64,000 bases of DNA, from contig CM069603.1 in the NCBI GenBank assembly GCA_035771175.1, positions 17,584,286-17,648,285 of the forward strand, written 5' to 3'. The DNA is from Paratinospora sagittata (lineage: Eukaryota; Streptophyta; Magnoliopsida; Ranunculales; Menispermaceae). Both the position numbers and the translations under genes were made by a program. Shown here in pieces: positions 1-64,000 of this stretch. Position 1 is the first letter of the stretch. The number at the start of each line of letters is the position of its first letter. A model generated the notes under the pieces. It was not told the DNA's origin and searched no databases. It saw only the letters and a program-made list of their open reading frames with translations.

Positions 1-1010
1 CATTTTGAGATCTAGGCACCATCAGTTAAGAATTCATGAAAAGGATGTAATGCAGACTGTTTTAAGACAAGATATGGATATTATGAAATTTTGGTAACCT
101 TGATTAATGTGTCAATCATGTTTGTAGGATTGATGCAGTGGGTATATGAACTGTATCTTGGTCATTACATAGTCTACAATGATGATATATGCAATTGTCC
201 CAAGAAATGAGAGGAGCGTGAATAACACCTTTGGATTATCTTGTAGTCACTGAGAAAGCACTGAATGAGTGTCAAGCTCAATTTTGATTATAAATGAGCC
301 AAAAATTTTTGGATCACGTGACTAGTTTAAATAGTATCTTTAAGGATGCTGGGAAGGTCAAAGAGATCATAGAACTGTTGAAACTGATTTCAATGATGGA
401 AATAAGAAGTTCTCTGGTATTAGTTGTATGCTATAGAAGTGTGTGGAGGGCTCCATAACGATAACTGTTCGTGTTAGGATCCTTAAAGCTGACTTTTCCA
501 CTCATGAAACTAAACCACACAAATGGTGTGTACTGTGTGGACCGTTGTGTATGAGGAAGCTCTCATAGCATTAAAAATAAATGCAATTATAAAATTGATT
601 GGACTAATATTTCCAAGAACCTGGAAGCAATTGTGATTGATGAATATCACATCCAGATCTAGACTATGTAAGGATCCAAAAAGATGGGTTAATTTCTGGT
701 GCCTCCAAATATTTGGCAGAGCATAAGAATAACTACCTTGAGTGTAAATGAAAATTATTGGTACTTATGTTGAAATGATGAAAGTATTGCCTCTATAATA
801 AAAATGTCACACTATCTTCAGATTTTAAGAGTCTGAAGTAATTATTTGAACGGAAAGAAATTGAATATGAGGTAATAAATGTGGCAAGAATTCCCGAAGG
901 ATTTGATTTTATATCGAATTATTATCCTGGGAAAGGCCAATATGTTGCTGAGACATTGAGCAGAAAATAGGCTGAAACTGGAGTAGCAACTATTAGCTAG
1001 CCATAAATGG
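1..1010 (+). pseudogene. Remnant of gypsy reverse transcriptase and RNase H
   Basis: Frame-by-frame reading gives scattered matches to Ty3/gypsy pol. Around 20-220 there is a decayed RT palm region, including a degenerate version of the catalytic Asp-Asp box near 180-190. The RT connection region follows near 230-350. RNase H C-terminal landmarks lie at about 820-970: a LysSerLeuLys-like block, then a GlyLysGlyGln...AlaGluThrLeuSerArgLys block that corresponds to the conserved end of gypsy RNase H. Several stops and indels separate these pieces, so it cannot encode an active enzyme. Family assignment rests on motif order, not on an intact domain. Confidence 0.6.
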
Positions 1011-1239
1011 AGATTGTTTGTGAGTGAGAGTTACAGTTATGAGTGTACTCTCTATTACTCCATGTGTTGATATTTGTGTTCGGATGCATGTTCATTTGAT
1101 TGATACTCATATTCAGAGAGTAAGATTTATGATGAGAAAAGTATGATATGAGTATGAAAGATTATGGAATTGGTAATATGGATTGTCTTAAATTAAGATG
1201 GGATTCAAATGGTATCTTATGGGTTATGGGTAGGAATGA

Positions 1240-2060
1240 TACCATTTGGATAACCATTAGTGGACTGATAAGTCTACGTATTTTTCCAATGAACACCAGA
1301 ATTCTTTTGATAGACTGAGCAGATTGTATATGTGTGAGATAGGGAGATTTTATGGGGGTACTCAGATATTTGTCATGTCGGATTAAGATCCGAAGATTTT
1401 GTCGAGATCTGATATATGACGCAGACTCGATTTGGTACTCATCTCCTTCTCAGTGTGATATTTTATTCTCAGACTGGTTAACAGACTGAGAAAGTGACTT
1501 TGATGCTTGCGAGCATGCTCGGGTCTAGTATACTTGAATTTTGGTGGAAGTTGGAAGGAATATTTTATTTGTGTAAACTTGTCTGTATAAATAGCTATTA
1601 TAATAGCATAATGATGGCACTCTAAAGGTTTTATAGTAAGCCTTATAGATCTCCAACTTGTTGATTTGAAAGTATGAAGTTATTGTTATTGGTGCCAGAG
1701 GATATTATTAAATACACAGGGTTGGTATATAGGCCTTGAAATGTATTGTGGCTGACTCAGTTTTCCTAAGGGTCTTACCACAGAAAGGCCAAATGAGATT
1801 TGGGATGAAAGGAAAGCTCGCACTGCGATTTGTTGGATCATTAGAGATCCTTGAAAGGATAGGTCCATTGGCTTACTGATTTGCTCTACTATCACAGTTG
1901 ACAGGTGTCCATAATATTTCTATATATTGATGTTGAGGAAATATCATTCGGATTCCATATAGGTTATGCATATAACTTGGGGAGGATACCAGGTATCAAG
2001 AGGAGCAAACATGGGAGCGAAAACATAAAATGCGGGAACAGTTTTTTGGATTTTAACCTT
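1240..2060 (+). pseudogene. Remnant of gypsy integrase
   Basis: Integrase is recognisable from fragments. A LeuSerArgLeuTyrMetCysGlu block sits near 1315-1350, a decayed version of the Ser-Asp-x-Asp-Pro block near 1378-1395, and a Thr-Gly...Gln-Thr-Glu block near 1475-1495 that marks the catalytic Glu region. C-terminal fragments near 1900-2060 match the ends of the better-preserved copies further right. The catalytic core is interrupted by many stops and shifts. It is followed by the polypurine tract and the LTR, which is the expected position for integrase in a gypsy element. Confidence 0.6.
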
Positions 2061-2107
2061 ACTTGAGGAATATTCCTTGATTCTAAATTTTGAGGATGAA
2101 ATTCCTT

Positions 2108-2120
2108 AAGTTGGGGAGAT
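2108..2120 (+). other. Polypurine tract of the left gypsy element
   Basis: The tract AAGTTGGGGAGAT lies directly before the LTR start. The same tract, reverse-complemented, directly abuts the LTR of the gypsy element at 51759-51771, which fixes both the family and the LTR edge. In such elements this tract primes plus-strand DNA synthesis. Confidence 0.7.
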
Positions 2121-3082
2121 TATAATACCTCGTAATTTTAATTAAATACATACCTTGACTTAAGCGTATATCGAGATGTATAATACACATATTTTATATG
2201 TAGGAGCCAAATATACGTGTATATGAAAATACATGCTATATCTAAGGAGTATAAGCAAATAAATGAAATTATTAAATGAAGATGATATATATGGGATCAT
2301 CCTATATGAGTGCTTACAAGTTAAAAATGGAGTTAAATGTATGTGTGTATAAGCACACATGAATTAAGTGGATTGTATTATTAAATGCAATAATATCACT
2401 AGATTATAAAATATTATATAAACGAATTTGATAATGAAGTAATTTAATGATACAGAGTTGCTAAATGAATAGTTGAATTAATGAAATTGATAGGGGGAGT
2501 TATTTTATTAAGTTGCATGAGAAGCATGGGAAAAATAAATAAATGAATAATATCTCTCCCTTTTAATCTCTATCTCCAACGTTTTACAAGAAGAAAAAAA
2601 AAATAGGGGAAAGGAAAGACTAGAGAGTGACTGACACGTGATCCATATTCGCCTTTGTTTATGTATGTATGCTTGGAGAAAATGGGCTATATTCTTTTTA
2701 TTTTGAGATGTATAATTATCACATACTATATATATAATATCACCTAGATGGGTTGTGTGGTAATGTGGATTATAGTTAAATACTTTAGTTATACAATGCT
2801 TGTGATGATGGAATGGGATGATCATATATATCTATCATGTGAGAATTTGATTTGTGGAATGTATGGAATGAATGGGATGATTATCTATATATATATTGGA
2901 TTTGATTTGTGGTATATCAGGTTGTGAGAGGTCCATTTTATGGGGAGATGCTGTCAAATGTTTGGAGATTTGTGAAATTATGTTGAGGCTGACAGTGTAT
3001 TATATACTGTATACAGGGTATGTACAGTGTATAGTACACTGTGACGGTCATGATGCCAGCCTACGTCAGAGGCGTCGTGACA
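2121..3082 (+). repeat. 3' LTR of the left gypsy element (962 bp)
   Basis: The LTR begins TATAATACCTCG right after the polypurine tract (the expected TG has become TA) and ends GCGTCGTGACA. These ends match the LTR family seen at 38414-39733 and 49282-51758, read on the opposite strand. The first bases, the segment around 2980-3050 with its TGTACAGTGTATAG-like block, and the last 40 bases are the best-conserved parts. It is much shorter than the 2.48 kb LTR of the 49 kb element, so it has either lost internal sequence or belongs to a shorter subfamily. Confidence 0.7.
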
Positions 3083-3144
3083 CAGACTCATTTCTAATAT
3101 CCTTCCGCCCATTCGGGGACAAGACATGGACCAACAGAATGGAA

Positions 3145-3224
3145 ACACGTACAAATACACACACATACGCATATTCGGGTACTCTACGGTCAAGATGACA
3201 TCATCTTAAGGTACGGGTGTTACA
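3145..3224 (-). repeat. Short remnant of a gypsy LTR end
   Basis: About 80 bp, with CGGGTACTCTACGG, GATGACATCATC and a final GGTACGGGTGTTACA, matches the outer end of the LTRs at 7568-7647 and, inverted, 42632-42710. In - strand orientation it is the first 80 bp of an LTR, as expected for a 3' LTR. No polypurine tract follows it. Protease sequence starts almost at once, so an internal deletion joined the two. Confidence 0.55.
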
Positions 3225-3225
3225 C

Positions 3226-3690
3226 TGGGTAGGTGGTCTCGATGCAGTCCTGCCTCAAAAAACAAAGACTGGTTGTCTAGGTATCTGAAAGACAACCCTC
3301 TTGCCGAAGCAATCAATATGAGCGTGATACACTGCCAACTAATCCATACCCAATATGGCATCGAACTCGAAGAATTCTAAGACTCTAAGGTCAACATACA
3401 TCTCATGGCCCTTGAATCAATAATGCATCCCACACATACGATGTTAGGGTATATCCTCTCAGCGGCCGCCATACTCCAAATCAATTGCGTACTAGTCCTA
3501 ATAAGAGATAGTCTCAATCTATCTACCACACTACCAGATACAAACGACAGAGTAGAGCCAACATCAATCAAGACATACATTAAAGAATCACAAATGATGA
3601 TTGTACCTTCGATTAGCAGGTTGTTGGCCTCTGGATCTACCTGGGTGACTGCCCTGCTCCCTGGTAGCAACTAGCATCAGACTGAGCTGT
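3226..3690 (-). pseudogene. Gypsy protease fragment
   Basis: The - strand reading from 3690 to 3377 includes a LeuIleAspValGlySerThrLeuSerPhe block, the Asp-x-Gly active-site region of retrotransposon aspartic protease, preceded by an IleGluGlyThr-like strand. A second stretch down to about 3240 resembles the start of the protease-RT linker with its LeuGlyMetAspTrpLeu-like segment, but stops interrupt it. The fragment ends at the LTR remnant, so RT and integrase were lost by deletion. The middle residue of the active-site triad is Val here, where the other copies in this window have Ala. Confidence 0.6.
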
Positions 3691-3989
3691 GTAACAGACA
3701 CCCTCAGTGGACGCTGGTTCCTCTTGTGTCCCGGAGCTCCACAACCAAAGCCAACTATCACCCTTGGCGCTCTAGGTGCTGAAGATGTAGCCTGCGACTC
3801 TGCTGCGACTGTCTATTGTCCGACATGCATGACTGCACTCTGCTGCTACAAGGGCCTGCCTGAAGCCTGTACACTCTGGCCAGGAACTGGTGGCGCAATT
3901 GACACTGGGGCGGAGGCTACAGATGCCTCGTATCCGCTACCACCATATCTCTTCCTCTTATTCTTCTGGTTCTTTCTATCACCGAAATA

Positions 3990-4859
3990 CTGACCCACTG
4001 ACCCTGTTGGCTAGGTTTGTATTGAATGAGTTGTATGTGTCTGAACGGTGACTAATGTCCTCATCTGTGAGTGGGCCTGCGCAATCTCGAAATTAGCGGC
4101 TTGCATCAACGCCTGGGCGTAAATCTGTACTCCAGCAAGTGCTAAACCCTGACAAATACCGTCACTAAACCTGTCTCGTAACTTCTGCGTGCGTGGGTGG
4201 TCAGTCGACATCATCTCTGGAGCGAAGAGTGCTAATCAATTAAACTCCTGCTCGTACTCCTTCACTAACCGACTACCCTGGGTCAGGTGCATGAACTCGG
4301 TCTTCCTCTGATCTCGCTCTGACCTTGTGTAAAACTCCTCATAGAAAAGCTCTTTAAACCAGATCCATGTCTGGATCCCGTCGACCATGTGGTCAAGTCT
4401 GAGCCACCAATCGTCAACCTTCTCGACGAGCTTTAATCTAGCCAACCTCACTTTGTCTACCTCAGAAGCCTGCATGTCACCGAAGATGGTCTCCATCATC
4501 CTAAGCCATCTCTCAGCAGTCTCAATGCAAAGGCCTCCAGTAAACTCCGTCAGGCCTCTGATCCGGAAGGCCTTCATGAACTTCTCGTACCTCTCTGACT
4601 CAGACCTCTGCTCTGGGATCCCCACAGCCTGAGCTTGAACCTCAGCTTGAATATCAGCATGAACCTCGGCTGGTCCAACTCTATCACCCATAGCCATGCC
4701 AACACTACTGTGCTCCCCCTCAACTGGAACACCCTGTTGTGGTTGTCTGCTACCCTGGACCTGGGCAAGCAGTGCTAGAATTTGAGTCTGCTACTGCTGA
4801 ATCTGGTTCTGAGCAGCAAGTAAGGCCTCAATCTGCCTAAAGCGCTCATCTGGGTCCAT
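3990..4859 (-). pseudogene. Gypsy gag pseudogene
   Basis: Gag begins at an ATG at 4857-4859 and carries an early in-frame stop near 4790. A 153-codon open stretch from 4697 to 4236 holds the capsid-like core: a ThrGluPheThrGlyGly start, an AlaGluArgTrpLeu motif, a TrpTrpLeuArgLeu motif and a final LysGluTyrGluGlnGluPheAsn. These are typical of plant chromovirus gag (Retrotrans_gag family). A further piece follows at 4214-4011. No clean Cys-Cys-His-Cys zinc knuckle could be found before the protease. Gag would form the cytoplasmic particle, but this copy is broken. Confidence 0.65.
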
Positions 4860-5032
4860 GGTTGATTATGTCTTCCCTCTTTCGTAAATCTGAAATTCAC
4901 AAATAAGGGAAAGTCCATCAGAATCACAATCCACGAGAGTTGTTATCCTTAAGATAACTACCCATAAAAAAAAACATAATATCATATAAGTCTCTTATTC
5001 TTTTTAAGTTTTTTTTCTAAACCTAAAATTTC

Positions 5033-5044
5033 ACTCTGATACCA
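5033..5044 (-). other. Primer-binding site, initiator tRNA-Met type
   Basis: The + strand ACTCTGATACCA is the complement of TGGTATCAGAGT, the standard plant initiator-tRNA-Met primer site with one terminal change. It lies four bases inside the LTR end at 5049, on the gag side, which fixes the element's orientation as -. Confidence 0.75.
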
Positions 5045-5048
5045 AAGT

Positions 5049-7647
5049 TGTCACGACCCACTATCTGTGACATCATGACCGGCACGGAACCCCAGGTATT
5101 TCCTCCCTCGATATCCCCGGCATCCCGTCAGCCTTCTAATAACACACCATAATCCCAATAATCAAGATCTAAACACATGGACAATAATAGATCATCAATG
5201 TAAAAGCATACCCAAATGACAACCATAATTTTTTTTAAGTCCATAATGTTCAAAATATACAAAATCTGACTTAACCATAAATTACAACTCATCTATGTGT
5301 TAAGTATAAGCATTAAGTGTTACATAGTACAATTTATCAAATTAAATGCGAAAAAGTACTAAACACCTACGTCACAAAAGTGTAGGAAAAATGCCCGCAG
5401 CTAAGCTTTTCCCTTCCCCTTCCTATCCGAACCTAAAAGGATAAGAGTGAGGAGTGAGCTAAAACAAGCTCAATGAATGTTTTCTGTAAGTGGCAACATA
5501 TATATACATTTATGTAAGACATTCCAAGATCATTAAAACCATTTAAATATCATGGATACAAATAAGATTACATACATGCTCAATATAATGCATCATGTCA
5601 TATACAAGACAATGCATATCATTTATAAACATGCTCATGCAATCCTAACACCTCCTGAGTAAGAATCAATACAAGGGCCTGAGTGCGTGACACACATCGC
5701 CCCATCGACCTCTTACCCGTATTCTATTAGAATTCCTAGGATTGTATAAACCATAGGATCCGCCCACCAAGACAAGTGTCATGCCTAGGCGAATCTTAAC
5801 ATACACAACCCATAGAAATCCTTTGTCAGGTCCACAATTAAGGATCACCACCAGACTTATGAGATTCCCAGATTAAAATCCCAACTAGGAGAATCTACCC
5901 AATTGCTAACCCTATTAGACTATGCTCATATACATTTCATGAGACATTAAATCATGCATACTACAACAGATAAGCATTTAAAACACATTTCTTTACTACA
6001 ATGCCACATATAGAAACCAACAAGTAAAGAAACACTCACAACTTGATTGGCTAGACTTAGCCAATCCAATCCAATCCACAAGAGAGCACTAGAATGACCA
6101 CAATCACCCCAAGCACCTCAATCCCTAATTGGCCTATTTGGGTTACTTAAATCAACCAAAATCCCTGCATGAAACATGGTTTATACATTACTGAAAATCA
6201 GTCCACTAGTGTGTCAAACAACCATGATCAAATCCAATTTCATAGCCAATTAAGATTCTAAAATGATTATACATATGAGCCAATCCCATATTGCTCAATT
6301 CAACCATTTAAAATCAAATTAAACCATACATAACCCAATTGACTGCAATAGGTTGATCCCTATGATCCAACCACTATAATACAAGACATTCAATCATAAT
6401 TAGGGTCAATCAAATTATTTATCAAGTCAATTTCATCAATTGACTAAGTCTAAATCAAAATCCCCAAATTCATTAAAATTTCGCAAATTACATGGCCTAG
6501 GCCAAAATTACATTGCACTAGGGTTATCCACTAATCAAAATCAGTAAATTGAACTACTATACATCCACATTGACCCATGTATTCAACATAAATCACATGC
6601 AAATTGAATAGGAAACCCTAAGTCTAAAATCCTAGTTTAGGTCAAATACCTATAACCCTACCAATTTCTTTTTAGAAATTGGGAGTTTCACCATTTATGG
6701 ACTCCCAACATCCTCTAGATTAACATATCTCAAATGCACGACCTAATTCCAAAATGTATTTTCCACCACCCTCCTTAAATTCTGGGATTCATGAGTGGAA
6801 AACAACCATTAGGTAAAAAACAAGCTTGCATGCATGAATAAAAGTGATGGAAGGAAGAAAAATGAGAAAGAATGAGGAAGAAATGATTACCTTTGGGGAT
6901 TCTTGAGCATGAATGCATCCAAACCCCCAAGTTTTCCCTTCCTTTTCTCCTCTCCCCTTCCTTTCCTCTTCTCCAAGCTCCTTAGCCTCTTTTGGAAGTG
7001 GAAAATGAGAGAAATCACGTCTCAATGGCTTATATAGAGGTTAAGTGGCATTTTGGGCCCACACTTAAAAAAGCACACTTTAATAAAAAAACAGTTTTCC
7101 TGTTGCATTTACTTGCACTTAGATAATTAATTTCTTGCAAACGACTCACCAATTTAGCATCTTAATCGTTCAAAAGTTTTATGAGTCAGTTACCAACCTT
7201 CTCGGAATTGTGAGATCCAACCATTTGATCAAACCTGCGCAAGAAAATTCTTAAATACGAGAAACAGTGTTTGGAGTCTTATACCTAATAGTAGACAACT
7301 CCGATCAAGATCTTCACCGTTCATAATGAATATCTATCAAGTAAGAATAAGCTGAAAAAATTTCAGCTCAATCAGACCACGAATCTAGGAGATCAAGCCA
7401 TTGATGTAATCGGTGACAAAAATTTCTTCCTTCATAGAGCGAGCTCCACTGATTCGAAACACCATTTCTGACATATTTCGACGTCGAAGGGGTCTCCGAT
7501 CATTTCGAAACTTTACACACATTAAACAACTTAAAAGCATGCAAAGACACTCTAACCAACACACGTTGAGCATCAAATACGTGTACGCATACGTATACGG
7601 GTACTTTACGGGTCAAAATGACGCCATCCTACGGTACGGGCATTACA
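5049..7647 (-). repeat. 5' LTR of the truncated gypsy element (2.6 kb)
   Basis: In + orientation this LTR begins TGTCACGACCCACTATCTG and ends ACGGTACGGGCATTACA; on the - strand it starts TGTAATGCCC and ends GGGTCGTGACA. It aligns in inverse orientation with the solo LTR at 42632-45206, for example the GGAACCCCAGG block near 5088 and the CTCATGAACC-like and CCAATCAAGTT-like blocks near 6050. No gene is visible inside. The small ORF at 7413-7739 is an antisense shadow that recurs in the other LTR. Confidence 0.8.
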
Positions 7648-7689
7648 AAATAGGTGCATTGTCAAGCAAGCTGAGAAAATTGTTGCATT

Positions 7690-8600
7690 CCTGCCATTTA
7701 GAATTAAGAATGTGTATTGCACAAAATTTAATGACATGAAGAAACAAAATGTAACATGTTTAAGTGTTATCTCTTATAATGATGCATGGCTATAGCATAG
7801 GAGATTAGCTCATGTTAATATGGATAACATATCTAGAATTGTCAAACATGATCTTGCGAAGGGTATTCCAAAAGGAACTTACTCAAATGACAAGGTATGT
7901 AAATCATGTCAACTTGGTAAGCATACCGGATCATCATTCAAGAGCAAGAGGCATCAATCATCCTCTAGAGCTCTCGAACTGATTCACATTGATCTTTTCG
8001 GACCAACCAAAACCCAAAGCTTAGGTGGTAAATCATATGTGTTTGTGATTGTTGATGACTGTACTCGATTCACATGGGTATTTCTATTAGCTCATAAATT
8101 TGATGCATGTGAAACATTTATAAAATTTTGTAACAGAGTCGAAAACGAAAAAATAAATCAACATAATTAGGAGTGATAGAAGTGGTGAATTTGTCAATAA
8201 AAATTTTGAAGAATTTTGTAACAATCAAGGTTACACTCACCATCTATCAGCCCCTAGGACACCACAACAAAATGGTGTAGTTGAGAGAAAGAATAGAACT
8301 CTGCATGAGATGTGTAGAACAATGCTTAATGAGTATAACACTGCAAATAATTTTTGGGGTAAAGCTATCAACACTACCTGCTATGTGATGAACTGAGTCC
8401 TAATCAGAAGAGATTTGAATAAAACTCCATATGAAATATGGAAGGGTAGAGCATCCAACATTAGTTACTTTCGAGTATTCGGATGCAAATGTTTTATTCA
8501 GAATGATAAAGATAATCTTGATAAGTTTGAACCTATGTCTAACATAAGAATATTCTTCTTACAGTAGAGCCTACAAAGTGTTCAACAAATCTAATCAAAT
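7690..8600 (+). pseudogene. Copia pre-integrase and integrase pseudogene
   Basis: An open stretch at 7820-8170 contains the pre-integrase zinc-binding motif (CysLysSerCysGlnLeuGlyLysHis, near residues 28-36) and the first integrase Asp in a HisIleAspLeuPheGlyPro block. After a frame change near 8165 the reading continues with SerAspArgSerGlyGluPhe (second Asp) and AsnGlyValValGluArgLysAsnArgThr (catalytic Glu, near 8275-8305), then a GlyCysLysCysPhe-like C-terminal region to about 8560. All three catalytic acidic residues are visible, but the frame change and stops near 8395 and 8565 inactivate it. It would insert element DNA into the genome. Confidence 0.8.
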
Positions 8601-8869
8601 TGTAGAAGAATCAAGATTATACAATTTAACAATAAGAAAAATAAGAAAAGTCTTGAGGAGGAATTTAAACAATTTAATTTTGATGATGATAAACCCAAGA
8701 CAACCAAGATTATACATCTTGAACCTGAACCATCTTTAGAATCCTCAAAAAACTCTAGACTGCTTCAAGGTCTTTCCCAAGATCAAATTTTAGGAGATCC
8801 ACAGAAGGGTGTATCCACTAGAGCTTCAATTCAAAAAGATCAGGAGCTTGTTGTTTTTGTATCATAATT

Positions 8870-9640
8870 TGAACGAATTAAAGTGGAAAAGGCACTGAAA
8901 GATGATAACTGGATTCTTGCTATGCAAGAAGAACTAGGACGCTTTGTGCGAAACAAAGTATGGGAATTAGTTCCTAGACTTTTTCATCAATCCGTTATAG
9001 GAACCAAATGGATCTTTAGAAACAAAAAAATGAACAAGGTATCATTGTCCGCAATAAGGCTAGATTGGTTGCATAACGATACAACCAAGAAGAAGGCATA
9101 GACTTCGAAGAAGCCTTTGCTTCAGTAGCAAGATTAGAGGCAATAAGAATGTTACTTGCCTATGCTTGTTACAAGGATTTTCCCTTATACCAAATGGATG
9201 CCAAGAGTGATTTTCTAAAGGGATACATCAACGAAGAGGTATATGTGAAACAACCTCCAGGGTTTGAGGATGCTCAAGTCCCGGAATATGTGTTCAAACT
9301 CCACAAAGCCTTATATGGATTTTGACAAGCTCCAAGAACTTGATATGATCAACTGAGTTCATTTCTTTTAGATCATAAGTTTCACAAAGGAAAACTTGAT
9401 CCAACTTTGTTTATCAAACATTACAATGACAATATGCTTATTGTTCAAATTTATGTGAATGATATCAATTTTGGTGCATCAAACAAAGAACTATGTGATG
9501 AGTTTTCTAAATTAATGCAAAAGGAATTTGAAATGAGTATGATGGGAGAACTTACATACTTTCTCGGCTTACAAATTAAGCAAATGTCGAAAGGCACCTT
9601 CATAAGCTAATCAAAGTATGCTAAGGAAATGGTCAAAAAG
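8870..9640 (+). pseudogene. Copia reverse transcriptase pseudogene
   Basis: RT starts with GluLysAlaLeuLysAspAspAsnTrp at about 8883 and runs through GlyThrLysTrpIlePhe, AspPheGluGluAlaPheAla, GlnMetAspAla and ValTyrValLysGlnProProGlyPhe, to the polymerase box near 9451. There it reads TyrValAsnAsp where copia RTs have TyrValAspAsp, so the first catalytic Asp is lost. A frame change near 9070 and stops near 9323, 9340 and 9608 also break it. The order after integrase and before RNase H is normal for copia. Confidence 0.85.
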
Positions 9641-10400
9641 TTTCAAATGCACAATTTAAAATCGATTGATGCTTCCTGTACCTCTGCAATAAAATTAGAC
9701 AATGATGAAAAAGGTAAATCAATTGATTCAAAACTTTATAGAAGTATGATTGGAAGTCTGTTGTACTTAACTGCAAGTCGACCTGACATTATGTTCAGTG
9801 TCTGCCTTTGTGCAAGATTTCAATCAGATCCTAAAGAATCTCATTTAAAGTGTGTCAAACGAATAGTCAGATACATAAATGGCACAACTAACATAGGAAT
9901 CTGGTATTCCAAAGGTACTTCATTTGATTTCAGAAGTAATGTAGACTCCGACTATGCCGGCAGTCTCATTATTAGGAAAAGTACCTCAGGATTTTGAAAT
10001 TTTCTTGGAAATTCTTTGATTTCTTAGTTTTGCAAGAAATCACACCTTGTGGCACCATCCTCAGCTGAAGTAGAATATGTTGCAGCTGAAAGTTGTTGTT
10101 CTCAGGTTCTTTACATGAAACAACAACTTCAGGATTATCAAATATTTATTCCATGTGCTGAGATTTTGTGTGATAATACTAGTGCTATTAACATTTCTAA
10201 AAATCCTGTATTGCACTCCTGAACTAAGCATAATCAAATAAGACATCACTTTTTAGGGGATCATGTGCAAAATGGAGAAGTCATATAATCTCACATTGGA
10301 ACTAAAGAACAACTGGCTGACATATTTACTAAAGCCTTAAAGACCAGTTTGTTCACATTCGAAAAAAACTTGGCATGTTCTCTGAGACTGATTTGTGATG
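9641..10400 (+). pseudogene. Copia RNase H pseudogene
   Basis: The reading MetIleGlySerLeuLeuTyrLeuThrAlaSerArgProAsp near 9750 is a hallmark of the RT to RNase H connection in copia. AspSerAspTyrAlaGly near 9946, SerSerAlaGluValGluTyr near 10056 and CysAspAsnThrSerAla near 10171 carry the RNase H acidic residues. A final LeuAlaAspIlePheThrLysAla near 10315 ends the polyprotein. Stops near 9995, 10027, 10220 and 10287 interrupt it. It would remove RNA from the RNA-DNA hybrid during reverse transcription. Confidence 0.8.
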
Positions 10401-10663
10401 CTTACCTCTATATGGGGCGAGACATATATCATGATACTTTACTCTTTTTGATATTTCAAAAGGGAGAGAAGTAATATCATTGAAGCATCATATATTCAGG
10501 GGGAGCTTAATACTAAGGGGGAGTCTTAGTGACGTTTTAAGTACATTCCTTGGAAATACACTCATATCATATGAATCAAGGATCATTAGTACTGCATTTC
10601 ATGCATACATACATCATTTTATTAGCTCGCTTCAAAGCCTATAGTAATGTGTTTGAAATCATC
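10401..10663 (+). other. 3' untranslated region of the copia element
   Basis: No coding sequence. It contains several purine-rich GGGGGAG patches (near 10500 and 10518) that resemble the real polypurine tract just downstream. Such repeated decoy tracts are also present at the matching place in the - strand SIRE-like element near 46860-46975. Confidence 0.5.
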
Positions 10664-10676
10664 AAAAAGGGGGAGA
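10664..10676 (+). other. Polypurine tract of the copia element
   Basis: AAAAAGGGGGAGA directly precedes the LTR start TGTTGAACC at 10678. It is the expected plus-strand primer and defines the left edge of the 3' LTR. Confidence 0.8.
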
Positions 10677-10677
10677 T

Positions 10678-11079
10678 TGTTGAACCAATTATCCTCACGT
10701 CCCTTACGAAGAATATGTCCCTAATATGAAAGATATTTTCATGATTACAAACCACATTCTATTTATGATATTATTGCAAATATGGCATATCTAATCTTAC
10801 TTGAAGGTTTCAAAGAATCAATGATGCATAGCCAACGTATTAAAGTTCTTCTTGAAGACCATGATCATTTGAAGATGTTCGATTGTATGATTAGATTATG
10901 ATAGGTTGTAAGACCTTCTATGTCATATCACTTAGCGATATGTATGCCTGCATGCTTTAATCGATCGTTTGCATATTCGATTTAATTCGGTTACATTATG
11001 TTTTATCAAGCTTTAATCGAGAAATAAAAAAACGCTTCTATAAAGTCTTTCCGGACACTAATGTTTTAAGCAGCGCCCT
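10678..11079 (+). repeat. Copia 3' LTR, segment 1
   Basis: First 402 bp of the copia LTR, from TGTTGAACC after the polypurine tract to the target site of the gypsy array. It ends in AGCAGCGCCCT, a copy of the AGCGCCCT motif repeated in the rest of this LTR beyond the array, which supports the join to 37600. Confidence 0.75.
11075..11079. repeat. Left target-site duplication of the gypsy array
   Basis: GCCCT immediately left of LTR1. The right flank of LTR4 at 37595-37599 is ACCCT, one transition different. Both lie in copia LTR sequence, so the whole array behaves as one insertion. Confidence 0.65.
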
Positions 11080-11212
11080 TGTGACGCCCCGAAAATTATT
11101 TTATCTAGCCCATTACCCAATTATATTTTGCCCAAACTCTATGTGTTTGCCTTGATATGTTTAGTGTTTGTTTAATGTTTGTTTAATGTTGTATATTTGA
11201 TGCTTGATAATG

Positions 11213-11222
11213 TATATAAATA
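11213..11222 (+). promoter_or_regulatory. Possible TATA box in LTR1
   Basis: TATATAAATA lies 133 bp inside the LTR and is kept in LTR2-4 (near 19164, 26981 and 34798). It fits a plant pol II TATA box by sequence only. A start site so close to the LTR edge would mean a very short U3 region. Confidence 0.3.
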
Positions 11223-11447
11223 TGTGCATTATAAATTGTATATGGGTCATGTTAAAGTAAAGTATAATGCATGTTTTATTATTTATGCATGGGCCCATTA
11301 AACCATGAATTGATATGGGTTAGGATTGATTGACTAAAAGGATAAATGAAAATGAAAATTTGGCGTATTAAATGGATTGGACATTTAAAATACATGGAAG
11401 CATGAGATTGGTTAAAATACATGTGGTTGGTATGGGTAGTATGAGAC

Positions 11448-11843
11448 CAACACATCTCAAGTTGATGCATGATAATGGACAAGTGTCCTATGCCCCATTT
11501 CTCTTCTCCAATACATGTCAAGTTGGTGCATGATAATGGACAAGTGTCCCATGCCCCATTTCTCTTCTCCAACACATGTCAAGTTGGTGCATGAGTCCAA
11601 CACATGTCAAGTTGGTGCATGAGACCAACATATGTCTAGTTGGTGCATGAGACCAACACATGTCAAGTTGGTGCATGAGAATGGACAAGTGTCTCATGCC
11701 CTATTTCTCTTCTCCAATACATGTCAAGTTGGTGCATAAAATTGGACAAGTGTCCCATGCCCCATTTCTCCTCTCCAACACATGTCAAGGTTGGTGCATG
11801 AGAGTGGACAAGTGTCCCATGCCCTACTTCTCTTCTCCATGGA
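11448..11843 (+). repeat. Tandem repeat inside LTR1
   Basis: A roughly 60-80 bp unit repeats imperfectly about six times. Its recognisable parts are CAAGTTGGTGCATGAGA, GGACAAGTGTCCCATGCCCC and TTTCTCTTCTCCAACACATG. LTR2, LTR3 and LTR4 have fewer units over about 280 bp (19397-19676, 27214-27493, 35031-35310). GGACAAGTGTCC within the unit is close to a palindrome. Short ORFs across this tract are by-products of the repeat. Confidence 0.75.
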
Positions 11844-14073
11844 AGTCCTAGAGGATGAGATGAGTGGAGAGAAAGGAAAAAAGAAGAGAAAGGAAAGAAG
11901 AAGAGAAAGAAAGAAGGAGTTGCTTTGAGGAAAGTCTCAGCAACATTTTCATCAAAGAGCTGGATCTTTGTACTATATGGTCAGATTGAGCTCAAACTTT
12001 GTCAGCAAGTTGGTAGATTATGTTTATTCATTCGGGTCGGTGGAGATCTTTATTGGAGTTTTCTTCTGAGCGATATAGCCTCCAAAACAAAGCTGGTCGG
12101 AATGTATGGATTTCTCGCACAGTTTAGATCAAACTAATAGATCTCCTAAATCTATCGTTGGATGCATATGATATTTGGTAATGTGGTTTACAACTAATAT
12201 TTCTGTATTAGGAACAAGGGAGATGTTTATGGGTTAAGTATTTTGTGTGATATAGTCACCTGAGTTCAAGTATGTGCAGCAGGAAAGGAGAAATTCTCTG
12301 ATTAGAGACTTGTTCATCAAAGGAGCTTATCTTTTCGGTCCACAGTTGGAGTGAGCTGATTTTTGGACAGAAGGTTTACATCTTAACATACTTCAATCTG
12401 TATGGTTTATTTTTTGATTAAATTTTTCTGTTGGCAGCTTGATACATCTGAACAGAATATTAAATGGAAAATTTGTAGGGTTGTTTGTATCAGACCTAAA
12501 TTTAGAATATGAACTTACACCTTTCCAAATAAGTTGCATATCAACTATATTGACCTAGTTGCCATTGTTGATGAACCCATGATGTAAAATCCGTGATATA
12601 CATGGCTGAGCATGGTGACCTCGTGTAAATAGGCAATATGGCCTAAGTATAAAAAATTTCATATTTTAGGGCTTTTGATGCTTTTGGCCTAGAATCATTG
12701 AATTGATGCAATTTATGTCTAATTAAGCATGATTTGGGTTGATTATGCTACTGATTTGGTGGTTGTGACCATATCATGGGTTAGGCCTACTTGTGATCAA
12801 GTGACCCAATTTGGGCATGTTTATACCTAAGGAATTGAAAATTTGTATTTTTGATTAATTGAATGGTTTATGAATGAGAACTATGCATTAGAGGCCTAAG
12901 TCATGAGATTTGAGTTGAATGATGGGATTAGATGGGATTTAGGCCTATTGTCAATATGTTGGCTGAATTAGGGTTGATGTGTAATGTCTATGTGATTAAG
13001 CATAGAAATTGATGTATGGTTGGATATTGATGAATGTTTCAGGACCTTGATTGGGTTAATTCAGTTTGGTGTCTGTGTGTGGTTAGATACTCTCACGAGG
13101 CTTGGTTGTGAGTACACTTCATTTATGATTATATCTTTTATGTCATCATATCACTTATATATATTGTATGTTGAAAGCATGAATGTGTCCTAATGTTTTG
13201 AATGATGCATTGATTTGGGAAAACCTTATGACTTTGGTTGGGCCCATCTATCTGGCTAATAGGGGGACTAAACCTTGTCATAGGAGGGTTTTAAGAAAGG
13301 AAATATTTGGGGATGAGAACGGTACGGTGAAATAGACGTGCACTAGTAAGCTTAATGCATGTGGAATGTGGATCCAAATTGATAAGCTTTTACTTGCATC
13401 GAACTTATTAGAAATGCTTGATATCTATATGTTATGATCTTTTAATCATGCTACACATTGACATGCATACATGATTGATATTTATTGATGAGTATTGATA
13501 GCATATTTGAATTCTATTCAGTGGGCACCGTTGGCTCACCCTCATTTTCCTCTTTCAGGTCCTTCTGTCCTGAATAAGGGCAAAGGAGTAGTCATATCTT
13601 GAGGGCCTTGCCGGCGAGAGAATCCAAGGCCTCGATGTGAGTTGAAAGGCATTTTGATTGAATTGTGTTTTAAATTAAAATGTATTATATTTTGGACTAT
13701 GTAATTTTAACACTTACCACATTGTAGTATGGGTGAGTTGGGACTTGTTAGATAGACCATGTGGGCATATGACGATTTGTTTGTACCCATAGTTTTGGAC
13801 TTTATGTATCCATCTTGATGGACTGTACGATTATGGTTTTAATTATGGTTCATTTTTATGGAGTATCTCTTGTCTTGGATGATTAATACGGTTGTTAGTT
13901 TTGTTTAGTACATTTTTATATTTTGTCGTTGTTTGGGATAAGGCTCGTAGGGTCTCAACCACCTCACAGGGGTTGAGGAGTGGTTGGAGATGCCTACGCT
14001 GGGTGTCCCGCCCCAGCATTCCGCAAGCCATTCCTAGCGGGGTTGGTGGTCCGAGGTGCGGGGTCGCCACAGT

Positions 14074-14085
14074 TGGTATCAGAGC
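14074..14085 (+). other. Primer-binding site, unit 1
   Basis: TGGTATCAGAGC, two bases after the LTR end, is the standard plant initiator-tRNA-Met primer site. Confidence 0.9.
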
Positions 14086-14305
14086 CCGATTTTACTAGGT
14101 TTGGTCTATGTATTGGACTTAGATGACTTTGACCTAGGAATTGGGTGAGAGATTTAGGTGATTAAAAAGCTTAAAGGAACTAACTTAAAAGGCTTACTAT
14201 CATATTTTATGTGTGTATTATATGATATGGGTAGTTATGAGGCTTTGTTAATGTTTTAAATTCTCTAATGTGTGTTGGTTGCTCGTATTTCTACTTCTCA
14301 GTGTC

Positions 14306-15220
14306 ATGAGGAGGAGCGGGAGATTGAGACAACCACACACAGGGCCATCCGATGATGACCTGATGGGGAGGATGGAAGAGATCATTCAGGCACAGGGCCG
14401 ATTGATGGCAGCCCAGACTGCACAGATACAAGCGTTGGTGCAGCAAGTCGAGGCTGTTGCTCGACAGTCTTCTCAGACAATACATCAGGAGGCAGACACT
14501 AGTGGGGCCGAGGCGGTCGGGGCTAGTGGAGCTGCAGGGGCAGCAGGACCTCAGATATTTGTACCTCAGCCTATGCCTACATCTGCTCCTATTTTTATGG
14601 AATACCCCACTGATCGGCGGATCAGACTGCTAGAGAAGTTCATGAAGCTGAAGCCTAAGGAATTCACTGGTGGGGTTGACTTGAAGAAGGCTGAAGATTG
14701 GCTGAAGAATGTCGAGAAGATCAGTCGCTCCTTAGAGCTTGATGAGGAGTCTCAGGTCCTATGTGTTGCTCACACACTGGAGAGTGATGCAGAGGACTGG
14801 TGGCTTTCAGTGTTGGATACACAGGGGGTAGTGAAGAGTTGGGACACCTTCAAACGATTGTTCTTACAGGCTTACGTTCCAGAGACTGAGAGGCAGGCTA
14901 TGCAACTCGAGTTTCTGAATCTCGTACAGGGCACCACGTCAGTCAGGGAGTACGAGCTCTCAGTTTATGCCGCTGGATTAGTTCAGACACCGGGTGACAA
15001 GATTATGAGGTTCTCTTTAAACCTAAGGCATGTGATCCGGCAGGCCTTGTCTGTGACGAAGATGACTGATTTTGCCACAGTGGTCCAGAGGGCCAAACAG
15101 TATGAGTTGGCTGAGCGGGTTGATGGTATGTCTACACGGGCAGCTCCAGGTGAACAAACTTCACAAGCAGAGTCTGGGGGACAGTTCCAGACACCATGGA
15201 AGAAGGGAAAATGGGGATAG
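14306..15220 (+). pseudogene. Gag, unit 1 (ends at premature stop)
   Basis: Gag starts best at ATG 14306 (MetArgArgSerGly...), 220 bp after the PBS; the upstream in-frame ATG at 14270 would only add a hydrophobic stretch not expected in gag. Residues about 20-55 look coiled-coil-like and Gln-rich. An Ala/Gly-rich linker follows, then the capsid core with PheThrGlyGly, AlaGluAspTrpLeu, AlaGluAspTrpTrp and ValArgGluTyrGlu blocks (Retrotrans_gag family). A TAG at 15218-15220 cuts the frame before the zinc knuckle. The downstream part is in another frame, so a frameshift also lies near 15270-15300. Both lesions are shared by all three units. Confidence 0.85.
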
Positions 15221-15221
15221 A

Positions 15222-15824
15222 AGAGAAAATTTTATGGAGGAGCACAGTCCGAGGGTGCTCAGAGTGGGGGCATCCCAGATTCAGACTGGTTTGATGGCCT
15301 CACCAGTGGTTTCCTCTCCTGTCCCGATTCCCATTCAGGCACCGAGTGCACCGAGACCCCCATTCCCACAGACTGCTGGTCGAGGCAGAGGTAGAGGCCG
15401 AGGAGGCTATGTGGCGACATCTCAAACTGGATCATCTGCGCCCAGGGCTCCGTTCTTATGTTATCAATGTGGGCAGGCTGGGCATAGGAAGTCAGAGTGT
15501 CCGAGTCTTCAGAGGGCTCCGAGATTTGTGCAGCAGTCCAGTGCCAGCGAGACAACGAAGGCAGCTACTGAGCCAGACCCGATAGCATCCATGACTTTGG
15601 TGGAAGGTACTCTTATTATTTGTGGTGCTTCTATGCATGTATTATTTGATGCTGGGTCTACGTTATCATTCATATCTGGACGTATGGTAGATAGTTTGCA
15701 TTTGACTCCCATTAGGGCGAGTACATGGTTAGACTTTTGAGTCGGGGAGAGAATCTACCCGAACATGATCTGTAGCAAGTGTGTGGTTCAGATTGGTAAT
15801 CTTGAGATGCTTGTTGACTTTTGA
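15222..15824 (+). pseudogene. Gag zinc knuckle and protease, unit 1
   Basis: In the frame used by the rest of pol, a Pro-rich stretch and a GlyArg repeat (near 15380-15405) lead to a Cys-Cys-His-Cys zinc knuckle at 15459-15500 (CysTyrGlnCysGlyGlnAlaGlyHis...Cys), which binds genomic RNA. The aspartic protease begins near 15591, with its active site PheAspAlaGlySerThrLeuSer near 15645. TGA stops at 15738-15740 and 15822-15824 interrupt the protease and the linker to RT. Each stop is one transition away from a sense codon. Confidence 0.85.
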
Positions 15825-17000
15825 GTCCTAGAGTTTTTAGAGTTTGATGCAATTCTAGGGATGGATTGGCTCGCGGCTTATCATGCAGTTGTTGACTATT
15901 TCGAGAAGAGAGTCATTTTCCAGATCCCCGGACACCCAGTGTTTACACTACAGGGTAGAGCTTCAGACCAGACAGTCACAAGAGGTAGATTTGTGATTGA
16001 TGGAGATAGGGAGATTTTGGCTGGATTAGTGCCTGATGAGGAAGAGACTAGTGAGGTGATACTTGAGGATATTGCCATTGTTAGGGACTTTCCAGATATG
16101 CTCCTTGCGGATCTTCCAGGATTACCATCGAAGCGAGAGATCGATTTCATTATTGAACTAGTCCCTGGCACGAAGCCTATCTCCATGGCACCATATAGAA
16201 TGGTGCCTGCCGAGTTGAGAGAGTCGCAGAAACAGCTCGAGGAGTTATTGGCTAAGGGCTTATTTGTCCGAGCGTGTCACCCTGGGGAGCTCCAGTTCTT
16301 TTTTGTGAAAAAGAAAGATGGGAGCTTGCGATTGTGCATCGACTATCGCCAATTGAACAGGGTGACCATCAAGAACAAGTATCCTCTCCCAAGGATTGAT
16401 GACTTGTTTGATCAATTGAGGGGAGCGAGGTATTTTTTGACGATTGATTTGCGCTTCGGGTATCATCAGCTGAGGATCAGGGAGGAGGATGTGCCTAAGA
16501 CAACATTTAGAACCCGCTATGGACATTATGAGTTCCTTGTGATGCCATTTGGTGTGACTAATGCACCGGCGATGTTCACGGACCTGATGCAGAGGGTCTT
16601 TAGGCAGTATCTGGATTAGTTTTTCATCGTCTTCATTGATGACATATTGGTGTATTTCAAGACTCGGGCTGAGCATGAGGAACACCTTAGAGTGACCTTG
16701 CAGACTCTGAGAGAGCATAGGCTATATGCAAAGTTGAGCAAGTGCGAGTTTTGGATCACCGAAGTGAAGTTCTTAGGTCATGTGGTGAGTTCTGAGGGGA
16801 TTTTAGTTGATCCGTCTAAGGTTGAAGCCATTATCAGTTGGGCTAGGCCTACCACAGTGACCGAGATCAGAAGCTTTCTTGGGTTAGCTGGTTACTATAG
16901 GAGATTCGTTCAGGGATTTTCCAAGATATCTACGCCTATGACTAGGCTCACCCAGAAAGATGTGTTCTTTGTATGGACTGAGGAATGTGAGAATGCCTTT
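15825..17000 (+). pseudogene. Reverse transcriptase, unit 1
   Basis: A LeuGlyMetAspTrpLeu linker at about 15855 is followed by RT with [14 protein letters not shown] (near 16337), [14 protein letters not shown] and the polymerase box PheIleAspAsp at 16632-16643. A TAG at 16617-16619 falls only 12 bp before that box, so translation ends just short of the catalytic site. The connection region continues with PheLeuGlyHisValVal and GlyTyrTyrArgArgPhe. Apart from the stop, the frame is open from 15825 to 17831. Confidence 0.9.
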
Positions 17001-17440
17001 TTAGAGCTGAAGAAAATATTGACATCTACGCCAGTGTTGATTTTGCCAGAGCCTGATCAAGAGTTGGTTATCTACACTGATGCCTCTCGTATCGGCTTGG
17101 GTTGCGTGTTGATGCAGAAGGATAGGGTCATTGCTTATGCATCGAGGCAGTTGAAGGTGCACGAAAAGAACTATCCTGTTCATGACTTAGAACTGGCCGC
17201 AGTAGTTTTTGCTTTGAAGATTTGGAGGCATTATCTCTATGGTGAGAGATTCACTTTGTATTATGACCATAAGAGCCTCAAGCACTTGTTCTCTCAGAAG
17301 GAATTGAACATGAGGCAGAGAAGGTGGTTAGAGCTCCTCAAAGACTATGATTTTACATTGGAATACCACCCAGGTAAAGCCATTGTAGTGGCTGATGCGT
17401 TAAGCAGGAAGCGGGTAGAGACAATTATGGTAGCACGCCA
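17001..17440 (+). pseudogene. RNase H, unit 1
   Basis: RNase H shows TyrThrAspAlaSer at 17072-17086 (first acidic residue), AspLeuGluLeuAlaAlaVal (catalytic Glu, near 17188) and AspHisLysSerLeu (near 17265), and it ends with AlaAspAlaLeuSerArgLys near 17390-17410. The frame has no internal stop, but no product is expected because upstream stops would end the polyprotein. Confidence 0.9.
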
Positions 17441-19019
17441 GATGTCTCATGAGTGGAGACTACTTGAGGTGGCTACGGTTATGAGTATATGTGTTACCCC
17501 TTCAAATCAGATTGTGATATTTGCTCAGATGATAGCTCAGCCTACACAGGTCCAGGAGGTGATTGACCAACAGAGACTTGACGTTGATTATGTGATGTAC
17601 AAGTCTTGGGCTGAGAGCGGTGATTTTACTGATTGGCACTTGTCATCTGATGGTGCCTTGAGATTTAGGGGACGTTTATGGGTTCCCGCAGATCCACGAC
17701 TCAGACAGAGTGTGCTCCAAGAAGCTCACAGATCTCATTATGCTATTCATCCTGGCGGAACCAAGATGTATCATAATATGAAAAGAATGTATTGGTGGCC
17801 CAACATGAAGAGAGAAATAGCTCAGTTCATTTAGAGGTGTGAGATCTGTCAAAGAGTCAAAGCTGAGCATCAGAGCCTTGGAGGACAGATGCAACCGCTT
17901 GCCATTCCTGAGTGGAAGTGAGAACATGTCACTATGAACTTTGTTGTGGGATTACCCAACACCCCGAGGAGACATAATGTTGTTTGGGTTATTATTGATC
18001 GCTTGACTAAGTCCGCTCACTTTCTACTAGTGAACACTAGGGATTCTATAGACAAGCTGAGCAGACTCTATATGCGGGAGATAGTCAGATTACATGGAGT
18101 GCCAGTTTCGATTGTGTCAGATAGGGATCCGAGGTTTACATCGGTATTCTGGCAGGGGTTGCAGAGGCAGCTCGGCACTAGACTAGATCTCCGTACCGCT
18201 TTTCACCCTCAGAAGGATGGCCAGTCAGAGAGGTTGATATCGATTTTGAAGGATATGCTTCGAGCTTGTGTCCTTGAGTCCAGTGATAACTGGGAGGAGT
18301 ACATACACTTGTGTGAGTTCGCGTACAACAACAACTATCAGTCCAGTATTGGCATGGCTCTTTTTGAGGCATTGTATGGTCGACCCTGTAGATCTCCAGT
18401 CTGTTGGACGAAGGTAGGGGATGTTGCAGTGATGGGACCAAAGTTTGTACATGAACACACAGAGAAGATTAAGAGGATCAAGCATAATATGAAGGTAGCC
18501 CAAGACAGGCAGAAGAGTTACGCTGATGCCAAGCGAAAGACCGTAGAGTTCGAGGTGGGTGACCAAGTTTTATTGAAGGTCTCACCTCACAAGGGCCAGA
18601 CTAGATTTAGGCTAAAAGGCAAGCACGCTCCGAGATTTATTGGGCTGTTCGAGGTTTTAGAACGAATTGGCCCCGTCGCTTACCGATTAGCCTTGCCACC
18701 TCAGTTAGCAACAGTCCACAATGTCTTTCATTTGTCAATGTTGAGAGTGTACAGGAGTGACTTTGATCACGTCTTGGACTGGAGGAACATTGAGCTGAGG
18801 CAGGATGGGACTTATGATGAGGAACCTATTCAGATACTTGATCGGAAGGTCCAGAGGTTGGGTAACCGCGAGATTTTGATGGTTAAGGTGAGATGTCAGT
18901 TCCATGGCGAGGAACAGGTTACTTGGGAGCGTGAGGACTACATGATGGAGCACTTTGCTGAGTTCATGGGCTTAGGTAATTTCTTAACCTTAAAACTTCG
19001 AGGACGAAGTTCATTCTAA
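17441..19019 (+). pseudogene. Integrase with chromodomain-like tail, unit 1
   Basis: The His-His-Cys-Cys zinc region lies at about 17735-17850 and is cut by a TAG at 17832-17834 between the His pair and the Cys pair. A TGA at 17919-17921 follows. The catalytic core keeps IleAspArgLeuThrLys (near 17996), SerAspArgAspProArgPhe (near 18117) and GlyGlnSerGluArgLeu (near 18220), giving Asp, Asp and Glu. The C-terminal stretch from about 18830 (IleLeuAspArgLysVal ... ValThrTrpGluArgGlu) has the form of the chromodomain-like tail of Tekay/Del elements, which is thought to steer integration into heterochromatin. The frame ends at TAA 19017-19019. Confidence 0.85.
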
Positions 19020-19030
19020 GGTGGGTGTGA
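19018..19030 (+). other. Polypurine tract, unit 1
   Basis: AAGGTGGGTGTGA directly before LTR2. It overlaps the last bases of the integrase stop codon. Copies lie at 26835-26847 and 34652-34664. Confidence 0.6.
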
Positions 19031-21888
19031 TGTGACGCCCCAAAAATTATTTTATCTAGCCTATTACCCAATTATATTTTGTTCAAACTCTATGTGTTTG
19101 CCTTGATATGTTTAGTGTTTGTTTAATGTTTGTTTAATGTTGTATATTTGATGCTTGATAATTTATATAAATATGTGCATTATAAATTGTATATGGGTCA
19201 TGTTAAATTAAAGTATAATGCATGTTTTATTATTTATGCATGGGCCTATTAAACCATGAATTGATATGGGTTAGGATTGATTGAATAACAGGATAAATGA
19301 GAATGAAAATTTGGTATATTAAATGGATTGGACATTTTAAATGCATGGAAGCATGACATTGGTTAAAATACATGTGGTTGGTATGGGTAGTATGAGACCA
19401 ACACATGTCAAGTTGATGCATGATAATGGACAAGTGTCCATGCCCCATTTCTCTTCTCCAACACATGTCAAGTTGGCGCATGAGACCAACACATGTTAAG
19501 TTGGTGCATGAGAATGGACAAGTGTCCCATGCCCCATTTCTCTTCTCCAATACAAGTCAAGTTGGTGCATAAAAATGGACAAGTGTCCAATGCCCCATTT
19601 CTCCTCTCCAACACATGTCAAGGTTGGTGCCTGAGAGTGGACAAGTGTCCCATGCCCTACTTATCTTCTCCAAAGAAGTCCTATAGGGTGAGATGAGTAG
19701 AGAGAAAGGAAAAAAGAAGAGAAAGAAAGAGGGAGATGCTTTGAAGAAAAGTCTCAGCAATGTCATCATCAAAGATCTGGATCTTGGTACTATATGGTCA
19801 GATTGAACTCAAACTTTTTCAGAAAATTCATAGCTTATGGTTATTCATTCTGGTCGGTGGAGATCTTGATTGGAGTTTTCTTCTGTGAGATATAACCTCC
19901 CAAACAAAGCTGGTCGGAAAGTCTGAATTTCTCGCGCAGTTTAGATCAAACTCATCGATCTCCTAAATCTACCGTTGGATGGATATGATATTAGGTAATA
20001 TGGTTTACAACTAATCTTTCTATATTATGAACGGGGGAGATGTTTATGGGTCAAGTATGTTGTGTGATATAGTCACCTGAGTTCACGGATTTGCAGCGGG
20101 AAAGGAGAAATTGTCGGATTAGAGACTTGTTCATCGAAGGAGCGTTTCTATTCGTTCCACCGTTGGATTGAGCTGAGTTTTGGACAGAAGGTTTACATCT
20201 TAACATACTTCAATCTGTACGGTTCATTTTTTGATTAAATATTTCTGTTGGCAGCTTGATACATCTGAACAGAATATTAAATGGAAAATTTGTAGGGTTG
20301 TTTGTATCAGACCTAAATTTAGAATATGAACTTACACCTTTCCAAATAAGTTGCATATCAACTATATTGACCTAGTTGCCATTGTTGATGAACCCATGAT
20401 GTAAAATCCGTGATATACATGGCTGAGCATGGTGACCTCGTGTAAATAGGCAATATGGCCTAAGTATGAAAAATTTCATATTTTAGGGCTTTTGATGCTT
20501 TTGGCCTAGAATCATTGAATTGATGCAATTTATGTCTAATTAAGCATGATTTGGGTTGATTATGCTACTGATTTGGTGGTTGTGACCATATCATGGGTTA
20601 GGCCTACTTGTGATCAAGTGACCCAATTTGGGCATGTTTATACCTAAGGAATTGAAAATTTGTATTTTTGATTAATTGAATGGTTTATGAATGAGAACTA
20701 TGCATTAGAGGCCTAAGTCATGAGATTTGAGTTGAATGATGGGATTAGATGGGATTTAGGCCTATTGTCAATATGTTGGCTGAATTAGGGTTGATGTGTA
20801 ATGTCTATGTGATTAAGCATAGAAATTGATGTATGGTTGGATATTGATGAATGTTTCAGGACCTTGATTGGGTTAATTCAGTTTGGTGTCTGTGTGTGGT
20901 TAGATACTCTCACGAGGCTTGGTTGTGAGTACACTTCATTTATGATTATATCTTTTATGTCATCATATCACTTATATATATTGTATGTTGAAAGCATGAA
21001 TGTGTCCTAATGTTTTGAATGATGCATTGATTTGGGAAAACCTTATGACTTTGGTTGGGCCCATCTATCTGGCTAATAGGGGGACTAAACCTTGTCATAG
21101 GAGGGTTTTAAGAAAGGAAATATTTGGGGATGAGAACGGTACGGTGAAATAGACGTGCACTAGTAAGCTTAATGCATGTGGAATGTGGATCCAAATTGAT
21201 AAGCTTTTACTTGCATCGAACTTATTAGAAATGCTTGATATCTATATGTTATGATCTTTTAATCATGCTACACATTGACATGCATACATGATTGATATTT
21301 ATTGATGAGTATTGATAGCATATTTGAATTCTATTCAGTGGGCACCGTTGGCTCACCCTCATTTTCCTCTTTCAGGTCCTTCTGTCCTGAATAAGGGCAA
21401 AGGAGTAGTCATATCTTGAGGGCCTTGCCGGCGAGAGAATCCAAGGCCTCGATGTGAGTTGAAAGGCATTTTGATTGAATTGTGTTTTAAATTAAAATGT
21501 ATTATATTTTGGACTATGTAATTTTAACACTTACCACATTGTAGTATGGGTGAGTTGGGACTTGTTAGATAGACCATGTGGGCATATGACGATTTGTTTG
21601 TACCCATAGTTTTGGACTTTATGTATCCATCTTGATGGACTGTAGGATTATGGTTTTAATTATGGTTCATTTTTATGGAGTATCTCTTGTCTTGGATGAT
21701 TAATACGGTTGTTAGTTTTGTTTAGTACATTTTTATATTTTGTCGTTGTTTGGGATAAGGCTCGTAGGGTCTCAACCACCTCACAGGGGTTGAGGAGTGG
21801 TTGGAGATGCCTACGCTGGGTGTCCCGCCCCAGCATTCCGCAAGCCATTCCTAGCGGGGTTGGTGGTCCGAGGTGCGGGGTCGCCACA
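19031..21888 (+). repeat. LTR2 (inner, chimeric)
   Basis: 2858 bp. Up to 20241 it matches LTR4 at sites where LTR1 differs; from 20252 on it matches LTR1 at sites where LTR4 differs. A C at 20016 is shared only with LTR3, while LTR1 and LTR4 have A. It acts as the 3' LTR of unit 1 and the 5' LTR of unit 2 at once, with no target duplication on either side. Confidence 0.9.
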
Positions 21889-21890
21889 GT

Positions 21891-21902
21891 TGGTATCAGA
21901 GC
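21891..21902 (+). other. Primer-binding site, unit 2
   Basis: Same TGGTATCAGAGC site as unit 1, two bases after LTR2. Confidence 0.9.
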
Positions 21903-22122
21903 CCGATTTTACTAGGTTTGGTCTATGTATTGGACTTAGATGACTTTGACCTAGGAATTGGGTGAGAGATTTAGGTGATTAAAAAGCTTAAAGGAACTAA
22001 CTTAAAAGGCTTACTATCATATTTTATGTGTGTATTATATGATATGGGTAGTTATGAGGCTTTGTTAATGTTTTAAATTCTCTAATGTGTGTTGGTTGCT
22101 CGTATTTCTACTTCTCAGTGTC

Positions 22123-23037
22123 ATGAGGAGGAGCGGGAGATTGAGACAACCACACACAGGGCCATCCGATGATGACCTGATGGGGAGGATGGAAGAGATC
22201 ATTCAGGCACAGGGCCGATTGATGGCAGCCCAGACTGCACAGATACAAGCGTTGGTGCAGCAAGTCGAGGCTGTTGCTCGACAGTCTTCTCAGACAATAC
22301 ATCAGGAGGCAGACACTAGTGGGGCCGAGGCGGTCGGGGCTAGTGGAGCTGCAGGGGCAGCAGGACCTCAGATATTTGTACCTCAGCCTATGCCTACATC
22401 TGCTCCTATTTTTATGGAATACCCCACTGATCGGCGGATCAGACTGCTAGAGAAGTTCATGAAGCTGAAGCCTAAGGAATTCACTGGTGGGGTTGACTTG
22501 AAGAAGGCTGAAGATTGGCTGAAGAATGTCGAGAAGATCAGTCGCTCCTTAGAGCTTGATGAGGAGTCTCAGGTCCTATGTGTTGCTCACACACTGGAGA
22601 GTGATGCAGAGGACTGGTGGCTTTCAGTGTTGGATACACAGGGGGTAGTGAAGAGTTGGGACACCTTCAAACGATTGTTCTTACAGGCTTACGTTCCAGA
22701 GACTGAGAGGCAGGCTATGCAACTCGAGTTTCTGAATCTCGTACAGGGCACCACGTCAGTCAGGGAGTACGAGCTCTCAGTTTATGCCGCTGGATTAGTT
22801 CAGACACCGGGTGACAAGATTATGAGGTTCTCTTTAAACCTAAGGCATGTGATCCGGCAGGCCTTGTCTGTGACGAAGATGACTGATTTTGCCACAGTGG
22901 TCCAGAGGGCCAAACAGTATGAGTTGGCTGAGCGGGTTGATGGTATGTCTACACGGGCAGCTCCAGGTGAACAAACTTCACAAGCAGAGTCTGGGGGACA
23001 GTTCCAGACACCATGGAAGAAGGGAAAATGGGGATAG
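22123..23037 (+). pseudogene. Gag, unit 2
   Basis: Codon-for-codon copy of the unit 1 gag, with the same capsid core and the same premature TAG (23035-23037). I found no residue difference from unit 1. Being downstream of an inner LTR, it could be transcribed from LTR2, but it would give only the truncated gag. Confidence 0.85.
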
Positions 23038-23038
23038 A

Positions 23039-23641
23039 AGAGAAAATTTTATGGAGGAGCACAGTCCGAGGGTGCTCAGAGTGGGGGCATCCCAGATTCA
23101 GACTGGTTTGATGGCCTCACCAGTGGTTTCCTCTCCTGTCCCGATTCCCATTCAGGCACCGAGTGCACCGAGACCCCCATTCCCACAGACTGCTGGTCGA
23201 GGCAGAGGTAGAGGCCGAGGAGGCTATGTGGCGACATCTCAAACTGGATCATCTGCGCCCAGGGCTCCGTTCTTATGTTATCAATGTGGGCAGGCTGGGC
23301 ATAGGAAGTCAGAGTGTCCGAGTCTTCAGAGGGCTCCGAGATTTGTGCAGCAGTCCAGTGCCAGCGAGACAACGAAGGCAGCTACTGAGCCAGACCCGAT
23401 AGCATCCATGACTTTGGTGGAAGGTACTCTTATTATTTGTGGTGCTTCTATGCATGTATTATTTGATGCTGGGTCTACGTTATCATTCATATCTGGACGT
23501 ATGGTAGATAGTTTGCATTTGACTCCCATTAGGGCGAGTACATGGTTAGACTTTTGAGTCGGGGAGAGAATCTACCCGAACATGATCTGTAGCAAGTGTG
23601 TGGTTCAGATTGGTAATCTTGAGATGCTTGTTGACTTTTGA
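23039..23641 (+). pseudogene. Gag zinc knuckle and protease, unit 2
   Basis: Identical layout to unit 1: zinc knuckle at 23276-23317, protease active site near 23462, stops at 23555-23557 and 23639-23641. The shared stops show that the unit was copied after it was already inactive. Confidence 0.85.
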
Positions 23642-24817
23642 GTCCTAGAGTTTTTAGAGTTTGATGCAATTCTAGGGATGGATTGGCTCGCGGCTTATCA
23701 TGCAGTTGTTGACTATTTCGAGAAGAGAGTCATTTTCCAGATCCCCGGACACCCAGTGTTTACACTACAGGGTAGAGCTTCAGACCAGACAGTCACAAGA
23801 GGTAGATTTGTGATTGATGGAGATAGGGAGATTTTGGCTGGATTAGTGCCTGATGAGGAAGAGACTAGTGAGGTGATACTTGAGGATATTGCCATTGTTA
23901 GGGACTTTCCAGATATGCTCCTTGCGGATCTTCCAGGATTACCATCGAAGCGAGAGATCGATTTCATTATTGAACTAGTCCCTGGCACGAAGCCTATCTC
24001 CATGGCACCATATAGAATGGTGCCTGCCGAGTTGAGAGAGTCGCAGAAACAGCTCGAGGAGTTATTGGCTAAGGGCTTATTTGTCCGAGCGTGTCACCCT
24101 GGGGAGCTCCAGTTCTTTTTTGTGAAAAAGAAAGATGGGAGCTTGCGATTGTGCATCGACTATCGCCAATTGAACAGGGTGACCATCAAGAACAAGTATC
24201 CTCTCCCAAGGATTGATGACTTGTTTGATCAATTGAGGGGAGCGAGGTATTTTTTGACGATTGATTTGCGCTTCGGGTATCATCAGCTGAGGATCAGGGA
24301 GGAGGATGTGCCTAAGACAACATTTAGAACCCGCTATGGACATTATGAGTTCCTTGTGATGCCATTTGGTGTGACTAATGCACCGGCGATGTTCACGGAC
24401 CTGATGCAGAGGGTCTTTAGGCAGTATCTGGATTAGTTTTTCATCGTCTTCATTGATGACATATTGGTGTATTTCAAGACTCGGGCTGAGCATGAGGAAC
24501 ACCTTAGAGTGACCTTGCAGACTCTGAGAGAGCATAGGCTATATGCAAAGTTGAGCAAGTGCGAGTTTTGGATCACCGAAGTGAAGTTCTTAGGTCATGT
24601 GGTGAGTTCTGAGGGGATTTTAGTTGATCCGTCTAAGGTTGAAGCCATTATCAGTTGGGCTAGGCCTACCACAGTGACCGAGATCAGAAGCTTTCTTGGG
24701 TTAGCTGGTTACTATAGGAGATTCGTTCAGGGATTTTCCAAGATATCTACGCCTATGACTAGGCTCACCCAGAAAGATGTGTTCTTTGTATGGACTGAGG
24801 AATGTGAGAATGCCTTT
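23642..24817 (+). pseudogene. Reverse transcriptase, unit 2
   Basis: Same as unit 1, including the TAG at 24434-24436, 12 bp ahead of the PheIleAspAsp box at 24449-24460. No difference from unit 1 was found. Confidence 0.9.
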
Positions 24818-25257
24818 TTAGAGCTGAAGAAAATATTGACATCTACGCCAGTGTTGATTTTGCCAGAGCCTGATCAAGAGTTGGTTATCTACACTGATGC
24901 CTCTCGTATCGGCTTGGGTTGCGTGTTGATGCAGAAGGATAGGGTCATTGCTTATGCATCGAGGCAGTTGAAGGTGCACGAAAAGAACTATCCTGTTCAT
25001 GACTTAGAACTGGCCGCAGTAGTTTTTGCTTTGAAGATTTGGAGGCATTATCTCTATGGTGAGAGATTCACTTTGTATTATGACCATAAGAGCCTCAAGC
25101 ACTTGTTCTCTCAGAAGGAATTGAACATGAGGCAGAGAAGGTGGTTAGAGCTCCTCAAAGACTATGATTTTACATTGGAATACCACCCAGGTAAAGCCAT
25201 TGTAGTGGCTGATGCGTTAAGCAGGAAGCGGGTAGAGACAATTATGGTAGCACGCCA
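24818..25257 (+). pseudogene. RNase H, unit 2
   Basis: Copy of unit 1 RNase H with the three acidic positions kept and no internal stop. Confidence 0.9.
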
Positions 25258-26836
25258 GATGTCTCATGAGTGGAGACTACTTGAGGTGGCTACGGTTATG
25301 AGTATATGTGTTACCCCTTCAAATCAGATTGTGATATTTGCTCAGATGATAGCTCAGCCTACACAGGTCCAGGAGGTGATTGACCAACAGAGACTTGACG
25401 TTGATTATGTGATGTACAAGTCTTGGGCTGAGAGCGGTGATTTTACTGATTGGCACTTGTCATCTGATGGTGCCTTGAGATTTAGGGGACGTTTATGGGT
25501 TCCCGCAGATCCACGACTCAGACAGAGTGTGCTCCAAGAAGCTCACAGATCTCATTATGCTATTCATCCTGGCGGAACCAAGATGTATCATAATATGAAA
25601 AGAATGTATTGGTGGCCCAACATGAAGAGAGAAATAGCTCAGTTCATTTAGAGGTGTGAGATCTGTCAAAGAGTCAAAGCTGAGCATCAGAGCCTTGGAG
25701 GACAGATGCAACCGCTTGCCATTCCTGAGTGGAAGTGAGAACATGTCACTATGAACTTTGTTGTGGGATTACCCAACACCCCGAGGAGACATAATGTTGT
25801 TTGGGTTATTATTGATCGCTTGACTAAGTCCGCTCACTTTCTACTAGTGAACACTAGGGATTCTATAGACAAGCTGAGCAGACTCTATATGCGGGAGATA
25901 GTCAGATTACATGGAGTGCCAGTTTCGATTGTGTCAGATAGGGATCCGAGGTTTACATCGGTATTCTGGCAGGGGTTGCAGAGGCAGCTCGGCACTAGAC
26001 TAGATCTCCGTACCGCTTTTCACCCTCAGAAGGATGGCCAGTCAGAGAGGTTGATATCGATTTTGAAGGATATGCTTCGAGCTTGTGTCCTTGAGTCCAG
26101 TGATAACTGGGAGGAGTACATACACTTGTGTGAGTTCGCGTACAACAACAACTATCAGTCCAGTATTGGCATGGCTCTTTTTGAGGCATTGTATGGTCGA
26201 CCCTGTAGATCTCCAGTCTGTTGGACGAAGGTAGGGGATGTTGCAGTGATGGGACCAAAGTTTGTACATGAACACACAGAGAAGATTAAGAGGATCAAGC
26301 ATAATATGAAGGTAGCCCAAGATAGGCAGAAGAGTTACGCTGATGCCAAGCGAAAGACCGTAGAGTTCGAGGTGGGTGACCAAGTTTTATTGAAGGTCTC
26401 ACCTCACAAGGGCCAGACTAGATTTAGGCTAAAAGGCAAGCACGCTCCGAGATTTATTGGGCTGTTCGAGGTTTTAGAACGAATTGGCCCCGTCGCTTAC
26501 CGATTAGCCTTGCCACCTCAGTTAGCAACAGTCCACAATGTCTTTCATTTGTCAATGTTGAGAGTGTACAGGAGTGACTTTGATCACGTCTTGGACTGGA
26601 GGAACATTGAGCTGAGGCAGGATGGGACTTATGATGAGGAACCTATTCAGATACTTGATCGGAAGGTCCAGAGGTTGGGTAACCGCGAGATTTTGATGGT
26701 TAAGGTGAGATGTCAGTTCCATGGCGAGGAACAGGTTACTTGGGAGCGTGAGGACTACATGATGGAGCACTTTGCTGAGTTCATGGGCTTAGGTAATTTC
26801 TTAACCTTAAAACTTCGAGGACGAAGTTCATTCTAA
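25258..26836 (+). pseudogene. Integrase with chromodomain-like tail, unit 2
   Basis: Copy of unit 1 with stops at 25649-25651 and 25736-25738. It carries one silent change (T at 26323 where units 1 and 3 have C, in an Asp codon), which makes this unit distinguishable. Confidence 0.85.
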
Positions 26837-26847
26837 GGTGGGTGTGA

Positions 26848-29705
26848 TGTGACGCCCCAAAAATTATTTTATCTAGCCTATTACCCAATTATATTTTGTT
26901 CAAACTCTATGTGTTTGCCTTGATATGTTTAGTGTTTGTTTAATGTTTGTTTAATGTTGTATATTTGATGCTTGATAATTTATATAAATATGTGCATTAT
27001 AAATTGTATATGGGTCATGTTAAATTAAAGTATAATGCATGTTTTATTATTTATGCATGGGCCTATTAAACCATGAATTGATATGGGTTAGGATTGATTG
27101 AATAACAGGATAAATGAGAATGAAAATTTGGTATATTAAATGGATTTGACATTTTAAATGCATGGAAGCATGACATTGGTTAAAATACATGTGGTTGGTA
27201 TGGGTAGTATGAGACCAACACATGTCAAGTTGATGCATGATAATGGACAAGTGTCCATGCCCCATTTCTCTTCTCCAACACATGTCAAGTTGGCGCATGA
27301 GACCAACACATGTTAAGTTGGTGCATGAGAATGGACAAGTGTCCCATGCCCCATTTCTCTTCTCCAATACAAGTCAAGTTGGTGCATAAAAATGGACAAG
27401 TGTCCAATGCCCCATTTCTCCTCTCCAACACATGTCAAGGTTGGTGCCTGAGAGTGGACAAGTGTCCCATGCCCTACTTATCTTCTCCAAAGAAGTCCTA
27501 TAGGGTGAGATGAGTAGAGAGAAAGGAAAAAAGAAGAGAAAGAAAGAGGGAGATGCTTTGAAGAAAAGTCTCAGCAATGTCATCATCAAAGATCTGGATC
27601 TTGGTACTATATGGTCAGATTGAACTCAAACTTTTTCAGAAAATTCATAGCTTATGGTTATTCATTCTGGTCGGTGGAGATCTTGATTGGAGTTTTCTTC
27701 TGTGAGATATAACCTCCCAAACAAAGCTGGTCGGAAAGTCTGAATTTCTCGCGCAGTTTAGATCAAACTCATCGATCTCCTAAATCTACCGTTGGATGGA
27801 TATGATATTAGGTAATATGGTTTACAACTAATCTTTCTATATTATGAACGGGGGAGATGTTTATGGGTCAAGTATGTTGTGTGATATAGTCACCTGAGTT
27901 CACGGATTTGCAGCGGGAAAGGAGAAATTGTCGGATTAGAGACTTGTTCATCGAAGGAGCGTTTCTATTCGTTCCACCGTTGGATTGAGCTGAGTTTTGG
28001 ACAGAAGGTTTACATCTTAACATACTTCAATCTGTACGGTTCATTTTTTGATTAAATATTTCTGTTGGCAGCTTGATACATCTGAACAGAATATTAAATG
28101 GAAAATTTGTAGGGTTGTTTGTATCAGACCTAAATTTAGAATATGAACTTACACCTTTCCAAATAAGTTGCATATCAACTATATTGACCTAGTTGCCATT
28201 GTTGATGAACCCATGATGTAAAATCCGTGATATACATGGCTGAGCATGGTGACCTCGTGTAAATAGGCAATATGGCCTAAGTATGAAAAATTTCATATTT
28301 TAGGGCTTTTGATGCTTTTGGCCTAGAATCATTGAATTGATGCAATTTATGTCTAATTAAGCATGATTTGGGTTGATTATGCTACTGATTTGGTGGTTGT
28401 GACCATATCATGGGTTAGGCCTACTTGTGATCAAGTGACCCAATTTGGGCATGTTTATACCTAAGGAATTGAAAATTTGTATTTTTGATTAATTGAATGG
28501 TTTATGAATGAGAACTATGCATTAGAGGCCTAAGTCATGAGATTTGAGTTGAATGATGGGATTAGATGGGATTTAGGCCTATTGTCAATATGTTGGCTGA
28601 ATTAGGGTTGATGTGTAATGTCTATGTGATTAAGCATAGAAATTGATGTATGGTTGGATATTGATGAATGTTTCAGGACCTTGATTGGGTTAATTCAGTT
28701 TGGTGTCTGTGTGTGGTTAGATACTCTCACGAGGCTTGGTTGTGAGTACACTTCATTTATGATTATATCTTTTATGTCATCATATCACTTATATATATTG
28801 TATGTTGAAAGCATGAATGTGTCCTAATGTTTTGAATGATGCATTGATTTGGGAAAACCTTATGACTTTGGTTGGGCCCATCTATCTGGCTAATAGGGGG
28901 ACTAAACCTTGTCATAGGAGGGTTTTAAGAAAGGAAATATTTGGGGATGAGAACGGTACGGTGAAATAGACGTGCACTAGTAAGCTTAATGCATGTGGAA
29001 TGTGGATCCAAATTGATAAGCTTTTACTTGCATCGAACTTATTAGAAATGCTTGATATCTATATGTTATGATCTTTTAATCATGCTACACATTGACATGC
29101 ATACATGATTGATATTTATTGATGAGTATTGATAGCATATTTGAATTCTATTCAGTGGGCACCGTTGGCTCACCCTCATTTTCCTCTTTCAGGTCCTTCT
29201 GTCCTGAATAAGGGCAAAGGAGTAGTCATATCTTGAGGGCCTTGCCGGCGAGAGAATCCAAGGCCTCGATGTGAGTTGAAAGGCATTTTGATTGAATTGT
29301 GTTTTAAATTAAAATGTATTATATTTTGGACTATGTAATTTTAACACTTACCACATTGTAGTATGGGTGAGTTGGGACTTGTTAGATAGACCATGTGGGC
29401 ATATGACGATTTGTTTGTACCCATAGTTTTGGACTTTATGTATCCATCTTGATGGACTGTAGGATTATGGTTTTAATTATGGTTCATTTTTATGGAGTAT
29501 CTCTTGTCTTGGATGATTAATACGGTTGTTAGTTTTGTTTAGTACATTTTTATATTTTGTCGTTGTTTGGGATAAGGCTCGTAGGGTCTCAACCACCTCA
29601 CAGGGGTTGAGGAGTGGTTGGAGATGCCTACGCTGGGTGTCCCGCCCCAGCATTCCGCAAGCCATTCCTAGCGGGGTTGGTGGTCCGAGGTGCGGGGTCG
29701 CCACA
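26848..29705 (+). repeat. LTR3 (inner, chimeric)
   Basis: 2858 bp, the same chimera as LTR2 with the switch between 28058 and 28069. It differs from LTR2 by a T at 27147 (G in LTR2 and LTR4). Sharing the exact junction with LTR2 shows that the two inner LTRs descend from one recombination event. Confidence 0.9.
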
Positions 29706-29707
29706 GT

Positions 29708-29719
29708 TGGTATCAGAGC
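29708..29719 (+). other. Primer-binding site, unit 3
   Basis: Same TGGTATCAGAGC site as units 1 and 2. Confidence 0.9.
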
Positions 29720-29939
29720 CCGATTTTACTAGGTTTGGTCTATGTATTGGACTTAGATGACTTTGACCTAGGAATTGGGTGAGAGATTTAGGTGATTAAA
29801 AAGCTTAAAGGAACTAACTTAAAAGGCTTACTATCATATTTTATGTGTGTATTATATGATATGGGTAGTTATGAGGCTTTGTTAATGTTTTAAATTCTCT
29901 AATGTGTGTTGGTTGCTCGTATTTCTACTTCTCAGTGTC

Positions 29940-30854
29940 ATGAGGAGGAGCGGGAGATTGAGACAACCACACACAGGGCCATCCGATGATGACCTGATGG
30001 GGAGGATGGAAGAGATCATTCAGGCACAGGGCCGATTGATGGCAGCCCAGACTGCACAGATACAAGCGTTGGTGCAGCAAGTCGAGGCTGTTGCTCGACA
30101 GTCTTCTCAGACAATACATCAGGAGGCAGACATTAGTGGGGCCGAGGCGGTCGGGGCTAGTGGAGCTGCAGGGGCAGCAGGACCTCAGATATTTGTACCT
30201 CAGCCTATGCCTACATCTGCTCCTATTTTTATGGAATACCCCACTGATCGGCGGATCAGACTGCTAGAGAAGTTCATGAAGCTGAAGCCTAAGGAATTCA
30301 CTGGTGGGGTTGACTTGAAGAAGGCTGAAGATTGGCTGAAGAATGTCGAGAAGATCAGTCGCTCCTTAGAGCTTGATGAGGAGTCTCAGGTCCTATGTGT
30401 TGCTCACACACTGGAGAGTGATGCAGAGGACTGGTGGCTTTCAGTGTTGGATACACAGGGGGTAGTGAAGAGTTGGGACACCTTCAAACGATTGTTCTTA
30501 CAGGCTTACGTTCCAGAGACTGAGAGGCAGGCTATGCAACTCGAGTTTCTGAATCTCGTACAGGGCACCACGTCAGTCAGGGAGTACGAGCTCTCAGTTT
30601 ATGCCGCTGGATTAGTTCAGACACCGGGTGACAAGATTATGAGGTTCTCTTTAAACCTAAGGCATGTGATCCGGCAGGCCTTGTCTGTGACGAAGATGAC
30701 TGATTTTGCCACAGTGGTCCAGAGGGCCAAACAGTATGAGTTGGCTGAGCGGGTTGATGGTATGTCTACACGGGCAGCTCCAGGTGAACAAACTTCACAA
30801 GCAGAGTCTGGGGGACAGTTCCAGACACCATGGAAGAAGGGAAAATGGGGATAG
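29940..30854 (+). pseudogene. Gag, unit 3
   Basis: Copy of unit 1 gag with one amino acid change, Thr to Ile (C to T at 30133), in the Ala/Gly-rich linker before the capsid core. It ends at the same premature TAG (30852-30854). Confidence 0.85.
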
Positions 30855-30855
30855 A

Positions 30856-31458
30856 AGAGAAAATTTTATGGAGGAGCACAGTCCGAGGGTGCTCAGAGTG
30901 GGGGCATCCCAGATTCAGACTGGTTTGATGGCCTCACCAGTGGTTTCCTCTCCTGTCCCGATTCCCATTCAGGCACCGAGTGCACCGAGACCCCCATTCC
31001 CACAGACTGCTGGTCGAGGCAGAGGTAGAGGCCGAGGAGGCTATGTGGCGACATCTCAAACTGGATCATCTGCGCCCAGGGCTCCGTTCTTATGTTATCA
31101 ATGTGGGCAGGCTGGGCATAGGAAGTCAGAGTGTCCGAGTCTTCAGAGGGCTCCGAGATTTGTGCAGCAGTCCAGTGCCAGCGAGACAACGAAGGCAGCT
31201 ACTGAGCCAGACCCGATAGCATCCATGACTTTGGTGGAAGGTACTCTTATTATTTGTGGTGCTTCTATGCATGTATTATTTGATGCTGGGTCTACGTTAT
31301 CATTCATATCTGGACGTATGGTAGATAGTTTGCATTTGACTCCCATTAGGGCGAGTACATGGTTAGACTTTTGAGTCGGGGAGAGAATCTACCCGAACAT
31401 GATCTGTAGCAAGTGTGTGGTTCAGATTGGTAATCTTGAGATGCTTGTTGACTTTTGA
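30856..31458 (+). pseudogene. Gag zinc knuckle and protease, unit 3
   Basis: As in unit 1: zinc knuckle at 31093-31134, protease active site near 31279, stops at 31372-31374 and 31456-31458. Confidence 0.85.
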
Positions 31459-32634
31459 GTCCTAGAGTTTTTAGAGTTTGATGCAATTCTAGGGATGGAT
31501 TGGCTCGCGGCTTATCATGCAGTTGTTGACTATTTCGAGAAGAGAGTCATTTTCCAGATCCCCGGACACCCAGTGTTTACACTACAGGGTAGAGCTTCAG
31601 ACCAGACAGTCACAAGAGGTAGATTTGTGATTGATGGAGATAGGGAGATTTTGGCTGGATTAGTGCCTGATGAGGAAGAGACTAGTGAGGTGATACTTGA
31701 GGATATTGCCATTGTTAGGGACTTTCCAGATATGCTCCTTGCGGATCTTCCAGGATTACCATCGAAGCGAGAGATCGATTTCATTATTGAACTAGTCCCT
31801 GGCACGAAGCCTATCTCCATGGCACCATATAGAATGGTGCCTGCCGAGTTGAGAGAGTCGCAGAAACAGCTCGAGGAGTTATTGGCTAAGGGCTTATTTG
31901 TCCGAGCGTGTCACCCTGGGGAGCTCCAGTTCTTTTTTGTGAAAAAGAAAGATGGGAGCTTGCGATTGTGCATCGACTATCGCCAATTGAACAGGGTGAC
32001 CATCAAGAACAAGTATCCTCTCCCAAGGATTGATGACTTGTTTGATCAATTGAGGGGAGCGAGGTATTTTTTGACGATTGATTTGCGCTTCGGGTATCAT
32101 CAGCTGAGGATCAGGGAGGAGGATGTGCCTAAGACAACATTTAGAACCCGCTATGGACATTATGAGTTCCTTGTGATGCCATTTGGTGTGACTAATGCAC
32201 CGGCGATGTTCACGGACCTGATGCAGAGGGTCTTTAGGCAGTATCTGGATTAGTTTTTCATCGTCTTCATTGATGACATATTGGTGTATTTCAAGACTCG
32301 GGCTGAGCATGAGGAACACCTTAGAGTGACCTTGCAGACTCTGAGAGAGCATAGGCTATATGCAAAGTTGAGCAAGTGCGAGTTTTGGATCACCGAAGTG
32401 AAGTTCTTAGGTCATGTGGTGAGTTCTGAGGGGATTTTAGTTGATCCGTCTAAGGTTGAAGCCATTATCAGTTGGGCTAGGCCTACCACAGTGACCGAGA
32501 TCAGAAGCTTTCTTGGGTTAGCTGGTTACTATAGGAGATTCGTTCAGGGATTTTCCAAGATATCTACGCCTATGACTAGGCTCACCCAGAAAGATGTGTT
32601 CTTTGTATGGACTGAGGAATGTGAGAATGCCTTT
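31459..32634 (+). pseudogene. Reverse transcriptase, unit 3
   Basis: Same as unit 1, with the TAG at 32251-32253 just ahead of the PheIleAspAsp box at 32266-32277. Confidence 0.9.
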
Positions 32635-33074
32635 TTAGAGCTGAAGAAAATATTGACATCTACGCCAGTGTTGATTTTGCCAGAGCCTGATCAAGAGTTG
32701 GTTATCTACACTGATGCCTCTCGTATCGGCTTGGGTTGCGTGTTGATGCAGAAGGATAGGGTCATTGCTTATGCATCGAGGCAGTTGAAGGTGCACGAAA
32801 AGAACTATCCTGTTCATGACTTAGAACTGGCCGCAGTAGTTTTTGCTTTGAAGATTTGGAGGCATTATCTCTATGGTGAGAGATTCACTTTGTATTATGA
32901 CCATAAGAGCCTCAAGCACTTGTTCTCTCAGAAGGAATTGAACATGAGGCAGAGAAGGTGGTTAGAGCTCCTCAAAGACTATGATTTTACATTGGAATAC
33001 CACCCAGGTAAAGCCATTGTAGTGGCTGATGCGTTAAGCAGGAAGCGGGTAGAGACAATTATGGTAGCACGCCA
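32635..33074 (+). pseudogene. RNase H, unit 3
   Basis: Copy of unit 1 RNase H with no internal stop and the acidic positions kept. Confidence 0.9.
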
Positions 33075-34653
33075 GATGTCTCATGAGTGGAGACTACTTG
33101 AGGTGGCTACGGTTATGAGTATATGTGTTACCCCTTCAAATCAGATTGTGATATTTGCTCAGATGATAGCTCAGCCTACACAGGTCCAGGAGGTGATTGA
33201 CCAACAGAGACTTGACGTTGATTATGTGATGTACAAGTCTTGGGCTGAGAGCGGTGATTTTACTGATTGGCACTTGTCATCTGATGGTGCCTTGAGATTT
33301 AGGGGACGTTTATGGGTTCCCGCAGATCCACGACTCAGACAGAGTGTGCTCCAAGAAGCTCACAGATCTCATTATGCTATTCATCCTGGCGGAACCAAGA
33401 TGTATCATAATATGAAAAGAATGTATTGGTGGCCCAACATGAAGAGAGAAATAGCTCAGTTCATTTAGAGGTGTGAGATCTGTCAAAGAGTCAAAGCTGA
33501 GCATCAGAGCCTTGGAGGACAGATGCAACCGCTTGCCATTCCTGAGTGGAAGTGAGAACATGTCACTATGAACTTTGTTGTGGGATTACCCAACACCCCG
33601 AGGAGACATAATGTTGTTTGGGTTATTATTGATCGCTTGACTAAGTCCGCTCACTTTCTACTAGTGAACACTAGGGATTCTATAGACAAGCTGAGCAGAC
33701 TCTATATGCGGGAGATAGTCAGATTACATGGAGTGCCAGTTTCGATTGTGTCAGATAGGGATCCGAGGTTTACATCGGTATTCTGGCAGGGGTTGCAGAG
33801 GCAGCTCGGCACTAGACTAGATCTCCGTACCGCTTTTCACCCTCAGAAGGATGGCCAGTCAGAGAGGTTGATATCGATTTTGAAGGATATGCTTCGAGCT
33901 TGTGTCCTTGAGTCCAGTGATAACTGGGAGGAGTACATACACTTGTGTGAGTTCGCGTACAACAACAACTATCAGTCCAGTATTGGCATGGCTCTTTTTG
34001 AGGCATTGTATGGTCGACCCTGTAGATCTCCAGTCTGTTGGACGAAGGTAGGGGATGTTGCAGTGATGGGACCAAAGTTTGTACATGAACACACAGAGAA
34101 GATTAAGAGGATCAAGCATAATATGAAGGTAGCCCAAGACAGGCAGAAGAGTTACGCTGATGCCAAGCGAAAGACCGTAGAGTTCGAGGTGGGTGACCAA
34201 GTTTTATTGAAGGTCTCACCTCACAAGGGCCAGACTAGATTTAGGCTAAAAGGCAAGCACGCTCCGAGATTTATTGGGCTGTTCGAGGTTTTAGAACGAA
34301 TTGGCCCCGTCGCTTACCGATTAGCCTTGCCACCTCAGTTAGCAACAGTCCACAATGTCTTTCATTTGTCAATGTTGAGAGTGTACAGGAGTGACTTTGA
34401 TCACGTCTTGGACTGGAGGAACATTGAGCTGAGGCAGGATGGGACTTATGATGAGGAACCTATTCAGATACTTGATCGGAAGGTCCAGAGGTTGGGTAAC
34501 CGCGAGATTTTGATGGTTAAGGTGAGATGTCAGTTCCATGGCGAGGAACAGGTTACTTGGGAGCGTGAGGACTACATGATGGAGCACTTTGCTGAGTTCA
34601 TGGGCTTAGGTAATTTCTTAACCTTAAAACTTCGAGGACGAAGTTCATTCTAA
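33075..34653 (+). pseudogene. Integrase with chromodomain-like tail, unit 3
   Basis: Copy of unit 1 with stops at 33466-33468 and 33553-33555 and the same C-terminal tail ending at 34653. At the marker site it has C (34140), as in unit 1. Confidence 0.85.
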
Positions 34654-34664
34654 GGTGGGTGTGA

Positions 34665-37594
34665 TGTGACGCCCCAAAAATTATTTTATCTAGCCTATTA
34701 CCCAATTATATTTTGTTCAAACTCTATGTGTTTGCCTTGATATGTTTAGTGTTTGTTTAATGTTTGTTTAATGTTGTATATTTGATGCTTGATAATTTAT
34801 ATAAATATGTGCATTATAAATTGTATATGGGTCATGTTAAATTAAAGTATAATGCATGTTTTATTATTTATGCATGGGCCTATTAAACCATGAATTGATA
34901 TGGGTTAGGATTGATTGAATAACAGGATAAATGAGAATGAAAATTTGGTATATTAAATGGATTGGACATTTTAAATGCATGGAAGCATGACATTGGTTAA
35001 AATACATGTGGTTGGTATGGGTAGTATGAGACCAACACATGTCAAGTTGATGCATGATAATGGACAAGTGTCCATGCCCCATTTCTCTTCTCCAACACAT
35101 GTCAAGTTGGCGCATGAGACCAACACATGTTAAGTTGGTGCATGAGAATGGACAAGTGTCCCATGCCCCATTTCTCTTCTCCAATACAAGTCAAGTTGGT
35201 GCATAAAAATGGACAAGTGTCCAATGCCCCATTTCTCCTCTCCAACACATGTCAAGGTTGGTGCCTGAGAGTGGACAAGTGTCCCATGCCCTACTTATCT
35301 TCTCCAAAGAAGTCCTATAGGGTGAGATGAGTAGAGAGAAAGGAAAAAAGAAGAGAAAGAAAGAGGGAGATGCTTTGAAGAAAAGTCTCAGCAATGTCAT
35401 CATCAAAGATCTGGATCTTGGTACTATATGGTCAGATTGAACTCAAACTTTTTCAGAAAATTCATAGCTTATGGTTATTCATTCTGGTCGGTGGAGATCT
35501 TGATTGGAGTTTTCTTCTGTGAGATATAACCTCCCAAACAAAGCTGGTCGGAAAGTCTGAATTTCTCGCGCAGTTTAGATCAAACTCATCGATCTCCTAA
35601 ATCTACCGTTGGATGGATATGATATTAGGTAATATGGTTTACAACTAATATTTCTATATTATGAACGGGGGAGATGTTTATGGGTCAAGTATGTTGTGTG
35701 ATATAGTCACCTGAGTTCACGGATTTGCAGCGGGAAAGGAGAAATTGTCGGATTAGAGACTTGTTCATCGAAGGAGCGTTTCTATTCGTTCCACCGTTGG
35801 ATTGAGCTGAGTTTTGGACAGAAGGTTTACATCTTAACATACTTCAATCTGTACGGTTCATTTTTTGATTAAATATTTCTGTTGGTAGCTTGATACATCT
35901 GAACAGAATATTAAATGGAAAATTTGTAGGGTTGTTTGTATTAGATCTAAATTTAGAATATGAACTTACACCTTTCCAAATAGGTTGCATGTCAACTATG
36001 TTGACCTAGTTTCCATTGTTGATGAACCCATCATGTAAAATCAGTGATATACATGGCTGAACATGGTGACCTAGTGTAAATAGGCAATATGGCCTAAGTA
36101 TGAAAAATTTCATATTTTAGGGCTTTTGATGCTTTTGGCCTAGAATCATTGAATTGATGCAATTTATGTGTAATTAAGCATGATTTGGGTTGATTATGCT
36201 ACTGATTTGGTAGTTGTGACCATATCATTGGTTAGGCCTACTTGTGATCAAGTGACCCAATTTGGGCATGTTTATACCTAAGGAATTGAAAATTTGTATT
36301 TTTGATTAATTGAATGGTTTATGAATGAGAACTATGCATTAGAGGCCTAAGTCATGTGATTTGAGTTGAATGATGGGATTAGATGGGATTTAGGCCTATT
36401 GTCTATATGTGGGCTGAATTAGGGTTGATGTGTAATGTCTATGTGATTGAGCATAGAAATTGATGTATGGTTATATATTGATGAATGTTTCAGGACCTTG
36501 ATTGGGTTGATTCGGTTTGGTGTCCGTGTGAGGTTAGATACTCTCGCGAGGCTTAGTTGTAAGTAGACTTTATTTATGATTATATCTTTTATGTCATCAT
36601 ATCACTTATATATATTGTATGTTGAAAGCATGAATGTGTCCTAATATTTTGAATGATGCATTGATATGAGAAAACCTTATGACTTTGGTTGGGCCCATCT
36701 ATCTGCCTAATTGGGGGACTTAACCTTGTCATAGGAGGGTTTTAAAAAAGGAAATATTTGGGGATGAGAACGGTACGGTGAAATAGACGGTGAAATAGAC
36801 GCGCACTAGTAACCCCAAATCAACATGATTGGGAATGAGAACGGTACGATTAAATAGACGTGCACTAGTAACCCCAATGCATGTGGAATGTAGATCCAAA
36901 TTGATAAGCTTTTACTTGCATCGAACTTATTATAAATGCTTGATATCTATAGGTTATGAGCTTTTAATCATGCTACACATTGATATGCATACATGATATT
37001 TATTGATGAGTAGTGATAGCATATTTGAATTCTATTCAGTGGGCACCGTTGGCTCACCCTCATTTTCCTATTTCAGGTCCTTCTGCCCTGAATAAGGGCA
37101 AATGAGTAGTCATATCTTGAGGGCTTTGCCGGCGAGAGAATCCAAGGCCTCGATGTGAGTTGAGAGGCATTTTGATTGAACTGTGTTTTAAATTATGACG
37201 TATTATATTTTGGACTATGTAATTTTAACACTTACCACATTGTAGTATGGGTGAGTTGGGACTTGTTAGATAGACCATGTGGGCATATGACGATTTGTTT
37301 GTACCCATAGTTTTGGACTTTATGTGTATGTCCATCTTGATGGAATGTAGGGAATATGGTTTTAATTATGGTTCATTTTTATGGAGTATCTCTTGTCTTG
37401 GATGATTAATACGGTTGGTAGTTTTGTTTAGTACATTTTTATATTATGTCGTTGTTTGGGATAAGGCTCGTAGGGTCTCAACCACCTCACGGGGGTTGAG
37501 GAGTGGTTGGAGATGCCTACCCCGGGCGTCCTGCCCCGGCATTTCACACGCCATTCCTAGCGGGGTTGGTGGTCTGGGGTACGGGGTTGCCACA
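34665..37594 (+). repeat. LTR4 (right end of the array)
   Basis: 2930 bp. Its first 1.2 kb match LTR2 and LTR3 almost perfectly. After 35886 it diverges from all other LTRs (for example TATTAGATC near 35938 where the others have TATCAGACC). It also has an extra local duplication at 36768-36890. It represents the 3' LTR of the founder element. Confidence 0.9.
36768..36890 (+). repeat. Local duplication inside LTR4
   Basis: The segment GAACGGTACGGTGAAATAGACG...CACTAGTAA occurs about twice here, with an extra short GGTGAAATAGAC repeat, but once in LTR1-3 (near 13317, 21134, 28951). It accounts for much of the length difference between LTR4 and LTR2/3. Confidence 0.7.
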
Positions 37595-37599
37595 ACCCT
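37595..37599. repeat. Right target-site duplication of the gypsy array
   Basis: ACCCT directly after LTR4; the partner on the left is GCCCT (11075-11079). Confidence 0.65.
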
Positions 37600-38413
37600 C
37601 CTGGACTTGATGAGTCAGGACGCTGATAAAATATTAAGACGCTTAAAATTGAATTGAACTGATTAATAAGGACGCTTACTTGTAAGTGGCGAACTTTCTT
37701 TTATCAACATTTGAGAATGTCAGGACGCTGACTTAGTATCAGCTAGCAAGAAGTTCGTTCTATTTTCAAGTGATTTCTATCTTCAGAAACACTGATAGTT
37801 ATAAGTTGAATAAATTATCAGGACGCTACTTGTGTAGGAGTGCCAACATATTTAGAATCAACTTAAGTACCTCAGGACGCATAGTTTCATTCGGCGGACT
37901 CAACATTGTTTTAAAACTGATTTTAAATTTCAAGACGCTAACTCTTTAACAACGCCCTCATCTGTTTAGTGTTTTAAAACAAAGCAGGATGCTAACTGTG
38001 AAGTAGCGCCCTCATGTTTTGAGTCGTTTAAATCGTCAAAGTAAGTCAGGCGCTTACAACTTAGTAGCGCCCTCACTTCAATGTTCAGTAGGATGCTAAT
38101 GCTCCATGAGCGCCCTCAAGGAACAAAATGACAAAAGTTGATATTATGCTCAAAGACGCTAATTCAACAAATGTTACTGTTCTGAGAAAAGCACCATTTC
38201 TGTTACTTTCTTCAGAACCGTACGAATACTTTTCAAAACTTTTTAGAATCGTACAACAACTTCTTCAAAACTTTTTGAACGTTTCAAACGCATGTTAGAA
38301 CAATTTCTTTTCATGAAAGGATCAGACGATTCAGGTGCTATCCCAGTAATGTGCATTGAACTGAATCGATTCATTTCAGGAAAGAAAGTATACGTTGTAT
38401 TTGAAATAACCTA
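37600..38413 (+). repeat. Copia 3' LTR, segment 2, with stem-loop motif series
   Basis: Continuation of the copia LTR from 11079. It carries a series of AGGACGCT motifs (for example near 37617, 37723, 37821, 37874) interleaved with AGCGCCCTC motifs (near 37952, 38004, 38064, 38111), near-complements of each other, so adjacent pairs can fold. No ORF is supported. The segment ends at the target site of the solo LTR. Confidence 0.7.
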
Positions 38414-39733
38414 TGTCACGACGCCCCTGACGTCTGGCACAGTGTACCATACACTGTACATACCCATATACAGTATACAACACACTGTCAGCCTTCACGT
38501 ACTCTCACAAAACTCCCAAAAATGTACAAATTTTTTTTTTTAATCTACCACACATCAAATCAAATCCAATATCGTTCATTCATTCACACATCACATTTTC
38601 ATTTCATCATCCAATATATTAAGCTATCTTTGCCCACACATCCCATCTAGATGATAATACATATATATATATAATGTGTGATAAGTATACATATCAAGAT
38701 AACAAAAATTTAATCTATTTCCTCCAAGCATACATACACATACCAGAGAAGTTCCTTTTCCCTTCGAAACAATACCTGAAATATTGGAGGAAATAGGGTG
38801 AGCAAACAACAGCTTAGTGAATATAGTTCTTGAGATGGCAATTATATACATTTAGAAAAATATGACATTTAAAATCATTTCAAACACTTATTCAACACAT
38901 GCATCATTCAACAAATACATCATACATGTCAACAACATAAATTGCATGAGTTTTCACTAACACAATGCACAATCTCCCTCCTCCGCAAGGCAAGAGAGCG
39001 GGTCTAACCCTTGTATGGCCGTACAAGGTAGACACAACCTCACATCACCCAATTCACAGTCATTTCAAGGGTCGCAACCCTTGTTAGGACAGACCTACTG
39101 ACAATGAGGACTCGCAAAACCTCATCTGGGTCTAATTCCTAACGAAATGACAATGAGGAATCGCAAAACCTCATCATTAAAAACTCCAATTGCTAAAATC
39201 AGTTTGCATGATCCATAAAACTCAATGCATTATATATAAATATAACATGCATTCAATCAAACATTTTATATGCGTACAATGTCATACAAGAACCAAATCA
39301 AGAAAACTATACTCACAGTGGTTACACGGGTTTCTAATCCAATATATCCTCTAAAATCGAGCACCATAAACGTCATTGCTTCCTCAAGAGCGTTTAGCCA
39401 TGTACTTAAGCTCTCAACTGAAATAAACCAGAGCTTATCATGAGAAGCACCATTTATCATATCTTTAGCTATTAAAAATATCAAATCATATCCAAAAATC
39501 ACGATCTTAGTATCGAAACGTCCGGAATTCAGTTCACTACGAATCTATGATTTCAAATCATTTTTACATCACTGTTCACAAAACTATTCACATCACTATT
39601 CACTATTCATCCGAAAGTTGTAAATTGTATTAAAATTGTCCAACGGTCTCCAAAAATCATGAAATTGAATCTATACATCTCGATATACGTGTAATTTAAC
39701 GTATATATGTAACTAAAACTACGGGGTGTTACA
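38414..39733 (-). mobile_element. Solo Ty3/gypsy LTR (1320 bp)
   Basis: It begins TGTCACGACGCCCCTGACG and ends ACGGGGTGTTACA in + orientation, the same ends as the LTRs at 49282-51758, so on the - strand it reads TGTAACACC to GTCGTGACA. It is flanked by a perfect 5-bp duplication, ACCTA at 38409-38413 and 39734-39738. No internal region or second LTR is present, so it is what remains after recombination between the two LTRs of a full element. It is inserted in the copia LTR. Confidence 0.9.
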
Positions 39734-39738
39734 ACCTA

Positions 39739-40510
39739 GGGCACCAAAATCATCAAGCACATTGGGCTATTGTTATTCCTATATATACGTACTGCCTTAG
39801 AACAGAAAAAAAACAAAGGATATACGAAAACTGATATTCATTCAAAACGTATTAACAATTTTCACTTGCACCAAAACAATTTTCGAATGTTAGCCGTCTT
39901 TCACTTGTGCTTGATCTTACGATCTTTTGAAAGAAAAACTTCAAGTTTTCTGGATTGATTGAACTTTATCTTCATTATTTTGACAATCGATTGAAAAAGA
40001 CAAAAGCTCTTTGAACCTGTTTTCAGCATAAACTTCACCATACATATCTTGCTGAATCTGTGATCATAGAAGGTTCAATCGAATGCTTTGTAAGTATCAC
40101 TTTGATTCTAAGTAAAGGGAATCATATCTTATTTTGTATCAAATTTGCAGTGACCGGTTAGTTACTGGGCAAGAGCAAGTGTTGCTCGAAGTTGTAACGG
40201 TCATCTCACACCCAGAAGCTGAGAAACGACAATTTTCACACCCGTAAGTTGAGAAAGTGTACCGGTTTGATCTTCACCCGTAAGAAAGACTATAGTGGAG
40301 TTTGAACAAATCTGAACAGAAGAGGTTAGGTGGTGGATGTAGGCGTGGTCGAACCACTTTAAATCTTGCTTGTATTGTCTCATTTACATTTGTTGTATTT
40401 GATTGCTATACTTTGTTTAATCTGCTTTCATTATTCCGCACAATTTTAAGAAAGGTTAAACTCTGCTAAGTGTCCAATTCACCCCCTTCTTGGACATATC
40501 TGGGCCAACA
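39739..40510 (+). repeat. Copia 3' LTR, segment 3
   Basis: Last part of the copia LTR, ending AAGGGGGTGAATTGG-like on the reverse strand and TGGGCCAACA at 40510. The ending is typical of SIRE-type LTRs. The following bases TCAAT would be the target duplication; the left partner is outside the preserved part. Short ORFs here are not supported as genes. Confidence 0.7.
39780..39787 (+). promoter_or_regulatory. Possible TATA box of the copia LTR
   Basis: TATATATA lies 41 bp to the right of the solo LTR insertion. If it is the copia promoter, the solo LTR separated it from its upstream U3 sequence. Support is sequence only. Confidence 0.3.
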
Positions 40511-41206
40511 TCAATATCTTGTTACATGTGCATAATTGATTCTCGGTCTTATATCATATTTATTTGAATCGATTGCATTTGAGAAAAACTATTTCAACAC
40601 ATCGCATCATTTGAATCATTGTGGTTGGAATAGTAATGTATACTCAATCAAGATTGTAAGCTTTATATTATTGAGTATGTTGTACAACACATCTCTATCA
40701 TCTGTAATCTTGATGTATCGTTTAGGTGTTTGTCAACTTGGGATTAATACCATATCTTGTACAACTCATGACCCCACCCGTAAGTCGTTACAGTGTGGCT
40801 TACTAGCCAAACCCTTGTGTAGGCTAAAGTGTGGCTTACTAGCCAAGCCTTTGTGTAGGCTAAAGTGTGGCTTTCTAACCGAGTCCTTGTTTAGGTTAGC
40901 GTGTGTGGCTTTCTAACCAAGCCCTTATGTTGGTTAGTGTAAATGAGTTCTAGTCACGACCGTAAATTGACTAGCCAATAGTGTATTAGAAAATCCTGAT
41001 CGTGGTGATTGGGTAGTGGACGTAGGTTCTAGGGGAACCAAACCACTCTAAATCTTGTGTTCATTTATGTTTCTTGCATTTGTTTATTTCGATTGTTACC
41101 TACTACGCACTTTAATCTGTTTAATTAAATAATCCGTAAGGTAACACAAAAATCGACCAAGTTCAATTCACCCCTCTCTTGGACTGTAATATTGGGCCAA
41201 TAAACA
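40511..41206 (+). repeat. End portion of another copia LTR
   Basis: The segment ends with CAATTCACCCCTCTCTTGGAC...GGGCCAATAAACA, the same kind of ending as the copia LTR at 40510, but it is otherwise different sequence. It appears to be the element into which the copia element to the left inserted. No pol sequence is seen. The ORF 40536-40916 reads through a tandem repeat and is not accepted as a gene. Confidence 0.5.
40792..40940 (+). repeat. Four tandem units of about 37 bp
   Basis: The unit contains GTGTGGCTTACTAGCCAA and CCTTGTGTAGGCTAA and repeats about four times, with increasing change (GGCTTTCTAACC in the last two). TGGCTTACTAGCCA inside each unit can fold as a short hairpin. Confidence 0.75.
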
Positions 41207-41752
41207 CAGTGACTAGATTCCATTCCCCCATCATATACATATCATCATAATTATAAAATTGTTTTATCTCATGATTCATGTTTATTTACATGTTATTAAA
41301 TGGTATTAGCATGAGGTATAGCTAAATGAGATTTTGTACATGTATGAATATGATTTTTATATGCAATGATAGACAATACGTTGCTTTACATGTTTATGCA
41401 TAAACGTTTGCTATGGTGGAAAATGAATAGATCTTCATGGATAAGATTAAATGTGCAAGATATGACATGTTGAGGTTATTATTCATGCCCTTATGATAGT
41501 TATTACATGTCTTGAATTATTCATTGTTGTTCCATGCAAACTAAATGCATATTTACACTTACGTTGATTGATGTAGAAAGCATGCTTAGGTTATATGGTG
41601 ATGTTCTACATGCTCGTGAATATGAATATGTTGGAATGTTTAGCATGTTTATTAAATTAATGTAGTGATTGGCTATGTGTTGTATCATCATGCCATGAAT
41701 GTAGTCTTGCATATTAAGACTATGCATAAATTTTGGGTATAATCCTACGTAG
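41207..41752 (+). repeat. Probable left half of an older gypsy LTR
   Basis: AT-rich sequence without supported genes between the copia LTR end and the SIRE-like element. As the direct left flank of the - strand element at 41753-62661 it should join to 62662 onward, which is the end of a gypsy LTR. The flanks CGTAG (41748-41752) and CATGG (62662-62666) agree in three of five bases, so a decayed target duplication is possible but weak. Confidence 0.4.
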
Positions 41753-41970
41753 TGTTGGTCCACCCAGGAGGGGGGTGAATTGGGTGAGATGGTCAAATTT
41801 AAACTTCTCTTTCAATAACTTAGTGATATACATGATTGTATTGGAATTGAACGCATAAACAAAACTTAGACTAAATTGCAACACGTGAAACACGCAAAGA
41901 TTTATAGTGGTTCGGCCAAGCCTACGTCTACTACCTAATCTCTTGATTAGGATTTTCTCAATCCACTAAC

Positions 41971-42240
41971 TGATTCTCTTATGGGTGAGAACCAAACAGT
42001 TACAACTTCCCTTTTACAGGTTAAAAGCAAACCTATCTTTTCAAAGGCTAAGGATGAACCGCATTTCCTTTTTCAGAGATGAGAAAAAACCCATAATCCT
42101 TTTACAGGATAAGGAAGAACCATTTTCCTTTTATGGGATAAGGAAAAACCAATTTTCTTTTGCTGGATAAGGAAGAACCATAATTCTTTTACGGGATGAG
42201 GAACAACCATCTCTCTTTTACAGGTTAAGAGATAACCTTA
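41971..42240 (-). repeat. Tandem repeat of about 30 bp, nine units
   Basis: Units have the form CCTTTTACAGGATAAGGAAG plus AACCATTTT-like sequence, repeated about nine times with substitutions. The same block occurs in the other LTR at 59469-59707. CCTT and AAGG within each unit can pair. A 61-codon ORF through it is a by-product. Confidence 0.75.
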
Positions 42241-42631
42241 ACATGATTTTAATCCTGAAATCATTAAGTGAACTACATTCACTTGTCCTGGTTGTTTCAA
42301 TCCAGAAACACACCAACATTACAACAAAATAATGTTGGTTCTAACTAAGTAGAATACTTTACAATTAAGCTCAGTACATAGCATTATAAAGATATGAAAT
42401 ATGAAATACGTAATGCTAAGAGGAAAGACACTTACAGTCTTTTACCTTTGAATGTTCGGTATTACTTAAGTGCAGTTTCGAAAACACATGAATGATGTGA
42501 TATGAAAATCAATGCTTCTTCGAAAATAATATGATACCAATAAACATTGACCTAGAAAATTAAGGACTAGTGTAAATCAAAGACTCAGACAATTTCCAAA
42601 ATAGATATAAAATATAAGTATGAAAACTTCT

Positions 42632-45206
42632 TGTAACCCCCTTACCTTAGGATGACGTCATTTTGACCTGTAGAGTACTCGTATACGTATTTGATGCTTG
42701 ACGCGTGTTGGTTCGAGTGTCTTTGCATTCTTTTAAGTTTCTTAATGTGTGTATAAAGTTTCGAAATGGTCGGAGACCCGTTCAACGTCGAAACATGTCG
42801 AAAATGGTGTTTTGGATCAGTGGAGCTCGTTCCATGGAGGAAGAAATTTTTGTCACCGATTACATCAATGGCTTGATCTCCTAGATCCGTGGTCTGGTTG
42901 AGCTGAAATTTTGTCAACTTATTCTTCTCTGATAGATCTTCATTTTGAACTATGACGATCTTGATCGGAGTTGTCTACTGTGAGATATAAGAACCAAACA
43001 CTGTTTCTCGGATTTAGTGATTTTCTTGCGCAGTTTTGATCAAACCGTTGGATCTCACAATCCCACCGTTGGATTGAGCTGAACCTTTACCAGAACATTT
43101 GTCACGGACTCATAAAAGGTTTGGTGGTTAAGATGTTAAATTGGTGAGTCCTTTGCAAAAAATTAATTATCTAAGTGAAAGTAATTGCAGTAGGAAAACT
43201 ATTTCTTTTATTTAAGTGGTTTTTTTTCTTGTGGGCCCAAAATCTTCTATAAAAGCAACCAACACCTAAGGTTTGCATATTTTCCTGGTTTTCTTCCTTT
43301 AATCTCTTTAGTTTAAGCATGTGAGCTCTATTTTGACCTAGGCAATGCATAGGTTTTCAGTTGAGGGTGTTCCAGACCTAGGGTTCCTTTGCATGTATGT
43401 TTTTATGAACCCTAGTGTTGAATGGAGGCCATTGATACCATTTTCCCCAATTTCTCACTTGGATTTGGTAGAACCCTTTGTAAATGGACCTACACTTGGT
43501 CCATGGACTTAGAATTTTTCAAATGGTTTGCATGTCATCTATGTTAGGCTTATGGACACTAGAAACTGATCCATGTATTTTGTTAGAGATTTCCATGGTG
43601 AAATCATAGGGTTTAGTACAAATAGCTCTTGCTTGGTTCATTGACCTAGGGTTGAGAACAAACCTTGCATGTCAACTATGTTGACCTAGTGGGCATTGTT
43701 GATAAACTCTTGATGTTAGATCATTATTTTAGATGGCTGAACATGGTGACTTAGTGTAATTTTGTCATAGGCCATGTGATTTGGGAAATTTTAATGAATT
43801 TGGGGATTTTAACCTAGATTTGGTTAATTGATGAAATTGACTCGGCAAATAGTCTAATAAACCCTATTTATGATTGAATGCCTTATATTATAGTGGTTGG
43901 ATCAACCTATTGCATTAAATTGGGTTAAATGTGGGTTATTTTGGTATTAAATGGTTGAATTGAGCAATAAGGGATTAGCTCATGGGTATGACCATTTCAG
44001 AATCTTAATTGGCTATGTAGTTGGGTTTAAACATGGTTGTTTGGCACACTTTGGACTGATTTTCAGTATTGTGTAAACCATATCGTTTGCAGGAATTTGT
44101 GAATGATCTAAGTAACCCAAATTGGCCAATTGGGGATTGAGGTGCATTGGGGTGACTGTGGCATTCTAGTGCTTTCTTGTGGTTGGAATTGGATTGGCTA
44201 AGTCTAGCCAATCAAGTTGTGAGTGTTTCTTTACTTGTGATTTCTATATGTGGCATTGTAGTATAAGTGAGTCTTTAAATGCTTATCTAATGTAGTATGC
44301 ATGATTTAATGGTTCATGAAAGGTATTTAAGCATAGTCAGTTGGGAAAGCAATGTGGGTTTGATTTCCTAGCAATGGATTCTCTTTTATGAAATTCCATT
44401 TAGGCTGGATGGTGATCCCCAGTTGTGGACCTTGCAGAGAGTTTTATGGCTTGTGTAGATAATATCATCTAGACATAGTATATGTCTCGATGGGGTGATC
44501 TTATTAGCTACATGACTCCAGAAATCCTATTAGATTACGGGTAAGAGGTCGATCGGGCAAGGGGTGTCACGCATTCCGGCCTTTGGATTGACACTTACTC
44601 AGGAGGTGTCTAGGATTGCATGTGCATGTTTATAAAATGATATGCATTGTCTTGGTTATGACATGATGCATTATATTTGGGATGTATGTAATCTTGTGTA
44701 TCACCATGTTATTTAAACTATTTTTAATGATCTTGCAATGTTTTATTGAAATGCATATATATGTTGCCACTTGTAGAGGACATTCACTAAGCTTGTTGTA
44801 GCTCATTCCTCATCCTTATCTTTTGAGGATTGAATAGGAAGGGGAAAGGGAAACCTTAGCTGTGGAGTTTTTCCCGTACCTTTGTAATGTAGGTGTTAGT
44901 ACATTTATTTGTATTTTGATAAATTGTATTAAGTAACACCTAATGTTTATACTTAACATTTAGATGGGTTTGTATTTGTGGTTAGGTATAATTTTGTACT
45001 TTTGAACATTATGGACTTCAAGGAATTTTCTGGTTGTCATTTTGGGTATGTTTATATTGATGATCTTATTTATGTCTATGTGTTTGATGTTGTTTTTGAG
45101 ATTGTGATATATGGCTAGAAGACTTATCGAGACACCGTGTATATTGAGGGAGGATATACCCGGGGTTCTGTGCCAGTCATGATGTCACAGATAGTGGGTC
45201 GTGACA
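42632..45206 (+). mobile_element. Solo Ty3/gypsy LTR (2575 bp)
   Basis: It starts TGTAACCCCCTTACC and ends GTGGGTCGTGACA, in the family of the LTR at 5049-7647 but in opposite orientation. It is flanked by a perfect duplication CTTCT at 42627-42631 and 45207-45211. The partner LTR shows the uninterrupted site at 60756-60760, direct proof that this segment was inserted. No internal region is present. Confidence 0.92.
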
Positions 45207-45524
45207 CTTCTGGTTTAGTATTCAGTAGTTGACTCAACTACTGATATAGTTCGATACAATACTTAAGATATGAAATCAAGTACACATAACGGCTAGAATG
45301 TTATATCAAAATGGCAACTGCAATTTTCACTAACATCCTGGTTCATTTCAGATTGCATGAAAAAGGAAAGTTTTAGAAAAACTTAATTTATGTATCAGAG
45401 AAGATCTCTGATAAATCTAAAAAGGAATCTTTGCAAAGATCCATTTTGAAAAAGTAGACTTATATAGTGTACTTATTAGAACAATGATGGTTGTTGAATT
45501 ACCATCCTGATTCCATAATCAATG

Positions 45525-46185
45525 TCCTGACGCATAATATCAACTTTGTCATTTCGTTCGTTGAGGGCGCTCATTACGTATAAGCGCCCTGCTGAACAAT
45601 GAAGTTAGGGTGCTACTCAAACGTGAATGTCCTGACTTTTTTTGACACTTAAATGACTTAACCCTGAGGGCGCTATTGCACAGTTATCGTCTTGCGATGT
45701 TTTAAAACAATTAGGTGCATGAGGGCGCTACTTTCCGAGTAAGCATCCTACAAGTTAAAACATAAGACATAACAAGAGCGCGGTACAACTATGTAAGCGT
45801 CCTACGACATATTTAAAACATTTGAAACCATAAACAAGTACGCTAAAGGACAATTACCGTCCTGAAAGCCATTAAGTTGATTCCCAAAGAAGGGGGCGCT
45901 CCAATCTAGGTAGTGTCCTGATAGTTTTTTCAACTTATAACTATCAGCGTCCTCAAAAATAAATTCTTTGAAGAACTTTAGAAATCTTTCAGTTAGCTGA
46001 TGCTGAGCTAGCGTCTTCACAACTTCAGAGGTTGACTAAAGGGAGGCCGCTACTATACAAGTAAGCGCCCTTATGAATCAATTCAATTCAACCTTAAATG
46101 TTATCAGCGTCCTAATGAACTATTAGCATCCTGACTTGCCAAGTTCAAGAGAGCGCTGCTAACTCATTAGCGTCCTGAAAGACTC
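45525..46185 (-). repeat. Series of short stem-loops in the SIRE-like LTR
   Basis: About ten pairs of the type AGGGCGCT, 11-15 bp loop, AGCGYCCT recur roughly every 55 bp. The clearest has AGGGCGCT at 45564-45571 and AGCGCCCT at 45583-45590. Others begin near 45607, 45665, 45722, 45776, 45891, 46045 and 46152. Stems are often imperfect by one base. The same series is in the partner LTR (61415-62075) and, inverted, in the copia LTR at 37600-38160. Confidence 0.75.
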
Positions 46186-46769
46186 TTGAAAAACAGTTTT
46201 GACTCGCGATTAAATATATGATAAATGTGAATAAAAACTCGGTAAATTTTAAATTAAATATAAAAAATTAGATCATTTGAAATACCATAAAATGTAAGAC
46301 CAAAACATGCAGATATGTAAGTGGTTTGTGCATGGTTTTCGAAAACGTTTGAGCAATGTCGATTAGAGATAGATATACCTTAAATACTATGTATATTCTA
46401 TTTTCTCATAATCTTTAAATCCAAGTTTTTATTATGAGATCTTCAATGCGGTCTTCATGCTTGAGTTGAAGATCTTGAACGTTGATCGAAAGATGTAGAC
46501 TTGAAGCTTGATAAAATCATTCGTGTAGTAATCTTGAAATCATGATATGATCGTTGAGGTCCTTTTGATTGAAACGATCTTGAACGAATGATATGACTTT
46601 GAGTTCCTTGATCGAATCGTTCCTTGGCTTTTTGCTTTTCTTGAGGTGCTGGGATGAGATCTTGATTAAGGCTCGTTAGCACCAAAAGTACTTTGTTTGT
46701 GACCATCAAAATATACTTCGTCACAGTATATTTAGGGACGTGCTAAGTGATGAACCACTTAGATTAACA

Positions 46770-46783
46770 ATCTCCCCCTTTTT
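46770..46783 (-). other. Polypurine tract of the SIRE-like element
   Basis: The + strand ATCTCCCCCTTTTT reads on the - strand as AAAAAGGGGGAGAT immediately before the LTR start TGTTAATC, matching the tract of the + strand copia element at 10664-10676. Confidence 0.8.
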
Positions 46784-48795
46784 TATGATGACAAACAAAT
46801 CAAAAAATTAAGCAATCTAAGCAAAAAAGTCAATGTTAATTTCTTTTCCCATCTATTTCTCTTATTTTTCTTCTCCCCCTTTGATATCATCAAAAAGGTT
46901 AAGAAAAGAGACTAAGATCTCCCTTTGTGACGTAGAGTAGCAAAGCTCCCCCTTACATGGAGACTCCCCCTTACTTTGTGCATTCATCCTCAAGATGATT
47001 TATGACAACGTATCATAGTTAGGTACGTGAGAATGCGTAAGGTCTATTATACTATCAGTCACCTGAGAAACAGATTTTATCTTTAAGCACAGTGAGAAAC
47101 AGTGACAAAAACGTAGCCGAGATTCGTAGTCATAGGGAATGAGAAAGAATTGCCGAAAGATGAATTCATAGAGAATTTTTAATCGTGGGCAATTATTCTT
47201 CTGGTGCTTGACATAAATATAAAGTTGATAATTAATCCAAACCAAACACATTGTATGCTTTAAAAGTTGTAAATAATCAAGCATAAGCATACACATAGCA
47301 TAGGTAAAAAGATTTATGATTTAAGCAAGGCCTAGCTATTATGGTTCTAATGAGATGCAAAGTATATAGTTTGAAGTACATGACATCTATTAGATATCAA
47401 GAATCACAGACAATTGATGCATACAAAATTTATGATATAAGAGCAACATCAATGGCATGTGAAATGGAAAATTATAAATTTTCCATAGTTTTGACATGTG
47501 AAGATATATATGATGAATATCAGAGTCTAAACATGTTGAATATATGCTAAGTTTCATAGATATCATTTAAGCAACAACATACATTCATTTTCATATACTA
47601 GGCAAATATTTTCAATTGAAGCAGGGCCTAAAATGTTTAATTCAATTATTCTAATGAGAAAGCATTTGGAAGGGCATGAACTCATTAGAAATCAAATATC
47701 CATGAGTTTGATGCTATCATGATATGGTATGAAGTAGATGCATCAAAGTCTGGAAATCATTGAAAATATAATGTCAGAAGATAATAATCATTAGTATAGG
47801 TAGTATTCGCTTCAAGATATATAGGCGAAAGATATAATGGTGTGTACATGGACTATAATCATTTGCATATTCATGAGTCATGCATAGATATGATTTTCTG
47901 AGTTCAAGCAAACATGATCATGATATGAACTAGCATTGCCAGAAATAAATAGTTAGAGCATAGTCTAGCTATTGAGGATGCCAAAACATCAAATACCACA
48001 TGGAGTTCAATATATTCAAATATTCAGATATATAACAAGATACTCACAAATAGATGATGCAAATTATGAATAGATATCAATGAAAGATGTGAGTAATCTT
48101 TAGAAAGATGCCACAAACTAATAATTGCATTAGTCATAGTAAGATTTCATCATACTGCAGTTTATCAGGAAATATCAGCAATGAGCAAGACAACATTAGT
48201 ATGATGACAAATAAGCATGTTCATGAAAGCAAGAGTTATGCATTAGAGATAGACAAAAATGATTTTGCAATCACATGCTCAGGCAGAATATCATAGCATA
48301 AATCAACAGATTGTAGATGGTGACTAGTGTGCGCAGTGTGTGCAACATATGAAGATGACATAGAATAGTCACACAAATTCAAGCAGATCAGTCATTCGAA
48401 CAGACATTTAAACATTCCAAAAATTCAATAATCAATCATAATGTTAAGGCAAAATCAATCAAGATGAAGAGCAATAGCCGAGATGTGAAGTGAGCAAAGC
48501 TAAGTGTATTAGGAGGCTAAGTAGAATAAGCACACACACACACAACTAATTAAGAGAGATTTAGCTTAAACATTAAGAAGGAGTATTATACAAGAGTTTT
48601 AACCAAAATTACAAAAAAAAGGTTAACAGAGATTCGGTTTGAATTGATGAAACTTGCATAGAGGATATTCTAATTGTTCTTCGAAGAGTCCGGAGCAGAG
48701 TCATTGAAGCGAGGACGAGAACATCTATGAAGGCTATTTGTCCTGCGAGCCATGAGAGTGGCGGTGCTTACACGAACAACCGTTGCTATCAAAGC
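46784..48795 (-). other. Non-coding internal region of the SIRE-like element
   Basis: AT-rich, with no reading frame that resembles gag, pol or a host protein on either strand. Near the polypurine tract it has several CTCCCCCTT patches (46874, 46948, 46968), decoys of that tract. Loosely similar phrases (GCCTAGCTATT near 47328, GTCTAGCTATT near 47965) hint at old internal repeats. A short CA run lies near 48532-48543. Confidence 0.5.
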
Positions 48796-49155
48796 TCAGG
48801 ATTCCTCATTTTGCTCAAATGGTGCCATCATCAGATCTCTCAGACGTTTTGCTTTAGCGTCAAGCTCTTTCAGCCGGTTCTCATGCTCATTTAGCATATC
48901 CAGAACAACCTGAACGCTGGAGGATAAAGAATCACTAAGTTTGGCAAATTGTTCCTCAATAAAAGGTGCAGCAGGATGTGGTGGCAGAGGTTCTTCAAAA
49001 GAAAGTGGAGACGCGAGGTTTTCCTTGGTAGAAATTTCAATAGAGAGTTCTTTGTCGGATCCATCTGATGAAGGAAACGATAGAGAAAAATCACATGAAG
49101 AGGAAGATGGCTCTTCTCTTGCTCTTTTCTTGGGAACAATGTTTTTGGATGCCAT
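48796..49155 (-). CDS. 119-aa uncharacterised protein of the SIRE-like element
   Basis: ATG at 49153-49155, stop at 48796-48798. An upstream in-frame ATG at 49323 is not credible, since it lies inside the inserted gypsy LTR. Residues 8-13 (ProLysLysArgAlaArg) look like a nuclear localisation signal. Residues 16-60 are Ser-rich and acidic, 56-64 are Pro-rich, and 66-108 have regularly spaced Leu, Val and Met with Glu and Lys, consistent with an amphipathic helix or coiled coil. I do not recognise the family; it is not gag, protease, RT or integrase. It is the only ORF of the internal region and would start about 400 bp after the PBS without the gypsy insertion. A role in the element's cycle is possible but unproven. 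Confidence 0.5.
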   Translation of the reverse strand: MASKNIVPKKRAREEPSSSSCDFSLSFPSSDGSDKELSIEISTKENLASPLSFEEPLPPHPAAPFIEEQFAKLSDSLSSSVQVVLDMLNEHENRLKELDAKAKRLRDLMMAPFEQNEES

Positions 49156-49281
49156 TTGAGTTTCAAAGTGGGAGATGAAACAAAGGAGATGGATACGGAA
49201 TGATTTCGCGCACAAAATAAAAGTGAAGTGAGACGGAAACGTATGGGGCAAGCTAATGGACATCGAAAACAAAATTTGCAT

Positions 49282-51758
49282 TGTCACGACGCTCTTGACA
49301 TAGTCTGACGCCATGACCGGCACAGTATACTATACACTGTACATACCCGTATATAGTAGATAGTATAGTGTCAGCCTTCACATAGTCTCATAATCCTTCC
49401 CAAAATATTTAGAAATTTCCGCAGCATTTCCCCATAAAATGGACATTTCACAAAACCTGATATACAACAAATCAAATCATCTATATATATACTCATTCCA
49501 TCCATGTATACCATAATCCAAAATACCATCATTGTCATTCGTTAATCAAACATTCCATTGTCCAAGCATATATATATATATATATATATCATCGCCAAAT
49601 ATCTTAACAATCCGAAATAACTATTGATATCTTATTCTCCCAAAATAACCCCTCTAGATAGTAATACACATATAGTATGTGTGATAATTATATATATATA
49701 TATATCAAAATATATAAAACATGTAACCACTTCTTCTAAAACATACGTACATCAGCAATGCTATGTCTTACTCACGTGCTGATCACTCTCAAATTTTTCC
49801 TTTTCCTTTTGCTTTTGTACCTGAAATAGTGAGGGAAATGGGGTGAGCAAACAACAGCTCAGTGAATATAGTTCTTGACATGACAATTGCATGCATTTTA
49901 GGAAACATGGCATATCAAATCATTTAAATTAAAATATTTCAAAAGCACATATGCAACATTCATCAAAATAATATACATGCACACAATATATAGTTTATGC
50001 TCATTCATAAAAATTTTACCATCTCCCTCCTTCAAGGCAAGAGAGTGGGTCTAACCCTTGTATGGCCGTTACAAGGTAGCCACAGCCTCTCATTACCCAA
50101 TTCACAGTCATTTCAAGGATCGCAACCCTTGTTAGGACAGGCCTACTAACAATGAGATTTCGCAAAACCTCATCCGGGTCTAATTCCTAACGAAATGACA
50201 TTATTATAAGCTCTAATTGCTAAAATCAGTTTGCATGATCACTAAAAACTCAATGCATTACATATAAATATAACATGCATACAATCAAACATTTTATATG
50301 TATACAATGTCAAACAAGAACCATATCATGAAAACTATACTCACAGTGGTTACAGGAGGTTTCTAAGCTAATATACCCTCTAAAATCCAGCAACAATAAA
50401 TGTTCATCCTAATTGCTTCCTCAAGAGCATTTATCCATGCACTTAATCTCTCAATTCAAACACTGCAATTATGTAATTCAAACCATAGATCGTCATGAGA
50501 ATCACCATTTAAAGTCACCAAAGCACCATTACTAACACTCAAATTTCCTAGCTGGTTCAGCCGCTAAGATGGGGTTATTTTACCATGAAAATGCCACATT
50601 TAAACTAGATTTCAACACCAAGGTACTCACTTAAGCATATGAAAACATATGTCGATTTTATTAAAAATCTAGAACATTCCTAAAATTATTCTGTTCACAT
50701 CGACATGTGTCAAATCAATCATTCTATCATTCTACTACCTTCAACACGTATTTTATTGAGGTTTTACTTGTTCGCGGAGGCATCCAAAGTCAATTTTACT
50801 CACAAAAATCATATTTGTAGCTACTAAAAATATCAAAGCATATCCAAAAATCATGCTCTTAACATCGAAACGTCTGGAATTCAGTTCTCTACGATTCTAT
50901 GATCTCAAACCGGAGTTTCACTAGAGTCCAATTCCATTTTATTCACTAGATATATTATGGTACTGTTCACATCACTATTCACTATTCATTAGAAACATGT
51001 GAATTTTTACTAAAATTGTCAAACAGTCTCCAAAAATTATGAAATTAGCATCGATGGACTCACAACAGTTCATTCTACCATTCTATAGCCTTAAACTGGA
51101 GTTTCATCGGGTTTTAATATGATTCGAAAGGTTTCCAATATAAACTCTAACTTCCAATAAACTTCTAACAACCATAAAAATTCCAAATGAACAAATAAAT
51201 GAAATCTAACTACATATTCGGGGCTCCTACAGTCTAGTGAGTGTTTTTCGACTTTTCGAACAAATTTTCATTCAAGTTGGGTCAAAACCCCAATTTTGAA
51301 AACGCCGTAAAACGGCTCCCACAGCGAAAATTACTATGAAAGAAAGGCTACATCTAGCTTTGATATCAATTTCACGAAGAAATAGAGTGAAAAATAGTTA
51401 CTGTGGGTCCCAATTCAACGAAAATCCTGCGTTCACCCTTTTTCTTCTTCCCCTTTTTCGTTCTTCCCTTTCTCTGTTTCTTCTTCTCTTTTTTTTTCTT
51501 TTTTTCACGGTTGAGAGAGAGAGATGAGATAATAAGATGAGTGAGAGAATGATCTAATGATATCATCTCATACTAATATCAATTTCAAGGTCATTTATTC
51601 ATCTTATACTAATATCATCTTATAATCTAAGGATAAGATGGTATTTAAGAATACAATCTACTTAATTTATGTATGTTTATACCCATATACGTTTAACTCC
51701 TACGTTCGTATACGTATCCCTCAACGTAGGTATATAATTAAAATTACGGGGTGTTACA
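49282..51758 (-). repeat. 3' LTR of the 9.7 kb gypsy element (2477 bp)
   Basis: From TGTCACGACGCTC to CGGGGTGTTACA in + orientation, directly followed by the polypurine tract. It contains a (TA)n run at about 49568-49589 and a pyrimidine-rich block near 51430-51510. The small ORF in the latter is low complexity and not a gene. Confidence 0.85.
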
Positions 51759-51771
51759 ATCTCCCCAACTT
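51759..51771 (-). other. Polypurine tract of the 9.7 kb gypsy element
   Basis: ATCTCCCCAACTT on the + strand is AAGTTGGGGAGAT on the - strand, identical to the tract at 2108-2120. Confidence 0.8.
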
Positions 51772-51824
51772 AAAGAATTTCTTCCTCGAAATTTAACAGA
51801 TAAGGAGAAATGTACCTCACGTGG

Positions 51825-53300
51825 TAAAGAGATCAGGAAATATCTCCCTCATCCGGTCCTCACGTTCCCAAGTCTGCTCGTCATTACCATGAAACTGCCA
51901 TTTGACTCTGACCAAAAGAATTTCTTTATTTCTCAATTACTGAACCTTCTTATCAAGAATCTGAATGGGCTTTTCTTCATATCTAGCATCCTCCCCAACT
52001 TGTAACTGTGTTACATCTAAAAGATGTGTCGAGGGTGGATATTTCGTCGGGTCTGTATGATACTTTCTCAACATAGAAATATGAAACACATCATGAACAT
52101 CGACTAACTGAGGAGGCAAAGCAATCTGGTATGCTAACGGACCAATCCTCTCTGTGATTTTAAACTGTCCAATAGAGCGAGGACACAATTTTCCTTTCAC
52201 CCCAAACCACATCTGACCTTTCCGTGGCGAGACTTTAAGCAGCACGAGGTCATCTACTGCAAACTCTAGAGGTCTGTGGCAGTTATCAAAATAATTCTTC
52301 TGTCGGTCTTGGGCAGCTTTCAGTCTCTGTCTGATCTGTTTAACGTGCTCAGTGTGATCAATAACAACTTTCGGTCCCAACAACTGTGATTTTCCAACCT
52401 CATACCAGCAAGTCGGAGATCTGCACGACCTACCATACAAAGCTTCATAAGGTGCCATGCCAATACTGGCCTGATAGTTCTTGTTATAAGCAAACTCACA
52501 CAATGGTAAACTTTCACTCCAAGTCCCACCAAAGTCTAAAATACACGATCTAAGCATGTATTTCAGCATCTGAATCACTCTCTCAGTCTGGCAATCAGTC
52601 TGAGGATGAAACGCTGTACTAAAGCGGAGATGAGTACCAAACCGGGTCTGCATGGCCTGCCAAAACCTCGATGTGAACCGCGAATCTCTATCCGACATAA
52701 TAGAAACAGGTATACCATACAACCTGACAATCTCCCGCGCGTACACTCTGCTCAGTCTATCAATCTAGTCTCTGGTGTTCATTGGAAGAAAGTGTGCAGA
52801 TTTAATCAATCTGTCAACTATTATCTAAATGGTGTCAAATCTGCCCTGAGATCTGGGCAGTCCTGTGATAAAGTCCATCGTGATAAGCTCCCATTTCCAC
52901 TCTAGAATAGATAATGGTTGCATCTAACCTCCTGGTCTCTGATGTTTAGCTTTCACTTGCTGACACACCTCACAATTCTGCACATACTCAGCTATATCTT
53001 TCTTCATTCCATGCCACCATACTGCTCTCTTCATATCATGATACATTTTTGTAGACCCTGGGTGAATAGTATACTGAGATCTGCATGCTTTCTCTAATAA
53101 CTCAGCCCTCAATGCCCTATCCACGGGTATCCATAATCTCCCCTGATAACGCAGGACACCATCTGGACTTCTCTGCCAATCTGCCCTGTCTGCACTATCT
53201 GCCCAAGACTCATACATACCAAGATCAGGATCATGCTGCTGCATATCCTTAATCTTTTGAATATAAGAATCTGTCGACTATATATGCATCTGAGCACAAA
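51825..53300 (-). pseudogene. Integrase of the 9.7 kb gypsy element
   Basis: The His-His-Cys-Cys zinc region lies at about 53090-52940 (TyrThrIleHisProGlySerThrLys ... AsnCysGluValCysGln), with a stop at 52924-52926. Another stop lies between it and the core. The core keeps MetSerAspArgAspSerArgPhe (near 52690) and CysGlnThrGluArgVal (near 52585). The first catalytic Asp region lies just upstream of 52746 in a broken stretch. A stop at 51937-51939 ends the long frame before the chromodomain-like tail, pieces of which (ThrTrpGluArgGlu-like) remain down to about 51830. Confidence 0.85.
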
Positions 53301-53399
53301 TGTCAACATGTGGAGCCATGGAGAGAACACTCATCCTAGTCGCTCTCTCTAAAAGTCGCCACTCCTGAGCCATCTGACAAGCTACCACCTGGGTCTCAA

Positions 53400-53834
53400 C
53401 CCGTTTTTGGCTCAATGCATCCAGGATGATATTATAATGTGAAGTCATAATCTTTTAGGAATTCCAACCATCTACGTTGTCTCATATTCAACTCTTTCTG
53501 GTCAAACAAATATTTCACTCTTATGGTCTGAGTACAGTGTGAACTTTTCCCCATAGAGGTAATGTCTCCACAATTTCAACGCAAATACAACAGCTGCTAG
53601 TTCCAAATCATACACAGGGTAGTTCTTCTCATGTATCTTCAGCTGTCTGGATGCATACGCAATCACTCTACCCTCTTGCATCAATACACATCCCAAACCT
53701 AAATGTGATGCATCTTTGTAAATCACCAACTCCTTTCCAGGTTCTGGGAGTACTAAAACTGGAGTAGCAGTTAGTTTCTTCTTCAACTCAGTGAAAGCAT
53801 CCTCACATGCAGAAGTCCACACAAAATGGCACAT
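53400..53834 (-). pseudogene. RNase H of the 9.7 kb gypsy element
   Basis: Tyr-Lys-AspAlaSer (first acidic residue), AspLeuGluLeuAlaAlaVal and SerAspHisLysSer are visible. The frame differs from the RT before it and the integrase after it, so there is a frameshift near 53815-53834 and another near 53505, where the reading runs into a stop after AspHisLysSer. The two shifts compensate, leaving integrase in the original frame. Confidence 0.85.
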
Positions 53835-54987
53835 TTTTCTGAGTCAGCCTTGTGAGTGGGGAAGCCAATCGAGAAAAGCCTTCCATAAATCTTCGGTAAT
53901 AACCAGTGAGACCCAGAAAACTACGGATCTCAGTCACTGTGGTTGGTCTTGGCCAATTTATGATTGCCTCAACCTTAGCAGAATCAACAGAAATACCTTC
54001 TGCACTAACCACATGACCTAGAAATATCACCTCATGTATCCAAAACTCGCATTTACTGAATTTAGCATACAACCGATGCTCTCTAAGTGTCTGCAAAGTG
54101 ATGCGGAGGTGCGGCTCATGATCCTCCTGAGTCTTGGAATAAATGAGTATATCATCAATAAACACAATAATGAACTGATCCATATATAGTCTGAATACCC
54201 TTTGCATCAAATCCATAAACATGGCTGGGGCATTGGTCAGTCCAAAGGGCATAACAAGAAACTTATAGTGACCAAACCGTGTTCTAAACGCAGTCTTTGG
54301 TACATCCTCTTCCCGTATTCTTAGCTAATGGTATCCAGATCTTAAATCAATCTTAGAAAAAAATTTAGCACCATTAAACTGATCGAATAAATCATCGATA
54401 TGGGGTAAAGGATACTTATTTTTCACTGTCACCCTGTTCAGCTGTCTATAATCGATGCATAACCTCCAGCTGCCATCCTTCTTCTTCACAAACAGTACAG
54501 GTGCACCCCAGGGTGACATACTCAGGGTAATAAACCCTTTTGCCATCAACTCCTTTAATTGCACCTTGTGTTCCTGTAACTTCTTTGGCGCCATTCGATA
54601 GGGTGGAATTGAAAGAAGCTTTGTGTTAGGCATCAGTTCAATAATAAAATCAATTTCCCGTACTGGTGGTAATCCTGGTAAATCATCTGGAAAAACATCT
54701 GGGTACTCACATACTTCAGGAATTTCTGATATTTGAACGCCTAAATCCTTTTTATTTACTGGCTTTATACTAGCCAACATCCCTATCTCTTCATTAGTGG
54801 CCATCCTACCTCGAGTAGGACGGTTTGAAGACGTCTTACCACTATAAACAAATGCGGGTTGTCCCGGTATGTGAAAGACTACTTTCTTACCAAAGCAGTC
54901 CACATGGGCATGATAGGCAGCCAACCAATCCATACCCAGTATAACATCAAATTCCAGGAATTCTAAAACCCTATGATTAACAATCAT
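53803..54987 (-). pseudogene. Reverse transcriptase of the 9.7 kb gypsy element
   Basis: Linker LeuGlyMetAspTrpLeu near 54935, then [14 protein letters not shown] (near 54450), LysIleAspLeuArgSerGlyTyrHis and a stop at 54325-54327. After the stop it continues with MetProPheGlyLeuThrAsn and the intact polymerase box PheIleAspAsp near 54160, then the connection region PheLeuGlyHisValVal and GlyTyrTyrArgArgPhe. The catalytic Asp residues are kept, so one stop is the main lesion in RT itself. Confidence 0.88.
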
Positions 54988-54999
54988 TTCATGATCCGC

Positions 55000-55370
55000 T
55001 TATTTCACCACACAATTTTCACACAACATATTCTGGTAGATTCGGTCTCCTGCTGCAGTACTCAGAACCGATGGTGTACTAATCCTAACAGGAGTTAAAT
55101 GCAACCTATCTACCATATGGCCAGCAATAAATGACAAGGTGGATCCAGCATCGATTAACACATACATTATAGTGTCGCAAATGGAAATCATACCTTCCAC
55201 CAAGTTCTCGTTCGCCTCTGGATCTGGCTCTGTAACAGCCCTGGCTTGCTCTCTAACAGGCGTGGGAACAGTAACAATAGCAAATGGATTTGTTGGAGTC
55301 CGTGGAGCTGGCTGAAATGGACACTGGTACGCTTTATGTCCCCTGTTCCCACATCGAAAACATGTGATAG
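55000..55370 (-). pseudogene. Zinc knuckle and protease of the 9.7 kb gypsy element
   Basis: A Cys-Cys-His-Cys knuckle lies at 55321-55362 (CysPheArgCysGlyAsn...GlyHis...Cys). The protease at 55203-55000 shows ValLeuIleAspAlaGlySerThrLeuSerPhe, the Asp-Ala-Gly active site also seen in the array. A stop at 55000-55002 separates it from the RT linker, only a few codons from the next open frame. Confidence 0.8.
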
Positions 55371-56457
55371 GAGGGCGAGGTGTAGATGAAGCTATCTACG
55401 ACTCAGTGCCTGGCATAGGAAGCCAACCACTCAGGCTACCTGCTCCCTTATGCGGCCACGGTGCCCTAACAGACGATCCCTGTGTCGGTGGCCTAGTAGC
55501 AGACTGTGATCCTCTGCCTGTTGGTGGTGGTATCGCTGCTGCTGGAGGAGTAACTGGAATCTTCGTAGTAGTAGGTATCTCAGCTATCTTTGCTTTTTTC
55601 TGTTCACCCCACCATTTTCTGCCCCATCTCTGCTTTCTCTTACCCTGATAGGGTACCTGCTGTTCTATAACTGCCTGTGCTGGGGGCGTTGCCCGTGCTG
55701 GCCTATCTGTCATCTCAACTGTCTCATAATCCAGTGCCTGTCGCACTGCCTGATCATAGGTCTAAACACCAGCAAGAGCCAAACCCTTATTGATCGGGTC
55801 ATTAAATCCTTCCCTGAGCCTCTGCATTCACATCAAATCTGTCTGAACCATCTCAGGGGCAAACAAGGCTAGCCTATTGAACTCATGTTCATATTCTCTC
55901 ACAGACATGTTCCCTTGCTTCAATTCTATAAATTGCTTATGCCTCTTATCAACCTCAGACGGGGGATAGTAAGTCTTGTAGAATACTTCTTTAAACTTAT
56001 CCCAGGTATCTATGGGTCCCTAAGCTCGGCCTATTGTCTGCCACCATTTCTCAACCTTACTCGAAAATTTAAATCGAGCAAGTCTAATCTTGTCCCTATC
56101 CAGTGCATGAATGTCCTCAAATATAGCTTCTATTCGCAGAAGCCAATCCTCAGCAACCTCTAACTCTAGACTGCCATCAAATATAGGCGGTTCACGTATC
56201 TTAAATGCTTTCATCACGTCTTCGTATCTGCGAGTCTCATCTACATCATCATGAGTCTCTACTGTCTCCTGCACTGGCATAGGTCGCTCTGCAGACACAC
56301 CCGCACTACTGGCACGAACCTCGGGTACCACAGGTGCTGTAGGCCCCTGTAAACTATCCTGAAGACGTGTCATCATACGCATCATCTCTGCATTTTGTCT
56401 CTGCTGAGCTGCAACCATTTCTTCCAGTTTCTTTAACCTTTCTTCTAGTGGGTCCAT
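55371..56457 (-). pseudogene. Gag of the 9.7 kb gypsy element
   Basis: Best start is ATG 56455-56457 (MetAspProLeuGluGluArg), which gives the usual N-terminal coiled-coil-like segment (residues about 3-35). The start 12 codons upstream is less likely. The capsid region begins with a ProIlePheAspGlySer block and AlaGluAspTrpLeu. A stop at 56020-56022 cuts it, and gag sequence with further stops continues to about 55750. A 116-codon open stretch (55746-55396) carries the basic, Pro-rich gag C-terminus up to the zinc knuckle. Confidence 0.8.
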
Positions 56458-56534
56458 GATTGCCAGATGCTTCCCTTTCAATCTGTCATTCACAGAGATA
56501 GAGGAGCATATAAGTCAGACAATCCGATTAATTC

Positions 56535-58160
56535 TATATATTGTACATACCCGTATAAAGTAGATAGTATACTGTCAGCCTTCACATAGTCTCATAATCC
56601 ATCCCAAATTTTTTAGAAATTTCGGCAGCATTTCCCCATAAAATGGACATTTCACAAAACCTGATATACCACAAATCAAATCATCAATATATATATATAT
56701 TCATTCCATCCATGTATACCATAATCCATAATACCATCATTGTCATTCGTTAATCAAACATTCCATTGTCCAAGTTATATATATATATATCAGCGCCAAA
56801 TATCTTAACAATCCAAAATAACTATTGATATCTTATTCTCCCAAAATAACCCCTTTAGATAGTAATACATATATAGTATGTGTGATAATTATATATATAT
56901 CAAAATATATAAAACATGTAACCACTTCTTCTAAAACATACGTACATCAGCAATGCTATGTCCTACTCACGTGCTGATCACTCTCAAATTTTTCCTTTTC
57001 CTTTTGCTTCTGTACCTGAAATAGTGAGGGAAATGGGGTGAGCAAACACTAGCTCAGTGAATATAGTTTTTGACATGACAATTGCATGCATTTTAGGAAA
57101 CATGGCATATCAAATCGTTTAAATTAAAATATTTCAAAAGCACATATGCAACATTCATCAAAATAATATACATGCACACAATATATAGTTTATGCTCATT
57201 CATAAAAATTTTACCATCTCTCTCCTTCAAGGCAAGAGAGAGGGTCTAACCCTTGTATGGCCGTTACAAGGTAGCCACAACCTCCCATTACCCAATTTAC
57301 AGTCATTTCAAGCATCGCAACCCTTGTTAGGACAGACCTACTGACAATGAGATTTCGCAAAATCTCATCCGGGTCTAATTCCTAACGAAATCACATTATT
57401 ATAAGCTCCAATTGCTAAAATCAGTTTGCATGATCACTAAAAACTCAATGCATTACATATAAATATAACATGCATAAAATCAAACATTTTATATGTATAT
57501 AATGTCATACAAGAACCATATCAAGAAAACTATACTCACAGTGGTTACACGAGGTTTCTAAGCCAATATACCCTAAAAAATCTAGCAATAATAATTGTCC
57601 ATCATAATTGCTTCCTCAAGAGCATTTATCCATGCACTTAATCTCTCAATTCAAACACTGCAATTACGTAATTCAAACCATAGATCATCATGAGAATCAC
57701 CATTTAAACTCACCAAAACACCATTACTAACACTCAAATTTCCTAGCTGGTTCAGCAGCTAAGATGGGGTTATTTTAGCATGAAAATGCCACATTTAAAC
57801 TAGATTTCAACACCAAGGTACTCACATAAGCATATGAAAACATATGTCGATTTTATTAAAAATCTAGAACATTCCTAAAATTATTCTGTTCACATTGACC
57901 TGTGTCAAATCAATCATTCTATCATTCAACTACCTTCAACAGGTATTTTATTGAGGTTTTACATGTTCGCGGAGGCATCGAAAGTCAACTTTACTCACAA
58001 AAATCATATATGTAGCTACTAAAAATATCAAAGCATATCCAAAAATCATGTTCTTAACATCGAAACGTCTCGAATTCAGTTCTCTACGATTCTATGATCT
58101 CAAACCGGAGTTTCACTGGAGTCCAATTCCATTTTATTCATTGGATATATTATGGTACTG

Positions 58161-58192
<32 letters not shown>

Positions 58193-58962
58193 TTAGAAAC
58201 AAGTGAATTTTTACTAAAATTGTCAAACGGTCTCTAAAAATCATGAAATTAGCATCGATGGACTCACAACAGTTCATTCTACCATTCTATAGCCTTAAAT
58301 TGGAGTTTTATCGGGTTTTAATATGATTCGAAAGGTTTCCAATATAAACTCTAACTTCCAATAAACTTCCAACAACCATAAAAATTCCAAATGAACAAAT
58401 AAATGAAATCTAATTACATATTCGGGGCTCCTACAGTTTAGGGAGTGCTTTTCAACCTTTCGAACAAATTTTCAATCAAGTTGGGTCAAAACCCCAATTT
58501 TAAAAAAGCCGTAAAACGGCTCCCACAACAAAAATTACTCCGAAAGAAAGGCTATATTTAGCTTAGATATCAATTTCCTGAAGAAATATAGTGAAAAACA
58601 GTTACCGTGGTTCCCGATTTGGCGAAAATCTCGCGTTCACCATTTTTCTTCTTCCCCTTCTTTCGTTCTTCCCTTTCTCTGTTTCTTCTTCTTTTTTTTT
58701 TTTCTTTTTCAAGGTTGAGAGAGATATATGAGATAATGAGATGAGTGAGAAAATGATCTAATGATATCGTCTTATACTAATATCAATTTCAGGGTCATTT
58801 ATTCATCTTATACTAATATCATCTTATAATCTAATAATAAGATGGCATTTAAGAATACAATCTACTTAATTTATGTATGTTTATACCCATATACGTTTAA
58901 CTACTACGTTCGTATACATATCCCTCAACGTAGGTGTATAATTAAAATTACGGGGTGTTACA
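56535..58962 (-). repeat. 5' LTR of the 9.7 kb gypsy element, end deleted
   Basis: Aligns with 49330-51758 from TGTACATACCCG onward and ends CGGGGTGTTACA at 58962. Compared with the 3' LTR it lacks the last 48 or so bases, and no TGGTATCAGAGC site occurs in the 77 bp before gag. A deletion therefore removed the LTR end together with the PBS. A (CACTATT)n run lies near 58158-58193. Confidence 0.85.
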
Positions 58963-59236
58963 TACATTAAATGCAAGAATGACATGGAGTCATGCGCCGA
59001 AGAATATGATTAAACAGGAAATGTCTTAATAAAAGTTTAAGGAATAATTATACCTAGGTGAACATATCTTCAGAATTTTTTAAGATATATCACATTGGTG
59101 GTTATAGCTAGATGATAGAGTGAGTTCTAGGATTTCTATCCTAAAACACGAAATACGAAGCACCTAAGATGAATCCTATAAGAATTGACCAAAGGATCTA
59201 GACTCTAGGTTGTTAAACCAATTTTTCAGAGAACCC
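58963..59236 (-). other. 5' leader of the SIRE-like element
   Basis: Internal sequence between the inserted gypsy element and the PBS. No ORF that continues across to 49281 was recognised. In the uninterrupted element it would be the leader before the 119-aa ORF. Confidence 0.5.
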
Positions 59237-59248
59237 GCTCTGATACCA
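59237..59248 (-). other. Primer-binding site of the SIRE-like element
   Basis: GCTCTGATACCA is the complement of TGGTATCAGAGC (initiator tRNA-Met), two bases inside the LTR end at 59251. It proves the - orientation. Confidence 0.9.
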
Positions 59249-59468
59249 ATTGTTGGTCCACCCAAGAGGGGGGTGAATTGGGTGAGATGGTCAATTTTAA
59301 ACTTCTCTTCCAATAACTTACAGATATACAAGAGTGTATTCGAATTGAATGCATAAGCAAAGCTTAGACTAAATTGCAACACGTGAAACACACAAAGATT
59401 TATAGTGGTTCGGCTAAGCCTACGTCTACTACCTATTCTCCCGATTAGGATTTTCTCAATCCACTAAC

Positions 59469-59707
59469 TGATTCTCTTACGGGTGAGAACCAAACCATTG
59501 CAACTACTCTTTTACAAGTTAAAGGCAAACCTATCCTTTCACAGGCTAAGAATGAACAACATTTCCTTTTTCCGGGATGAGGAAAAACACATGTTCCTTT
59601 CACGGGATAAGGAAGAACCATTTTCCTTTTACTGGATAAGGAAGAACTATGATTCTTTTACGGGATGAGGGACAACCATTTCTTTTTTATGGGTTAATAT
59701 ATAACCT
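59469..59707 (-). repeat. Tandem repeat of about 30 bp, partner copy
   Basis: Counterpart of 41971-42240, with about eight units of the CCTTTTACTGGATAAGG type. Confidence 0.7.
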
Positions 59708-59893
59708 TAACATGATTTCAATCCAAAAATGCACCAGCATTACAACAAAATAATGTTGGTTCTAACTGAGTACAACACTTTATAATTAAACTCAGTACAT
59801 AGCATTACAAAGATATGAAATATGAAATAGGTAATGTTAAGAGGAAATACACTTACAGTCTTTTATCTTTCAATGTTCGATATTGCTCAAGTG

Positions 59894-60599
59894 TGTCACG
59901 CTTGGGTTGCACACAAAGTGCCCCCTACCCAGGGTGATAGGAACTTAATACCCTCAGCCTTTATGGATGCCATAATATTGTTCCACTCTCGTACAGCCAG
60001 CCACATAAGTGTTCTTGTACGCATAGTCTTTTAGCGACACTATTCACTATTCATGAATAGCGTCGGGCCTCCCCCAAGTTTCGAACCCGAGACCTTATAT
60101 TCATAAGGTTTAAATTCGAATCTTGAGTAACCACTGAGCCAATGGTTCAGTGGCTACTCAAGATTCGAATTTAAACCTTACGAATATAAGGTCTCGTGTT
60201 CGAAACTTGGGAGAGGCCCGACACTATTCACTATTGTGAATAGTGTCGATAAAAGACTGCGTACAAGAGCACTTATGTGGCTGGCTGTACGAGAGTGGAA
60301 CAATATTATGACATCCATAAAGGCTGAGGGTATTAAGTCCCTATCACCTTGGGTAGGTGCACTTTGTGTGCAACCCAGGCGTGACAAAAAGGCCTAGTGC
60401 TCTTGTACGCAGAGTCTTTTTTCGACACTATTCACTATTCATGAATAGTGAATAGTGTCGATAAAAGACTGCGTACAAGAGCACTTATGTGGCTGGTTGT
60501 ACGAGAGTGGAACAATATTATGGCATCCATAAAGGCTGAGGGTCTTATGTCCCTATTACCCTGGGTAGGGGGCACTTTGTGTGCAACCCAGGCGTGACA
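59894..60599. mobile_element. Palindromic foldback (MITE- or SINE-like) insertion
   Basis: Two near-perfect inverted arms, 59894-60141 and 60143-60386, meet at 60142. A third, partial direct copy of the right arm (60481-60599) is joined through an 88-bp palindrome (60397-60484). Outer ends are TGTCACGC and GCGTGACA. The other LTR of the host element lacks it (near 42470), so it is an insertion. From the centre outward each arm has TGGYTCAGTGG and, about 55 bp on, GTTCGAAAC, close to pol III A and B boxes. No transposase is encoded. Confidence 0.65.
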
Positions 60600-61414
60600 T
60601 GTAGTTTCAAAAAACATGAATGATGTGATATGAAAATTAGTGCTTCTTCGAAAATAATATGATACCAATAAACATTTGACGTAGAAAATGAAGGACTAGT
60701 GTAAATCAAAGACACAGACAATTTTCAAAATCGATATAAAATATAAGTATGAAAACTTCTGGTTCAGTATACAGTAGTTGACTCAACTACTGATATTGTT
60801 CGATACAATACTTAAGATATGAAATCAAGTACAATTGTATATCTCAAACTATTTCTCAAATTCTTTCTTCAGCAAGATTGATATCAAGTATAGATCAGTG
60901 CTTAGAATTTGAGTAGATACCAGGTCAAAAAGATTTTCAAAGATAGAATATAATTGAAGCTCAATAAGAAAATCTTTTGAATACATAAAGGTATCAGTGA
61001 AAACTACTTTGAAAGTTTAGACATTTGAAAAACATTTTGACACATACTAACTCTCAAAAAGTGTTGGCACAATTAAAATTATCGGCGACTTGTTTGGTCT
61101 GAAGTGTTAGTATTTATAGACTTAATAGGACATAGTCGTTAGACATTTGAAGTTCAAATAATATGAACGTTTACACACAATGGCTAGAATGTTATATCAA
61201 AATGGCAGCTAAAATTTTCACTAACATCCCGGTTCTTTTTAGATTGCATGAAAAATGAAAGTTTTAAAAAAACTTAATTCATGTATCGGAGAAGATCTTT
61301 GATAAATCTGAAAACGACTCTTTGCAAAGATCCGTTCTGAAAAAGTAGACTTATATAGTGTACTTATTAGAACAGTGACGGTTGTTGAATTAACAACCTG
61401 ATTCCATAATCAGT

Positions 61415-62075
61415 GTCCTGACGCATAATATCAACTTTGTCGTTTAGTTCCTTGAGGGACCTCATTACGTATAAGTGCCCTGCTGAACAATGAAGTGGGG
61501 GCGCTACTAAAACGTGAGCGTCCTGACTTTTTTTCATACTTAAACGACTTACCCGTGCGGGCGCTAATGCACAGTTAGCGTCCTGCTATGTTTTAAGACA
61601 ATTAAGTGCATGAGGGTGCTACTTTCTGAGTAAGCGTCTTACAAGTTAAAACACAAGACATAACATGAGGGCGCTACAATTATGTATGCGTCCTACCACA
61701 TATTTAAAACATTTGAAACCATAAACAAGTACGCTGAAAGACAATCAGCGTCCTGAAAGCTATTAAGTTGATTCCCAAAGGAGGGGGCGCACCTATCTAG
61801 GTAGAGTCCTGATAGTTTATTCAACTTATAACTATCAACGTCCTTAACGATAAATTCTTTGAAGAACTTTAGAAATCTTTCAATATGTTGATGTTGAGTC
61901 AGCGCCCTGACAACTTTATAGGTTGACTAAAGGGGGGTCGCTACTATACAAGTAAGCGTCCTTATGAATCAGTTTAAATGAACCTTGAATGTTATCAATG
62001 TCCTAATGAACTATCAGCGTCCTGACATGTCAAGTTTAGGAGAGCGCTGCTAACTCATTAGAGTCCAAAAAGAAT
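61415..62075 (-). repeat. Stem-loop series, partner LTR copy
   Basis: Counterpart of 45525-46185, with pairs such as GGGGGCGCTACT...GTGAGCGTCCTGA near 61495-61525 and AGAGCGCTGC...TTAGAGTCC near 62041-62065. Some arms differ from the other copy, usually by single transitions. Confidence 0.7.
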
Positions 62076-62661
62076 CTTGAAAAATAGTTTTCAGTTGTGA
62101 TTAAATATACGATAAATGCGAATAAAAACTCGGTAAATTTCAAATTAAATATAAAAAATTAGATCATTTGAAATATCGTAAAACGTAAGATCAAAACATG
62201 CAGATATGCAAGTGGTTTGTGCATGGTTTTGGAAGACGTTTGAGCAATGTCGATTAGATAAATGTATACCTTAAATACTGTGTATTTTTCCATCTTCTCA
62301 TAATCTTTAAATCCAACTCTTTATCATGAGATCTTCAATTTTGTCTTTATGCTTGAGTTGAATATCTTGGACGTTGATCGAAAGATGTAGACTTGAAGCT
62401 TGATCGAATCGTTCGTGAAGTGATCTTGGAATCATGATATGGTCGTTGAGGTTCTTCTGATTGAAACGATCATGAATGAATGATATGACTTTGAGTTTCT
62501 TGATCGAATCGTTCCTTGGCTTTTTGCTTTTCCTGAGGTGCTAGGATGAGATCTTGATTAAGGCTCGTTAGCACCAAAAGTACTTTGTTTGTGATCATCA
62601 AAATATACTTCATCACAGTATATTTAGGGACGTGCTAAGTGATGAACTACTTAGATTAACA

Positions 62662-63517
62662 CATGGTTGGTTTTGGAAGTGGCTAGAATTGTGATAAACT
62701 GTGTGAGGTCTAGCGGTAGAGACATCATCGGCTGGACGTTTAGGGTATTCTAATTTGGTATCTAACAACAACTTCACGGCTGAGACGTCACCGGCTAGAT
62801 GTGTGGAAGACTTTTAATAGTAACCAACCATTTGGATAAGAGCCCGGTTGACGTCATAGAACTATAGGTTTGATGTTTCATTGGTTGGAAGTATCTAGGA
62901 TGTACCTATGTTATATGACCAGTGTTGAACTTGATTTCAAGCTATGGATTTCGATGAAAATGTGTACTTTGTACCAATATTTATTTTTATAATTTGCACA
63001 TGTAATAGTAGTACTCATCTGAGACGATCGATGTGTGAATGGTTTCATCCTATTGGTGAGTATGTGATAGCGGATATGCGATATCATCTCACTGGGCTAT
63101 GAGCTTAGTCTACTCCTTTATTCTTCAGGATCTTGCAGTGCCCGAGATAAGGGCAAGAGCATTGCATACTGATCTCTCTCGGTGTTGACTTCATCACGTC
63201 TAGTTGGTGAGTACCAGATGGCGCGGGAGGCGTCTCGAGCTTGCTTAGGAGTAGTTTATTTTTCATTCAATTATGGTATTATACTTGGATGAGGATGGCT
63301 GTAATACCTAACTTTAGTTAAACCTTTGATGATAATTCTACACTTTGGTTTATTGTCTTTGTCTTGTTTATATCTAAGCCTTGTGTGACTTGTTCATGGT
63401 TGAATGTTTGTGGAAATGATGGTATGTGTAAAGGATGAGGGTTACTAGTACCCTATTGAGGAGGGTGCTAGCCTGAGCAGCTCAATGTTTTCTTGATTGA
63501 AAACTAGGGTCGTCACA
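62662..63517 (+). repeat. Right half of an older gypsy 5' LTR
   Basis: It ends GGGTCGTCACA just before a PBS. CCCGAGATAAGGGCAAGAGC near 63142 parallels CCTGAATAAGGGCAAAGGAG in the array LTRs (near 13570), so it is probably a distant Tekay-type LTR. Two GACGTCACCGGCTAG / CATCATCGGCTGG-like phrases near 62725 and 62785 form a weak internal duplication. No ORF is supported. Confidence 0.6.
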
Positions 63518-63519
63518 GT

Positions 63520-63531
63520 TGGTATCAGAGC
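63520..63531 (+). other. Primer-binding site of the older gypsy element
   Basis: TGGTATCAGAGC, two bases after the LTR end at 63517; initiator tRNA-Met type, + orientation. Confidence 0.85.
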
Positions 63532-64000
63532 TCAGGTATATGACCTTCGAGCAAGGGGTTATGAAAATCCAATAGCTTGAACAAGTCAAGGCTAGAATAC
63601 TAGCCTTTGAGATTTGAAACCAAATCATGAAAGTTAAGTTTACCATATCCAAAGAACTAGATAATTATCCGAATAGGAACTGTTTTGCCTTCCTCTGACT
63701 TAGTTAAATACTAAACTTAGCCTCGTAAAGGATAGCAAAGTGGCTAAAGAAAAAGATGAAAAATATAGTTGTTAGCATCATCTATGGTCTTGAGTGATTA
63801 GATGATTGAAAGATCTTGGATATGTTCTCACAACATGATCATGATTAATGACGATGTGACTCGTACTAGTGTTCATATATTATTGCAAGATCGATAAAAA
63901 TAGTGAAAGTGGAACTATTCCTAGGTCACCTCGATGAGACTTCATTCCATAGACGTATGATTGGACGAGTTAATGATCATGTTAATCTAGAGACACTACC
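63532..64000 (+). other. Start of the older element's internal region
   Basis: Leader and probably the first part of gag, but no convincing reading frame is left. The element continues past the window end. Confidence 0.4.

Follow-up and report, generated by a model that had tools for sequence, protein, structure and literature searches.

The 64,000-nucleotide stretch of Paratinospora sagittata DNA analysed here (the window) contains a tandem array of three retrotransposon units in which neighbouring units share LTRs. This array belongs to a known type and the history of its formation is unusually readable. Indeed, the element was old before it multiplied, and the LTR markers therefore suffice to give the polarity of the exchange, its switch point and, through a single site, the order in which the steps took place. 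We propose, with a probability of about 0.83, that one old insertion underwent an out-of-register exchange between its 3' and 5' LTRs and that a second exchange then produced three units. A long-dead element thus appears to have been multiplied in place, and fairly recently.

Anatomy of the array and decay of its element

Self-comparison of the window bore out the LTR-I-LTR-I-LTR-I-LTR architecture (I, internal region) that had been described from the letters only. All copies have one orientation and an LTR lies at both ends of the array (11080-37594), which is composed of four direct LTR copies of about 2.9 kb each, set apart by three internals of 4959 bp. Since LTRs alternate with internals in the same direction, it is a shared-LTR tandem. 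Its features are the following:

11075..11079, no strand: left flank GCCCT, probable target-site duplication (four of five bases match 37595-37599)
11080..14071, + strand, 2992 bp: LTR1, the original 5' LTR (self-comparison, LTR alignment)
12425..12434, + strand: 10-bp identical tract with the LTR4-to-LTR1 switch; counterparts at 20242-20251, 28059-28068 and 35876-35885 (LTR alignment)
14072..19030, + strand, 4959 bp: I1, decayed gag-pol (Pfam matches in separate open pieces)
19031..21888, + strand, 2858 bp: LTR2, a hybrid, left part (to 20241) from LTR4 and right part (from 20252) from LTR1 (LTR alignment)
21889..26847, + strand, 4959 bp: I2, with a private C to T at 26323 (comparison of internals)
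26848..29705, + strand, 2858 bp: LTR3, the same hybrid as LTR2, with a private G to T at 27147 (LTR alignment)
29706..34664, + strand, 4959 bp: I3, with a private C to T at 30133 (comparison of internals)
34665..37594, + strand, 2930 bp: LTR4, the original 3' LTR (LTR alignment)
37595..37599, no strand: right flank ACCCT, probable target-site duplication (four of five bases match 11075-11079)

The four LTRs all start with TGTGAC and end with GCCACA. The three internals have their first 20 bases (GTTGGTATCAGAGC...) and their last 30 bases in common, and we take GTTGGTATCAGAGC to resemble a tRNA-Met primer-binding site. Pairwise comparison shows 1, 1 and 2 differences over 4959 sites (99.96-99.98% identity). 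The exact 7817-bp period claimed by the sequence-only reading holds for the start-to-start spacings LTR2-LTR3 and LTR3-LTR4 but not for LTR1-LTR2 (7951), because LTR1 exceeds the inner LTRs by 134 bp; LTR4 exceeds them by 72 bp. The near-identical periodic stretch runs from 12425 in LTR1 to 35885 in LTR4, i.e. three 7817-bp periods plus the 10-bp switch tract; beyond its ends, in the left part of LTR1 and in the right part of LTR4, the sequences diverge and have indels. Across the window, Tandem Repeats Finder returned 30 rows, those within the array falling inside LTRs, and Rfam gave no match at the gathering score.

The outer flanks agree at four of five bases, an agreement (at least four of five) expected by chance in 1.9% of cases; they are therefore probably a decayed target duplication, short of proof. 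As to the earlier claim of a duplication at the outer ends only, the outer pair is imperfect, and the inner LTRs adjoin the internals directly. The same reading had deduced recombination from this anatomy, which taken alone is equally compatible with the insertion of a ready-made tandem.

Pfam matches in the open pieces of I1 comprise gag, zinc knuckle, aspartic protease, RT, RNase H, integrase zinc-binding and Tf2-1-like SH3 domains. Their order (gag, protease, RT, RNase H, then integrase) is that of Ty3 and assigns the element to Ty3/gypsy. The integrase zinc-binding and SH3 domains score above their curated cut-offs; the integrase core (PF00665) is a weak match of 22.9 bits, under its curated cut-off of 32.6. 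Among solved structures, Ty3 Gag-Pol is the one that best matches the RT-RNase H piece. A protein search scored the 8000 candidates with the most words in common, of which 7996 passed; among the matches listed (best 120 of 7996), relatives are 42-62% identical, and those with an organism given are from flowering plants (Tanacetum, Sesamum, Prunus, Vitis, Cucumis, Gossypium and others). The integrase C-terminal piece of the array has no Pfam Chromo match; it aligns with 341-386 of one relative (P0019), where Pfam Chromo is found, and retains VKV and TWE. The element is decayed and of Ty3 type; judged from this alignment, it is probably a chromovirus, and a Tekay/Del lineage label would be our guess.

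Its reading frame is broken into five open pieces, the first in a different frame from the other four and the later ones separated by stops. The long open pieces start and end at equivalent positions in every unit, and 255 stop codons (three forward frames) are common to all of them, unit 2 having one extra. Because these frame breaks and stops are shared, the units descend from one copy that was damaged beforehand.

Inner LTRs as mosaics of the outer LTRs

The four LTRs are not equivalent: the outer pair is the most divergent and the inner pair is near-identical. LTR2 and LTR3 agree at 2857 of 2858 positions, LTR1 and LTR2 are 96.9% identical and LTR2 and LTR4 97.4%, and the lowest of the six pairwise identities is that of LTR1 and LTR4 (94.4%; 160 of 2853 sites differ, plus indels; K2P 0.058, about 0.076 left of the switch and 0.045 right of it). 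We used as diagnostic sites the 160 ungapped columns where LTR1 and LTR4 differ. LTR2 sides with LTR4 at 88 of these and with LTR1 at 72, and the two groups are not interspersed: LTR2 matches LTR4 through column 1345 and LTR1 from column 1356, with two exceptions. To the left of the switch, LTR2 and LTR4 disagree at 1 of 1211 sites, as against 87 of 1210 for LTR2 and LTR1; to the right, LTR1 is the closer one (2 of 1647 sites, against 72 of 1643 for LTR4). The indel runs show the same arrangement, those between LTR1 and LTR2 lying left of the switch (4/4, columns 407-848) and those between LTR4 and LTR2 right of it (4/4, columns 2251-2824). The composition expected from an unequal LTR-LTR exchange within one insertion (left part of the 3' LTR, right part of the 5' LTR, one switch) consequently accommodates 158 of the 160 diagnostic sites and 8/8 indel runs. 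The reversed polarity, LTR1 left and LTR4 right, leaves 72 misfits, and the best of 20,000 label shuffles still has 53. These mosaic inner LTRs support the unequal recombination suggested by the sequence-only reading and add to it a polarity and a switch point.

The two misfit sites, columns 1572 and 2825 (window 12651 and 13828), are both private to LTR1 and must be later LTR1 changes or conversion tracts. Column 1120 reads A-C-C-A across LTR1-4, its C being present in both hybrids and in neither outer LTR; a hybrid therefore probably existed, and changed, before being copied, an order given by this single site.

The switch falls in LTR alignment columns 1346-1355, a 10-bp identical tract whose neighbours are identical tracts of 15 and 55. 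The change points estimated separately for LTR1 against LTR2 (1346-1376) and for LTR4 against LTR2 (1308-1412) overlap, which is required by one exchange but not by independent decay at the two edges of the array. Identical tracts between LTR1 and LTR4 reach a length of 127 columns, and those of 10 or less hold about 15% of the identical columns, so that the position of the switch is unremarkable in itself. Around it, LTR1 and LTR4 are 92.5-96% identical (windows of 50-500 bp per side). A short tract in such surroundings is not an ideal substrate for classical homologous exchange, and this level of identity makes copying mechanisms besides classical crossover conceivable.

Proposed origin and rival explanations

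In the history that we propose, the insertion of a single Ty3-type element, probably a chromovirus, would have given LTR1-I-LTR4 bounded by a 5-bp target duplication. During a long residence, its LTRs would have drifted to a K2P of 0.058 and its reading frame would have been broken. The 3' LTR of one chromatid may then have misaligned with the 5' LTR of its partner (sister or homologue), and a single-point exchange (columns 1346-1355) would have yielded LTR1-I-hybrid-I-LTR4, the hybrid being LTR4 on the left and LTR1 on the right. A second misaligned exchange, between units by then near-identical, would have duplicated an internal together with the hybrid LTR, giving three units. Chromosomal unequal crossover, or break-induced copying of like geometry, would account for the exchange. 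The predicted reciprocal product is a solo LTR composed of LTR1-left and LTR4-right with the identical switch.

With substitution rates of 7e-9 and 1.3e-8 per site per year, the LTR1-LTR4 K2P of 0.058 would correspond, as a rough estimate, to about 4.2 or 2.2 million years. To the time after duplication we attribute six changes (two in the right part of LTR1, one common to the hybrids and one each in LTR3, I2 and I3), some of which could be sequencing errors. Over 23,451 sites they would place the duplication roughly 37 or 20 thousand years ago (Poisson range over both rates, about 7 to 80 thousand years).

Since the LTRs had already diverged and the exchange was resolved within a 10-bp tract, the array may have been built otherwise than by classical meiotic unequal crossover, whether through break-induced copying or replication-based template switching that tolerates mismatches, or through an amplified one-LTR circle that reintegrated, and its unit number may still be changing; we regard this broader reading as rather unlikely. 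Taken separately, the circle is improbable. When LTR-LTR recombination excises a circle, the resulting chimeric LTR has the identical polarity, and chimeric LTRs with the downstream LTR first and the upstream second were built for the breakpoint analysis of yeast Ty circles (PMC4751563, in the text available). Such a circle, perhaps amplified as a multimer, would recombine into an intact allele and bring in the extra units in one step, which accounts for the same switch in both hybrids. This route nevertheless demands excision, amplification and a return to the same site, and no observation requires a circle; we keep it among the candidates because its sequence outcome is that of unequal exchange. 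Slightly less probable still is an assembler's expansion of one element or of two units, to which near-identical units 7.8 kb long lend themselves. The false join would have to cross from LTR4 to LTR1 in the 10-bp tract, with 92.5% identity between them in the 200 bp on each side, and we judge this the less likely because assemblers use long near-identical overlaps. The private bases in LTR3, I2 and I3 and the hybrid-only base also argue against expansion, though they could be consensus errors.

The insertion of a ready-made tandem, whether template switching produced it (PMC1950507) or a multimeric transcript was its source (raised in the accessible portion of PMC11899658), would agree with the probable single target duplication surrounding the whole array. 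It predicts outer LTRs that were identical at birth and are as old as the rest, whereas they differ at 160 of 2853 sites and the internals at 1-2 of 4959, and the units have in common the decay of a single old copy. This origin is thus very improbable; in its template-switching form, for which outer LTRs should be highly similar, it was rejected, as they are the most divergent pair (94.4%). The classical model for shared-LTR complexes, the fusion of two or more neighbouring independent insertions by recombination of their proximal LTRs (PMC1950507), is the least probable of all. It predicts a hybrid with an LTR1-like left and an LTR4-like right part, independently diverged internals and no common target duplication; we rejected it because the hybrid has the opposite polarity (72 misfits for the one predicted) and the internals are near-identical. 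An old tandem with later homogenisation of its interior was rejected as well: its edges are expected at unrelated LTR columns and were found consistent with one point.

Relation to known shared-LTR systems

The closest counterparts are the tandem LTR-retrotransposons of rice, Arabidopsis, almond and cotton described by Morales-Diaz et al. 2025 (PMC11899658), who report them as common in plants. In the sections of that paper available to us, the rice reference has 28 clear tandems and the use of a rice pangenome leads to 266 candidates; the elements are mostly of gypsy type, with the Tekay lineage enriched in rice. As in the present array, internals alternate with shared LTRs and the target duplication lies outside (probably so here). 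In the same sections, the choice between complex insertion and recombination is left undecided; unlike the loci shown there, our array distinguishes the mechanism through its diverged outer and mosaic inner LTRs. For this one plant shared-LTR tandem, the mode of origin (inserted as such or formed by later recombination) can be read. The mosaic test (are inner LTRs composed of the 3'-left and 5'-right parts of the outer pair?) is transferable to tandems with diverged outer LTRs, and its application to them would yield the proportion arising each way.

The template-switching complexes known from Triticeae, rice and maize (Sabot and Schulman 2007, PMC1950507, who also describe recombinant complexes) likewise have a shared inner LTR and are bounded as a whole by direct repeats (probable here, at four of five bases). 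Similar outer LTRs together with flanking direct repeats are diagnostic there for template switching; the outer LTRs of the template-switching complexes are highly similar, whereas in our array no LTR pair is more divergent than the outer one, and the inner LTRs are chimeras of that pair. A literature search on chimeric, recombinant or hybrid LTRs, which covered few subscription papers, matched PMC4751563, PMC9862056 and PMC9694575 in the portions available, and we claim no priority.

The HERV-K(HML-2) proviruses at 7p22.1 and 6q14.1 are also tandems sharing LTRs. According to the portion of PMC11807958 at hand, they have three LTRs and two internals and are polymorphic with single-provirus forms; they differ from our array in being a human endogenous retrovirus with two units, and formerly tandem loci with recombinational deletion are also described. 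The arrays of Wukong (PMC4528315) and Cassandra (PMC7215508) have several units with shared LTRs and are ascribed, in the available text, to recombination or unequal crossing over; these elements are short and without gag-pol, whereas the unit here is 7.8 kb long with a decayed gag-pol. The earlier statement that three-unit cases are uncommon is in line with the two worked loci of PMC11899658, both of two units. It fits less well with Wukong, admittedly a miniature element, for which the available text of PMC4528315 lists, among 89 intact copies, eight with three LTRs, five with four and two with six and seven.

Minisatellite in the LTRs of the tandem array

A 61/28-bp minisatellite lies within each LTR of the three-unit, shared-LTR array, and is more extensive in LTR1, the left outer repeat. 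The alignment of LTR1 with LTR2, the first inner repeat, contains 136 gap columns, most of which belong to two minisatellite gaps (62 and 56 columns).

11447-11839, minisatellite in LTR1
19458-19673, in LTR2
27275-27490, in LTR3
35092-35307, in LTR4

A single relative and its surrounding repeats

A lone, non-tandem relative occupies 49327-58962 (-). Between its LTR-like repeats, which are 94% identical to each other, lies a decayed minus-strand Ty3 internal region that shares 67% identity with that of the array across ~3.5 kb.

49327-51758 and 56531-58962, LTR-like repeats
45281-46769 with 61172-62661, direct repeats, 90% identity
41753-42472 with 59251-59893, direct repeats with a 29/58-bp minisatellite, 80% identity

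The 90% pair flanks this element, one copy on each side. The direct repeats in 41753-46769 and 59251-62661 perhaps represent a larger host element or a duplication. A foldback region is present at 59894-60599: the stretch 59894-60386 is 92% identical to itself read in reverse complement, and additional inverted arms (95%) reach 60599.

Inverted copies flanking the array, and a gag fragment

Inverted copies (~81% identity) were found on each side of the array, at 5041-7648 and 42631-45214.

5041-6512 with 43755-45214, inverted pair, ~81% identity
7050-7648 with 42631-43243, inverted pair, ~81% identity
4239-4790 (-), open stretch of 184 residues, Pfam Retrotrans_gag match

This open stretch is a piece of another retrotransposon.
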